Of a stretch of 51,035 bases of DNA, positions 1-51,035 are shown one piece after another. A program made the translations under genes and the position numbers. The stretch comes from Thalassotalea sp. 42_200_T64 (GTDB taxonomy: Bacteria > Pseudomonadota > Gammaproteobacteria > Enterobacterales > Alteromonadaceae). The notes below the pieces were generated by a model. That model was given only the letters and a program-made list of their open reading frames with translations, did not search any database and had not been told where the DNA came from. Every line of letters begins with the position of its first letter. Position 1 is the first letter of the stretch. The stretch spans positions 1 to 51,035 of the forward strand of contig MABC01000052.1 of assembly GCA_002162925.1 (NCBI GenBank), written 5' to 3'.

Positions 1-45
1 GCCATGGGTAAAAAGGATCGTCAACTTGATCCTAGAAGTTCCTGA
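1..45 (+). CDS. possible 3' end of an upstream gene (partial)
   Basis: The frame beginning at base 1 is open for 14 codons and ends at TGA (43-45); the encoded tail is short, basic and polar (AMGKKDRQLDPRSS). It could be the C-terminus of a gene that starts left of the window, but 14 codons are too few to recognise a family, and chance openness is quite possible. Confidence 0.22.
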   Translation, partial: AMGKKDRQLDPRSS

Positions 46-103
46 AAATAACCGAAAAAAAATCGGGATTCTACCTTTAGCAAATCAAATTTGTTCAATT
101 TAG

Positions 104-247
104 ACTCGTTTGCCCTGGTATCAGGGCCAATGGTTAGTGAAACTCTTATGTTGGCGGCGTTCTACGGCGGTATTGGAGTGGCTTTTGTTAGGGCTAAGTG
201 CGGCTTACACAGTTTGGTATTTCCAAACCGATTTCAGTTTATTTTAA
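104..247 (+). other. short open frame, possible membrane-protein remnant
   Basis: After an in-frame TAG at 101 this frame is open for 47 codons. A TTG at 110 is the only plausible start, without a clear ribosome site. The translation has one hydrophobic stretch (LEWLLLGLSAAYTVWYF) after a basic segment, like a single membrane span or the C-terminal end of a membrane protein. Another frame (130-252) is also open here, so coding is uncertain. No family recognised. Apart from the promoter at 331 I see nothing else in bases 46-388. Confidence 0.25.
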
Positions 248-330
248 ATTAACTTGTTTCGTTGAGGTGTAGGTTTACACTTCAACGTTTTACTTATATG
301 AACCAACCCAACCGCTAAGACAAATGGCGA

Positions 331-359
331 TTGCCTTAGTGACAAATGACATATATAAT
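331..359 (+). promoter_or_regulatory. sigma-70 promoter of the Xre/RES module
   Basis: TTGCCT (331-336) and TATAAT (354-359) are separated by 17 bp. They lie 30 bp before the antitoxin ATG, which has a strong AAAGGAG ribosome site at 376-382. The -10 is a perfect consensus; the -35 matches 4 of 6. Confidence 0.55.
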
Positions 360-388
360 TAAAATTAATTACTCAAAGGAGAATCTAT

Positions 389-814
389 ATGTACTCAACA
401 GCGTACAAAATGCTCGGTGGTAAGCCTGCAGAAGTCAACACGCTAGGACAAACTCTTAAAGTCATAAGAGAAGGGTTGCCTCTTGAGATGATGGATAAGG
501 CTACTGTTATATTAGGTGTTTCTACCAAAGAATTTGTGCCCATGCTGGGGATGAATATTCGTAGTTTTCAGCGTAATAAGAAGAATGAAGCCTGGCGGTT
601 AACCCCATTACAAAGTGAACAGGCATTAAAAATTACCGAGTTAGTGGCTCAGGCGAATAATTATTTTGGTGATCATGAAATAGCACTGAAATGGTTGAAC
701 ACACCAAGTAATGCCTTTGCTAAAAAATGCCCTATAGACTTGCTTGATACCTCTGCTGGTATTGAAGCCGTCTCGGAAAAAATTAATGCATTAGCTTATG
801 GAATGACTGCTTAA
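389..814 (+). CDS. Xre/MbcA/ParS-type antitoxin (DUF2384)
   Basis: Antitoxin of a RES-Xre toxin-antitoxin module; 141 residues, typical for the family. The N-terminal half is the atypical Xre helix-turn-helix region (about residues 40-75, with GVSTKEFVPMLGMNIRSFQR). The C-terminal half is the MbcA/ParS toxin-binding domain, ending in a segment of the ALKWLNTPSNAFAKKCPIDLL type. In known members this last part inserts into the toxin active site and the protein represses its own promoter. The gene starts 7 bases after AAAGGAG and its stop overlaps the toxin start by one base (TAATG), so the two are translationally coupled. Identification rests on sequence pattern plus the RES partner. Confidence 0.88.
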   Translation: MYSTAYKMLGGKPAEVNTLGQTLKVIREGLPLEMMDKATVILGVSTKEFVPMLGMNIRSFQRNKKNEAWRLTPLQSEQALKITELVAQANNYFGDHEIALKWLNTPSNAFAKKCPIDLLDTSAGIEAVSEKINALAYGMTA

Positions 815-1275
815 TGGAAGTGCATCGCTTAAGTGTTAGTAAGTTTGCTGACTTAACCGGCGCAGGTGGCTTGCATGGTTCAGCTAGATGGCATAAGAAA
901 GGTGCCCCAATTCTTTATACTGCGTCTAGTCGTTCTTTATCAGCGTTAGAGCGATTCGTTCATGAAGATGTTAATACAATGCCTAAATTAACAATGATGA
1001 CCATTTGGGTACCAGACGATATTTCAATTAAGCGCGTAAATAAAATGGATTTACCCAAGGGGTGGGATTTGCTGCCACCAACCAGGCAGTCTCAGGATTT
1101 TGGTAGTCAATGGCTTTTCAAACAAGAAACGTTAGTTCTTCAGTTGCCTAGCGCTATTATTGACAATGAATATAATTATTTGATCAACCCCCTGCATCCT
1201 GAAGCCATTCAAATTAAAATGGTTGATAAACGAGATTACTTTTATGATCCGCGCCTTGGTAAAATGATCCGATAA
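814..1275 (+). CDS. RES-domain toxin (NAD+-degrading family)
   Basis: RES-family toxin, 153 residues. Characterised members (MbcT, Photorhabdus and Pseudomonas RES toxins) consume NAD+ and stop growth. The conserved N-terminal block is visible around residues 24-50: an ARWHKKG arginine, then ILYTASSRSLSALERFVH, which supplies the tyrosine and glutamate expected at the active site. The conserved end (NPLHPEA.. and a YDPRLG-like C-terminus) is also present. It has no ribosome site of its own and begins on the last base of the antitoxin stop, as is usual for these pairs. The gene looks intact, so the toxin is probably functional and held by its antitoxin. Confidence 0.9.
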   Translation: MEVHRLSVSKFADLTGAGGLHGSARWHKKGAPILYTASSRSLSALERFVHEDVNTMPKLTMMTIWVPDDISIKRVNKMDLPKGWDLLPPTRQSQDFGSQWLFKQETLVLQLPSAIIDNEYNYLINPLHPEAIQIKMVDKRDYFYDPRLGKMIR

Positions 1276-1455
1276 CATTTTTGAACTTTAAACTCTCACT
1301 ATAGGTTTATATATTACCGCCTTCCCATGAAGTCGCAATAATTACGGATAACTTTAACTGTTCCAAATTGGCGCCTCAGGATTATTCCAATATCCTTATT
1401 GTTTACTGAGTTGTCGCTTGATTATTTAACATTTGAGCGTAAACTATGTTGCATT

Positions 1456-1653
1456 ATGGTATATTTCAAGAAATGCAATCGCACCATGAGTTTAACCCAA
1501 GTCTTTACTGATGATGATATTCAGGCACTTTATGACCGTTCTTGTTACGGTAAATTTGAACTAAAGGATAGCGGATATTGGTGTACTAAAAGAAATGCAC
1601 TTTGCAAAGCTATTTTTTCACCCCAAATTAATGCATTTAATGACTCAAGATAA
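1456..1653 (+). CDS. hypothetical protein, doubtful
   Basis: An open frame that could start at TTG 1399, ATG 1456 or ATG 1486; none has a convincing ribosome site. The translation (for example TQVFTDDDIQALYDRSC) reads like a real protein fragment, with several cysteines and aromatics, but matches nothing I know. It lies between the RES toxin and a RhuM remnant and may itself be a relic of accessory DNA. The rest of 1276-1700 shows nothing else. Confidence 0.25.
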   Translation: MVYFKKCNRTMSLTQVFTDDDIQALYDRSCYGKFELKDSGYWCTKRNALCKAIFSPQINAFNDSR

Positions 1654-1702
1654 TAATACTGTCCAGCCATATGTATAAACCAAATAAAAATAAGCCTGAC
1701 GT

Positions 1703-1901
1703 ACGCAGTTTATAAAATGGGCTAATGAAGTGTTAAAAGAGTACTTGGTTAAAAGGCTTTGCCATGGATGACGAGCGCCTAAAAAATCCAGACAAAGATA
1801 TTAAAGCTGATTGCTTTGATGAACTTCTTGAACGCATTCGCGATTTACGTTCACTTGAAAATAGAGTTACAAAATGCCCACAGTGGGCACTAGATATTTA
1901 G
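1703..1901 (+). pseudogene. RhuM-family virulence/Fic-associated protein remnant, frameshifted
   Basis: Two adjacent frames together spell a RhuM-like C-terminal region. Codons from 1703 give QFIKWANEVLKEYLVK. After a one-base shift near 1755, the frame with ATG 1764 gives GFAMDDERLKNPDKD and then FDELLERIRDLRSLE, ending at TAG 1899-1901. Intact RhuM proteins carry the pattern F-WA-LKEYL-KGF-MDDERL followed by FDELLERIRDIRASE in this order. The N-terminal half of the gene is missing and the end is aberrant, so this is a decayed fragment, not a gene. Family naming is from memory of RhuM sequences; frame and stop positions are read directly. Confidence 0.62.
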
Positions 1902-1919
1902 AAAGCTCTCTTTGGGTTG

Positions 1920-3245
1920 CTAAAAAGCCTCTTTAGCAACCATATCCATTATTTTTGACTCATCAAATAACGAATTAGCCTGTTGAGTCACTAGTTGTTT
2001 TAATTCTTCAATAATTTTTAGGCTTTGTTCATCCAACTTAAACTCATCAAAGCTTAGGTTATCAATTTTATTCATTATAAGAGTTGATAAATTAGCGACT
2101 CTTTTCTTCAAAAAGCTAAATGAGATACCGGCTTCATCGGCAAGTGATAATAAATCATAAGCCGTAATATTATGAATATCAAAATTGTCTGCTATCGCCA
2201 TTGCTAAGGCAGTATCTATTTTTTTGTTTTTGAATGCTTCATAAGTTACAGAAACAAGATCGTAAAAGGGGGTGATGGTAATTCCACTAGAGCCAACAAA
2301 AAAACTCACATTCTTACCGTGTGCATCACTATTGCCAATAATTAAGTTAAATATCATCCAATCAATTATTTGCTGAGTAACTACTGCTGGGACTGAGCAA
2401 GCTTTAGCGAATTTAAACAATTTATCAAAGCTTACTCCATCTCGAATATGCTGCACATGCTCTCCTGAACCAAAGTTATGTTCATCTTTATATTCGGGAG
2501 GCAAATCCAGTGCTTGGCATGCATCTATTATATGACGTTTTTTAACGTTCTTAGGTGTGATTTTTCTATCGAACCGTTCAACAATTAATGCATCGTGCTG
2601 CCCAAATTTTCTATAAGAAACATTAGCAATGTTCAGGTTAACTTCTTTAGCTAATTTCATACAATAAAGTTCATTGATCACAATATTTTCGTATTTTTTG
2701 GATGCAAACTTTAAAATGTGCGTACTCGAATATTTGCCGTTTGCCAGCATTAACTTACCATCAACACCTATTAATACGTTCAGTTTATTTTGAACACCAG
2801 CGACCGATAAACGATATTTTCCATCCCAAGTGATCAGTTCTTGCGTATCATTTGATGACAATTTCTGAACTAATTCTTTTTCTGTAATTTCACGAAGTAA
2901 AGTTTCTTCTTTTTTATAGTCCATATCAGAAAAAGACAGAATACCTGCGGTGTCCATGCCTATAGTGATGAGAATTGCATATAAGTTCTTTTTAGAAAGG
3001 TTTTGACTTGCTAGCAATAGGTCAAAAGCATCACCTTCTGGAAAAAGATTTCTCAAGAAGTTAGTGATAGTCTGAGGTGAACATTCAGCTTCAAATGGAA
3101 TGCACGGGGATATTGGAAATCTATTTTCCATCCAAAAATCATCATATCTGAATGTGCATATTCCAGTCTCAATAAATTCTAGAGTACCTACCGTTTCAGA
3201 TTGACTAAATATAGATATCGAAGGGAAAGAGCTAGAGCCATTCAT
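1920..3245 (-). CDS. hipA: HipA-family serine/threonine kinase toxin
   Basis: Toxin kinase of a HipBA module. Family members phosphorylate a cellular target (glutamyl-tRNA synthetase in E. coli) and cause dormancy. The N-terminal HipA domain (FSQSETVGTLEF onward) is followed by the nucleotide-binding SVAGVQNKLNVLI segment, the catalytic IIGNSDAHGKN motif (Asp near residue 306) and the metal-binding PFYDLVS. Length is about 441 residues, normal. I chose ATG 3245 (ATG 3248 is the alternative): an in-frame ATG at 3284 adds 13 residues unlike the family and lies deeper in hipB, whereas GGAG sits 7 bases before 3245. The start overlaps the end of hipB by 14 bases, so translation is coupled. Confidence 0.9.
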   Translation of the reverse strand: MNGSSSFPSISIFSQSETVGTLEFIETGICTFRYDDFWMENRFPISPCIPFEAECSPQTITNFLRNLFPEGDAFDLLLASQNLSKKNLYAILITIGMDTAGILSFSDMDYKKEETLLREITEKELVQKLSSNDTQELITWDGKYRLSVAGVQNKLNVLIGVDGKLMLANGKYSSTHILKFASKKYENIVINELYCMKLAKEVNLNIANVSYRKFGQHDALIVERFDRKITPKNVKKRHIIDACQALDLPPEYKDEHNFGSGEHVQHIRDGVSFDKLFKFAKACSVPAVVTQQIIDWMIFNLIIGNSDAHGKNVSFFVGSSGITITPFYDLVSVTYEAFKNKKIDTALAMAIADNFDIHNITAYDLLSLADEAGISFSFLKKRVANLSTLIMNKIDNLSFDEFKLDEQSLKIIEELKQLVTQQANSLFDESKIMDMVAKEAF

Positions 3246-3519
3246 CATCAGTCTCCACTTTACTACTCGCATTTGGTTTTTCAAACCATAGCGAAATACC
3301 TAATTCATTTATCACTTTAAATAGGGTTACTAGCTTCACTGTCTCTACACCTAACTCGATATTGTTGAGTGCTTGCTTAGATACGCCACAAAGACTAGCA
3401 GCATTTTCAATGGTTAAATCTAAGGAGGTCCTCTTATAACGAACAAATTCTCCTAACCGTTTTATATTGACGGGAAGGTCTAAATTTGGTGATTTTGTCG
3501 CGATAACTCGTTTTGCCAT
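3232..3519 (-). CDS. hipB: HipB-like Xre antitoxin and autorepressor
   Basis: 95-residue helix-turn-helix protein: LGEFVRYKRTSLDLTIENAASLCGVSKQALNNIE is a classic HTH_3 domain, followed by the KVINELGISLWF tail usual for HipB-like partners. It should neutralise HipA and repress the operon. The start codon at 3519 lies three bases from a perfect 14-bp-arm palindrome, and the only Shine-Dalgarno-like word (AGGA) is inside that palindrome about 11 bases upstream. Repressor binding would therefore sit directly over the translation start region. Three similar palindromes occur upstream (see operators). Confidence 0.88.
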   Translation of the reverse strand: MAKRVIATKSPNLDLPVNIKRLGEFVRYKRTSLDLTIENAASLCGVSKQALNNIELGVETVKLVTLFKVINELGISLWFEKPNASSKVETDDEWL

Positions 3520-3521
3520 TT

Positions 3522-3555
3522 GTATATTAATCCTATCTAAGTAGGATTAATATAC
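3522..3555. promoter_or_regulatory. hipB operator O1
   Basis: Perfect inverted repeat with 14-bp arms (GTATATTAATCCTA and its complement) and a 6-bp spacer TCTAAG. The core is AATCC-N10-GGATT (3529-3548). It resembles the E. coli HipB site TATCC-N8-GGATA but has a two-base wider spacing. Confidence 0.8.
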
Positions 3556-3576
3556 ATAACAACGGGTAATTAAGCA

Positions 3577-3600
3577 ATAATCCTTACATAGGAGGATTAT
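3577..3600. promoter_or_regulatory. hipB operator O2
   Basis: Second copy of AATCC-N10-GGATT (core 3579-3598) with 8-bp perfect arms ATAATCCT/AGGATTAT. Its centre is 50 bp from the centre of O1. Confidence 0.75.
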
Positions 3601-3624
3601 ATGTTTTTTCAAAGATATTGAGGG

Positions 3625-3650
3625 ATAAATCCTGTTAAGTAAGGATTTAT
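3625..3650. promoter_or_regulatory. hipB operator O3
   Basis: Third copy of AATCC-N10-GGATT (core 3628-3647) with 9-bp perfect arms ATAAATCCT/AGGATTTAT. Its centre is 49 bp from the centre of O2. The remaining bases to the yceH start (3651-3789) show no further repeat. Confidence 0.75.
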
Positions 3651-3789
3651 TAAAGATGACAAATTTATTAAATACAAATAGGCTCTCGGTGCGTGATTTC
3701 TAAATAGGTTTTTCAATGAAATTACATAGTATTATTCCATGTTGCTTGCTATAACATGCACTACTACTGTCATAAGGATACTATCTATA

Positions 3790-4458
3790 ATGATTTCATT
3801 ATCAGCTCAACAGTGTCGTGTTATTGGTGTAATGCTAGAAAAAGAAATCACTACACCCGAACAATATCCCCTATCATTAAACGCGCTCACCAATGGTTGT
3901 AACCAAAAAAGTAACCGCGAGCCGGTAATGTCACTTTCCGAAAGTGATGTGCAAAATGAAGTTGATCAATTAATTCAAATGAACCTTTTGATGATCGACC
4001 AAATGGCTTCTGGCCGAGTGGATAAATATATCCACCGTTTCTGTAATACTCAATTTAGTGACTTACAATTTACGCCACAGCAAAGAGCCATTATCTGTGT
4101 GCTGTTACTTAGGGGGCCGCAAACACCTGGCGAGTTAAGAACCCGCACTAATCGGCTAGCTGACTTTAGCGATGTTAGTGAAGTAGAAACCGCAATCAAG
4201 CAACTTCAAAACCTTAATGACATAGAGTTTGTAAAAAAACTTGCTCGTGAACCCGGCAAACGCGAATCACGTTATGTGCATTTGTTTTCGGATTTTGAAG
4301 AAAATGCATTCGTTGAAAGCGAAGCATTTAACCAAGCAGAGCAATCAACGCCAAAAAGCCAATCAGAACTTGCAGCACGGGTAGAAATATTGGAAAAACA
4401 GGTAGCGTCACTAGTTGAGGATGTTGCACTCTTAACCGAGTTACTTGAAAGCAATTAG
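3790..4458 (+). CDS. yceH: YceH-family protein (DUF480)
   Basis: 222-residue member of the DUF480/YceH family. The family fold is two winged-helix domains; its function is not established. Signatures are the N-terminal LSAQQCRVIGVMLEKEITTPEQYPLSLNAL block, the NREPVMSL segment, and the second winged helix with LLLRGPQTPGELRTRT. The C-terminal 35 residues form a short coiled coil (LAARVEILEKQVASLVEDVALL). I start at ATG 3790, where the family begins (MISLSAQ); AAGGA lies 11 bases upstream. The in-frame codons from 3739 are not family sequence. Conserved housekeeping gene that marks the right edge of the accessory patch. Confidence 0.9.
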   Translation: MISLSAQQCRVIGVMLEKEITTPEQYPLSLNALTNGCNQKSNREPVMSLSESDVQNEVDQLIQMNLLMIDQMASGRVDKYIHRFCNTQFSDLQFTPQQRAIICVLLLRGPQTPGELRTRTNRLADFSDVSEVETAIKQLQNLNDIEFVKKLAREPGKRESRYVHLFSDFEENAFVESEAFNQAEQSTPKSQSELAARVEILEKQVASLVEDVALLTELLESN

Positions 4459-4474
4459 TGATGAAGTGAGTGGA

Positions 4475-4502
4475 TAGGTAACGTTATTTAAAACCTTACC
4501 TA
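4475..4502. terminator. hairpin between convergent yceH and DUF1294 genes
   Basis: Stem TAGGTAA (4475-4481) with TTACCTA (4496-4502) around a 14-nt loop, located between two convergent genes. There is no real U tract, so terminator activity is uncertain. Confidence 0.35.
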
Positions 4503-4520
4503 ATATTTTATCAACGGTGC

Positions 4521-4979
4521 TTATAAAAACATGTTCATTAAGTGTTTACCACTTGGTGACATCAGCCAACATAAAGCCACTGCATTCACAATAACGGTAA
4601 GCCAAAAACGCACTCTAAATTTTCGTTTTTGAGATTTATGCCTAAACAGTTGCTGTGCCATGGCAGCGCCTGGCCAGCCACCAATTAATGCAAAGAGATG
4701 TAAGGTGCTTTCTTTTATGCGCCATGCGTTTCGTTTTGCTTTAGATTTATCCCGCGCATAAGCAAAAAATGTGACTATGCTAAGGCCAAAATATACAAAG
4801 ACTAGATTCTGAGGAAAGTGGCCAAGAGTAAATGCGATGGCAATGAAACTTAAAAACGCTACCGCTAAATATATTGAGAATTTACTGATTTCTTTAGCTT
4901 CCTGTTCTTTTATTTTTGGTTTTCTGCGAAAGGTGTACGATAACTGCGTCGCGTTATCTTTGAAAGAAATTTTCTTCAA
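4521..4979 (-). CDS. DUF1294 inner-membrane protein
   Basis: 152-residue membrane protein of the DUF1294 family, function unknown. After a basic N-terminus there are two hydrophobic spans (about residues 33-50 and 58-72). Then comes the family motif YARDKSKAKRNAWRIKESTLHLFALIGGWPGA.., the QQLFRHKSQKRKFRVRFWL stretch, and a final span. Many homologues carry an N-terminal cold-shock domain fused to DUF1294; this one does not and has only about 30 basic residues before the first span. It converges on yceH. Confidence 0.85.
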   Translation of the reverse strand: MKKISFKDNATQLSYTFRRKPKIKEQEAKEISKFSIYLAVAFLSFIAIAFTLGHFPQNLVFVYFGLSIVTFFAYARDKSKAKRNAWRIKESTLHLFALIGGWPGAAMAQQLFRHKSQKRKFRVRFWLTVIVNAVALCWLMSPSGKHLMNMFL

Positions 4980-5181
4980 TTCATATTGCCATTACCATCC
5001 AACAAATTAATAATTACGGCATAAACTAAACTTAAAACTGCCGCATTTTATTCAAAAACACGGATATTCATCTATATTCTTCAATATTCAGCTTTTTATC
5101 CCTACAGGAATAACCAAGAATAAAGCATGCAAAACACAGCAAATGTGTTCTAAAATGATTAACAATGCATGGAGTATGAAA

Positions 5182-5895
5182 ATGACCTTTGGCAAACAAT
5201 TAAAAAAACTACGCAGTGAACGAATGAAACTTAAGTCAGCCGCAATTGGCGGAGCTGGTTGGTATTGAGCAGTCGTATCTATCGAAACTGGAAAACGATA
5301 AATCGGTACCGTCTAATGAGATCTTTCGTCAAATTTTGCAGGCGTTAAATATTAAACTCAGCGATTTTTTAAAGACGATAAAATCGGCCAGCGACAAACA
5401 AAATTTGGCGCAAATACCCGACGTAGAATTGTGGTATATGCAGCAAGACAACAAAACCTTTAAACACCAGCGTCGTTATTTATATTTCTGCAGTGCTTTA
5501 ATTGTATTGGCGGTGACGTTCTTTTATGTTGGTTTTAGTAAGCTGGTGTTCAGTGAAGTTCGTTATGTCTATTATTCTGCGGGAGTGATTTTAGAGGGCG
5601 AGCCGAAGAACATTTATCGTGAATGGAGCCGTTTGATTGATGCCCCAATAGGGCAAATGGCTGATCTGCGCAGGAAAAAGAAATTGAAATGACCCACCAG
5701 ATTGATATGCCAATGTATCTCGGCAAGTCGTATATGCAAACGGTGGAAGGTGGGCAACGGCACTTCGCGGAACATGGTAGCATTAACATTCCGCAAGCCA
5801 TTAATTCCTGGTTACAGGTTCTCGGCGTATTACTGTTTGCCTGTGGTTTTATGGGCTTTGTATTAGAACGTAAACTGTATTCAACTGAGCGGTAG
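5182..5895 (+). pseudogene. Xre-type regulator with membrane segments, two frameshifts
   Basis: Three pieces in alternating frames form one protein of about 237 residues. ATG 5182 (GGAG 7 bases upstream) gives MTFGKQLKKLRSER and stops soon. A one-base shift near 5227 (an extra A in GAAAC) restores LSQPQLAELVGIEQSYLSKLE, completing the helix-turn-helix. This frame runs through a membrane span (YLYFCSALIVLAVTFFYV) to TGA 5690. The third piece (upstream codons read AQEKEIEMTHQID) continues from about 5665 in the first frame, and ends with a second span (QVLGVLLFACGFMGFVLERK) at 5895. The two shifts cancel. Either a decayed gene or two indel errors. Confidence 0.75.
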
Positions 5896-5920
5896 TTTAT
5901 TCTAAGTTGGTATTAACCCT

Positions 5921-6817
5921 TTAGTACTCATCCCAATAGGGGCTATCACCAAATCTTGCCACTAAAAAGTCGATTAATGTTCGGGTTTTTATTGGCAAGT
6001 AGCGATTCGGTGGATACACCGCATAAGCATGCATCGGCTCAATGGTATAATTACTTAATACCAAGGTTAACTGCTTGGTTTTAAGGGCTTGCCAAACAAT
6101 GAAGGTAGGCTCTAAGACAATACCGTGGCCCGATATGGCCAGTTGCGTTAAAAAGTCACCATTGTTGGCGCTAATTTTACTGCTCGAGTGTATGGTGTGT
6201 GATTTACCATGCACATCAATAAGGGTAAACGGCAGGTTTTTGTATTTTAAAATACTGTGCTCGTGCAAATCATTATGCTCAACAATGGCTTTATTCGCCT
6301 TAAGGTAATCCGGGCTGGCACAAAGCACGTGGTTTATTCTGGTAATTTTGCGTGCTTGCAAATTGGAATTTTTTAAATCGCCAATGCGAAAGGCTAAATT
6401 AAATCCTTCATCGACGATATCGACGTGCCTGTCGGAAAAATCAATTTCCATGGTCAAATCTGGGTGCTGTTTGGCAAATTCATCCAAAGCCGTATTTAAA
6501 TGTGCCAGACCAAAGGACAACGGCACCGACAATTTTAAATTACCCGCCAGTACACGACCACTGTCTTTGGTATTTGCATCGAGCTCGTCAACTTCATCAA
6601 TGATCAACAAACTGCGTTGATAATAATTAGCGCCCGTCTCAGTAAGGCTCGATGTTCGGGTTGTGCGATTAATCAGCTTACTGCCCAATTCATCTTCTAA
6701 ATCTGCCAGGCGTTTACTTACTGCCGATTTCGCCAAGTTCAATTGCTCTGCGGCTTTGGTAATACTGCCCGCCTCAATCACCCGCACGAATAAGCGCATG
6801 TTTTCTAACTTACCCAT
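5921..6817 (-). CDS. LysR-family transcriptional regulator
   Basis: 298-residue LysR regulator. The N-terminal winged helix (MRLFVRVIEAGSITKAAEQLNLAKSAVSKRLADLE) is followed by a LysR substrate-binding domain with the SVPLSFG and DLTMEIDFSDRHVDIV landmarks of the CrgA-like subgroup. I start at ATG 6817, with AGGTG 6 bases upstream; the in-frame ATG at 6847 adds residues outside the family. The gene is divergent from doxX-pirin-GST, an arrangement common in Alteromonadales, so these are its likely targets. A GTTCTC-N5-GAGAAC palindrome lies between them. Effector unknown; electrophiles or quinones are plausible given the targets. Confidence 0.9.
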   Translation of the reverse strand: MGKLENMRLFVRVIEAGSITKAAEQLNLAKSAVSKRLADLEDELGSKLINRTTRTSSLTETGANYYQRSLLIIDEVDELDANTKDSGRVLAGNLKLSVPLSFGLAHLNTALDEFAKQHPDLTMEIDFSDRHVDIVDEGFNLAFRIGDLKNSNLQARKITRINHVLCASPDYLKANKAIVEHNDLHEHSILKYKNLPFTLIDVHGKSHTIHSSSKISANNGDFLTQLAISGHGIVLEPTFIVWQALKTKQLTLVLSNYTIEPMHAYAVYPPNRYLPIKTRTLIDFLVARFGDSPYWDEY

Positions 6818-6868
6818 TACATCACCTACTAATACCAAGTTAATCAAATCAGTATAAAGCTAACTATT

Positions 6869-6885
6869 GTTCTCATTTTGAGAAC
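6869..6885. promoter_or_regulatory. candidate LysR operator
   Basis: Perfect inverted repeat GTTCTC-ATTTT-GAGAAC between the divergent LysR and doxX genes. It fits the T-N11-A interrupted dyad that LysR proteins prefer. Direct sequence observation; the assignment is inference. Confidence 0.55.
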
Positions 6886-7033
6886 TATCATTTCATATTT
6901 TCACTGTTTTTCTATTTATCGTCAACAAATATACTTATCCTAACTTAACGAAGCTTAACAAAACAAAGCACCGATTCATGAATAGCGGGCTTTGTTACTA
7001 CTGACTTACTAAACAATTATTTGGAGAATCAAG

Positions 7034-7474
7034 ATGACTACCACTACTTTAACAAGCACGAATGAAACCCGCTTAAATGAAACTAGCTTAAATCAAGCAA
7101 ACAGCCAATACGCCATTCCGGCAGCACGATTTTTATTGGCGATTATGTTTTTAATGTCGGGTTTGACTAAAATTAGTCAATATGCCGGAACGCAAGGCTA
7201 CATGGAAATGATGGGGGTACCGGGGGCACTGTTACCTTTAGTGATATTAGTGGAAATACTCGGTGCCTCAATGATTATTTTTGGCTTTAAAGTGCGCATC
7301 ACCGCCTTAGTCCTTGCCGGTTTTAGCGCTGCCTCCGCGATGTTATTCCATAACGACTTTAGCAACCCTGCGGAGATCGATAATTTTATGAAAAACTTCA
7401 CCATCGCTGGCGGCTACTTACTATTATTTGCCGTAGGTGCCGGTCCACTATCATTAGATAACCGTAATAAATAA
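7034..7474 (+). CDS. DoxX-family membrane protein
   Basis: 146-residue DoxX/DoxD-like inner-membrane protein. A polar 25-residue leader is followed by four hydrophobic spans: AARFLLAIMFLMSGLTKI, ALLPLVILVEILGASMIIFGF, ITALVLAGFSAASAML and FTIAGGYLLLFAVGAG. The FMSG..K and HNDF motifs are typical. Some DoxX relatives act with thiol or oxidative-stress systems; the role here is unproven. TTGGAGAA precedes the ATG. It is 13 bases ahead of pirin, so the two form an operon under the LysR regulator. Confidence 0.88.
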   Translation: MTTTTLTSTNETRLNETSLNQANSQYAIPAARFLLAIMFLMSGLTKISQYAGTQGYMEMMGVPGALLPLVILVEILGASMIIFGFKVRITALVLAGFSAASAMLFHNDFSNPAEIDNFMKNFTIAGGYLLLFAVGAGPLSLDNRNK

Positions 7475-7487
7475 GGCGGTAGCAGCT

Positions 7488-8345
7488 ATGACCACACAAT
7501 CCATTACCAGCCAAAGAGAGTTGCATTATGCAACTCCAGGCATCCCCGCCAGTGATGGCGCAGGTATGAGTATGACCCGAATTATCGGTTCACCACAATT
7601 AAATATGCTCGACCCATTTTTATTACTCGATGCGTTTGGTAGTGACAAGCCTGATGATTATCTGGCCGGTTTTCCTACCCACCCACATCGCGGTTTTGAA
7701 ACCGTTACCTACATGCTGGCCGGTAAAATGCGTCATAAAGATAACGCCGGTAATGAAGGGGTTATTGAAAAACACGGGGTGCAGTGGATGAGCGCAGGCC
7801 GGGGAATACTGCATTCGGAAATGCCAGAACAAACTGAGGGGCTATTAAAAGGCTTTCAACTGTGGGTGAATTTACCAAAAACACACAAAATGATGGCACC
7901 TAAATATCAGGAGTTTCCGGCCGCTGAAATTGCCGAAGAGAGTCATCAAAATGGTACGCATATTCGGGTAATTGCTGGCACGACCAATGCGGGCACTACC
8001 GGACCTGTGCGCAATGAGTTCATTCACCCTACCTATATGGATGTCACCTTAAGACCGGGTGAAAGTTTTCAACAAGACTTAGCCACTGAGCATATTGCGT
8101 TTATTTATATGATTGAGGGCAAGTTAACCGTAGGCGATGAGGCTAAAACCTTAAAACACAAAACCTTAGGGGTGTTAACGCAAGGCGAGACGGTATCAGT
8201 GGTTGCCGGGCAAAACGATACTCGATTTTTATTAATCGCTGGCAAGCCATTAAATGAACCAGTCGCTCGTGGCGGTCCATTTGTGATGAATACCAAAGCG
8301 GAAATTATGCAAGCGTTTAACGACTATCAAAATAATAAGTTTTAA
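7488..8345 (+). CDS. pirin family protein
   Basis: 285-residue pirin, a bicupin metal protein; bacterial members such as YhaK-type proteins can act as quercetinases or redox-linked regulators. The metal site is visible in FPTHPHRGFETVTYMLAGKM (two histidines) and GRGILHSEMPE (histidine and glutamate). The C-terminal cupin (residues 170-285) has the usual PLNEPVARGGPFVMNT ending. It lies between doxX and the glutathionyl-hydroquinone reductase, suggesting a shared role in handling quinones or other aromatic electrophiles. Confidence 0.93.
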   Translation: MTTQSITSQRELHYATPGIPASDGAGMSMTRIIGSPQLNMLDPFLLLDAFGSDKPDDYLAGFPTHPHRGFETVTYMLAGKMRHKDNAGNEGVIEKHGVQWMSAGRGILHSEMPEQTEGLLKGFQLWVNLPKTHKMMAPKYQEFPAAEIAEESHQNGTHIRVIAGTTNAGTTGPVRNEFIHPTYMDVTLRPGESFQQDLATEHIAFIYMIEGKLTVGDEAKTLKHKTLGVLTQGETVSVVAGQNDTRFLLIAGKPLNEPVARGGPFVMNTKAEIMQAFNDYQNNKF

Positions 8346-8398
8346 CAGCAGAGTTTTAATATCAGCACTTTTAACAGTAACGATTTAAGGAGTTTATC

Positions 8399-9370
8399 AT
8401 GGGATTATTAGTAAAGGGCCAATGGCATACCGACTGGTATGATACGGCATCAACCGGAGGTCGCTTTGTTCGTAAAGATTCCTCTTTTCGTAACTGGATC
8501 ACCAAAGATGGTAGCGCAGGAGCTACCGGTAAAGCTGGCTTTAAAGTAGAATCAGGAAGGTATCATTTGTATGTATCACTGGCCTGTCCCTGGGCACATC
8601 GAACCATCATCTTTCGCAAATTGAAAGGTTTAGAAGAGATAATTTCTTTATCTGTGGTTCATGCCCTGATGGCTGAAAATGGCTGGAATTTTAGCGATGG
8701 CGATGGCGTGGTGCCAGACTTTGTTAACAATAAAGAATTTATGCATCAAATATATACTCTGGCCGACAGTGACTATACCGGCCGAGTCACGGTACCGGTA
8801 CTTTGGGATAAAAAATTAAATACCATCGTCAGTAACGAATCTGCCGACATTATTCGCATGCTTAATTCTGCCTTTGATGAGGTTGGTGCGTTAGCCGGTG
8901 ATTATTATCCGCCCGCTTTACGATCAGACATTGATGGCCTAAATGAATTTATTTACCCAACGATCAACAACGGCGTTTATAAAGCCGGATTTGCTACCAC
9001 GCAACTTGCCTTTGATGAAGCCGTAGTAGAAGTGTTTAATGCGCTGGATATTATAGAAAATACATTGGCCAGCAATCGCTATTTAACTGGCGACAGGATC
9101 ACCGAAGCTGACTGGCGTTTATTTACCACCTTAGTGCGCTTTGACCCAGTATATGTTGGCCATTTTAAATGTAATTTAAAACGTATAGTCGATTACCCAA
9201 ACATTTGGGGATATTTACGAGAGTTGTATCAATACCCAGGGGTTAGCGATACGGTAAATATTGCTTACATCAAACATCATTACTATGGCAGCCACGACAC
9301 CATCAACCCTACCGGTGTGATCCCGAAAGGACCTGTCATTAACTTTATGGAACCACACGGGCGCGGTTGA
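8399..9370 (+). CDS. glutathionyl-hydroquinone reductase (Xi-class GST, YqjG/PcpF type)
   Basis: 323-residue Xi-class glutathione transferase that removes glutathione from glutathionyl-hydroquinones. The catalytic cysteine is Cys63 in LYVSLACPWAHRT. Family blocks include VSNESADIIRML in the thioredoxin half, and NRYLTGDRITEADWRLFTTLVRFDPVYVGHFKCN in the helical half. The C-terminal HHYYGSHDTINPTGVIPKGP segment is diagnostic of the class. TAAGGAG lies 6 bases before the ATG. It is 53 bases after pirin and probably belongs to the LysR-controlled set. Confidence 0.93.
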   Translation: MGLLVKGQWHTDWYDTASTGGRFVRKDSSFRNWITKDGSAGATGKAGFKVESGRYHLYVSLACPWAHRTIIFRKLKGLEEIISLSVVHALMAENGWNFSDGDGVVPDFVNNKEFMHQIYTLADSDYTGRVTVPVLWDKKLNTIVSNESADIIRMLNSAFDEVGALAGDYYPPALRSDIDGLNEFIYPTINNGVYKAGFATTQLAFDEAVVEVFNALDIIENTLASNRYLTGDRITEADWRLFTTLVRFDPVYVGHFKCNLKRIVDYPNIWGYLRELYQYPGVSDTVNIAYIKHHYYGSHDTINPTGVIPKGPVINFMEPHGRG

Positions 9371-9399
9371 TAGCTTTGAGGCCCTCTTTTGAGGCAAAC

Positions 9400-9459
9400 T
9401 AATACCAATCATAGTTTCCTGTGACGGCAGGAAGCTATAGATAAAGGGAATTGGTATTA
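9400..9459. repeat. 60-bp nested palindrome with TAATACCAAT ends
   Basis: Outer arms TAATACCAAT (9400-9409) and ATTGGTATTA (9450-9459) are perfect. Inside them ATAGTTTCCTG (9411-9421) pairs with CAGGAAGCTAT (9428-9438) at 10 of 11 positions. The size and symmetry suggest a small mobile or REP-like palindromic element. The outer word recurs in several other intergenic gaps of this window. It overlaps the stop of the malic enzyme remnant. Confidence 0.6.
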
Positions 9460-9594
9460 ATCGTAATGATTTGGCATCGGCAATGCCGCCACACCAATAT
9501 TTACTGCCGCTTGTGCTATGGCTTTCGCCACCAGATTACACAATCGAGTCTCGATAATACGTGAAATAATATAGTCACGACTGAAACTCAACGC
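9457..9594 (-). pseudogene. malic enzyme C-terminal remnant
   Basis: A 45-residue open tail on the minus strand reads FSRDYIISRIIETRLCNLVA followed by KAIAQAAVNIGVAAL and ends at TAA 9459-9457. This matches the C-terminal pattern of malic enzymes (F-RDYI-P...RL...VA.AVA.AA...GVA). An in-frame TAG at 9597-9595 blocks it upstream, and 12 bases further on the tail of a Tsx-like pseudogene begins. Only the last part of the gene therefore survives. The family call is from pattern memory and is moderately sure. Confidence 0.55.
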
Positions 9595-9608
9595 CTATTT
9601 CTGAATAA

Positions 9609-10446
9609 TTAGAAACGCCATACCGCTAAAAATTGTACGGCATTATCATCGGTATCTTTTTCACCGAGCTTGTTTTTCCAGTATTGGTACTCAATACCCA
9701 CAAACAACTGACCGGCTTTATTGCCTAACGCTTCACCTAAATCTAAACGCACTTGGGATTGAAATAAAACCCAGGATTCAAGTTCTGTGGTGCCAAAATT
9801 ATTGGTTTGCTCACGACCATCGATGTATTATAAATGACCTTCGATGCTCCAGCTGGTAGAGCCAATTTTGAAAGGGTAAGCCCAGGCAAAATCCACCATG
9901 AAACTTGAGTCTTCATCAACAACGGTAAAAACGGAAGAATCTTTGCTACCACCACCTTGATGCACATAACCGGTGACATCAATTTGGGCAAAGGCAAAAC
10001 TGGGTAAATCTAATGAAAATCGAACGCCTGGTAACAGCCACATACTGTCAACTTCAGGGGCAAAGTTAAAACCTGCAACAATACCTATGTCCTTCACCGG
10101 ACCAAACGCTATTTTATTGCCGGTAATGGCGCCTAAGCTGAAATTTGAGTACCACTCGCCATAAAATTCACTGCTGTCGTCAACGGGAAAGTTAGCATCA
10201 TTGTTAACGCTATAACGTAAGTGATCAATAAAGAAAAAATTATCCCCATACTCCAGCCACCCGCGTGTTGAAAAGTAATGATGGTGGTATCGGCGGTACC
10301 ACCGGTACCTACTTGCTCTAACTCGCCAAAGGCTTGCAAATGTACTTCGATACTGCTCCAGGTTTCGGCGGCCGCGGTGGCACTGATAAATGCAGTCGAT
10401 GCATAACGGTGCTGGCAATAGCATTGAGCATTTTATTCGTTTTCAT
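9609..10446 (-). pseudogene. tsx: Tsx-like nucleoside-specific outer-membrane channel, decayed
   Basis: Remnant of a Tsx-family porin of about 278 residues. ATG 10446 with AAGGG upstream begins a signal peptide (MKTNKMLNAIASTV...STAFISATAAAETW). Three lesions are seen: a missing base near 10402, another near 10250 (GGWS joins YGDNFFF), and an in-frame TAA at 9830-9828. Recognisable parts are HAGGW-YGDNFFFIDHLRY, SEFYGEWYSNFSLG and the final aromatic strand ending VQFLAVWRF. Intact Tsx proteins let nucleosides cross the outer membrane. The gene is divergent from a glyoxylate aminotransferase, with two RutR-like palindromes between them. Confidence 0.8.
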
Positions 10447-10613
10447 ATTTTCCCTTACGTATATTTAAATTATTTATTGATTTCGTTTGTTTTTTATCAT
10501 TATTCGCAATTGTATCAAACTCAGCAGTTGCTCCAAGCAACCATGACAAAGATAAATGAAAACTTTATGTTTTGGTTAATTTTTAGCTAGATCCCAAATT
10601 AAAACCATAAAGA

Positions 10614-10629
10614 TTGACACTTTTGTCAA
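10614..10629. promoter_or_regulatory. RutR-like operator, tsx side
   Basis: Perfect 6-bp-arm palindrome TTGACACTTTTGTCAA in the gap between decayed tsx and the class V aminotransferase. Its form TTGAC-N6-GTCAA equals that of a site upstream of xdhA. Confidence 0.65.
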
Positions 10630-10692
10630 CTATTATTTTTTGAGAAAACCTATTAATATGTATAAAGGGTCAAATGTTCTGATCGGCAAGAA

Positions 10693-10721
10693 TTGACGCG
10701 AGTGTCAGGTTTTGTTATCAA
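10693..10721 (+). promoter_or_regulatory. RutR-like operator overlapping the aminotransferase promoter
   Basis: TTGACGCGAGTGTCAG (10693-10708) matches TTGAC-N6-GTCAA except for the last base. Its first hexamer TTGACG also reads as a -35 element, 17 bp before TATCAA (10716-10721), 80 bp ahead of the ATG. Binding here would block RNA polymerase. Apart from this site and the one at 10614, the gap 10447-10800 is AT-rich without other structure I can name. Confidence 0.55.
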
Positions 10722-10800
10722 ATAGATAAGTCACCTAAACTCAGCTTCCCGAGTTCAGGTTAAGTCATCATTATTTCAACAAGTAAAGGCAAAGCCAAAA

Positions 10801-11922
10801 ATGAACGTTCAATCTTTTAATCCTCCTCGCAGGATCTTAATGGGTCCAGGCCCGTCGGACATTAGCCCAGAAGTATTATCTGCATTATCTAGACCGGTAA
10901 TTGGTCATTTAGACCCCTTGTTTGTGGGTATGATGGATGAAATAAAAGCATTGCTGCAGTATGCTTTTCAAACCAAAAATGAATTTACCATCGCCCTTTC
11001 AGCACCTGGTTCGGCGGGTATGGAAGCCTGTTTTGTCAACCTGGTAGAAGCGGGTGATAAAGTCATTGTGTGTCGTAATGGCGTATTTGGCGATCGGATG
11101 ATCCAAAATGTGACCCGCATTGGCGCCGAAGCCATCGTCGTTGACTCTCCTTGGGGGCGGGCGGTTGAAGTCGACAAAGTGGAACAAGCATTAATTGCCA
11201 ACCCAGACGCTAAATTCTTGGCATTTGTGCACGCTGAAACCTCTACCGGAGCGGTATCTGACGCGAAAACCTTATGTGCGCTGGCGCAACAACACGATTG
11301 CTTATCTATTGTTGATGCCGTTACATCCCTTGGTGGTATTGAACTTAAGGTAGATGACTGGGGCATTGACGCCATTTATTCCGGTTCACAGAAATGTTTA
11401 TCTTGTGTGCCGGGCTTATCGCCGATTTCGTTTAGTGAAAAAGCGGTAACTGCGATCAAAAATCGCAAGACGGTAGTACAAAGTTGGTTCTTAGATCAAT
11501 CACTGGTGATGAGTTATTGGTCTGGTGCAAGTAAGCGTAGTTACCACCACACAGCCCCGGTTAATTCACTCTATGGTTTGCATGAATCCTTAGTGCAGTT
11601 GCAAAACGAAGGCCTTGAGAACCGCTGGGCACGACATCAAGCACAGCATGAAACACTAGCCAAAGGTCTGGAAAAACTCGAGATTGAATTTATTGTGCCG
11701 AAAGCAGAGCGTTTACCGCAATTAAATGCGATTTATATTCCTCGAGGGGCTGATGATGCGAAAGTAAGAAACTATTTACTGAATCATTATAACCTGGAAA
11801 TTGGCGCTGGTTTGGGCGACTTTGCCGGCAAAGCTTGGCGTATCGGCCTCATGGGTTATGCCGCCAGAAGTGAAAATGTTGCCTTATGCTTAGCCGCCCT
11901 TGAAGATGCTTTATACCAATAA
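10801..11922 (+). CDS. alanine/serine-glyoxylate aminotransferase, class V
   Basis: 373-residue PLP enzyme of the AGXT/SPT/PucG group, which transfers an amino group to glyoxylate to give glycine. The start RILMGPGPSDISPEVLSAL is diagnostic, HAETSTGAVSD is in the substrate region, and Lys198 in YSGSQKCLSCVPG should bind PLP; an arginine near the end (AWRIGLMG) should bind the carboxylate. Donor specificity (alanine, serine, or ureidoglycine as in PucG) cannot be read from sequence. The purine cluster makes glyoxylate by the allantoicase and ureidoglycolate lyase route, and this gene carries the same palindrome as xdhA, so glyoxylate disposal during purine breakdown is likely. Confidence 0.88.
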   Translation: MNVQSFNPPRRILMGPGPSDISPEVLSALSRPVIGHLDPLFVGMMDEIKALLQYAFQTKNEFTIALSAPGSAGMEACFVNLVEAGDKVIVCRNGVFGDRMIQNVTRIGAEAIVVDSPWGRAVEVDKVEQALIANPDAKFLAFVHAETSTGAVSDAKTLCALAQQHDCLSIVDAVTSLGGIELKVDDWGIDAIYSGSQKCLSCVPGLSPISFSEKAVTAIKNRKTVVQSWFLDQSLVMSYWSGASKRSYHHTAPVNSLYGLHESLVQLQNEGLENRWARHQAQHETLAKGLEKLEIEFIVPKAERLPQLNAIYIPRGADDAKVRNYLLNHYNLEIGAGLGDFAGKAWRIGLMGYAARSENVALCLAALEDALYQ

Positions 11923-11975
11923 GCTAAATTTATTGACAATAATTTTCACCATGTGCAATCGAAAAAGAGATGACA

Positions 11976-12515
11976 ATGGAACATAAAATTGAGGTGATGA
12001 TCTCTGAACAAGAGATCAAAGAGCGAGTGGCGCAATTAGGGCAACTAATAAGCGATCATTACCGAGACAGTGATAATTTAGTTATGATTGGTCTATTACG
12101 TGGTTCATTCGTGTTTATGGCTGACTTAGCCAGAGCAATAACCGTTAGTCATAGCGTTGATTTTATCACCGCGTCCAGTTACGGCAATAGCATGGAAAGC
12201 TCTCGTGATGTGCATATTCTTAAAGATCTCGATGATAACATTGAAGGCAAAGATGTATTGCTGGTGGAAGATATCATTGATACTGGCAACACCTTAAGTA
12301 AAGTGTTACAAATTTTGCACTTACGCGAACCAAACTCTATCCAAATCTGCACCTTATTAGACAAGCCGATGCGTCGTGAACAGGCGGTTGAGGTGAAATG
12401 GGTAGGGTTTGAAATACCGGATGAATTTGTCGTGGGTGTTGGCATTGATTACGCACAACAATATCGCCATTTACCCTACATTGGCAAAGTCGTTCCGCTA
12501 GCAGAAGATACTTAG
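11976..12515 (+). CDS. hpt: hypoxanthine phosphoribosyltransferase
   Basis: 179-residue purine salvage enzyme making IMP (and GMP less well) from hypoxanthine and PRPP. It aligns throughout with E. coli Hpt: [32 protein letters not shown], the PRPP loop [23 protein letters not shown] and [21 protein letters not shown] start at ATG 11976, where family proteins begin and where AGAG has proper spacing; ATG 11970 abuts the ribosome site. It follows the aminotransferase by 53 bases and may be co-transcribed. Salvage and catabolism of the same bases are thus near each other. Confidence 0.95.
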
Positions 12516-12550
12516 CTCAATATCTTGGCAATCGGTCTAACAGCTTTTAT

Positions 12551-12578
12551 GATTTCGTAAAAAGTATTTTATGAAATC
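12551..12578. promoter_or_regulatory. candidate enhancer site for the NtrC-type regulator
   Basis: Inverted repeat GATTTCGTAAAA (12551-12562) / TTTTATGAAATC (12567-12578), 11 of 12 positions paired, spacer AGTA. It is centred about 108 bp before the start expected from the sigma-54 promoter, a normal distance for an upstream activator site. Assignment to the regulator at 17194 is inference. Confidence 0.55.
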
Positions 12579-12646
12579 GGAAAAAATATATTTCAAAAAC
12601 GTCACGAAAACATAACAAACCAAACAAAAACAAGTAATTAATAAAC

Positions 12647-12662
12647 TGGCACATTGTTTGCT
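12647..12662 (+). promoter_or_regulatory. sigma-54 promoter of the efflux operon
   Basis: TGGCAC-ATTGT-TTGCT has the invariant GG and GC of the -24/-12 class with the exact 5-bp gap between the hexamer and TTGC. Transcription should start near 12673, about 22 bp before the membrane-fusion gene. The operon also contains a sigma-54 activator. Confidence 0.85.
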
Positions 12663-12694
12663 CCTTAACGTTATAACAAACTTAGGAGCAAACA

Positions 12695-13948
12695 ATGGAC
12701 GTTAAAATCAAACAAACTAAAACTAACAAGGCTAGCAAAACCAAGCTGATGTTGTTCGCTGGAATTTGCGCACTGAGTGTCTTTAGCTGGCTCGCGCTAC
12801 AGCCTAGTGGCGCACATAAAGTATCCGCTGACAATATTTGGTCGGCGCGAGTTCAACAGGGTGACCTGGCAGTTCAGGTGCAAGCTTACGGTAAACTTAA
12901 ATCGAAAGCGCAACGCTTATTAACGGCACCGGCCGATGCTGTTGTCGATGAAATTGTATTAAAACCAGGGGCCATCGTTACTGCTGACACTATCTTGTTG
13001 CGTTTATCAAATCCTGAAATTGAACAACTGGTAAAAGATACTCGCCGAGAGCGTGAAAACCGTTTAACCAACAACCGGCAATTAATGATAAATCAACAAT
13101 CTGAACTGCTATCGCGGCAAGCGAGTTTAGAAATGCTGCTTTCTGATCTGGAATTGGCCAAGCTCAAGGTGGAAGCGGAAACACCACTGGTGGCCAACGG
13201 TATTATTTCCACCATTAATTTCAAACGCTCTGAGCTCGAGCAAAGACAACTTTCTCGCCGTTACCACATAGAACAACAACGGTTAGCACAATTAAAACAA
13301 TTGCATCAAGAAAATCTGCTCATTGCTAAAGATCGCATCGAGCAACAAACAGAGCAAGTTGCGGTGCTCAAGCAGAAATTCGACCGCTTAACCGTTCGTG
13401 CTGGCATCGACGGGGTATTACAAAACCTGCCCCTGGAATTAGGGCAAAGTGTCAGTGTTGGCCAGCAACTGGCACTGGTCGGCAGCATGGATAAACTCAT
13501 CGCCACGTTGACCGTTGCACAGTCACAAATGCAGAAAATTCAACTACACCAAAAGGTCAGTATCGATACCCGCGCAGGCCTTGTTGCCGGTACGATCAGC
13601 CGTATCGATCCAGTAGTCGTACAGGGCAGTATTCAAGTTGACGTTGAACTCACTGGCGAGTTACCAAAAAATTCTCGTCCCGAATTAAACATCAACGGCA
13701 CCATTTTTACCGCCAGCTTACACAATGTGTATTATCTGAAAAAACCAGTCAACGCACAGTCTGGCGGCATCGGCACGCTATTTAAATTACAACCGGATTC
13801 ATCCGTCGCACAAGCAGTAAATGTCACCTATGGCGAAGAAACTGGCGAATTTATTCAAATTTTAACTGGAGTCAACTCCGGTGATTCATTTATCCTATCT
13901 GATATGTCCCGTTGGCAGGACCTGGCTCAGATAACAATTACACAATAA
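12695..13948 (+). CDS. HlyD/MacA-like periplasmic adaptor protein
   Basis: 417-residue membrane-fusion protein. One N-terminal span (KLMLFAGICALSVFSWLAL) anchors it to the inner membrane. A lipoyl half (GDLAVQVQAYGKLKSKAQ.. to ADTILLRLSNPEIEQL), a long coiled-coil hairpin (about residues 110-225), the second lipoyl half (LTVRAGIDGVLQNLPLELGQSVSVGQQLALVG) and a beta-barrel follow. It should couple the ABC permease downstream to an outer-membrane channel, which is not encoded in this window. First gene after the sigma-54 promoter. Substrate unknown. Confidence 0.88.
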   Translation: MDVKIKQTKTNKASKTKLMLFAGICALSVFSWLALQPSGAHKVSADNIWSARVQQGDLAVQVQAYGKLKSKAQRLLTAPADAVVDEIVLKPGAIVTADTILLRLSNPEIEQLVKDTRRERENRLTNNRQLMINQQSELLSRQASLEMLLSDLELAKLKVEAETPLVANGIISTINFKRSELEQRQLSRRYHIEQQRLAQLKQLHQENLLIAKDRIEQQTEQVAVLKQKFDRLTVRAGIDGVLQNLPLELGQSVSVGQQLALVGSMDKLIATLTVAQSQMQKIQLHQKVSIDTRAGLVAGTISRIDPVVVQGSIQVDVELTGELPKNSRPELNINGTIFTASLHNVYYLKKPVNAQSGGIGTLFKLQPDSSVAQAVNVTYGEETGEFIQILTGVNSGDSFILSDMSRWQDLAQITITQ

Positions 13949-13959
13949 CGGGAACCATT

Positions 13960-14679
13960 ATGAAATCAACACACAACAAACCATTAATCATCGAAATGAA
14001 AAATATTACCAAAGTATTCTTGACCGATGAAGTGGAAACGCATGCGCTACGTGGCGTGAATCTGGCAATTGCCGATGGTGATTACATTTCAATTTCTGGT
14101 CCGTCCGGTTGTGGTAAATCGAGCTTATTATCCATTCTTGGATTGCTTGATAGCCCGAATAGCGGTAACTATCTGATTGAAGGGCAAGATGTCAGCACGC
14201 TTTCCGTCAATGAGCGTGCGGTATTAAGAAACTTAAAAATTGGTTTTGTTTTTCAAGCATTCAATTTAATCGATGCACTGAGCGTATTTGACAACATTGC
14301 CCTGCCCCTTCGCTATCGTGAACAGTCAATGTCTGCCAAAGAAATAGAACAAAGAGTGATGGCGAGCCTTGAAAAAGTACAAATGTCGCACCGTGCAGCA
14401 CATAAACCTAACCAGCTCTCGGGTGGACAACAACAACGAATCGCCATAGCCCGGGCATTAGTCGGTAACCCGGCGTTATTGCTGGTCGACGAACCAACAG
14501 GAAACCTGGATTCTACCAACGGCGATGCGGTGATGAAAATGTTGGCGCAATTGAATGCACAAGGCACCACCATATGCATGGTGACTCACGATCCACGTTA
14601 TGCCGATATGGCCAAGCGTCAGCTACATCTGCTTGATGGTGTTATGGCCAATGAACTGACATTATCGGAGGCGGTATGA
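13960..14679 (+). CDS. ABC transporter ATPase, MacB/LolD type
   Basis: 239-residue nucleotide-binding subunit. Walker A is GPSGCGKSS, the Q-loop is FVFQAFNLIDALSVFDN, the signature is LSGGQQQRIAIARAL and Walker B is LLLVDEPTGNLD, followed by an H-loop in MVTHDPRYA. These are typical of the MacB/LolD/FtsE branch that works with FtsX-fold permeases by mechanotransmission. Start at ATG 13960, 11 bases after the adaptor stop; the open frame extending from 13912 overlaps the adaptor and is not used. Its stop overlaps the permease start (ATGA). Confidence 0.93.
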   Translation: MKSTHNKPLIIEMKNITKVFLTDEVETHALRGVNLAIADGDYISISGPSGCGKSSLLSILGLLDSPNSGNYLIEGQDVSTLSVNERAVLRNLKIGFVFQAFNLIDALSVFDNIALPLRYREQSMSAKEIEQRVMASLEKVQMSHRAAHKPNQLSGGQQQRIAIARALVGNPALLLVDEPTGNLDSTNGDAVMKMLAQLNAQGTTICMVTHDPRYADMAKRQLHLLDGVMANELTLSEAV

Positions 14680-17087
14680 AAGCATTAATACAAGAGCTTA
14701 AACTCGCTCTGCATGCACTTTGTCGAGTTACCGGTTTTTCCACCACTATCATCACCACGCTATCACTAACGCTTGGCGCGCTAATTTGTATATTTAACCT
14801 TAATCACCTGCTACTGGTGAAAGAGCTACCTTACCCAGATGCCGAGCGGTTAGTGGTGCTCAAGCAATTAACCAAAGAGCAGGGAAAACAAGGAACCAGT
14901 GCGCAAACTCTACCCGGCATGATGATGTGGTATAAAAATCAAACCGAAACCTCGTCTATGGCTTTGCTTTATTATGCACAACAAAGCATCAGCGATCATG
15001 CTGAGCAGCCAAGAGTGCAAGTGGCTTACACCACGGCTGAGTACTTTTCACTACTGGCGCCGCCAATGCACTTAGGCCGAGGTTTTAGTGATGATGAAGG
15101 TTTCGAGCAACACCGCGCCGTTGCCGTATTAAGCTATGCCAGTTGGCAGCAATGGTTTAACCGTGATCCAAAAATTATCGGCAAACAAACTCAAATCGGG
15201 GATACCAGTTTCACCATCATCGGCATTAGTGCGGAGAATTTCCATGAACCACGCCTGCACCGTAGTCAAGATATGGCGATGTTTTTACCATGGGATTTTC
15301 AAGCGAATGATGTCAACGACTGGGGCATGAGATTCGGCTCGGTGCTGGCCTTTGCCAAACTCAAAAGCGACGTAACAATGGATCAAGCCAGTGCCAATTT
15401 AAGCAAAAGCCTGAACGCATTATTTCTCGATCAAGACAATGTCAAACCGGGTGAAAGTATGTCGGCCGAGTTGCAAAGTTTCAAAGGCACCATTATCGGT
15501 GATAGCCAAAATATTACCTTAACCTTACTTGCCGGGGTGATTGGCTTATTGTTAATTGCTGCCACTAACGTCACAAACTTGTTTCTGTCTCGGGCAGCGC
15601 AAAAACAACGCACCATGGCGATTCAAGCGGCATTAGGCGCAAAACCAGGGCATTTATTTACCGCAATGTTTGCTGAAAGCCTTATTTTATGTGGCGTTTC
15701 CGCCTTAATCGGCCTGGTAATAGCCGGTTGGGGATTTGTCTTACTCGGTGAATTAGCCGCTGGCCATTTACCGCGTTTGAATGAACTAGAACTCGATGCT
15801 GTTACTTTGCTGTTTAGCGCTTTTATTGCCGTTGCTTTAGCGGCGTTGTTTGCCAAGCTATCCAGTCGAGTGGTTAATTATGAAAAGCTAAAAGAGCAAT
15901 TACAGTGCAGCGGTAAAGGCTCTGGACTGCAAGTATCAAGCAGCACACGTAACCTACTGGTTAGCTCGCAAGTCGCCTTAGCCAGTTTATTATTAATGGG
16001 TGGTGCGGTTGTTATCGAGCAAGCAGTATCGACCGTGTTAAAGCCGTTAGGGTTTAATGAAAATCAGCTGATGCATTTACGCATTGATGAAGGTGAAAGT
16101 TACACCAGTAATAAACAGCGAAATTTATTAACTCTGGAAATTAAAGAAAAATTAGCAAGGTTGCCACAAGTGGCGCAAGTATCACGCTCAATGTCGGCAC
16201 CAATTGATGGCTCTATTAGTATCCGCCTCAACGATGTTAACCAACAACCAGTGGGGGGTTACCAGGTTAATCTGATTGATGATAATTATTTCGAAACGTT
16301 GCAGTTACCAATAACCCGTGGCCGTACGTTTACTACAGAGACCAGCCTAGATCAAGATATTTTAGAGATCATTTTAAGTGAATCGTTAGCGCGTAAACTT
16401 GTACCCAATGGTGATGCGTTAGGAAAAACATTTCAGCTTAACGCGCGCGAGCCATTAAAGGTGGTTGGCATTGCCGCAGATTATTATGTGCCTAACGCCA
16501 AGCAGAAAAATTCAGCAGAGCGTTATTATCTGCCATTCACCTCGTTTATCCATTTAGGCTTTGATATTAAACTCAAAGCCAAAGGTGAATTAACCAAGCA
16601 ACAGGTTATTAGCTTGCTTAAACAAATACACCCGAATATCCGGATAGCAAAATTAGATTCACTGGTTGCGGTGCATCATGAGCTAATTTATCGTAATAAA
16701 TTAGCCGCAGGGCTTGCTATCGCGCTCACCCTATTAGCATTATTGCTGGCGGCCGCAGGTATTTACGGCGTATTAAATTACAGTACGCAAATGCGTCGCT
16801 ATGAGCTCGGCATTCATTTAGCACTGGGCGCAAAAACCCATACTGTGATGGCAAGGGTACTAAAGGAAAGCTTCATTCCGATCGCACTTGGCTTATTAGC
16901 CGGTATTGTTCTGGCGGTGCTGGCTTACCTGGTAAGCAGACAATATATTGCCGAGGAAATTGAATTTGATCAGCTTGTTTTCCTCGTTACCTTTCCGGTA
17001 ATATTACTGACCGCTTTCATTTCCTGTTACCTGCCGGTGCGAAAAATCATTATGGCAGATCCGGTGAAAGCACTCAGAAATGAGTGA
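14676..17087 (+). CDS. MacB/FtsX-family ABC permease (duplicated, ADOP-like)
   Basis: 803-residue permease with two MacB periplasmic core plus FtsX units, as in the large permeases called ADOP in marine bacteria. The first span is near residues 20-45 (FSTTIITTLSLTLGALICIF). The first periplasmic core runs to about 270, and the first FtsX block carries TLTLLAGVIGLLLIAATNVTNLFL and AAQKQRTMAIQAALGAKPGHLF. The second unit ends with RRYELGIHLALGAKTHTVMARVLKES and a last span. Four-base overlap with the ATPase gene implies fixed stoichiometry. Probably exports a lipid-like, peptide or antibiotic substrate; not determinable. Confidence 0.9.
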   Translation: MKALIQELKLALHALCRVTGFSTTIITTLSLTLGALICIFNLNHLLLVKELPYPDAERLVVLKQLTKEQGKQGTSAQTLPGMMMWYKNQTETSSMALLYYAQQSISDHAEQPRVQVAYTTAEYFSLLAPPMHLGRGFSDDEGFEQHRAVAVLSYASWQQWFNRDPKIIGKQTQIGDTSFTIIGISAENFHEPRLHRSQDMAMFLPWDFQANDVNDWGMRFGSVLAFAKLKSDVTMDQASANLSKSLNALFLDQDNVKPGESMSAELQSFKGTIIGDSQNITLTLLAGVIGLLLIAATNVTNLFLSRAAQKQRTMAIQAALGAKPGHLFTAMFAESLILCGVSALIGLVIAGWGFVLLGELAAGHLPRLNELELDAVTLLFSAFIAVALAALFAKLSSRVVNYEKLKEQLQCSGKGSGLQVSSSTRNLLVSSQVALASLLLMGGAVVIEQAVSTVLKPLGFNENQLMHLRIDEGESYTSNKQRNLLTLEIKEKLARLPQVAQVSRSMSAPIDGSISIRLNDVNQQPVGGYQVNLIDDNYFETLQLPITRGRTFTTETSLDQDILEIILSESLARKLVPNGDALGKTFQLNAREPLKVVGIAADYYVPNAKQKNSAERYYLPFTSFIHLGFDIKLKAKGELTKQQVISLLKQIHPNIRIAKLDSLVAVHHELIYRNKLAAGLAIALTLLALLLAAAGIYGVLNYSTQMRRYELGIHLALGAKTHTVMARVLKESFIPIALGLLAGIVLAVLAYLVSRQYIAEEIEFDQLVFLVTFPVILLTAFISCYLPVRKIIMADPVKALRNE

Positions 17088-17122
17088 GTGGTAAGTAGAA
17101 AGTAGAAAGTGGTGAGACTAAC

Positions 17123-17158
17123 AGGCAGAGTTCATTCATCAGCGAATAGGCTCTGCCT
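17123..17158 (+). terminator. hairpin between permease and regulator genes
   Basis: AGGCAGAG (17123-17130) pairs perfectly with CTCTGCCT (17151-17158) around a 20-nt loop, followed by TAGCTTT. It may lower transcription from the transport genes into the regulatory genes; the loop is long and the U tract weak. Confidence 0.35.
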
Positions 17159-17193
17159 TAGCTTTAGATAACAATAAGTTGGATACATAACCG

Positions 17194-18570
17194 ATGAGCA
17201 AAACGATTTTAGTGATAGATGACAAGGCGGATGTACGCCTCAGTGTCAGTTTTTTGCTAAGTAACCATAATTATCAAGTGATTGAAGCAGAGTCACCGAT
17301 AATGGCGATGGCGATATTAGAACAACAAGCTATCGACCTTATTTTGCTCGACATGAATTACTCTTGCGATACTACCTCAGGTGAAGAAGGGCTGCGTTTT
17401 TTAGCGCAGCGACTCAACAAAAAAATTGATATTCCAGTGATTGCGATGACCGCATGGGCGAGTGTTGAACTTGCGGTACAAGCCATGCAGCAAGGTGCCG
17501 GCGATTTTATTGCCAAGCCCTGGGATAACCAGCGCTTATTACAAGTGGTTAAACAACAGTTACGCCTGCAAGGGCTTGAGCAACAAAATAACAGCTTACG
17601 GCAACTAAATGCGCAACTGCAGGCCGACGATGAGTTGTTATGGGTCAGCCCGAAAATGCAGCAACTGTACCAAAAAATTGAGCGCATCGCCCAAACCGAT
17701 GCCACCATTTTGCTAACCGGGGAGAATGGCACCGGAAAATCCTGCATTGCCCAGATGATCCACCGTTTATCGACGCGTAATCAGCAAAACTTTGTCACCG
17801 TAAACATGGGCGCAATTCCGGAAAATTTATTTGAAAGTGAAATGTTCGGCCATAAAAAAGGTGCCTTTACCGACGCCAAAGAAACCCGAGTCGGTCGCTT
17901 TGAAATGGCGCAGCGAGGCACCTTGTTTTTGGATGAAGTCGCTACCATTCCCTTGTCACAACAGGCAAAAATGTTGCGTGTGTTAGAGTCAAATGAATAT
18001 GAAATGGTTGGCTCTAGCGTCACCCAAAAGACTGATGTTCGGCTGATCAGTGCGTCTAATGCCAATTTTGATCAGATGCAACAACAAGGGTTATTCCGAC
18101 AGGATTTATATTACCGGTTGAATACCATTGAACTGCATATCCCGGCTTTAAGAGAACGCAGCGAAGATATCATGGTACTGGCTCAGCACTTTGTCAGCAA
18201 ACATGGCCAAAAATATCAAACTGGCGATCTTACGCTATGTGCATCTGTCGCCGACATGCTCTGCGACTATCATTGGCCCGGCAATATCCGAGAATTAAGT
18301 CACGTGATTGAACGTGCGGTATTGATGGCAGATCTGCCAAGTTCTGGACCCGGAGTGATCACCCCAGATGATATTCAGCTTAAGCAAAATAAAGCCACCG
18401 AGCAAGCATCAGGTTTAACCTTGATGACGCTAGAAAGTGCCGAACGCCAGCTATTAAAAATGGCCTTGAAGCAAACTAATGGTCAAGTCAACGAAGCCGC
18501 TGAGCTATTGGCCATCAGCCAAAGCGCCATCTATCGACGCCTAGAAAAATACGATATCAAAACCAGGTAA
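17194..18570 (+). CDS. sigma-54-dependent response regulator, NtrC family
   Basis: 458 residues: receiver domain (acidic Asp9/Asp10, phosphoacceptor Asp53 in LILLDMNYS), AAA+ domain with Walker A GENGTGKSC and Walker B GTLFLDEVA, and a Fis-type helix-turn-helix at the end (VNEAAELLAISQSAIYRRLEKY). The sigma-54 contact loop reads GAFTDA instead of the common GAFTGA. It should drive the sigma-54 promoter at 12647. The gene is followed by its histidine kinase 14 bases later. Feedback is likely because it sits downstream of the transport genes it should activate. Confidence 0.93.
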   Translation: MSKTILVIDDKADVRLSVSFLLSNHNYQVIEAESPIMAMAILEQQAIDLILLDMNYSCDTTSGEEGLRFLAQRLNKKIDIPVIAMTAWASVELAVQAMQQGAGDFIAKPWDNQRLLQVVKQQLRLQGLEQQNNSLRQLNAQLQADDELLWVSPKMQQLYQKIERIAQTDATILLTGENGTGKSCIAQMIHRLSTRNQQNFVTVNMGAIPENLFESEMFGHKKGAFTDAKETRVGRFEMAQRGTLFLDEVATIPLSQQAKMLRVLESNEYEMVGSSVTQKTDVRLISASNANFDQMQQQGLFRQDLYYRLNTIELHIPALRERSEDIMVLAQHFVSKHGQKYQTGDLTLCASVADMLCDYHWPGNIRELSHVIERAVLMADLPSSGPGVITPDDIQLKQNKATEQASGLTLMTLESAERQLLKMALKQTNGQVNEAAELLAISQSAIYRRLEKYDIKTR

Positions 18571-18584
18571 GAGGAAATCAAACT

Positions 18585-19922
18585 GTGGCTAAGTCACTCG
18601 AGTTCGACTTAAAATATTTTGCCTTGGGCGTTGGGCTATTAGTCATCCTATTAATATCGTGGCTGTTATATTTACTCGACAGTTCCGCACTTATTGCTGT
18701 CACCTTATTCGGCGTTATTGGTATCCCGTTAAGTATTGCCAGTTTGCGAGTTTATCAACGCATAATTCAGCCATTTTATCGATTAAGTTCGCTGGTGGAA
18801 GCAATTCGTCTGGAAGATTATAGCTCGCGTGCTAAACCTGCCTATAGCCAAGGCGTACTCAATGAATTGTCGATTGAAATAAACAGCCTTGCCGAGTTGT
18901 TACAGCAAAGGAAACGGCGTTATGACCAACATGCGTTTTTGATCTACCAATTAATGGCACAGCTAGATACCCCAATCGTCGTCTTTAACGACAGTTTACA
19001 ACTTAGCCATGCTAACGATGCTTTTTCAACTTGGTGTCAGCAGCCTTGGCAATCGCTCCGCCATTACTCTTCTGCTAGGCTAGGGCTAGGGCTCGATGAG
19101 CAACAGCAATGGCAGATCCTAAGCGAAAAAAACAATCAAAATGCCGAGGAAAACTGGCAACTGAGACAAAGTAACTTCATCAAGGATAACCACAAATATC
19201 ATTTATTGGTATTAACCGATATCGGCCAGGAAATTCGCAAAACCCAGCAACAATCATGGTTACAAATTATTCGGGTACTGAGCCATGAAATTCATAACTC
19301 GTTAACGCCAATTAAATCATTGGCACAATCAATGGTGGAAATGTCAGGCACCGAGCCACGTTCAAAAGAAGCATTAGCGGTTATTGTAAAACGCAGTATC
19401 TCGCTGGATGAATTTGTCAGTCGTTATGCGACCCTGTATCGTAATTTTAAGGTCAAGCCTTGCTGGATAAATAGCCGCGATTTTGCCCGCAACTTAAGCA
19501 CCTTGTTTAAGGCGCAATCGATAGTGTTTGAAAATAATATCAGCGCAATTCCTGCAGACCTGGCCTTGCTTGAGCAGGTGATGATTAACCTGATTAAAAA
19601 TGCCATTGAAGCGTACCCCGATGCTACTAATACTAGCGGTAGCGACCATAACAATGCCGAAATCACCTTACGCTTTAATCAACGGCAAAACAAAACCCAT
19701 ATTGAGATCATAGATCAAGGGTGCGGGATCAGTAATCCCGACAACCTGTTTGTACCATTTTATACCACTAAAGAAGACGGTAATGGTATTGGTTTAGCCT
19801 TGTGCCGTAACATTATCGAGCAACATGGCGGTACACTCAGTTTAATGAATAATAGCAATAGCAATGGCGCCAAGGCCGAGATTATCTTGCCGAACAAACT
19901 GATGACAATAGCGAATGGTTAA
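18585..19922 (+). CDS. sensor histidine kinase
   Basis: 445-residue inner-membrane kinase. Two spans lie at about residues 10-30 and 34-52 with almost no periplasmic loop, so it probably senses in the membrane or cytoplasm. A HAMP-like linker, a PAS-like region (TPIVVFNDSLQLSHANDAF) and the H-box with His234 (VLSHEIHNSLTPIKSLAQ) follow. The N-box (MINLIKNAIEAY), DQGCGI, and GNGIGLALCRNIIEQHGG make the ATP lid. GTG start with GAGG about 10 bases upstream. It resembles the NtrY-like kinases that pair with NtrC-type regulators next to ABC efflux genes. Ligand unknown; the transported substrate or envelope stress is a reasonable guess. Confidence 0.92.
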   Translation: MAKSLEFDLKYFALGVGLLVILLISWLLYLLDSSALIAVTLFGVIGIPLSIASLRVYQRIIQPFYRLSSLVEAIRLEDYSSRAKPAYSQGVLNELSIEINSLAELLQQRKRRYDQHAFLIYQLMAQLDTPIVVFNDSLQLSHANDAFSTWCQQPWQSLRHYSSARLGLGLDEQQQWQILSEKNNQNAEENWQLRQSNFIKDNHKYHLLVLTDIGQEIRKTQQQSWLQIIRVLSHEIHNSLTPIKSLAQSMVEMSGTEPRSKEALAVIVKRSISLDEFVSRYATLYRNFKVKPCWINSRDFARNLSTLFKAQSIVFENNISAIPADLALLEQVMINLIKNAIEAYPDATNTSGSDHNNAEITLRFNQRQNKTHIEIIDQGCGISNPDNLFVPFYTTKEDGNGIGLALCRNIIEQHGGTLSLMNNSNSNGAKAEIILPNKLMTIANG

Positions 19923-20060
19923 GTTGCTTTAATTAGTATAAATGATTAAAAATCAGTTAACCCTGCAATTTCCTCACCCCGCAAAAAACACTATCTAGTT
20001 GATCTTACATGCTTTTATTAATGGCATGTTCTTTGCCTTAATATCCTAAAAAATAACTGG

Positions 20061-20600
20061 CTGAGTCAGAGTGCTAAATTTTGGTTTATCGTGACAGTGT
20101 TCGGTCAATGGATATTCGCATCTTATGTCGCATTATTTTATGGCGCAGCTTCATTAGAAGGTAACTTTGTCAAATGGAATAAAGTCATGCCCCATGGCTA
20201 AGTTGCTGGCGACACAATCGGTAATGTTGCGGTCGGCATTCATTTACTTCTGGCCTTGGTGGTATTAGTTTGTGGACCATTACAACTTATCCCAAAAGTT
20301 CGCAAGATAGCCCCTACATTTCACCGAATAAACGGTCGAATTTATATATTAACAGCACTAAGTTTAAGTGTCGGTGGGCTTTTTATGGTATGGACTCGCG
20401 GTGTTGCCGGAGGCGATGTTGGAAAATACAGTATTAGCTTAAACGCTATTTTAATTATTGTGTTTGCAAGCTTAGCCGTGTATTTCGCGATAAAAAGGGA
20501 TATTAAAACTCTTATGTCGATTGTACTTATGTTTTTAACGTTAGCGATGGCGGCTGGTATTTTTTCTGCGTCCATGGGAATGTGGTTACCACGGATTTAG
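20061..20600 (+). pseudogene. DUF2306 membrane protein, nonsense-interrupted
   Basis: One frame is recognisable over about 180 codons: SQSAKFWFIVTVFGQWIFAS at the start, then NKVMPHG, an in-frame TAA at 20199-20201 where a tyrosine (HGYVAGD) would be expected, then VAGDTIGNVAVGIHLLLAL. The family signature FHRINGRIYILTALSLSVGG and two more spans end at TAG 20598. No ATG, GTG or TTG start is present at the expected N-terminus; a CTG at 20061 occupies the place. The downstream half alone could begin inside a membrane span, which is unlikely to be functional. Role of the family is not established. Confidence 0.72.
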
Positions 20601-20621
20601 TCGTTAGAAAGATATCATGAT

Positions 20622-20664
20622 CAAAAAAATGCCTTATGTTGCAGCTAGGTTTGCAGCATAAGGC
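20622..20664 (-). terminator. strong intrinsic terminator (minus strand)
   Basis: On the minus strand GCCTTATGCTGC pairs with GCAACATAAGGC (one G-T pair, 10-nt loop) and is followed by seven T. It ends transcripts from the purine permease remnant at 20746 and also separates it from the convergent DUF2306 remnant. Confidence 0.8.
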
Positions 20665-20745
20665 GTTATTCATTTGAGGGAGCTTAACCGATCCGGGCTT
20701 GCTCTAAACTAAGCTTGTTTGAGAATAGCAATTTAACCGCGGCGA

Positions 20746-21877
20746 TTACGTTAAGAAGATGGACTTAGCGATGAACAGAGCAGTAAGCGCCCAAACCCCA
20801 TTAGATATTTGCTTAGACTTACCGGCACCTACTTTGAGCACGGTGTAAGTGATGAAGCCAAACGCAATACCATTAGCGATAGAGAACGTGAAGGCCATCA
20901 TGACCGTAGTACATATCGCTGGCGCATATTCTGTTAAATCGTCCCAGTCGAGCCCCTTAAGAGAGCTCATCATCAACATAGCAACGTAGATCAGCGCCCC
21001 GTCGACGGCGAAGCCAGGTTGCATTTGCACAAGAGGTAAGAAGAACATACCCACAGCAAATAATAAACCGATAGTGACCGCCGTTAGTCCGGTACGACCA
21101 CCAGCGGAAACACCCGCAGCAGATTCAACGTAAGACGTCACTGGCGGACAACCGAAAGCTGTACCGATGACAGAAGAGATAGAGTCAGCTTTTAGCGATT
21201 TACTTAAACCTTCAATTTTACCGTTTTTGTCTTGCAAATTAGCACGTTCAGCAACACCCATTAACGTACCAGCAGTATCGATGATGTTAACGAACAGGAA
21301 CGTCACGATCACCGGGGTCAAGGCAACTTCAAAAGCGCCAACGATGTTCGCTTTCCACAATATTGGCTCAAGTGCAGAGAACTCAGGTACTGCTAGCATG
21401 CCCGTATAGTTAACAAAACCAGAAGCCGGTACCCAAGCTTTCGCTTCTTCAGCAACAACGAAGAAGTCAGTGGGTAAAACCCAAGTCATCGCGAATGCAA
21501 TAAACGTCGTTACCGCAATACCAATTAACACCGCACCGAATACTTTACGGTAGCTAAGAACGGCGATAAGTAAAAAGCTTAAGAAACCCAGAGCAGGTGC
21601 TTCAGGGCCGAATTTACCGAAACCAAAATGTGTAAGGTCGGCAAGCGCAACAATATTGTCCGGGATTAGGAACCACGATACCGGTGAACCGTAAACCGAT
21701 AAAACCCAGGAACAGCCCAACACCGGCGGTCATGGCGAGCCGCAAACTCATTGGAATACTGTCTAGCATCCATTCCCGCAGCCGGGTGACACTCATTAAG
21801 ACGAAGATAACTCCCGAAAGGAATACTGCACCCAGGGCGATTTGCCAGCTATTAAAGTGTGACCTGGTTGTTGCTGA
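20746..21877 (-). pseudogene. NCS2-family (AzgA-like) purine permease, 5'-truncated and frameshifted
   Basis: The long open part (from 21723) carries AzgA-like landmarks: LADLTHFGFGKFG, FLFVNIIDTAGTLMGVAERA, SISSVIGTAFGCPPVTSYVESAAGVSAGGRTGLTA. An adjacent frame supplies the preceding segment (WQIALGAVFLSGVIFVLMSV, then REWMLDSIPMSLRLAMTAGVG and RFTGIVVPNP); the two join by a one-base shift near 21690. Upstream of about 21870 the frame meets TAA at 21880-21878 and about 80 N-terminal residues are absent. The family imports guanine, hypoxanthine or adenine. Its place beside the purine cluster suggests it once supplied that pathway. Confidence 0.82.
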
Positions 21878-21881
21878 TTAA

Positions 21882-21972
21882 CCCGGGAAATTATAGCCAT
21901 TTTAAATGTTGATGACATGCTAAATTATGAATAAATCATGTTTAAAAACATTTATCAAAATAATTATCCCGG
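21882..21972. repeat. imperfect inverted repeat at the permease breakpoint
   Basis: CCCGGGAAATTAT (from 21882) and ATAATTATCCCGG (21960-21972) are complementary with a one-base bulge, bounding a 91-bp AT-rich stretch. It begins right where the NCS2 gene loses its 5' end and could be a small mobile element or its scar. The remaining gap to the SulP start (21973-22250) holds a weak hairpin TAGCCA/TGGCTA (21976-21997) and a TAATACCAA palindrome at 22207; nothing else is evident. Confidence 0.4.
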
Positions 21973-22206
21973 TTTTAGCCATTGAACTTTATGGCTAGTT
22001 TTTAGCCGTTATTTTTATTATAATAAGTACCTCAATTAAGTATCAACTTAGTTGCACATTTCATCATTTTTTTGTCTTTTAAACCCGAAAATCTGTTAAC
22101 GGTTCAGGTGTCTGGTTTATATGGTAATACATCATCTCTGGTTATTTATTATTCTCCACCGGTATTTGGTGACAGCCGAATGACGAGAGCATTATTGATG
22201 CCATTA

Positions 22207-22221
22207 ATACCAATTTGGTAT
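22207..22221. repeat. ATACCAA palindrome (dispersed intergenic word)
   Basis: ATACCAA-T-TTGGTAT is a perfect palindrome 30 bp before the SulP start. It is another occurrence of the TAATACCAA word also seen at 5907, 6830, 9400, 9451, 44204 and 45076. Confidence 0.5.
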
Positions 22222-22250
22222 AGAGCAAACATTTTTAAAATTAGGTCGCT

Positions 22251-23852
22251 ATGCTTTCTTTATCACATTTTAACCGACATACCATTAAGGGTGACATTTT
22301 TGGTGCGTTGACATCGACAATTGTTGCCCTACCCTTTGCCTTAGCCTTTGGCGTAACCTCTGGCGCTGGTGCCAGCGCTGGTATTTATTGTGCCATTATC
22401 ACCGGCTTATTTGCCTCATTATTTGGTGGTACTAATCAGCAAATATCGGGACCCAATACCGGCTTAACTGTGGCCATGGTCGCGATATTAACCAGCTTCG
22501 TTGCCCAGTCTCCTGAAAATGGTATTGCCGCGGCATTCACCGTGGTGAGTTTGGCTGGATTATTCCAGATGCTATTCGGCTTTTTTAAATTAGGCAAGTA
22601 TTTTATCCTGGTTTCGTATCCGGTGATATCAGGTTTTACCTCTGGTATTGGGGTGTTGATCATTCTCTCGCAGATTGAGCCGCTATTTGGGCGTTCTTTG
22701 CCAGAACTGCAACTGTCATTAACCAGTACCAATACCATACTTGGACTTGCTTGTTTACTGGTGCTTTTTTTATGGCCGAAAAAATATAGCCGGGTGGTAC
22801 CTGCCAGTATTGTCGCGGTGATTGGCGCGACTATCTTTTATGTGCTTGTCGGCGTTGAAATGCCGGTTGTTGGTGCCATTGCCAATGAACTTCCTTCATT
22901 CAATCTGCCGGTATGGGACAGCACCTTAGCCGGCGAAATGATTACCTCGGCATTGTTAATTGCCACGTTAAGCACGCTAGACTCATTAATGACATCGCTA
23001 ACTGTTGATAGTATCAGTAATGACTTACATGACTCGGATCAAGAGCTTGTTGGTCAGGGCATTGGTAATATTGTAGCTGGCTTATTCGGTGCCTTGCCTG
23101 GTGGTGGCGCGACCATGCGTACGGTAACCAACCTAAGAGCTGGTGGTACAACACCATTATCTGGCATGCTGCACGCAATTTTTATCTTAGCTATTGTGTT
23201 ATGGGCGGGAGAATACACCGCCTATATTCCGGTAGCCGTGTTAGCCGCGATATTAACTCATGTTGGTATTAGTATTATTGATTGGAATTTTCTCAAGCGT
23301 ATTCATCAGGTGCCATTATTTAGTGTTGGCTTAATGCTCTCAACCATGTTTATGGCAGTAGCTTTTAATTTGGTTACGGCAGTGTTAATTGGGGTATTTA
23401 TCGCCAACGTAGTGACCATTCGCCGGTTATCCGAAATCCAATTAGATAATATTAAATTGTGTACGGCGAAAGATGCTGAACATCTCACGCTGCCTGAAAA
23501 ACAGTTATTAGAATCGATGGACGATAGCTTGCTGTTGCTGAATATCTCTGGACCCATTGGCTTTGGTGTTGCACGTGGATTGAAGCAGAGTGTCTCAAAT
23601 GCGGATCAAAATAAAACCTTATTGATAGATTTAACCGATGCCCGCTTTGTCGGCATAACCAGTACCATTGCGATTGAAGAAATTATTGTCGGTTATCAAA
23701 GTCAGGGACGAGATATCTTGTTATCGAGTGTCTGTGAGCGAGTGCGTAATGACTTTAATAAGTTAAAATTGCTCGACAAAATCTCGGCGGAACATGTCTT
23801 TGTCACCAGATTGGATGCACTAAAATATGTAAAGCAGAAACTTTCAATATAA
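22251..23852 (+). CDS. SulP-family anion transporter with STAS domain
   Basis: 533 residues. The N-terminal two-thirds is an SLC26/SulP membrane core (GDIFGALTSTIVALPFALAFGVTSGAGASAGIY, ISGPNTGLT, GNIVAGLFGALPGGGATMRT); the last 110 residues are a STAS domain (LLLLNISGPIGFG ... LLIDLTDARFVGITSTIAIEE). Family members carry sulfate, bicarbonate, dicarboxylates or other anions, so substrate is open. AGG lies 6 bases before ATG 22251. It sits between the broken purine permease and the RutR-like gene, which makes an anionic purine intermediate or product conceivable but unproven. Confidence 0.9.
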   Translation: MLSLSHFNRHTIKGDIFGALTSTIVALPFALAFGVTSGAGASAGIYCAIITGLFASLFGGTNQQISGPNTGLTVAMVAILTSFVAQSPENGIAAAFTVVSLAGLFQMLFGFFKLGKYFILVSYPVISGFTSGIGVLIILSQIEPLFGRSLPELQLSLTSTNTILGLACLLVLFLWPKKYSRVVPASIVAVIGATIFYVLVGVEMPVVGAIANELPSFNLPVWDSTLAGEMITSALLIATLSTLDSLMTSLTVDSISNDLHDSDQELVGQGIGNIVAGLFGALPGGGATMRTVTNLRAGGTTPLSGMLHAIFILAIVLWAGEYTAYIPVAVLAAILTHVGISIIDWNFLKRIHQVPLFSVGLMLSTMFMAVAFNLVTAVLIGVFIANVVTIRRLSEIQLDNIKLCTAKDAEHLTLPEKQLLESMDDSLLLLNISGPIGFGVARGLKQSVSNADQNKTLLIDLTDARFVGITSTIAIEEIIVGYQSQGRDILLSSVCERVRNDFNKLKLLDKISAEHVFVTRLDALKYVKQKLSI

Positions 23853-23902
23853 CTCCTTGCTCACCAATGAATAGTGAATTATCCGACGGTGAATAAATCC
23901 TT

Positions 23903-24529
23903 CTAGTGGATACCACAGCCTTTTAGAATGATTTGCGTTAACGAGGCGACTACATCTTCAAAATCGTCATCGGTCATCTCATCTTTGTTTAACGCCGCCA
24001 CAACTTGCACATTAAAGTCGGCGTAATGTTGGGTGGAACTCCAAATTAAGAATAATAAATGATGCGGATTCACCTTATCGATTAAGCCGTTGTCAATCCA
24101 AGCGTCAATAACGGCGACTTTACTTTGCAGCCACGCTTTAAAATCAGTATTGAGATAGTCATTCAATACCGGCGCGCCATGAATTAACTCACTGGCAAAT
24201 ATTCTCGAGGAATCTGGGTCATCCCGGGAATGCATCACTTTGGCGCGAATATAAGCACTCAGTGCCGCTTTCGGCTCGTGATCGGCATTTAAGGTATCAT
24301 AATCTCGGTTCCACACCTCGATGATATTGCCTAGCAGTTGCTGATAAAGATCGGTTTTGTCTTGAAAGTAATAATGGATATTCGCGCGGGCAATATTCGC
24401 CCGTTCGGCAATACGCTTAATTGACGCACCCTTAAAGCCATAAGTGACAAACTCCTTTTTGGCTGCATTTAAGATGATAGCTTTATTCTTTTGCCGAATA
24501 TTGCCTTCATTGGCTTTAGCCTTTACCAC
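23903..24529 (-). CDS. RutR-like TetR-family regulator
   Basis: 208 residues with an N-terminal TetR helix-turn-helix (FVTYGFKGASIKRIAERANIARANIHYYFQDK) and the C-terminal domain of RutR. It shares with E. coli RutR the series SRLFxxExxxGAP, WxxxGxxxxxxPxHLxFxIW-STQHYADFxxQV and ILKG near the end. RutR senses uracil or thymine in E. coli. GTG start with AGGAG 5 bases upstream. It is the last gene of the purine catabolic run, 114 bases after glcB, and may have its own promoter. Palindromes of RutR form lie before xdhA and the glyoxylate aminotransferase, so I infer that it controls purine use here; the ligand may be a purine or ureide. Confidence 0.88.
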   Translation of the reverse strand: MVKAKANEGNIRQKNKAIILNAAKKEFVTYGFKGASIKRIAERANIARANIHYYFQDKTDLYQQLLGNIIEVWNRDYDTLNADHEPKAALSAYIRAKVMHSRDDPDSSRIFASELIHGAPVLNDYLNTDFKAWLQSKVAVIDAWIDNGLIDKVNPHHLLFLIWSSTQHYADFNVQVVAALNKDEMTDDDFEDVVASLTQIILKGCGIH

Positions 24530-24643
24530 AAAAACTCCTGTTGAAAACGGTTAACCTTAATTCTGGAAGATTATTAGATAATAAAAGTCATGTTTTTTCA
24601 ACGTTCAACGAAGAAAAACTGACTGACTTACTGCTTTTCCAGG

Positions 24644-26842
24644 TTAATTTACCGCTTTTGACTCAATACGGCGCGCGTGCAATAAGGGCTCGGTATAACC
24701 ACTGGGTTGCTCCTTGCCTTTGAAAATTAAATCCGTTGCCGCTTGAAAAGCAATGTTACGGTCAAAATCAGCTGCCATTGGCGCATAGCTTGCGTCGGTA
24801 ATGTTTTGCTGATCAACCACTGTTGCCATACGTTGTAACGATGCCAACACTTGCTCTTTGGATAACACACCATGGTGTAACCAGTTACAAATGTGCTGAC
24901 TCGATATGCGTAAAGTTGCCCTGTCTTCCATCCGGCCAACATTGTCAATATCGGGGACTTTTGAACAACCCGTGCCTTGATCAATCCAACGTACGACATA
25001 ACCAAGCAAGCCCTGGACATTGTTATCTAATTCGTTTTGAATATCTTGCTGGCTCAGCTGATGTTGATTTGTCAATAATGGAATGGTTAATAAATCGGTT
25101 AAATCATCACGGTTTTTATTGTCGCCATTGGCGATAAATTGCTTAAACATGGTATCTTGAATATCAGCTACATTGACTTGGTGGTAATGCAAAACGTGTA
25201 AAGTCGCTGCCGTTGGTGATGGTACCCAGGCGCAGTTGGCACCGGATTTAGGATGTTCAATTTTAGCAGCCATCATCGCCGCCATCTCATCAGGTATTGC
25301 CCACATGCCCTTACCTATTTGGGCTTTGCCTTTAAGACCTGCTTGCAGGCCAATGCGCACATTTTGGTTTTCATAAGCGCTGATCCACTTCTCATTTTTC
25401 ATCAGCGCTTTACGCGCCATCGGCCCGGCTAGCATGCTGGTGTGTATCTCATCGCCAGTACGGTCTAAAAAACCTGTATTGATAAAGGCCAAACGATTCT
25501 TGGCGGCACGGATACACTCTTTTAAGTTAATTGAGGTGCGACGCTCTTCATCCATAATGCCCATTTTAATGGTATTGGTTGCTAAGCCTAAGCACGCTTC
25601 AATGCGAGTAAATAATTCATTGCTAAATGCCACCTCGTCCGGGCCATGCATTTTTGGTTTAACAATGTAAATACTGCCCTGGCGCGAGTTTTTAACCGAC
25701 GAATTGCCTTTTAAGTCATGTAATGAAATTAAGGTGGTGATCAAACCATCTAAGATCCCTTCCGGCACTTGCTGGTTATCTTTGGTAAGTACCGCATCAT
25801 TGGTCATTAGATGACCCACGTTACGAATAAACAACAAGCTACGTCCGGGTAAGGTAAAAGAGTCATTACCGGGCGTGGTATAGCTTCGATCGCTATTGAG
25901 TTTGCGGACCATGGTGACACCATTTTTTTTCAGCGTTTCGGCTAAATCGCCTTTCATTAATCCTAGCCAGTTTCGATACACCGCGGTTTTGTCGTCCGCA
26001 TCCACCGCAGCAATGGAATCTTCGCAATCCTGAATGGTAGTCAATGCCGATTCTAGAATGATGTCCGCTACCGATGCCGGATCGGTTTTTGCCACCGGCG
26101 TGCTTGGATCAATTTTAATTTCGATATGCAGGCCATTGTTGTTGAATAAAATCGCACTGGGGTTTTGTTCATCGCCATTAAAGCCAACAAACTTACTTTC
26201 ATCAACTAAACTTACCCGCTCGCCTGATTTAAGGGTAACGAACAACTTGCCTTTGGCTACCTGATAGCTCTCAGCTTCACTATGATTGGCCCCGGTTAAC
26301 GGGATCACCTCATCTAAGAATTGACGAGCATAGGCTTGTACTTTCGCGCCTCGAACCGGATTGTACGTTTTGTTAATTGCGGCGCCATCTTCATCGCTAA
26401 TAACGTCTGTGCCATAAAGCGCATCGTACAAACTTCCCCAACGGGCATTCGCGGCGTTTAAGGCGAAACGGGCATTCATTAATGGCACCACAAGCTGTGG
26501 CCCAGCAACGGTGGCCACTTCATCGTCAACATAGGTGGTGGTGATAGCAAAGTCTTCTTTTTCCACCACAATGTAACCGATATCCTGTAAAAACTGTTGG
26601 TATTTTTTCGGGTTAAAAGGCTGGTTTAGTGGGTCCAAGTGCCAGGCATCTATTTGTCTTTGAAAGTCTTGCCGAATGGCTAATAGCTGCTGATTTCCAG
26701 GAATGAACTCATCGAAGATATCGGCCATAGATTGCCAAAAATCTTCGACATCGATACCCGTACCCGGGATCACTTCATGGTTTACTAAATTATAAAGAGA
26801 CTCTGCCACTTTATAACCGTGTTTGATCACTCTTTTATTCAT
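24644..26842 (-). CDS. glcB: malate synthase G
   Basis: 732 residues, the usual length of isoform G, which condenses glyoxylate with acetyl-CoA to malate. Landmarks: ARWGSLYDALYGTDVI near residue 130, TIQDCEDSIAAVDADDK, GPDEVAFSNELFTRIEA, IKMGIMDEERRTSINLKECI, GLQAGLKGKAQIGKGMWA and the catalytic-Asp segment MEDRATLRISSQHICNWL. It is 18 bases downstream of puuD on the same strand. Glyoxylate here would come from ureidoglycolate, so this gene connects purine breakdown to central carbon. The isocitrate lyase partner of the glyoxylate bypass is not in the window. Confidence 0.97.
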   Translation of the reverse strand: MNKRVIKHGYKVAESLYNLVNHEVIPGTGIDVEDFWQSMADIFDEFIPGNQQLLAIRQDFQRQIDAWHLDPLNQPFNPKKYQQFLQDIGYIVVEKEDFAITTTYVDDEVATVAGPQLVVPLMNARFALNAANARWGSLYDALYGTDVISDEDGAAINKTYNPVRGAKVQAYARQFLDEVIPLTGANHSEAESYQVAKGKLFVTLKSGERVSLVDESKFVGFNGDEQNPSAILFNNNGLHIEIKIDPSTPVAKTDPASVADIILESALTTIQDCEDSIAAVDADDKTAVYRNWLGLMKGDLAETLKKNGVTMVRKLNSDRSYTTPGNDSFTLPGRSLLFIRNVGHLMTNDAVLTKDNQQVPEGILDGLITTLISLHDLKGNSSVKNSRQGSIYIVKPKMHGPDEVAFSNELFTRIEACLGLATNTIKMGIMDEERRTSINLKECIRAAKNRLAFINTGFLDRTGDEIHTSMLAGPMARKALMKNEKWISAYENQNVRIGLQAGLKGKAQIGKGMWAIPDEMAAMMAAKIEHPKSGANCAWVPSPTAATLHVLHYHQVNVADIQDTMFKQFIANGDNKNRDDLTDLLTIPLLTNQHQLSQQDIQNELDNNVQGLLGYVVRWIDQGTGCSKVPDIDNVGRMEDRATLRISSQHICNWLHHGVLSKEQVLASLQRMATVVDQQNITDASYAPMAADFDRNIAFQAATDLIFKGKEQPSGYTEPLLHARRIESKAVN

Positions 26843-26860
26843 ATCAAAACCTATTACTTG

Positions 26861-28051
26861 TTAAGAATTATTGGCAATCCATATTGCCAGCAACTCACGC
26901 TCTTGTTCGGTCATTTGAGTTTTATTCATAAATGGCATGTCTTTGGCGTCAATTACTCGAGCTTTAATTCTCGGTGCCCATTGCTCAATAGAAGTCATAT
27001 CATTAAAAACCACACCCGCGGGTGCTATGGTAAAGACATCATCGGTTGGTGTTGCTGAATGACAGCTGGCACACCGTTGTTCAATGATCGCTTGCACTTT
27101 GGCAATATTAACCGTTTGTCGTTTTTGCTCCGCCGTGAACTCAGTTGCACGAGGGGCAATGGCAAACGCGAGAATGATGGTGGCGACCACCGAACCCACT
27201 AACACCATAGGCTTTTGCTTACCAAAATGACGCAGGACAAAATACTGACGAACCGCGGCGGTGATTAAAATAATGGCAATTAACACTAACCAGTTCGCAC
27301 TATGATTATAGGTCATCGGGTAATGATTTGAGATCATAATGAAGATGACCGGTAGTGTGGTATAAGTGTTATGGGTTGAACGAAGCTTTGCGTTTAAGCC
27401 GTAAGCTGGGTCTGGCACCGCTCCCTCTTCAACCGCTTTCACTAACGCCCGTTGTGACGGCATAATGCCGAAAAATACATTACCCGCCATGATGGTACCG
27501 ATAATAGCACCCATGTGCATGTAAGCACCGCGCGCACTGAATACTTGGGTTAAACCGTAGGATAACGCGGTGCCGATAACAATTAAAATCACGCCTAAGA
27601 TAACCCCATGTTCTCTTAATTTGGTTCTTACTAACACCTCATAACTGCCCACACCAACCACAATCGAACCAAGGCCTAAGGCAATCGCTTGAAATTGCGT
27701 TAAAACCGCTACGCGCTTGTCGATTAAATACGATTCAGCACCGACATAAAACATTAATGACAGTAATAAGAAACCGGTGATCCAGGTGGTGTATGCCTCC
27801 CATTTAAACCAATGTAAAGTGGTTGGCATTTTCTCGGGTGCCAGTTTGTATTTTGCTACTTCGTAAAAACCACCACCGTGAATGGCCCAAAGATCACCAC
27901 CAATGCCTTTATCGGCTTTCCATTGTGGCGGGTTTTCTAAATGATTATCTAACCAGACAAAATAAAACGAAGCACCGATCCAGGCAATGCCGGTAATAAG
28001 GTGAGCAAAGCGAATAACTAAATTTAACCATTCATTAATATAGGGATCCAT
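26861..28051 (-). CDS. puuD: membrane-bound urate hydroxylase with cytochrome c domain
   Basis: 396-residue PuuD-type enzyme oxidising urate to 5-hydroxyisourate and passing electrons to a c-type haem, so no peroxide is expected. The N-terminal 300 residues form about eight membrane spans, beginning WLNLVIRFAHLITGIAWIGASFYFVWLDNHLE. The C-terminal domain has a single haem motif CASCH (about residues 327-331) and a Met ligand candidate in DAKDMPFMN. No soluble uricase is present in the cluster, so this is the urate-oxidising step. It lies 36 bases after guaD and 18 before glcB. Known members were described in proteobacteria lacking other uricases. Confidence 0.93.
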   Translation of the reverse strand: MDPYINEWLNLVIRFAHLITGIAWIGASFYFVWLDNHLENPPQWKADKGIGGDLWAIHGGGFYEVAKYKLAPEKMPTTLHWFKWEAYTTWITGFLLLSLMFYVGAESYLIDKRVAVLTQFQAIALGLGSIVVGVGSYEVLVRTKLREHGVILGVILIVIGTALSYGLTQVFSARGAYMHMGAIIGTIMAGNVFFGIMPSQRALVKAVEEGAVPDPAYGLNAKLRSTHNTYTTLPVIFIMISNHYPMTYNHSANWLVLIAIILITAAVRQYFVLRHFGKQKPMVLVGSVVATIILAFAIAPRATEFTAEQKRQTVNIAKVQAIIEQRCASCHSATPTDDVFTIAPAGVVFNDMTSIEQWAPRIKARVIDAKDMPFMNKTQMTEQERELLAIWIANNS

Positions 28052-28087
28052 AATGTTCCTTAACTCTTTTATTTGTGAAAAGCTGAG

Positions 28088-29374
28088 TTAAACACGCTCA
28101 CCCATGATATGAGTGGCTTTAACGTGGCGTTCATCGCCAAGCATGCTCAAAATAAATAGCTTTTCTGACAACGATTTACAGTATTGCATGCGTCTATCCA
28201 TCAGCGGCGTGGCATGATAATCAAGCACAATAAAGTCAGCTTCTGCGCCTTTAGTGAAGTTACCTATGGTGCCCTCAAGATCTAACGCTATGGCTCCTCC
28301 TAATGTGGCCAAATAAAACGATTGAAATGGGCTAAGTTTATCCGAGCGAAGTTGTTGAGTTTTATAACCTTCGTTTAACGTACTCAACATTGAGAATGTC
28401 GTGCCGGCACCAATGTCTGTGCCGTAACCAACATTAATATCAAATTTTTGCGCCTGCTTCAGGTTAAATAAACCACTGCCTAAAAACAGGTTCGAGCTTG
28501 GACAAAAAGCAATGGCCGAGTCAGTTTCCCCTAAACGCTGACATTCACTGTCATGTAAATGCACACCGTGAGCGAAAACGCTGCGACGACCCAGTAATTG
28601 ACTTTGATCATACACATCCAGGTAGCCTTTACTTTCAGGAAAAAGATCTTTAACCCAGGCAATCTCAGCTTTATTTTCGCTTAAGTGCGTATGTAAATAT
28701 ACGCTTGGGTTTTCCGCCAGTAATTGGCCCGCTTTATTTAATTGCTCACTTGAACAGGTAGGGGCAAAACGTGGCGTGATCGCATATTGTAAGCGATCGG
28801 TTTTATGCCATTTTTTAATCAAGGCTTTACTGTCGTCATAACCCGTTTGCGCGGTATCCGATAAGTAATCAGGACAGTTTTGGTCCATTAATACCTTGCC
28901 GCAAATCATCCTTAATTTTTTCTGTTGAGCGATAGTGAAAAATGCCTCAACCGATTCTTTATGCACAGTACCAAACACTAAAGCGGTAGTGGTTCCGGCT
29001 TCTAGCAACTGCGTTAAGAAGAACTCAGCCACTTTTTTACCATGCTCTAAGTCGGCAAATTTACGCTCAAATGGAAAAGTATAATTCTCTAGCCATTCGA
29101 GTAATTGTTCACCATAGGAGGCGATCATTTCAGTTTGTGGGTAATGCACGTGCGTGTCGATAAAGCCTGGCATCATTAACCCATGTTCATAATGAGTAAC
29201 CTCTATGCTCTCATCCAATGTTGCTAACAACTCAGCGGCTTCACCAACTTGTTCAATTAGCCCATTTTTAATAATCAATAAACCATCTGCGATATACTGG
29301 TAACTGTCTTCGAGAGCAACTTTGCCTGGGTCGGCCAAAAAGTGCAGTAATTCGCCGCGATATACTTTTAACAT
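28088..29374 (-). CDS. guaD: guanine deaminase
   Basis: 428-residue amidohydrolase converting guanine to xanthine plus ammonia. Zinc-site motifs are PGFIDTHVHYPQTEM, HTHLSENKAE, FAHGVHL and the aspartate in YGTDIGAGTTFSML; length and order fit bacterial GuaD. AAGGTG lies 9 bases before the ATG. A 198-bp gap separates it from allA, the longest inside the cluster, and contains a long-loop hairpin (ATCGCC/GGCGAT, 29400-29430), so guaD-puuD-glcB may also have a separate promoter. Confidence 0.95.
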   Translation of the reverse strand: MLKVYRGELLHFLADPGKVALEDSYQYIADGLLIIKNGLIEQVGEAAELLATLDESIEVTHYEHGLMMPGFIDTHVHYPQTEMIASYGEQLLEWLENYTFPFERKFADLEHGKKVAEFFLTQLLEAGTTTALVFGTVHKESVEAFFTIAQQKKLRMICGKVLMDQNCPDYLSDTAQTGYDDSKALIKKWHKTDRLQYAITPRFAPTCSSEQLNKAGQLLAENPSVYLHTHLSENKAEIAWVKDLFPESKGYLDVYDQSQLLGRRSVFAHGVHLHDSECQRLGETDSAIAFCPSSNLFLGSGLFNLKQAQKFDINVGYGTDIGAGTTFSMLSTLNEGYKTQQLRSDKLSPFQSFYLATLGGAIALDLEGTIGNFTKGAEADFIVLDYHATPLMDRRMQYCKSLSEKLFILSMLGDERHVKATHIMGERV

Positions 29375-29572
29375 GTTGTTTCACCTTTTTTCATGCGATC
29401 GCCTATTTTTGTTATTTATTGGCGATGTTTTATCTGATTAACCTAGCTTGCGATAACAAACCAAGTTAATTTATTTCTCGCTTGCTGCCTTTTTATCCTT
29501 GCCTTATGGCAACGTTGGCTGCTTCCAAGCTTTCTTCTCGTTCTGTTAATTTTGTTCATCTGTCTCAATTAC

Positions 29573-30091
29573 TTAACTTTGTGCGATGACCAGTGAGCCA
29601 TCCAATTCGAGGACATCACAGTTGTCGCCCTCACCGCCTCTATCGACCACTAAAAAGTCACTTTCGCTGCCAAGCGCAAGACAAAAGTGATGCCAGGTAC
29701 CTTTGTGGTAATTTATCCCTTGATTGGAGTTGGCCAGAAAGACTTCAATATTATTGCGATCAAACTCACCAGCAGGGGCAACAACAATCAAATACGGGTT
29801 GTCTCCCATCGGAATAAACGCCTGGCTACCATGCGGGTGGCGTTCCATCATTTTAATGGCGATAGGTTGGGTTAACGGCGTTGAACGAAAAATATTGAGC
29901 AAGGTGTGACCCTCATGATCATTAACATCAACCTTGGCTAAATCGTGATAACGCTGAGTAAAGCCGTCATTAATGGCAAAGCTTTTTGCCTCAGCACTCG
30001 CTTCAATCACATCACCAAAGGCACTGAACGCATCCTTGGTCAGTGGTTTTGGCGTAACAATTTGCAAATTATCCGTCATCATAGTGTCCAT
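29573..30091 (-). CDS. allA: ureidoglycolate lyase
   Basis: About 172 residues; splits ureidoglycolate into glyoxylate and urea. The AllA pattern is clear: LTKDAFSAFGDVIEA, RYHDLAKVDV, MMERHPHGSQAFIPM, NQGINYHKGTWHHFCLALG and DFLVVDRGGEGDNCDV. The open frame extends to 30124 but the first 11 residues overlap uraH and are not family-like; ATG 30091 (or 30079) is preferred, 10 bases after the uraH stop. Together with allantoicase it completes the ureidoglycolate route rather than the ureidoglycine route. Confidence 0.92.
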   Translation of the reverse strand: MDTMMTDNLQIVTPKPLTKDAFSAFGDVIEASAEAKSFAINDGFTQRYHDLAKVDVNDHEGHTLLNIFRSTPLTQPIAIKMMERHPHGSQAFIPMGDNPYLIVVAPAGEFDRNNIEVFLANSNQGINYHKGTWHHFCLALGSESDFLVVDRGGEGDNCDVLELDGSLVIAQS

Positions 30092-30101
30092 TAAGTCTCG
30101 A

Positions 30102-30443
30102 TTAACTACCACGATAAGTTGCATAACCGAATGCGGTTAGTAACAACGGAATGTGGTAATGACTGTTGCCGCCATCCAGTTCAAAGACAATATCAACGTA
30201 CGGATAAAAACCATTTTCGTTATTGGCTTTGAAGTAAGTGCTAGTACCAAAGTGCATGCGATATACGCCAGCGGCAAGCACAACCTCATCGGCTAACAAG
30301 CCAGTTATCCGGCCATCAACATTGGTCACGCCAGAGGCTAATTGTTGCCAGCCATCATTGGTTTGTGTATATAAGGTGATAGGTAACCCTTGCGCTGGCA
30401 GTCCACGAGTTGTGTCTAATACATGCGTGGTGATTTGGCTCAT
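30102..30443 (-). CDS. uraH: 5-hydroxyisourate hydrolase
   Basis: 113 residues, transthyretin-related protein. It hydrolyses 5-hydroxyisourate, the unstable product of PuuD. Signatures: TTHVLDTTRGLPAQGLPITL at the N-terminus with the catalytic histidine, the RITGLL arginine segment, HFGTSTYF, and the hallmark C-terminal tetrapeptide YRGS. Start overlaps the stop of uraD by four bases, so the two successive enzymes are coupled. Confidence 0.97.
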   Translation of the reverse strand: MSQITTHVLDTTRGLPAQGLPITLYTQTNDGWQQLASGVTNVDGRITGLLADEVVLAAGVYRMHFGTSTYFKANNENGFYPYVDIVFELDGGNSHYHIPLLLTAFGYATYRGS

Positions 30444-30940
30444 AATAATTTCTCTAATCGTAAGTGGAATATTTTGCGCTGCTCTTCGGCAGCAGTGGCT
30501 AATTCGGTAGCTTTATCATTGGCTAAACGAGCCAGCAAAAGCGCCAGCATTTGTGCCGCGCTTTTACCGGTGGCGCAAACAATAAAAATAAAACCAAATT
30601 TTTCCAGATAATCGGCATTGCCTTTGGCCAAATCGACTAACACTTGTTCGGTGGCGCACTTGACTGAACTTTGCTCATCGCTGGCCAACTCTTTGGTATT
30701 GGCATATTTTGCCCGCAACGTATCCACATTACCGATTTGCGGATGACCTTCAAAGGCTGCCAAATAATCGGCTTGCGCCAGCTCTTGCCAGGCCAAATCC
30801 GCTCGAATAGTTACCGCACGCCTATCGGCAAAAGGACGGGCTTGCACCATAGCGCTCACCCAAGTTGCTGCCGTACAACACTGCATAAAAGTATGTGTCG
30901 CTTGCTCAACGGTTAGACTATTTAATTGTTCTAAATTCAT
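30440..30940 (-). CDS. uraD: OHCU decarboxylase
   Basis: 166 residues; decarboxylates 2-oxo-4-hydroxy-4-carboxy-5-ureidoimidazoline to S-allantoin. Family motifs are FMQCCTAATWVSAMVQARPFADR, the FEGHPQIGNVDTLRAKY catalytic-histidine segment with the following KELASDEQS, and YLEKFGFIFIVCATGKSA. It sits 11 bases after alc and overlaps uraH. With PuuD and UraH it gives a complete urate-to-allantoin path. Confidence 0.96.
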   Translation of the reverse strand: MNLEQLNSLTVEQATHTFMQCCTAATWVSAMVQARPFADRRAVTIRADLAWQELAQADYLAAFEGHPQIGNVDTLRAKYANTKELASDEQSSVKCATEQVLVDLAKGNADYLEKFGFIFIVCATGKSAAQMLALLLARLANDKATELATAAEEQRKIFHLRLEKLL

Positions 30941-30951
30941 TTCATCACCAC

Positions 30952-32022
30952 TTAAGCGTTACGTTTACCAAATACTCGCATACGTGATATTCCGCCGTCT
31001 GGGAATATATTTAAACGTACATGGGTAAAGCTTTGCTCGGGGCTGACAACGATTTCATTAATAAATAAGTGTTCACGATGTGCATACAATTTGGTACGAG
31101 CAATAATGGCTTGCCATTTGTCTTCTTGCTGGCCATTGCTAAAATCATCACTGGTCGACACCAGCCCTTCGAGGGTGAAGGTGTCAGGGAAGTTACCTTT
31201 AAAGTGACAAGTATCCACGATCACTTTTTCAATGCTGCCACGGCACGCAAGTTTAACAATCGACCAGTCTGGCCCCGGATCACGGCGACGTTTGGTTTCC
31301 CAACCATCAGCCATGTCTTTACCACGGCCCGGCATGATTAAGTTGTTTTTATCACTAAAAAACATATCGCTTACCAGTAACGCTTTGCCGCCATTTTTAA
31401 TGTAGGCTAAATCGATTAACTCGCCGTCAATAAAGTGCTTCCAATCAACATCGGCTTCACCATAAACACGAATACGGGCGATACCGCCATCAGGGAACAT
31501 GTTTAAACGAATGTGAGTCCAGGCAGTATCATTGTTAAGAGCAAAAATATTTTGACTGTGCGCTGCTACTGACGCTTGCTCTAAAACGGTATGCCATACA
31601 GTATCTGCATTGGGTTCAACTTCACTGACACACGCTTCTACTGATACAGACTCAGGAGCATTGCCGCGGAAGAAGTTGGTATCGATGTCAAAACCACGAA
31701 TAACACCTTTGATGCCAAGACGAATGATGCACCAATCGAACTCACGGCCGCTTTCTCTTTGGTGGGCACGACCATAGCTACGGCGAGATTCCCAACCGTC
31801 CATCCATTTACCTCTGTCGGTAAATTTATCATCGATAAAAATACCGCGACCGGGCTTGATCAGGTTTTCCATTTCGGCAAAAAAATCGTCACTGCAAGAC
31901 AGGGTTTCACCGCCGACGCGTGCACTGGCTAAGTCAACACAGTGGTTTTTTAATTTACCTTCTAACGCAAGCGGCTCACCGCTTAATTGGTTTTGTTGTT
32001 GGCTATCTATGTCTTGCATCAT
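30952..32022 (-). CDS. alc: allantoicase
   Basis: 356 residues built of two similar jelly-roll halves, each with the repeated pattern DFF-E-NLIKPGRG...GWESRRR and later RLNMFPDGGIARIRVYGE / RLNIFPDGGISRMRVFGK. It converts allantoate to ureidoglycolate and urea. ATG 32022 is followed at once by a second ATG. This enzyme, not an allantoate amidohydrolase, determines that urea instead of ammonia is released at this step. It lies 93 bases after allB. Confidence 0.96.
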   Translation of the reverse strand: MMQDIDSQQQNQLSGEPLALEGKLKNHCVDLASARVGGETLSCSDDFFAEMENLIKPGRGIFIDDKFTDRGKWMDGWESRRSYGRAHQRESGREFDWCIIRLGIKGVIRGFDIDTNFFRGNAPESVSVEACVSEVEPNADTVWHTVLEQASVAAHSQNIFALNNDTAWTHIRLNMFPDGGIARIRVYGEADVDWKHFIDGELIDLAYIKNGGKALLVSDMFFSDKNNLIMPGRGKDMADGWETKRRRDPGPDWSIVKLACRGSIEKVIVDTCHFKGNFPDTFTLEGLVSTSDDFSNGQQEDKWQAIIARTKLYAHREHLFINEIVVSPEQSFTHVRLNIFPDGGISRMRVFGKRNA

Positions 32023-32115
32023 CGCTTGCTTTTCCTAATTATCTGTCTAAATACTCGTCTGCTTATATGTTCTTGTTTGCTCAACGCCTTCTATCGAAGA
32101 GATAACGTCTAAGGC

Positions 32116-33495
32116 TTAAAGTCGCCCCTTAAGTAATGGTCTGCCTACGGGTGCATTGATAAATTCATCTTGCTGATATACATGCTGACCACGAACAAAC
32201 GTATGCTGTACTTGCCCGGTTACTTTACGGCCAGCGTATGGCGTAATGTGATGACGATGTTTAATCATCTCATTAGTAATAGTGAATTGGGCATTTGGAT
32301 CAAATACTAAAAAGTCAGCATGGTTGCCGATTTTAATTTCACCCTTAACCGTGTCTAAGCCTGCAAATTTTGCAGTTTCCGTTGCCATTAAACGCACAAT
32401 ATCAACTAAGCTAAAACCACGTTCTTTCGCTTCAGTCCAAATCAATGAAATGCCAAATTGTAGCGCTGAAATGCCACCCCATGCCTTTTCAATATCCCCC
32501 GTATCGATGTGCTTTAATTCAGGTGTGCAGGGCGAATGATCAGACACGATAAAGTCTAAGCGACCATCGGTGATCGCCTGCCATAAGTGTTCACGATTTT
32601 TATTTTCACGAATTGGCGGACAACATTTGAATAACGTTTTGCCATCGGGAATGTTTTCCGAGGCAATGGTTAAGTAATGTGGACACGTTTCAGCGGTAAA
32701 GCGTAAACCTTCGCTCTTTGCCTCGGCAATAGTTTCTAAGGCTTCATCCGAAGATAAATGCACGATGTGAACTTTACAATTATCGCCCTTGGCTTTTGAC
32801 TCGCGAGCCATATCTAGCATTAATGAAATAGCATCATTTTCCCACTTTTTCGGACGAGACTCTAAAAAACTGTTGTATTTTTCATTGATAACAAGGTCAT
32901 CAAAACTACCACAATCCAATTCCGCATGAATTAAATAAGGCACATCGTGTTTGGCTAAAATTGGCATTGCGGCGCGAATGTCTTTGGCTTCGACGTGTGG
33001 AAACTCTTTAATGCCAGAGTCGATTAAAAATGATTTAACCCCTAGTACACCAGCATTAAGCAATTCGTCTAAATCATCGATGTTTTGCGGGATAACGCCG
33101 CCCCAAAAACCACAATCGACCCATAATTTGTCCCCTACCGAATCAAGCTTTTCTTGAAACGCGGCTTTGGTGGTGGTGACCGGAATACAGTTTAATGGCA
33201 TATCGACTAACGCGGTAATACCACCGGCAGCTGCCGCTTGAGTCGCGGTGTTGAAGCCTTCCCATTCGGTACGACCCGGTTCATTGATGTGTACGTGTGA
33301 ATCAACCAAACCCGGCATAATGACTTGCTCAGCATAATCCAATACTTCACAGGATAACGCTTTTCCATAAGGGTGAATGGCATGGATAAGTTCGTCTTTA
33401 ACTTCCACACAAGCGGCAACCATTTCACTGCTGCCGCTCTTACCGTTACTCGTGTTTACGATGACGTTTTTACTCTGTAGGGCAAAATGAGACAT
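32116..33495 (-). CDS. allB: allantoinase
   Basis: 459-residue cyclic amidohydrolase of the AllB type, opening allantoin to allantoate. Motifs: PGLVDSHVHINEPGRTEWEGF (metal histidines), the GVKSFLID lysine expected to be carboxylated, HAELDC, HIVHLSSDEAL, and DHSPC with the last metal aspartate. It is not the PuuE polysaccharide-deacetylase-type allantoinase. Located between xdhC and alc on the same strand. Confidence 0.96.
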   Translation of the reverse strand: MSHFALQSKNVIVNTSNGKSGSSEMVAACVEVKDELIHAIHPYGKALSCEVLDYAEQVIMPGLVDSHVHINEPGRTEWEGFNTATQAAAAGGITALVDMPLNCIPVTTTKAAFQEKLDSVGDKLWVDCGFWGGVIPQNIDDLDELLNAGVLGVKSFLIDSGIKEFPHVEAKDIRAAMPILAKHDVPYLIHAELDCGSFDDLVINEKYNSFLESRPKKWENDAISLMLDMARESKAKGDNCKVHIVHLSSDEALETIAEAKSEGLRFTAETCPHYLTIASENIPDGKTLFKCCPPIRENKNREHLWQAITDGRLDFIVSDHSPCTPELKHIDTGDIEKAWGGISALQFGISLIWTEAKERGFSLVDIVRLMATETAKFAGLDTVKGEIKIGNHADFLVFDPNAQFTITNEMIKHRHHITPYAGRKVTGQVQHTFVRGQHVYQQDEFINAPVGRPLLKGRL

Positions 33496-33536
33496 CTTGC
33501 TACTCCTATTTAAACGTTTAGCGAATGACTTACTGG

Positions 33537-34436
33537 CTAATCAAGAGTAAGTAATTGCTTAAATTCTTTCCTATGGATGCCCTGTTGTGATGTCGGGCGT
33601 GTTTTCATACCTGAGTTTGACGCTGAGGCTGCTCCAATATTTTGTTGAGCTAATTCTTTCTGCTCGGCTTGATAACAATTGATAACTTCTGCCGCAACTG
33701 ACACTGCCACTTCCATTGGCAACTTACCGCTAACTTGTTCTAGCCCTATTGGACACTTCATCCGGGCAACCTGGTGTTGATCAAGATCACGGTGCTTGTA
33801 GCGCTGTTGAAAACGACGCCATTTAGTATCCGATGCAATAAGGCCTAAATAATTAAAATCGGCGCGTTTTAAAATGGCTTGTGTTATATCAAAATCCATC
33901 TGATGATTATGAGTCATCACAATGTAATAGCTATTTTCCGGCATGCTTGCCACTTCATCTTCTGGCTCTTCGCTAACCACTTGATGAACATTATGACAAG
34001 CATCCAGATTGACCGGAAATTGCTGTTCACGGCTATCGACCCATGTTACCTGGCAAGGCAATTGCGCTAACATAGGGATTAATACCCTACCCACATGGCC
34101 GGCGCCGAACAACATAATGTTTACCCCAACCGCGGCAAAATATTCAAACAACACACTGGCATTACCTCCGCAGCATTGACCTAAGTTACTGCCAAGTTGA
34201 AAGTGCTCTAAATGTTGGCAGTCTTTGCCGCTTGCCAGCATTTTTTGTGCATGCTTTATGGTTTTATGCTCTAAATGACCACCACCGATAGTGTCAAAGG
34301 TTTGCTCTTTGCTGATCACCATTTTGGTGCCGCTGTTTCTTGGCGTCGAACCAGAGACTCCAACTAATGTCACTAACACATAAGCCTTGCCTTGCTTACT
34401 TAATTGGTAAGCGGCGCTGTTCCAGTTCATCGACAT
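33537..34436 (-). CDS. xdhC: xanthine dehydrogenase accessory protein XdhC
   Basis: 299 residues; binds and sulfurates the molybdenum cofactor and delivers it to XdhB. N-terminal part has GVSGSTPRNSGTKMVIS and the LGQCCGG cysteines; C-terminal part is a Rossmann domain (IMLFGAGHVGRVL) with MTHNHQMDF and GLIASDTKWRRF. The last 40 residues (ASASNSGMKTRPTSQQG...) are polar and low in complexity and are not part of the usual family. It follows xdhB by 15 bases. Confidence 0.95.
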   Translation of the reverse strand: MSMNWNSAAYQLSKQGKAYVLVTLVGVSGSTPRNSGTKMVISKEQTFDTIGGGHLEHKTIKHAQKMLASGKDCQHLEHFQLGSNLGQCCGGNASVLFEYFAAVGVNIMLFGAGHVGRVLIPMLAQLPCQVTWVDSREQQFPVNLDACHNVHQVVSEEPEDEVASMPENSYYIVMTHNHQMDFDITQAILKRADFNYLGLIASDTKWRRFQQRYKHRDLDQHQVARMKCPIGLEQVSGKLPMEVAVSVAAEVINCYQAEQKELAQQNIGAASASNSGMKTRPTSQQGIHRKEFKQLLTLD

Positions 34437-34451
34437 AATAACCTCCTAGCC

Positions 34452-36809
34452 TTATGCGTTTGCTTTCATCGCTTCAACCGCCCAAAGCACGCGTTCAGGA
34501 GTTGCTGGTGTATCGAGTGCCGGGCTTGCTTGATAACCAGAGACACTCGAAATCGCGTCTTTAAGAGCAGACCAAACAGACATCCCCAACATCAATGGAG
34601 GCTCACCTACCGCCTTCGAGTTGTAGATGGTTTGTTCATGGTTTGGTTCATCCGGCATCAAGTTGACACGAAAATCAATCGGCGCGTCACTAATGGCTGG
34701 AATTTTGTATGTTGCCGGGTTATTTGAGAGTAAACGGCCCTGTTCATTCCACAGCAACTCTTCGGTGGTTAACCACCCCATGCCTTGAATAAATGCACCT
34801 TCAATTTGGCCGATATCAATCGCCGGGTTCAGTGAATGTCCGACATCATGCAAGATGTCGGCACGAAGTAATTTATATTCACCGGTTAAGGTATCGATTA
34901 AGACTTCTGATACCGCTGCACCCGTTGAATAGTAGAAAAATGGACGTCCCTTAGCGGTTGCTCGGTCAAAGTGAATCTTTGGCGTTTTATAAAACCCGGT
35001 TGACGATAACGACACACGGCCCATATAGGCTTGTTGAACAAACTCGGCAAAGGAGAATTTTTCAGCGCCAAGATGAACTTGGTTGTTGCGAAACACGACT
35101 TCGTCTGCACTGACCTTGTATTGTTCACAAGCGAAGTTGATCAGTCTTTGTTTAATGGTTTTGGCAGCCGCTTGTGCCGCTTTACCATTTAAGTCGGTAC
35201 CTGATGACGCGGCCGTAGGTGAGGTGTTTGGAACTTTATCAGTACGAGTTGCGGATACGCCTACGGTATCTACGTCTACTTGAAACTCCTCGGCAACGAT
35301 TTGTGCAACTTTGGTATATAAACCCTGGCCCATTTCGGTACCACCATGGTTTAAATGAATGGTGCCATCTGTGTATAGATGAACCAAAGCCCCTGCTTGG
35401 TTTAAATGTTGCACGGTAAATGAAATACCAAATTTAACTGGCGTTAAGGCAATGCCTTTTTTCAAAATGGTGTTTTCACGATTGAATTTGCTAATGCTTT
35501 GACGACGCGCCTGATAGTCTGAACTTTGTTCTAGTGCCGCAATAAGCTCAGCTATTTTATTATGTTCAACCGTTTGATGATAATGGGTTTCGTTACGCTC
35601 ATCTTTACCATATAAGTTGATTTTGCGTATTTCTAACGGGTCTTTACCAAGATGACGGGCGATATCGTCCATAACCATCTCAATGGTCATCATCCCCTGC
35701 GGACCACCAAAACCACGAAACGCTGTGTGCGATACCGTATTTAGCTTACAACGATTGCCGGTAACCGTGGCTTGATCTAAAAAGTAAGCATTATCAGAGT
35801 GGAACATGGCTCTGTCGACAATCGCGTCGGATAAATCTGCTGAATAACCACAGTTGCCATTTACATTAATGTTAATGCCTTTGATTTGACCATTAGCATC
35901 AAACCCTACGCTGTAGTCATTTTCAAACGGGTGACGTTTGCCGGTCATACACATATCATCTGAGCGACTGAGTTTGAACTTAACCGGGCGTTTTGTTTCA
36001 TTTGATAATAAAGCCGCAAGACATGCCCAAGGCGCGGCTTGTGTTTCTTTACCGCCAAAGCCCCCCCCCATACGGCGAGTATCGACAGTCACTTTATTGA
36101 GGGGAATAGCTAATACTTCGGCTACTAGCTTTTGCACTTCACTCGGGTGCTGTGATGATGAAAATATCGTCATGCCACCGTCTTCAGTAGGTTCTGCCGT
36201 TGAAATTTGTCCTTCAAGATAAAAGTGTTCTTGACCACCAACCGTGATTTCACCAGACAATTGATGTTCGGCTTGTTCAATCGCGGTCGCCGAATCACCT
36301 CGTTTCATGATAAACGGTGGACGTACAAAGTGTTGTTTGGCTAATGCATCTTTCACCGTCAGCACGGCTGCTAATTCTTCATATTCGATCTTGGCGAGTT
36401 TAACCGCACGTAGTGCTAAGTCGTGGCTTGTGGCGGCAACGGCGAATATTGGCTGGCCAACGTATTCAACTTTACCAATAGCAAGCACCGGGTCGCCTGG
36501 AAATACCGGGCCAATGTCTGTATGCCCGGGAACGTCGTCTACCGTAATAACCGCCACTACACCTTCGGCAGATTTTACTGCGCAAAGGTCTATACTTTTG
36601 ATATTGCCATGAGCGATAGTGCTCTGCCCAACGGCAGCGTGTAACTGCCCTGTTAGCTCTGGTCTATCGTCAATATAAAGCGCTTCACCGCTTACATGTT
36701 TGTCGGCACTTTCATGTTTCTTTGCTCGTCCAACGCCACCTAAACCAACAGTCTCACTTTCATTGTTGATAGTATCATTAGAGTGATTTGCATCGATAAG
36801 GCTACGCAT
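34452..36809 (-). CDS. xdhB: xanthine dehydrogenase, molybdenum subunit
   Basis: 785 residues; binds molybdopterin and hydroxylates hypoxanthine and xanthine to urate. Landmarks: SADKHVSGEALYIDDRPEL near the start, GQEHFYLEGQ, RRMGGGFGGKE, TAFRGFGGPQGMM, GTEMGQGLYTK and the catalytic glutamate in KAVGEPPLMLG close to the C-terminus. The start lies 8 bases inside the end of xdhA, ensuring paired synthesis. Confidence 0.97.
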   Translation of the reverse strand: MRSLIDANHSNDTINNESETVGLGGVGRAKKHESADKHVSGEALYIDDRPELTGQLHAAVGQSTIAHGNIKSIDLCAVKSAEGVVAVITVDDVPGHTDIGPVFPGDPVLAIGKVEYVGQPIFAVAATSHDLALRAVKLAKIEYEELAAVLTVKDALAKQHFVRPPFIMKRGDSATAIEQAEHQLSGEITVGGQEHFYLEGQISTAEPTEDGGMTIFSSSQHPSEVQKLVAEVLAIPLNKVTVDTRRMGGGFGGKETQAAPWACLAALLSNETKRPVKFKLSRSDDMCMTGKRHPFENDYSVGFDANGQIKGININVNGNCGYSADLSDAIVDRAMFHSDNAYFLDQATVTGNRCKLNTVSHTAFRGFGGPQGMMTIEMVMDDIARHLGKDPLEIRKINLYGKDERNETHYHQTVEHNKIAELIAALEQSSDYQARRQSISKFNRENTILKKGIALTPVKFGISFTVQHLNQAGALVHLYTDGTIHLNHGGTEMGQGLYTKVAQIVAEEFQVDVDTVGVSATRTDKVPNTSPTAASSGTDLNGKAAQAAAKTIKQRLINFACEQYKVSADEVVFRNNQVHLGAEKFSFAEFVQQAYMGRVSLSSTGFYKTPKIHFDRATAKGRPFFYYSTGAAVSEVLIDTLTGEYKLLRADILHDVGHSLNPAIDIGQIEGAFIQGMGWLTTEELLWNEQGRLLSNNPATYKIPAISDAPIDFRVNLMPDEPNHEQTIYNSKAVGEPPLMLGMSVWSALKDAISSVSGYQASPALDTPATPERVLWAVEAMKANA

Positions 36810-38259
36810 AATTAACTACCCGTGTTTCAATATTTCTACTTTGTAATTCTAAGTAACATTTTTGTATTAAGTTTTGCGCAACTTTCATCCGGTATTTGTC
36901 ACTGGCACGAACATCTGTCATCGGTTGGAAATCTTGTGTTAATGCTTGTTGGGCAGCCGCAATATTGTCACGGTTAAGCGGCTTGTTTAATAATGCCGCT
37001 TCACACCGTTTGGCACGCATTGGAATAGCTGCCATACCACCAAAAGCAATACGCACCTTGGTGGCAACATTGTCTTCAAGCTCTAAGAAAAATGCACCAA
37101 GGACAGCTGAGATATCGTCATCAATACGTTTTGAAATTTTATAAAGCTTAAGCACTTGCCCTGGCTTTGCTTTTGGAATGTAGATGTCTTTGATGAATTC
37201 AGAATCGTTTAGGTCGGTTTTTTTGTAAGCAACAAAATAATCTTCTACTGCTATTTTACGTGCGCTGTCACCACGCTGCAGGGTCATTTTTGCCCCTAAA
37301 GCAATTAACGCTGGTGGCATATCACCAATTGGCGAAGCGTTACCAATGTTACCGCCTAAGGTGCCGTTATTGCGCACTTGTCTTGAACCAATACGTTCTA
37401 TCATTGCACCAAGCTCATGATATTCATCATTTAGCATTGGCGTAAATTCACTATAAGGTACGGCTGAGCCAATAATAAATTGCTCATCGTTATTTTCTAG
37501 CGTGTGTAACTCTGCTACATCACCTAAGTACACCAAGTCATTTATGGTGTTTAAGTTTTGCGTTACCAAAAGCGCCAAATCGGTACCACCGGCAACTAAG
37601 GTTGCGTTTGGCTTGGCAATTAATTTTTGCGCAAGTTCGGCAATGCTTTTTGGAGCAAAGTAACTGTGATTGGTATTTGCCAGCGTTACCGAGGGTAATT
37701 GTTTGAAATGATTTAACTGCTGTACGGTTTGTTTATAGTGCAGGGCAAATGAATCGGCTTCTGCATGTTCACTTGACTCCATCGCGGCATCGATTATCGA
37801 ACGATAGCCGGTACAACGACACAAGTTACCAGCAAGAGCTTCGACCACTTCAGCCCTGCTTGGCGTGTTGTTTTGTTTATGTAAAGCAAACGACGACATC
37901 ACAAATCCTGGTGTACAAAAACCACATTGTGAACCGTGGTTATCAACAATAGATTGTTGTACATGATGCAACTTTGCACCTTGTTTAAGATGTTCAACCG
38001 TGATCAGCTGTTTACCATGTAAGCTACCAACAAAGCAGATACATGAATTAATCGATTTGTATTTGAGCTCCTGATCCTTGCTGGTTAATTCTGCCACGAC
38101 AACGGTACAAGCACCGCAATCACCCGAACTACAACCCTCTTTGGTGCCAGTATTAAACTGTATTTCGCGTTGGTATTGCAGGACCGTCAAATTCGGGTCG
38201 ATGTTTTCTATGGTCACAACGTCGTTGTTTAATAAAAAATGAACTGTACTATTTGTCAT
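36802..38259 (-). CDS. xdhA: xanthine dehydrogenase, FAD and iron-sulfur subunit
   Basis: 485 residues. The N-terminal 2Fe-2S domain has CSSGDCGACTVV and a later cysteine in NSCICF; the second cluster domain has GSQCGFCTPGFVMS and GNLCRCTGYRSI. The FAD domain begins near residue 200 (ATLVAGGTDLALLV ... GTLGGNIGNASPIGDMPPAL). First gene of the catabolic run. A TTGAC-N6-GTCAA palindrome lies 77 bases upstream of the ATG, in the position expected for a repressor site over the promoter. Confidence 0.97.
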   Translation of the reverse strand: MTNSTVHFLLNNDVVTIENIDPNLTVLQYQREIQFNTGTKEGCSSGDCGACTVVVAELTSKDQELKYKSINSCICFVGSLHGKQLITVEHLKQGAKLHHVQQSIVDNHGSQCGFCTPGFVMSSFALHKQNNTPSRAEVVEALAGNLCRCTGYRSIIDAAMESSEHAEADSFALHYKQTVQQLNHFKQLPSVTLANTNHSYFAPKSIAELAQKLIAKPNATLVAGGTDLALLVTQNLNTINDLVYLGDVAELHTLENNDEQFIIGSAVPYSEFTPMLNDEYHELGAMIERIGSRQVRNNGTLGGNIGNASPIGDMPPALIALGAKMTLQRGDSARKIAVEDYFVAYKKTDLNDSEFIKDIYIPKAKPGQVLKLYKISKRIDDDISAVLGAFFLELEDNVATKVRIAFGGMAAIPMRAKRCEAALLNKPLNRDNIAAAQQALTQDFQPMTDVRASDKYRMKVAQNLIQKCYLELQSRNIETRVVNYA

Positions 38260-38335
38260 AATTTGTTCCGTTTTTGATCTGGTCGAATTGGTGAATGATC
38301 AATTTGCTCTGACTTAAATATACCAGAATAGAAAC

Positions 38336-38351
38336 TTGACACAAATGTCAA
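38336..38351. promoter_or_regulatory. RutR-like operator of the purine catabolic operon
   Basis: Perfect palindrome TTGACACAAATGTCAA, 77 bp upstream of xdhA. The E. coli RutR site has the same length and the same outer five bases on each side (TTGAC-N6-GTCAA). It overlaps possible -35 sequences of the xdhA promoter. Confidence 0.75.
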
Positions 38352-38779
38352 TTTTAAAAAATATGTAACTATTGTTAATAACGAGCAAATAGATTTGTAT
38401 GTAATGACTGCATTCACAACTAAATTAACTATTTACAAACCCACAGATAAAATAAAAACCATTTTAAATCAGCCAGTTACAAATTAAGTGTAGTATCCAA
38501 TAAATTTTCATCACCTTTATGTGCAAGCAAAATTCGGCGCTAAAATTTATTTGCTAAATAACGCTGAATGGTAATGAAATCGACCAGTTTGACTGACATA
38601 TCCATAGCCTGAGGATGAAAAAGACCTTGGGTAAACCACTAAAATTTTACCCCGTGAAGGAAAATTATGCCCGCCACAATGGGCAAGTCTGGTTGCTGTT
38701 GGTAGATGAGAGATAAGCTGAGCTGTTATTCGCTCAGCGTCGGAGCTGAGATGAAATGATGAAAATGTTTTGCCTGGAT
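38352..38779. other. 428-bp gap without a recognisable gene
   Basis: The first 150 bases are AT-rich. Bases 38560-38780 are richer in GC and contain short inverted repeats: GCCC/GGGC (near 38669-38684) and GCTGAG/CTCAGC (near 38719-38740). A minus-strand open frame of 87 codons covers part of it, but has no ribosome site, overlaps lrgB, and shows no family. It may be a decayed insertion. Confidence 0.4.
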
Positions 38780-39511
38780 TTATATAATGTCTAAAAAGCT
38801 TAACAGCCAAGGCAAGATGAATGCGGTGGTAAATGACGCTAGGGCCATACCTAATCCAGAGAAAGCCCCCATGGTATTACTTTCTTTAAAGGCAACTGCG
38901 GTCCCTAAGCCATGAGAGGTTAAGCCCATAGCAAAGCCTCTGTACCTATCATCTTTAACCCCTACTAATGAAAAAACTTTCAATCCGATAACTCCACCTA
39001 ATACCCCTGTGGTTGCAGCTAAGCCGGCAGATAAGGACACGATCCCGCCTATTTGCTCAGAGATCCCCATAGCAACCGGGGTGGTAACCGACTTAGGCGC
39101 CAATGATATTTGTGTTGCAATACTGGCACCCATTAAATCGGCAATACCTATGGCACTTAACGCACCAATAAAGACCGAAGCAAGTAAGGTAATAATAATG
39201 GGCACTAACAACTTTTTAATTCGATGTAACTGGTGATACAACGGAATGGCTAATGAAACGGTAGCCGGTCCAAGCAAGAAATGAATAAACTTACCTCCGG
39301 CAAAGTAATCCTGATAACTAATTCCGGTTATTAACAGCACACTAACCACCACCACCATAGAGGTAATGAAAGGGCTCAAGATAGGTTTGTAATTTGACTT
39401 TTTATACAGGTACATGGCAAATACATAAGCCAGTAAGGTTAAACTAATCCCCGTTAAAGGAGAGCCTTGTATCATTAGCCAAATGGCTGAAAGTTTTTCA
39501 TTAAAGGTCAT
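38780..39511 (-). CDS. lrgB: LrgB/CidB-family membrane protein
   Basis: 243-residue membrane protein with six to seven spans. Diagnostic LrgB segment: LGPATVSLAIPLYHQLHRIKK near residue 80, SLAPKSVTTPVAMGISEQIGG, and GLTSHGLGTAVAFKESNTMGAFSGLGMA near the end. With LrgA it forms a holin-antiholin-like or metabolite-export system (pyruvate or glycolate in studied examples). Its start overlaps the end of lrgA by 11 bases. Confidence 0.92.
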   Translation of the reverse strand: MTFNEKLSAIWLMIQGSPLTGISLTLLAYVFAMYLYKKSNYKPILSPFITSMVVVVSVLLITGISYQDYFAGGKFIHFLLGPATVSLAIPLYHQLHRIKKLLVPIIITLLASVFIGALSAIGIADLMGASIATQISLAPKSVTTPVAMGISEQIGGIVSLSAGLAATTGVLGGVIGLKVFSLVGVKDDRYRGFAMGLTSHGLGTAVAFKESNTMGAFSGLGMALASFTTAFILPWLLSFLDII

Positions 39512-39869
39512 GCTTTGTCTCTTTCACCAAGAATTTGCTAGCAAAAGACATCATTAACGCTGTGCTCGCCAGCATGATGACAGTACTGCCTATCAGGGTA
39601 ATGGTTATTGCCAGCCATTCATTCATCAACAACTCGAAATGCGCCATCAAGCCGACACTGATAGGCACAAACATTATCGACAAATGTCCCAACAATGTCG
39701 TTGATGCGGTATTTAATGGTTTGCCAACACTGCCTTTAACAATGAGAGCTGCCAGCAACAACACGATACCGACGACTGGCCCAGAAACCGGTAATTCGAA
39801 AAAGATGACTAGCATCTCACCCAATAACTGAAAGATTAATAACAAGGCGAAGCCTAAGATAAAGTCCAT
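39501..39869 (-). CDS. lrgA: LrgA/CidA-family membrane protein
   Basis: 122 residues, four spans. Typical motifs: LLIFQLLGEMLVIFFELPVSGPVVGIVLL and the HLSIMFVPISVGLMAHFELL segment. First gene of the lrgAB pair. Since several lrgAB systems respond to small organic acids, a link to glyoxylate or pyruvate metabolism nearby is possible but not shown. Confidence 0.92.
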   Translation of the reverse strand: MDFILGFALLLIFQLLGEMLVIFFELPVSGPVVGIVLLLAALIVKGSVGKPLNTASTTLLGHLSIMFVPISVGLMAHFELLMNEWLAITITLIGSTVIMLASTALMMSFASKFLVKETKHDL

Positions 39870-39976
39870 TGAGAGCCCTTACAAATGGTGAATTTAAGCA
39901 TATGGAGATTGGATCATAAGTAAATGATAGCAGCAGTAAATTACAATTTCATTTGATTTATCTAACGGGAGCATTT

Positions 39977-40114
39977 ATGGTAGAAAAACACAAGTGGTCC
40001 GACGTCTAATGAGTTGATGGCGACAAACAAGGGCACTTGCCTAACCACAAGCCTAATTTAGTGACAGTTAATGTGGCTAATAATCATTTTAATTTTTCAG
40101 AGATTGTTGAGTAA
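39977..40114 (+). pseudogene. small protein gene with internal stop pair
   Basis: GGGAG 5 bases before ATG 39977 starts MVEKHKWSDV, then TAA TGA. The very same frame continues afterwards as a sensible protein tail (VDGDKQGHLPNHKPNLVTVN... ending FSEIVE at TAA 40112-40114), three bases before the acyl-CoA dehydrogenase ATG. The other frame across the stops reads TSNELM, so two compensating indels could explain it. Either a broken gene of about 45 codons that was coupled to the dehydrogenase, or chance. No family recognised. Confidence 0.35.
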
Positions 40115-40117
40115 AAC

Positions 40118-41914
40118 ATGCCAGAGTATAAAGCCCCAGTACGTGACACCAAGTTTGTCATGCAAGAACTTCTAAACTGTGAACAGCATTATCAAACCTT
40201 AGGGTATGAGGACGCCAGCATCGACATGGTAGATGCCATCATCAGTGAAGCCGCTAAATTTAATGAGCAAGTGCTGGCGCCAATTAACCAGATAGGTGAT
40301 CAACAGGGTTGTAGCTGGAATGATGGTGAAGTTACTACTCCCGATGGCTTTAAAGAAGCTTATCATCAATACATAGAGGGTGGCTGGCCGACGCTGTCAC
40401 AACCTGTCGAATTTGGCGGTCAAGGTCTGCCATCGTCATTAAACACCGCGATAGGCGAATTTAGCTCTGCCGCCAATCACAGTTTTGCCATGTACCCAGG
40501 GTTAAGCCATGGCTGTATGGCAACTCTGGAAGGCCATGGTAGTGAGCAACTAAAACAGATGTTCTTACCAAAGTTGGTAGAAGGTAGCTGGACTGGCACC
40601 ATGTGTTTAACCGAAGCACATTGTGGTACCGATTTGGGCATGTTACGCAGCAAAGCCGAATTAAATGACGATGGTACTTATCGCATCAACGGCAGCAAAA
40701 TATTTATCTCTGCTGGTGAGCATGACCTGTCAGACAATATTATCCATGTGGTGATTGCCCGTATTCCTGGCTCACCTGCTGGCACCCGTGGTATTTCCTT
40801 ATTTATCGTACCAAAATTTAACGTCAATGATGACGGCAGCATCAGTGATAAAAATGGCGTCAGTTGTGGTTCTATCGAACATAAAATGGGCATTAACGGT
40901 AGCTCTACCTGTGTGATTAATTTTGACAACGCCACCGGTCATTTAATTGGTGAAGTTAACCGCGGTTTACATTGCATGTTTACCTTTATGAATGCTGCTC
41001 GTCTGGGCGTTGCCAACGAAGGCGTGGCAGCCGCCGAAGCCTCATTTCAAGGCTCATTAGCGTACGCCAAAGATCGTTTACAAATGCGCTCGATGTCAGG
41101 CCCAAAAAACCCTGACGGCCCTGCCGACCCCATTATTGTACACCCCGATGTGCGACGCATGCTATTGACGCAAAAATCCATTAGTGAGGGCGGTAGAGCG
41201 TTAATTGCTTACTTATCGCAGCAAGTGGACATAGTTCAAGCCAGTAATGATGATGCGGAAATCGCCAAAGCAGAAGCGAACCTGGCATTACTCACGCCAA
41301 TCGCCAAAGCCTTTTTAACGGAAGTTGGCCTTGAATGTACCAGCCATGGTGTGCAAATATTAGGTGGCCATGGTTTCATCAAAGAATGGGGCATGGAACA
41401 GTTGATGCGAGATACCAAAATCAGTTGTTTGTACGAAGGCACCACCGGCATCCAGGCGCTGGATTTGCTTGGCCGAAAAGTACTCGGCAGCAAAGGCGAG
41501 TTATTAAAAAGCTTCGCTTCAGAGATTGCCAGTTTTTGCTATGCCAATGGCCAAGACCCAGCATTAAGCAATTACTGCCTGACTCTTGGCGGTTATGTCG
41601 AAGAGCTAGGAAAATACACCCAAGAAATTGCCGCAAAAGCGATGAAAAACCCGGATGAAGTCGGCGCTGCCTCGGTTGATTACCTCATGTATGCCGGCTA
41701 CGTAACCCTTGCCTATTTTTGGGCGCGTATGGCAAAAGTTGCCAATGAGAAGTTGGCACAAGACTCGACAGAAACGGCGTTTTATCAAGCCAAAATTAAA
41801 ACGGCCAAGTTCTATTTTGATCGAATTTTACCAAGCGCTAAAGGTCATGCTGCCTGTATGGAAAATGGCGCCGAAAGTATGATGGCGCACACCGTCGAAG
41901 ATTTCGCTTTCTAA
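40118..41914 (+). CDS. acyl-CoA dehydrogenase, long form with C-terminal extra domain
   Basis: 598 residues, the length of the DmdC/AidB-like long acyl-CoA dehydrogenases. The core has MCLTEAHCGTDLGMLRSKA (FAD region), GEHDLSDNIIHVVIAR, the catalytic glutamate Glu440 in ISCLYEGTTGIQALDLLGRK and GVQILGGHGFIKEWGMEQLMRD. Residues about 470-598 form the extra C-terminal helical domain with ENGAESMMAHT near the end. It oxidises an acyl-CoA; methylthiopropionyl-CoA (dmdC) or a medium-chain fatty acyl-CoA are both possible. Confidence 0.92.
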   Translation: MPEYKAPVRDTKFVMQELLNCEQHYQTLGYEDASIDMVDAIISEAAKFNEQVLAPINQIGDQQGCSWNDGEVTTPDGFKEAYHQYIEGGWPTLSQPVEFGGQGLPSSLNTAIGEFSSAANHSFAMYPGLSHGCMATLEGHGSEQLKQMFLPKLVEGSWTGTMCLTEAHCGTDLGMLRSKAELNDDGTYRINGSKIFISAGEHDLSDNIIHVVIARIPGSPAGTRGISLFIVPKFNVNDDGSISDKNGVSCGSIEHKMGINGSSTCVINFDNATGHLIGEVNRGLHCMFTFMNAARLGVANEGVAAAEASFQGSLAYAKDRLQMRSMSGPKNPDGPADPIIVHPDVRRMLLTQKSISEGGRALIAYLSQQVDIVQASNDDAEIAKAEANLALLTPIAKAFLTEVGLECTSHGVQILGGHGFIKEWGMEQLMRDTKISCLYEGTTGIQALDLLGRKVLGSKGELLKSFASEIASFCYANGQDPALSNYCLTLGGYVEELGKYTQEIAAKAMKNPDEVGAASVDYLMYAGYVTLAYFWARMAKVANEKLAQDSTETAFYQAKIKTAKFYFDRILPSAKGHAACMENGAESMMAHTVEDFAF

Positions 41915-41935
41915 AGCAAAAGAAAATCGGCTTAG

Positions 41936-41965
41936 CGCTCTTTATGATTGCGATTATAAAGAGCG
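41936..41965. terminator. hairpin after the acyl-CoA dehydrogenase gene
   Basis: Ten-base perfect stem CGCTCTTTAT / ATAAAGAGCG with a 10-nt loop, 21 bases after the stop. No following U tract, so it may stabilise mRNA ends rather than terminate alone. Confidence 0.45.
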
Positions 41966-42053
41966 TTCGCAACAACCACAGCTATCAGCCCGCTATCATT
42001 TATTTTGCTACACTTTCTTTAACATCAAGTTGATTAAGCTAGAGAGACTAGTG

Positions 42054-42497
42054 ATGAATACTATTTCACATCGGATCGGCATCAAGGCAGATATCAGCCG
42101 GGTATTTGACGCGCTAACAACCAATCGAGGGTTATCGCAATGGTGGACCAAACACACCATTGGCGATGCCAGCATTGGCAGCATATTGACCTTTAATTTT
42201 CCTGACCATGGCCCAAGCTTTAAAGTGGTAGAAGTCATCGCCAATAAACGGGTGCATTGGCAGCACCACGGTGACGTGCCTGAACAATGGCAGGGCACGT
42301 CGGTGATTTTCGAATTAACTCAGGATGAGCAACAAACCTGGTTGCATTTTTACCACAAAGACTGGCAACAGCCGTGCAGTTTTATGAGCCATTGCAGTAT
42401 GAAATGGGCGGTATTTATGCTCAGCATAAAACAGTTCATTGAAACCGGCTGTGGCAGTCCTTTCCCGGATGATATTCAAATCGATCATAATGACTGA
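42054..42497 (+). CDS. SRPBCC/AHSA1-family protein
   Basis: 147-residue START-like protein: HRIGIKADISRVFDALTTNRGLSQWWTKHTIGDASIGSILTF is the classic N-terminal pattern of the Activator of Hsp90 homologue 1-like group; GTSVIFELTQDEQQTWLHFYHKDW and a C-terminal helix complete the fold. Such proteins bind small hydrophobic ligands; function not known. ATG 42054 chosen over GTG 42051 and the upstream TTG, with GAGAG nearby. Stands alone between hairpins. Confidence 0.88.
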   Translation: MNTISHRIGIKADISRVFDALTTNRGLSQWWTKHTIGDASIGSILTFNFPDHGPSFKVVEVIANKRVHWQHHGDVPEQWQGTSVIFELTQDEQQTWLHFYHKDWQQPCSFMSHCSMKWAVFMLSIKQFIETGCGSPFPDDIQIDHND

Positions 42498-42617
42498 GCA
42501 CTTAACTCAGAGAATAATTTTGTTGAAGAAAATCTGTAAGATGGATATGACAGTTACCATGAAATTTTGCTAAGGTAAAGGTTAGTTTCTAACATTGCTT
42601 GGGTAGGTCTGGAAGTC

Positions 42618-43770
42618 TTGCGAACGCGAATTTTTGCTTTTCTGAAGTGTTTTATGCTGTTGGCGACGACGTCAGCATGGGCCGCGCCGGATCAAAACTG
42701 GACAGTACAGGATACAACTAATGATTGCTCGGGTTCAGTTCAACAAGGTACCGCTAGTTGTCAGGATTACGCAACCGATTTATATGAGAATATTGACTAC
42801 AGTTCAAATGGAGCTTTAAGCTCTGATATACAAACGTTACGAACAGGGTACGATAAAAAGTACTTTTATTTTGAAGTCGATTTTTGCCGGTGACTGGAGC
42901 GAGGCGTCTTCGACCGGGCATAGCATAGTTATAGAATTTGATGTTGACTCCGATGTTGAAATCGGGCGAGCTGATTACTATATAGGCATTTATCAAAAAA
43001 CAGAATTTAATAATAGTACGTGGCAAGATGCTTACATTACTGGCGGTTATGAATCTTATGAGGATGCCAACGATGATGTTGGTGGACCGCAAACCTTGCT
43101 CTCCGATTTTGGCGGCTCCTCTGGTGATGGCTATGAGACCGATGTTAAACAACGCAAAGATAGGGTTTGGGCACGGATTATCGACGGCAATTTTCAATTA
43201 GCGGTTAAAAGCAATCTATTGGGTGATCCAGAGCTTGCATTTATGCGTGTCTGGAGCCGTCAATCATCCAGCCTTCCGAAAGATAAATTATATTTTCATG
43301 ATCAAAATCAGAATAACTCCTCTGATATCTCGCAAATTGATAACCTCTGTGGTTTGCCTATTCACGCCAACTGCGGCGGTGTCGGCCCCGCGCTCGAGCC
43401 AACATTGATAGTAGACAAGTCATCGAATGCCAGCGTTGCCGCTCCGGGGGACACCATTATTTACACGGTGCTGGTGTCAAGTACCGCTGACGGGGGAGAT
43501 GCCCTAAGCATCGTTGTCATTGATGACCTGAGCCCATATTCGGTTTTATACCTTGATGCCTATGGAACAGATACTCCCTTCCAATTCTTGCCGGAAACTT
43601 CAGGCCTGAGCATGGGGACTCCTGTGTATTCAGATGACGACGGCACAACATTTATCTATGTACCCAGTGGCCCATTAGATAGCAATGTTACCGATGTGAG
43701 CATACCGATGACGGGGATGATGAGCAGTGGTAACTATTTCATATTGAACTATCAGGTTCAGGTGAAATAA
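42618..43770 (+). pseudogene. secreted protein with DUF11-like domain, one frameshift
   Basis: TTG 42618 gives a clean signal peptide (MRTRIFAFLKCFMLLATTSAWA, cut before APDQNW). The frame continues to YFYFEVDF and stops; at the run of five T (42881-42885) a one-base shift joins it to AGDWSEASSTGHSIVIEFDV, which runs 280 codons to 43770. Two cysteine pairs are likely. The C-terminal 125 residues (PTLIVDKSSNASVAAPGDTIIYTVLVSS...) resemble the DUF11/isopeptide-type repeat of surface proteins. Removing one T restores one frame of about 383 residues. Could be decay, sequencing error, or phase variation at the T run. No neighbours in operon. Confidence 0.72.
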
Positions 43771-43920
43771 ATTATCGCCCACAGCCATTAACTGCCGTAG
43801 ATACCTCTGCCATCGCCAGAACATAGCTTTGTGACCCCTTTGTTCTAAATGTTGAACAACCGCAAGAGACAACGACTTCAGGATGGGTCACTACCACGAG
43901 ATTTGCTTCAGCCAAGTTAT

Positions 43921-44184
43921 TTATAACTGTCTTAACTTTTCGTCCAATTGATACTTTTTGTCGGTAACAATCGCCTCTAACGTCGCGACTCTCTCTTTCA
44001 GTGTATTCAGTTCGGCATAATTACTCGGCTTTGGTTGACTGGTGTTCACCCCGAACCACTCCGCACTTCCCAGCCCCAGGTTATCCGCTTGCAAATTTAA
44101 GCCAAGATCATACTTTTTATCGACCCAGCTTAAGCCCACTATTAATGCCATGATAGCGCTAAATAATAGTAAAAATCCCATCAT
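43921..44184 (-). CDS. small membrane-anchored coiled-coil protein
   Basis: 87 residues: one N-terminal span (GFLLLFSAIMALIVGLSWVD), a linker, and a C-terminal heptad-like helix (LNTLKERVATLEAIVTDKKYQLDEKLRQL). The layout resembles PspB of the phage-shock response, but no pspA or pspC is nearby, so I do not assign it. The ATG is preceded by GAGGATAAAAA. The 150 bases between this gene and 43770 contain a minus-strand open frame with several cysteines that I could not identify. Confidence 0.7.
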   Translation of the reverse strand: MMGFLLLFSAIMALIVGLSWVDKKYDLGLNLQADNLGLGSAEWFGVNTSQPKPSNYAELNTLKERVATLEAIVTDKKYQLDEKLRQL

Positions 44185-44417
44185 TTTTTATCCTCAGTTG
44201 TGTTAATACCAAGCTGACTAAATATCTGCTCATTTTTAATCCATAGTCTGGTGAAACTGAGTTTTATTACAAATAATTAACAGAATTTAAACCGTCCATG
44301 GTAATTCTAAGTTAATTCATCCCTGAATTAAAAAAATAGTCACCTTAGTGGCCATGTTGATGGCCCAATATTCGTGATAATCTGAATACAACGACATTAA
44401 ATCACTGAGAAGCCCGA

Positions 44418-45029
44418 TTGCTGTTAACCGAATTTAATACTTTAAACTTTTCTCCATCCTGTGAACGTAATAAACAAGTCATTGCTGAGCAGCTGTTATG
44501 CCATTTTAAAAGCAGCATAGCCGTATTGGAAATTGCTAGCTTCTCGGGACAACATGCCGCGCACTTTGCTCCGCTTTTACCGCATCTGAGTTGGCAGCCC
44601 AGTGATTTAGCTGAACATATAACTGCCTTAACTGAAAATATTGCGCTGGCAAATATCAATAACATTGACACGCCAATTGCGTTAGACGTAAGCAATACGA
44701 ATTTATGGCCTGAGCACCAATATGACGGCATTTTTAGTGCTAACAGCTTACATATAATGTCTTGGGCGCATGTCGAATATTTTTTCAAAAACCTGCAACC
44801 ATGTCTCGCCGAAAATGCGGTATTGTGTATTTATGGTCCGTTTAAATATCACGGTGAATTTACCAGCCGATCGAACGCCAATTTTGACCTTTGGTTAAAA
44901 GATAGAGACAAGGTTAGTGGCGTCAGAGATTTTGAAGCGGTCAATAAGTTGGCTGGAAATATCGGTTTTACCCTTCAACAAGACATTAGCATGCCAGCCA
45001 ATAACCAATTACTGATTTGGCAAAGATAA
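44418..45029 (+). CDS. DUF938 SAM-dependent methyltransferase-like protein
   Basis: 203 residues. The family opens with SPSCERNKQVIAEQL, then a SAM-binding-like VLEIASFSGQHAAHFAPLLPHLSWQPSD, DGIFSANSLHIMSW and GPFKYHGEFTSRSNANFDLWLKDRD. The glycine-rich loop is altered: EIASFSGQH in place of the common EIGSGTGQH. Only TTG at 44418 offers a start, with a weak GAGAAG site. The substrate of the family is unknown. The gap 44185-44417 contains one TAATACCAA word and nothing else. Confidence 0.85.
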   Translation: MLLTEFNTLNFSPSCERNKQVIAEQLLCHFKSSIAVLEIASFSGQHAAHFAPLLPHLSWQPSDLAEHITALTENIALANINNIDTPIALDVSNTNLWPEHQYDGIFSANSLHIMSWAHVEYFFKNLQPCLAENAVLCIYGPFKYHGEFTSRSNANFDLWLKDRDKVSGVRDFEAVNKLAGNIGFTLQQDISMPANNQLLIWQR

Positions 45030-45085
45030 TTCGGGTTTGTCAAGTAGCAGGTGATTATCAAATGGAATAATCAATTTGGTATTAT

Positions 45086-46444
45086 TTAACTTGGCTTTTT
45101 GCCGCGAGAAAATACGAAGAACACAATACCCAGTAAGGTCCAGCCCAACACCATGGCCCACTCATACGGCCAAAGAAGTGCCCCAGGGCCCCAGGGCATA
45201 TACACCCAGCCCAAACAAATGCTTACCAGCAGCGCGCTCCAGCCGACAAATTTACCGTGTTTTACTCGAAATGGCCGAGGCATATCCGGTTCGGTTTTAC
45301 GTAATTTAACAAAAGCATAGGCCACCATGCCATAGCCAATAACCACAGCAAAGCTGCCGGCATCAATTAACCACACCAAAATGGTTTTACCAAAAAACGG
45401 TGAGATACAACACAGTAAGCCGATGAAAAAAATTGCCATATACGGTGTGTTGTATTTAGGGTGAAGCTTGGCAAACACCGCCGGCAGCATTTGGGCTTGT
45501 GCCAAGGCAAACATTGCCCTGCTGCCGCCTAAGATAAATGCATTCCAGCTGCTAATAATGCCGGCAACACCGGCTATTACCATTAAATTACCGGCCCACT
45601 GCCCGTTCCAAACATTTGCATTGGCATCGGCAGTGGCCATCGAACTGGTGGTTAACTGTTCATAATTCATCGACAATGCAACCGCTAAGGAGATGAGGCT
45701 ATACCAGAGAATCGCCATCACTACTGAAATAACCAATATTTTGCCAATCGATTTCGGCGGTAAATTTATTTCTTCCGCCGATTGCGGGATTACATCAAAC
45801 CCTATCAGCAGGGCCGGGATCATCGTTAATACGGCAAAGAAGCCATGATAATCATCGACAAATAATGGTGTCACATTGCTGTAATCAAACTCAATGGCTA
45901 CTCCCGTGATGAACATGACACCCACAATTAAAAAACAGGCGGTAATGGTAGTTTGCACCACCGCCATAAACTTAACGCCCCAATAGTTCACCAGAGTCAA
46001 AGCTAACGTGGCAAACACCCCAATAAAGGCATAACTCATATAAACATCCGCATCAAAAACCGACCATAAGTAGCCGACTTTTAAATCAGGAAATAAGTAT
46101 TCAAAGGCAGTAGGCAATGCCGCTGATTCAAACGTAGGTACGGTAATATACGCCATTAGAATTGCCCAGGTACAAATGAATGAGCCGGTTCTACCAAAGG
46201 CTCTTTCAGAATATACGTGCTCACCGCCTACCTTGGGCATTGCCGAAACTAATTCTGCATAGGTTAAGCTGATCAGTAATATCGCGGCGCCACCAACCAA
46301 AAATGCCAGCAAGGTGCCGAAAGTACCGGCCGAAGTTAGCCAAACACCGGTCATGATCACCCAGCTCCAACCAATCATCGCGCCTACGGCCAATACCAGT
46401 ACTTCTTTGCGTGATAACGTGCGAACTAAGCCTACGCTTGACAT
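45086..46444 (-). CDS. APC-family amino acid permease
   Basis: 452-residue inner-membrane transporter with about 12 spans. It opens with LSRKEVLVLAVGAMIGWSWVIMTGVWL (the unwound span 1 signature), then YAELVSAMPKVGGEHVYSERAFG. Other landmarks are GFDVIPQSAEEINLPPK and SRAMFALAQAQMLPAVFAKLHPKYNTPYMAI. Belongs to the amino acid/polyamine/organocation superfamily; substrate cannot be read from sequence. It is a single gene, with a TTGGTATTA word directly at its end. Confidence 0.92.
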   Translation of the reverse strand: MSSVGLVRTLSRKEVLVLAVGAMIGWSWVIMTGVWLTSAGTFGTLLAFLVGGAAILLISLTYAELVSAMPKVGGEHVYSERAFGRTGSFICTWAILMAYITVPTFESAALPTAFEYLFPDLKVGYLWSVFDADVYMSYAFIGVFATLALTLVNYWGVKFMAVVQTTITACFLIVGVMFITGVAIEFDYSNVTPLFVDDYHGFFAVLTMIPALLIGFDVIPQSAEEINLPPKSIGKILVISVVMAILWYSLISLAVALSMNYEQLTTSSMATADANANVWNGQWAGNLMVIAGVAGIISSWNAFILGGSRAMFALAQAQMLPAVFAKLHPKYNTPYMAIFFIGLLCCISPFFGKTILVWLIDAGSFAVVIGYGMVAYAFVKLRKTEPDMPRPFRVKHGKFVGWSALLVSICLGWVYMPWGPGALLWPYEWAMVLGWTLLGIVFFVFSRGKKPS

Positions 46445-46617
46445 AATCTGTTATACCCTTGTTTTTATTAATATATTAATAAATCAGTATTGTCGGCTTT
46501 CACCAATAATGCCAGCCTACAAACTTGCACTAACAATTACATTTGAGTAACAGCATAAATTCACAGCTCAAAGGAAATCAGTTAAGATAGCGCAACATTT
46601 ATCAATTATTTGCTGTT

Positions 46618-47088
46618 ATGCGCATTTTTATTTTTACCCTATTATTACTATTTCCTTTAGCGAGCAACGCTCAGTCTACTACGAAACCTAAAACAGCAGA
46701 TCCGGACAAAATGGTGCGTAAATTTGCTGAAATGCATCAACAACTGATGCCTGTTGTTGCCGTGGCCGATATGTTCTATGGCTGTAATATTAGCAGCGAG
46801 CAAACTCAATTTAGCCTGCAGAATTTAATTCATAATATGGATAAAGACGTGCTTGCAACTAAACTAAGCAACTGTTTAGGTGAAGAAAATATTGCTTCCG
46901 ATAAAGCACTAAATTTTGGCTTGCAAGGCTGTTTTATTGACCAGATGTCTCATCTACCTGACGCACAAAGAAAGCAAAGATTGCTCGAAGTAAATGACAT
47001 CATCAAACTATTGCCAAGAGCCGAGCGGCAAAAAAGTTTTACTCAATGTGTGAACAATCAAACGTTGAAGTATTTGAATCAAGATTAA
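46618..47088 (+). CDS. secreted hypothetical protein
   Basis: 156 residues with a signal peptide (MRIFIFTLLLLFPLASNAQS). The mature part has four cysteines, probably two disulfides, and is mostly helical and polar. No family recognised. The start has no clear Shine-Dalgarno; a possible -10 (AAGATAGC) lies just upstream. Divergent from the APC permease. Confidence 0.75.
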   Translation: MRIFIFTLLLLFPLASNAQSTTKPKTADPDKMVRKFAEMHQQLMPVVAVADMFYGCNISSEQTQFSLQNLIHNMDKDVLATKLSNCLGEENIASDKALNFGLQGCFIDQMSHLPDAQRKQRLLEVNDIIKLLPRAERQKSFTQCVNNQTLKYLNQD

Positions 47089-47267
47089 GCCGTGTTCATT
47101 ATTCGATGAATATGAGCCCTGTTGTTCCAATCTGCATAAGAATATAGTCAGCTAGGTGCTTATTAAAAGTACTAGAACAGGCAAGTATTGTTGCAAAATT
47201 ATTTTCGTTTTTTCAAATTAACTCCTATTCTTACTATTGATAAAAATCTTTAGATCAGGAGTTAGTG

Positions 47268-47756
47268 ATGAAAGGCAGTCAAAATGTTATCGATAGCTTG
47301 AATAGTTTATTGGCAAATGAATTAGCCGCGATAGATCAATATTTTATTCATTCACGGATGTACGAAGACTGGGGATTGAATAAACTCTATGAGCGCCTGG
47401 AACATGAACGTGAAGAAGAAACCGAACATGCCGACTGGTTAATTAAACGTATGTTATTTCTCGAAGGTAAACCCAACATGGTCAAACGTCGAGATTTGCT
47501 CGTTGGCAGCAATGTCAAAGAAATGATGGCCAATGATTTAATTCTCGAAATGGAAGTGGTTGCCGCGGTGAGAAATGTAATTGCTATTTGTGAGCAAGAG
47601 CATGATTATCAGTCACGCGAAGTTTTAGAAAAGCTGCTTTATGATACCGAAGAAGATCATGTCTACTGGCTCGAACAGCAGCTAGGTCTGATTGATAAAA
47701 TCGGAGTTGAAAATTATATTCAATCACAAATGGGCGACAGTCCGGCAGCAGAATAA
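47268..47756 (+). CDS. bfr: bacterioferritin, ferroxidase-type subunit without haem ligand
   Basis: 162-residue bacterioferritin. Ferroxidase-site residues are all present: Glu18, Glu51, His54, Glu94, Glu128 and His131 (one residue is inserted before the last pair). The haem ligand normally at Met52 is Thr52 (REEETEHAD). ATG 47268 has AGGAG 6 bases upstream; a GTG three bases earlier is less likely. 20 bases ahead of a second bacterioferritin with the opposite set of residues, suggesting a mixed 24-mer in which this subunit oxidises iron. Confidence 0.93.
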
Positions 47757-47776
47757 ATAGAATAAGGCGAACCACG

Positions 47777-48241
47777 ATGAAAAGCAGCACCGAAATAATT
47801 ATGCAGTTAAATAATGTATTGGCTAATGAACTCATTGCGATAAACCAGTACTTCTTGCATGCCCGCATGCATAAAAATTGGGGCTTCGAGAAATTAAATA
47901 AAGCGGATTATAAACGTTCGATTAAAGTGATGAAGAATGCCGATGAGATCATCGAGCGAGTATTGTTTTTAGAGGGGCTGCCAAATTTACAGCATTTAGG
48001 GCGATTGCGTATTGGCCAACATTGTGAAGAAATGATCCAGGCCAATTTAGATTTCGAAATGGACTCACGAACTACTCTGGTAGTGGCAATAAGTCTTTGT
48101 GAATCGGCACAAGATTATATTAGCAGAGACATGCTTGAAGATATTTTAGAACATCAGGAAGAACAGATTGACTGGTTAGAAGCACAACAGTTTTTAATTG
48201 AGAAATCGGGTTTGAAAAACTATCTGCAGGCGCAAATATAA
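47777..48241 (+). CDS. bfr: bacterioferritin, haem-type subunit lacking ferroxidase site
   Basis: 154-residue bacterioferritin. Met52 (RSIKVMKNAD) is kept for haem binding at the dimer interface. Of the ferroxidase residues only Glu18 and Glu94 remain: position 51 is Val, 54 is Asn, 127 is Gln and 130 is Gln. It therefore probably brings haem for electron delivery to the core, while its partner oxidises iron. Paired subunits of this kind are known from Neisseria, Magnetospirillum and others. Same operon as the gene before it. Confidence 0.93.
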   Translation: MKSSTEIIMQLNNVLANELIAINQYFLHARMHKNWGFEKLNKADYKRSIKVMKNADEIIERVLFLEGLPNLQHLGRLRIGQHCEEMIQANLDFEMDSRTTLVVAISLCESAQDYISRDMLEDILEHQEEQIDWLEAQQFLIEKSGLKNYLQAQI

Positions 48242-48266
48242 GCTCGTCCTATTTGCGTAGAATGAG

Positions 48267-48458
48267 TTAAGCCGCCTCTGCCGCTAAATCGTAATTAACG
48301 GTCATGTCAGTCAGGATATTTTTGGCAAATTGCACACACTTGCCACATTGGCTGGCAACATTTAATTGTTCACGCAATTCTTTCATCGTGCCTGCACCCT
48401 GCTCAACCGCAGCAGCAATATCTTTTTCTGTAATGGCATGACAAATACAAATAAACAT
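48267..48458 (-). CDS. bfd: bacterioferritin-associated ferredoxin
   Basis: 63 residues, 2Fe-2S ligands Cys4, Cys6, Cys38 and Cys41 (MFICICHAI ... SQCGKC). Bfd gives electrons to haem of bacterioferritin so that stored iron can leave. It converges on the bacterioferritin pair and has its own promoter region with a near-consensus Fur box, fitting expression under iron shortage while bfr genes serve in iron excess. Confidence 0.95.
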   Translation of the reverse strand: MFICICHAITEKDIAAAVEQGAGTMKELREQLNVASQCGKCVQFAKNILTDMTVNYDLAAEAA

Positions 48459-48522
48459 AGTTAAAAACCTAAAGTGTCGCTTTTCAGCAAGTATCGATGA
48501 ATTGATTGCATGTTAATCTAAA

Positions 48523-48537
48523 TAATAATGATTATCA
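48523..48537. promoter_or_regulatory. Fur box upstream of bfd
   Basis: TAATAATGATTATCA matches the 7-1-7 Fur consensus TGATAATNATTATCA at all but one position. It lies 65 bp upstream of the bfd start. Confidence 0.75.
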
Positions 48538-48715
48538 ACAAGATTTGTGTTAATTATTGTTACTACTTTTGTTAGTATATCCTTCTTTCAAAGAAACCCC
48601 CTTGAATAGAATGACTTAGGGTTGATACCATACGGGGGAAAAATTTTTCATTTAACCTGATCTAAATACCACCACATTCAGGTTATTAAATAATCTAATA
48701 AAGAAGAGACTTCTC

Positions 48716-49420
48716 GTGAATAAAAGCGTTATCACAAATTTAATTGCCCTGTTTATTGCCGTCACTGGCTATTTGTTAAAGCATGACATGTTGTTTTATG
48801 TGGGTATTTTTGCCGTATCCGGTGCCATTACCAACAGTCTGGCTGTCCACATGTTATTTGAAAAAGTACCAGGACTGTATGGCTCAGGCGTTATTCCTGC
48901 CCGATTTGAAGATTTTAAAGTCGGTATTCGCGATTTAATGATGAAGCAATTTTTCACCGAAGCGAACATCGATAAATTTTTATCGGAAAAAGGTGGTGCC
49001 GCCAGCCATTTAAATTTCACTCCGATTATTGAAAAAATAGATCTGGAACCAGCCTTTGATTCATTACTAAAAACCATCGAAGAGTCTTCGTTTGGCGGTA
49101 TGCTGGCGATGTTCGGTGGTAATGAAGCCTTAATGCCGTTAAAGGGATCTTTTATTGAAAAAATGAGAGGCTCGTTAATCGAGATAAGTGCGAGCGATAA
49201 CTTTAATGAATTGGTTCGTGACGAACTGGAACAACCTGAAGTGATGGGCTCAATGCGCGATAAAGTGGAAGACATCATTAACAAACGATTGGATGAATTA
49301 ACACCGAAAATGGTCAAAGACATTATTCAGGAAATGATCCGTAAACATTTAGGTTGGCTGGTGGTTTGGGGTGGTGTCTTTGGCGGTCTCATCGGCTTGA
49401 TTTCGGCAAGTATTCTGTAA
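48716..49420 (+). CDS. DUF445-family membrane protein
   Basis: 234 residues. N-terminal spans (NLIALFIAVTGYLLKH, LFYVGIFAVSGAITNSLAVHMLF), a long soluble helical middle, and a final span (GWLVVWGGVFGGLIGLISAS). The N-terminal AVSGAITNSLAVHMLFEKVPGLYGSGVIP block is typical of DUF445 (YheB/YtaF-like), function unknown. GTG start with AAGAAGAGA upstream. In the gap before it (48541-48715) a CCCCC ... GGGGG pair could fold but is unremarkable. Confidence 0.85.
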   Translation: MNKSVITNLIALFIAVTGYLLKHDMLFYVGIFAVSGAITNSLAVHMLFEKVPGLYGSGVIPARFEDFKVGIRDLMMKQFFTEANIDKFLSEKGGAASHLNFTPIIEKIDLEPAFDSLLKTIEESSFGGMLAMFGGNEALMPLKGSFIEKMRGSLIEISASDNFNELVRDELEQPEVMGSMRDKVEDIINKRLDELTPKMVKDIIQEMIRKHLGWLVVWGGVFGGLIGLISASIL

Positions 49421-49570
49421 ATAACAATTTCCAGATAGTGGAATGAAAACGTATTAAAAGTTACAAAACTTGTACCGTTTGCCTTAATTTTCACCGCTAT
49501 CTGGTATATGCTTGCTCTTTAACACTTAGGCATTCAACACGAATGCCGCAGCTAAAAGGTAAAAGGCACC

Positions 49571-50758
49571 ATGTTCGGTTATTTATCAGCACTGCCAGCC
49601 GATCCTATCTTAGGGTTATTGGCCAAATACAGAAATGACGAAAACCCTAATAAAATTGATTTAGGCGTAGGCGTATATAAAGATGAATCTGGTATTACAC
49701 CAATTCTTGATTGCGTAAAAGCCGCTGAAAATTTCCGTTTCACCAATGAAGATAGCAAGGTATACATTGGCCCTACCGGTTCTCCATTGTTTAATGAAGA
49801 AATGACCAAACTCATTTTTGCTGAGCATAAAGTGATCAGCGAACATCGTGTACGTACGGTTTCCACCCCAGGTGGTACTGGCGCGCTGCGAGTTGCTGCC
49901 GAGTTTCTCAGTTCATGTAAACCCGGTGCTACTATTTGGGTAAGTGATCCAACCTGGGCGAACCACACCGGTTTGTTTACTGCTGCGGGTTTGACGGTAA
50001 AAACGTACCCGTATTACGATTACGAAAATAAATCGTTAAAGTTTGCCGAAATGATGACGGCTTTAGCCAATGTCGGTAAAGATGACGTTGTGCTGTTACA
50101 CGCCTGTTGTCACAATCCAAGCGGTATGGATTTAAATCAACAACAATGGCAACAAGTAGTAGCATTGGCCGCTGAAAACAAATTTACGCCTTTTATCGAT
50201 ATGGCGTACCAGGGTTTTGGCGATGGTTTAGATGAAGATGCCTATGGTGTGCGTTTAATGGCCGAAAACGTTGAAGAGATGGTGTTAGCAAGTTCTTGCT
50301 CGAAGAACTTTGGTTTATACCGTGAACGTATCGGTGCCTGTTCAATCATCGGCAAAGATTCAGTCACTGCCGATATCGCCAATTCAGTATTGCTGTCGGT
50401 AGTACGGGGCATTTATTCAATGCCGCCGGCACACGGTGCTGCTATTGTTGAAACCATTTTGTCATCCGATGAACTGCGCCAACAATGGTTTGCTGAGCTT
50501 GCCATCATGCGTAACCGCATTAATGATAACCGACAGTTATTAGTGGATAGCTTAATTAGCCAGGGTGTGACTCGCGACTTTGGTTTTATCAATAGCCAAA
50601 AAGGCATGTTCTCGTTCTTGGGCATTACCCCTGAGCAAGTACAGCAATTGCAGGATGAATACAGTATTTACATGGTAGATTCAAGCCGCATGAGTATTGC
50701 CGGCATTAGCGACAATAATGTTGAATACTTAGCACAAAGCATTGCCAAAATTATCTAA
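49571..50758 (+). CDS. tyrB: aromatic/aspartate aminotransferase
   Basis: 395-residue class I aminotransferase of the AspC/TyrB type. MFGYLSALPADPILGLLAKYRNDENPNKIDLGVGVYKDESG is the family start; PTWANHTGLF, LLHACCHNPSGMDL and IDMAYQGFGDGLDEDA follow; Lys245 in SSCSKNFGLYRER binds PLP. It makes tyrosine or phenylalanine (and aspartate) from 2-oxo acids and glutamate. Aromatic preference is likely but not certain from sequence. Followed by a strong terminator. Confidence 0.92.
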   Translation: MFGYLSALPADPILGLLAKYRNDENPNKIDLGVGVYKDESGITPILDCVKAAENFRFTNEDSKVYIGPTGSPLFNEEMTKLIFAEHKVISEHRVRTVSTPGGTGALRVAAEFLSSCKPGATIWVSDPTWANHTGLFTAAGLTVKTYPYYDYENKSLKFAEMMTALANVGKDDVVLLHACCHNPSGMDLNQQQWQQVVALAAENKFTPFIDMAYQGFGDGLDEDAYGVRLMAENVEEMVLASSCSKNFGLYRERIGACSIIGKDSVTADIANSVLLSVVRGIYSMPPAHGAAIVETILSSDELRQQWFAELAIMRNRINDNRQLLVDSLISQGVTRDFGFINSQKGMFSFLGITPEQVQQLQDEYSIYMVDSSRMSIAGISDNNVEYLAQSIAKII

Positions 50759-50777
50759 ACTAGATAATTATCTAAAT

Positions 50778-50799
50778 AAAAAAAAGCTCCTTTGGGAGC
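50778..50799 (-). terminator. intrinsic terminator for the minus-strand gene at the right end
   Basis: On the minus strand GCTCC-CAAA-GGAGC is followed by eight T. It ends the transcript of the gene whose tail lies at 50919-51035. Confidence 0.75.
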
Positions 50800-50814
50800 G
50801 TCAGACTAATGACA

Positions 50815-50848
50815 AACCCCATCATTTTTGATGGGGTTTTCTTTTATT
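50815..50848 (+). terminator. intrinsic terminator of tyrB
   Basis: ACCCCATCA pairs perfectly with TGATGGGGT over a four-T loop, followed by TTTTCTTTTATT. Strong rho-independent terminator 56 bases after the tyrB stop. Confidence 0.88.
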
Positions 50849-50918
50849 AGCAGCCGTAGGCTGCGATCGCGATATTTTTGGAAATCCCTTACCGTTGAAT
50901 ATCTTTATTATAATGTTA

Positions 50919-51035
50919 CTAATGTGCCTCTCCTTGCTCGATTACTGAAGCTATCCCTTGGAAAAACGGTGAATAGGCTTCTAGTAAGCCTCTACCAAAG
51001 CCATTTTCTTCATCTTTTGTGCGGTTGCTGCAAGT
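50919..51035 (-). CDS. C-terminal part of a minus-strand gene (partial)
   Basis: From the right edge the minus strand is open for 38 codons to TAG 50921-50919, encoding a tail with KDEENGFGRGLLEAYSPFF followed by QGIASVIEQGEAH. A matching minus-strand terminator at 50778 supports a real gene end. No family recognised. Confidence 0.6.
   Translation of the reverse strand, partial: TCSNRTKDEENGFGRGLLEAYSPFFQGIASVIEQGEAH

Follow-up and report, generated by a model that had tools for sequence, protein, structure and literature searches.

The purine-catabolic operon of Thalassotalea sp. 42_200_T64 is very likely controlled by the RutR-type TetR regulator encoded at its end, which would bind a 16-bp palindrome with the inner half-site bases AC. 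We put the probability of this whole explanation, an AC-specific purine switch, at roughly 0.86. Comparison of the genomes of the family shows that the predicted operator and the regulator gene travel together, that the site stays with the first gene of the operon, and that it marks the promoters of orthologous aminotransferase genes. The first-pass annotation of the window (the whole analysed stretch of 51,035 nucleotides) had assigned the palindrome to this regulator; the co-occurrence of site and regulator and the conservation of the site, both read from sequence, support that assignment.

The purine operon, its regulator and the palindromes of the window

The genes from position 38259 down to 23903 encode a pathway that converts guanine and xanthine into glyoxylate and malate, with the TetR gene in the last position (Table 1). 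A RutR-like C-terminal domain had been recognized in the product of this gene, and the protein indeed matches both TetR_N (PF00440) and TetR_C_3 (PF08362) above cut-off, which places it in the RutR superfamily. Against the RutR equivalog model TIGR03613 it scores 199 bits, below the curated cut-off of 368 bits. In the window and at most of the fetched loci of its closest orthologues the gene is linked to the purine operon, and not to pyrimidine genes as for the RutR equivalog. The AlphaFold2 model of the protein (mean pLDDT 86) is closest to E. coli RutR, with the uracil-containing structure 4jyk ranked first, and the identity to the E. coli RutR entries in Foldseek is 38-39%. It is the only protein found by a TetR_C_3 search of the source genome (assembly of 3.62 Mb, 87% complete).

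Table 1. Features of the window discussed in the text
Feature	Coordinates	Strand	Evidence or remark
Broken tsx, nucleoside porin, divergent from aminotransferase	9618..10446	-	relative's Tsx aligns in three frames
First operator, tsx/aminotransferase gap	10614..10629	+	predicted
Second operator, tsx/aminotransferase gap	10693..10708	+	predicted; 79 bp beyond the first
Class V aminotransferase, nearest alanine--glyoxylate aminotransferases	10801..11922	+	domain and structure-database matches
RutR-type TetR regulator, P clade, proposed operator binder	23903..24529	-	domains, tree, predicted fold
Malate synthase G	24644..26842	-	TIGR01345 above cut-off
PuuD-like urate oxidase (Urate_ox_N)	26861..28051	-	PF06181
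Guanine deaminase	28088..29374	-	TIGR02967 above cut-off
Ureidoglycolate lyase	29573..30124	-	PF04115
HIU hydrolase	30102..30443	-	PF00576
OHCU decarboxylase	30440..30940	-	PF09349
Allantoicase	30952..32022	-	TIGR02961 above cut-off
Allantoinase	32116..33495	-	TIGR03178 above cut-off
xdhC, accessory protein	33537..34436	-	TIGR02964 above cut-off
xdhB, xanthine dehydrogenase molybdopterin subunit	34452..36809	-	TIGR02965 above cut-off
xdhA, xanthine dehydrogenase small subunit, operon gene 1	36802..38259	-	TIGR02963 above cut-off
Putative extended -10 element TG-N-TATATT	38317..38322	-	13 bp after the operator; putative function
Operator before xdhA	38336..38351	-	predicted; minus strand TTGACATTTGTGTCAA; 76 bp from xdhA start

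The three palindromes described in the first-pass annotation are all present at their positions, as a check of the coordinates confirmed: TTGACACAAATGTCAA upstream of xdhA, and TTGACACTTTTGTCAA and TTGACGCGAGTGTCAG in the gap between tsx and the aminotransferase gene, the last with one mismatch to the pattern TTGAC-N6-GTCAA. The window contains six matches to this pattern with at most one mismatch against 1.91 expected, a count that by itself is weak evidence because 5 of 100 shuffles also reach six. The remaining three matches (3467, 34663 and 47503) all lie within ORFs, the one at 34663 in xdhB. Across the source genome the loose pattern has seven exact places and is not enriched (155 matches with at most one mismatch versus 204 for the reversed control). 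For YTGACRNNNNYGTCAR there are 102 matches with at most one mismatch versus 75 for the control, and exact copies occur at only four places in the 3.62 Mb, namely the three palindromes above and C46:10431, which sits in an ORF of 1278 amino acids and was set aside. The gene divergent from the aminotransferase had been described as a dead nucleoside porin. This is correct: the Tsx protein of a relative aligns over it in three frames, and an intact relative is assigned to Pfam Tsx. The neighbouring genes, too, match the first-pass description.

Conservation of the site and co-occurrence with the regulator

Orthologues of the regulator with at least 63% identity were counted by hand in 44 of the 295 genomes of the family, the source genome included, and are referred to as the P group. 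Two forms of the site were distinguished, AC (YTGACAC-N2-GTGTCAR, type YTGACACNNGTGTCAR) and the RutR-like CA (YTGACCA-N2-TGGTCAR, type YTGACCANNTGGTCAR). The AC consensus was derived from 37 loci, including L005, L008 and L010, probable duplicates that are absent from the upstream test. The operon region was fetched for most P genomes and 41 of the 44 loci considered were tested: L045, L066 and L077, with no usable start, were left out, G101 and G207 were covered via L169 and L159, G080 was entered separately as L241, and G057 and G073 stood outside the test.

All 41 P loci have an AC site with at most two mismatches ahead of the first gene of the operon; in 38 of them it has at most one (0.01 expected at that level from shuffles); the weakest sites are those of L073, L078 and L081, with two mismatches each. 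Together with L241, a 42nd P locus whose site has one mismatch, the palindrome thus stands before the operon's first gene in all 42 genomes tested that keep the TetR gene, as the first-pass annotation required in a check set beforehand; this figure measures conservation and is not an independent prediction, because the consensus was drawn from those same xdhA promoters, and the locus counts are not independent events because the loci share ancestry. The tests on the aminotransferase, P2 and D loci described below are more independent than the P-operon count. The operator form of the RutR equivalog, CA with at most two mismatches, was found upstream of the first operon gene at none of the 41 P loci. 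The earlier pattern TTGAC-N6-GTCAA is superseded by the sharper consensus YTGACAC-N2-GTGTCAR, in which the inner bases, and not the outer ones that RutR shares, are the informative difference from RutR.

At L068, L076 and L080 allantoicase is the first gene of the operon and the AC site stands before it. The site of L072 lies 407 bp away from xdhA, and in G073 an exact AC site lies, by coordinates, about 180 bp from xdhA. In G207, where the TetR gene is on a different contig from the operon, sites remain at the operon and at the aminotransferase gene (L159 and L160). Some operons have no homologues of the allantoinase and allantoicase encoded in the window. When 32 loci are registered on the site, the site columns are 94.5% identical, a value somewhat inflated by registering on the best match, against 48% for the 50 bp to the left and 62% for the 60 bp to the right.

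The aminotransferase gene was studied at 30 fetched loci. Where the enzyme is at least 81% identical to that of the window, AC sites with at most two mismatches precede it at 20 of 20 loci, 17 of them with at most one mismatch (0.03 expected with at most two, from shuffles), and eight of these loci resemble the window in having two such sites, spaced 65-79 bp. These close orthologues support the proposed membership of the aminotransferase in the TetR regulon. Among homologues of 75-78% identity none of ten fetched loci has an AC site with at most two mismatches (L137 has one with three), a contrast between orthologues and paralogues that is imperfect because a paralogue of 76% identity in G084 has an exact site. 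At L064, L070, L074, L075, L160 and L177 no more than about 6 kb separate the aminotransferase gene from the TetR gene, and at L163 the purine operon ends with the gene of a homologue of 76% identity, which is not itself preceded by a site (L139).

The strict AC pattern was found in 73 of the 295 family genomes; many of these sites are CG-centred and belong to another regulon. Exact AC sites centred on AT were found in 40 of the 295 genomes (none for the reversed control), that is, in 37 of the 49 genomes with a P regulator or one of the related P2 group, versus 3 of the 246 others (hand tally). The co-occurrence of palindrome and TetR gene, the other check set beforehand, is therefore borne out. 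The three genomes with exact sites and neither regulator are G048, G155 and G171. The site in G155 is inside an ORF; the G048 genome (85% complete) has its site before xdhA, and no close TetR was found in it.

RutR-type clades, recognition helix and ligand pocket

The phylogenetic tree comprises 117 proteins, outgroups included, with 100 RutR-type rows in five groups. P, P2, Y and B each form one side of a branch, and P and P2 are sisters (97/84). Thirty-five of the 36 D rows form a clade with one outgroup row (100/99), which falls on the same side as Y and E. coli RutR (97/87); the remaining D row, L280, groups with L195 close to Y. The deeper order of the tree is unsure owing to long branches. 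The best matches to the window TetR outside the family, used as outgroups, are 43-44% identical. A search of 370 genomes of the class gave matches at E 1e-30 or better in 13, including G000, G001 and G024 from the family itself, and a TetR_C_3 control search in 14 named genomes gave matches only in E. coli and Caulobacter.

In the P2 group (about 52% identity) the AC site lies, at L161, L162 and L164, in the gap that separates the TetR gene from an operon diverging from it; the first gene of this operon is a phosphorylase-superfamily gene (L161, L162) or xdhA (L164). The D group comprises RutR-type genes that face xdhA in divergent orientation. By hand count, 65 genomes have xdhA and neither a P nor a P2 regulator; 34 of these were fetched as D loci, along with G022, G048, L195 and L210. 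The 36 D loci, of which the first 22 or so were preselected by a visible RutR-type gene beside xdhA and the rest by xdhA position alone, have a CA site with at most one mismatch in 30 cases, at most two in 35 and at most three in all 36, and none has an AC site with up to three mismatches. L281, where xdhA is present and the fetched stretch contains no RutR-type gene, shows neither AC nor CA. The Y proteins are 39-45% identical to the window TetR, and their neighbours are an outer-membrane receptor, a cytidine deaminase and a thymidine phosphorylase (annotated in L184). A CA site is present at 11 Y loci (eight exact, two with one mismatch and one with two); AC sites occur in this group only at L194 (exact) and L191 (two mismatches), each adjoining a CA-like site before a receptor gene. 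At eight of eight B loci neither AC nor CA was found with at most two mismatches. Five B loci have palindromes like TATCTTGATATCAAGATA before a malic enzyme run.

Several genomes combine these elements. In G180 and G212 xdhA goes with a D regulator and a CA-like site (L265, L289), and allantoicase with a P regulator and an AC site (L076, L080). In G061 a run of uridine kinase, nucleoside transporter and DeoC-type genes is headed by AC, with CA before a divergent receptor-like gene (L306), and the layout in G013 (L298) resembles it by gene sizes. In G259 an exact AC site precedes a xanthine/uracil permease gene (L173). The earlier claim that the RutR family serves purine catabolism is supported, but as a speciality of this lineage it is not: 36 D loci have a RutR-like site at xdhA, and for E. 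coli RutR a target on the purine side, gcl-hyi-glxR, has been reported, where loss of RutR left glxR expression unchanged (PMC10891134, available text).

In the recognition helix, RutR position 52 is R in all 45 P and P2 proteins and K in all 47 D and Y proteins; position 56 is H in the same 45 and L in 46 of the 47. These positions correspond to R48 and H52 of the window TetR, and RutR positions 42 and 43 also differ. L200 combines R52 with L56; its CA site next to xdhA has a single mismatch, and a second, more distant one is exact. In L195 and L280 K52 is combined with H56, and their CA-like sites have two mismatches. A single helix change thus appears to go with CA and the R52/H56 pair with AC, the B proteins excepted, which have the pair and neither motif. 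In the available text of PMC10891134, K52 of RutR contacts a guanine according to a model, and E. coli RutR with K52R alone still bound its usual boxes in vitro.

The same text lists W77, Y97, W167, Q171 and the partner's Q179 as the RutR residues surrounding uracil (PMC10891134). All five are identical in the window TetR and in 45 of 45 P and P2 proteins. Because these contacts are kept, a switch of ligand is not established. Xanthine and urate have a ring edge in common with uracil, and the P-clade ligand may be uracil-like.

Candidate mechanism, alternatives and known systems

A TG.TATA.TT stretch is conserved in the footprint of the 32 registered loci, and given its spacing from the palindrome the operator would cover the -35 region. 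A TetR dimer bound over this region of the xdhA promoter would block RNA polymerase, and dimers would also occupy the pair of operators in the tsx/aminotransferase gap. Repression could be lifted when a small oxopyrimidine or oxopurine (uracil-like, xanthine or urate) fills the conserved uracil-type pocket. The half-site TTGACAC of P and P2, versus TTGACCA kept in the pyrimidine-nucleoside paralogues (Y) and in a second purine-operon clade (D), goes with the replacement of RutR K52 by R and L56 by H and would insulate the purine switch from the pyrimidine switch. A broader picture, which we hold tentatively and at slightly less than even odds, is that purine catabolism is under RutR-type repressors in two or more separate clades (D and P/P2), that operator and helix co-changed in P/P2 to give orthogonal pairs that share a cell, split the pathway (G180, G212) and meet on uptake promoters with dual sites, and that the uracil pocket reads the ring of xanthine or urate.

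Another regulator, for example of the LacI family, could bind the palindrome, with the TetR gene a linked bystander. LacI-type regulons of relatives do use TTGACACCGGTGTCAA, at L171 with the LacI gene directly beside such a site, and G048, G155 and G171 have exact AC sites and no close TetR. The LacI-type sites are, however, CG-centred, and the xdhA and aminotransferase sites mostly are not; in the window no palindrome has a CG centre and no LacI was found among the proteins scanned. We consider such a regulator improbable, since AC sites track the P/P2 regulator, in P2 even between the TetR gene and its operon, the xdhA promoter of the sister clade D carries the RutR-type motif, and G207 retains the site with the regulator unlinked from the operon. 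It is very improbable that the palindrome is a -35 promoter element for RNA polymerase and not an operator. TTGACA is the sigma-70 -35 consensus, and the palindrome contains it just upstream of the conserved TG-N-TATATT; yet both arms and the 16-bp spacing are conserved, the 23 bp from TTGACA to TATATT are too long, many sites begin with CTGACA, and the D-clade promoters carry TTGACCA at that place.

With the TetR protein as the favoured operator binder, the role of the aminotransferase in the regulon has to be considered. The enzyme might serve the recycling of ureidoglycine or amino acids and not act as a glyoxylate sink, an account that we find rather unlikely. PucG and HpxJ-type proteins are class V enzymes of purine catabolism, PucG and UGXT are among the structure matches of the window enzyme, and some operons, as noted, are without homologues of the allantoinase and allantoicase. 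The solved structures nearest to the enzyme are nevertheless alanine--glyoxylate aminotransferases (E 1e-101, 344 bits), ahead of PucG (6e-74, 253 bits); by these scores it is not closest to PucG or UGXT, and its identification as PucG was dropped. Allantoicase leads to glyoxylate via the ureidoglycolate route, and since the operon's allantoicase gives glyoxylate as end product, the aminotransferase most likely serves as a glyoxylate sink, working alongside malate synthase G.

Repressors that are paralogues have to stay off one another's operators, a problem usually studied with engineered mutants. The roughly one hundred natural RutR-type proteins compared here include the states CA, AC and neither, few changes in the reading helix, and natural intermediates, which makes a rule of two residues and two bases testable. 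What appears to be new is that operator and recognition helix have changed in step between purine and pyrimidine paralogues; titles and the beginnings of abstracts gave no published account of the AC operator or of a purine-specific RutR clade, supplements and subscription papers being outside this search. The complete purine-to-glyoxylate pathway of marine bacteria gains a candidate regulator, with an alanine--glyoxylate-type aminotransferase tied in, and the question is raised how a pocket with all its uracil contacts intact could work in the breakdown of purines.

E. coli RutR is a regulator of pyrimidine metabolism with the operator TTGACCA-N2-TGGTCAA. Its operator is described as a 16-bp palindrome (PMC10891134, available text). 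The window regulator resembles it (PDB 4JYK, 3LOC, 6Z1B) in fold, TetR_C_3 domain, the five uracil contacts, the 16-bp palindrome and its outer letters, and differs in the inner half-site (AC, not CA), in the helix residues (R/H, not K/L), in being encoded in a purine-catabolic operon and in scoring below the RutR equivalog cut-off. The RutR regulons of RegPrecise cover 68 proteobacterial genomes and pyrimidine catabolism, with taxon-specific changes of motif; unlike here, no purine regulon is named in the available text (PMC5343134). PucG and ureidoglycine--glyoxylate aminotransferase (3isl, 3nnk) are, like the window enzyme, class V aminotransferases of purine catabolism; the window enzyme scores lower to them than to alanine--glyoxylate aminotransferases, and the window operon has allantoicase. 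The findings also bear on PA1504 of Pseudomonas aeruginosa, discussed as a possible regulator of an allantoin-inducible glyoxylate cluster and said to be under study (PMC12694930). It is likewise a TetR protein with a RutR-type C-terminal domain near such a cluster, a likeness taken from the published description, in whose available text no operator is named (PMC12694930).

Purine operon and neighbouring uptake genes

Two Shewanella records (L003 and L004) carry orthologues of the window TetR gene that are 86% identical to it and adjoin purine genes. These orthologues are nearer to the window TetR than many members of its own family, and the likeness possibly reflects horizontal transfer. Seven related operons (L047, L049, L052, L054, L056, L059 and L061, fetched at 20 kb each) have no counterpart of the window allantoinase or allantoicase within the fetched stretch, which leaves a gap in the route there unless the genes lie elsewhere.

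Disrupted uptake genes near the purine operon
Gene	State	Window coordinates
tsx	broken	9618-10446
xanthine/uracil permease	broken	20746-21850

Whole copies of both tabulated genes occur in relatives (L175, L165); their disruption in the assembly that holds the window may be due either to decay or to an assembly error. In three relatives (L165, 5426; L045, 940; L006, 12393), a SulP-type transporter gene close to the operon is preceded by a weaker version of the AC site, the YTGACAC-N2-GTGTCAR palindrome proposed as operator of the TetR and its close relatives; no such site was found at this position in the window.

Palindromes at other genes

An exact AC site precedes the phosphoglucose isomerase gene in all five loci L299-L303 (L299, L300, L301, L302 and L303), making this gene an unexpected candidate target. 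Locus L168 contains exact CTGACACTTGTGTCAG at 2132, 9777 and 9807, one of the three as the complement; a gene encoding a sigma-54 activator domain lies nearby, and the genome has no close orthologue of the window regulator.

A separate regulon uses TTGACACCGGTGTCAA, a palindrome easily mistaken for the AC site. Several copies per genome are present in the genomes of L171 and L172, as well as in G017, G063, G149, G187, G113, G138, G158 and G169, and one copy in L171 is directly upstream of a LacI-type gene.

A cluster with a gene of the B clade, a RutR-type group with neither the AC nor the RutR-like CA motif within two mismatches, has in L178, L179, L180, L181 and L196 a tandem pair of palindromes like TATCTTGATATCAAGATA, spaced 27 bp, in front of its first gene. 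As annotated in L178 and partly in L196, it comprises genes for malic enzyme, a 234-aa product, the B-clade RutR-type protein, a second PuuD-like protein and xanthine permease.

Neighbouring AC and CA sites

AC sites neighbour CA sites (YTGACCA-N2-TGGTCAR) in L194 (14754/14784), L191 (5651/5674), L306 (4012/4042 and 13863/14089) and L298 (6585/6811). Downstream are genes for outer-membrane receptors and a run with uridine kinase and a nucleoside transporter, a layout that would fit joint action of the two RutR-type paralogues on common uptake promoters through these predicted operators.
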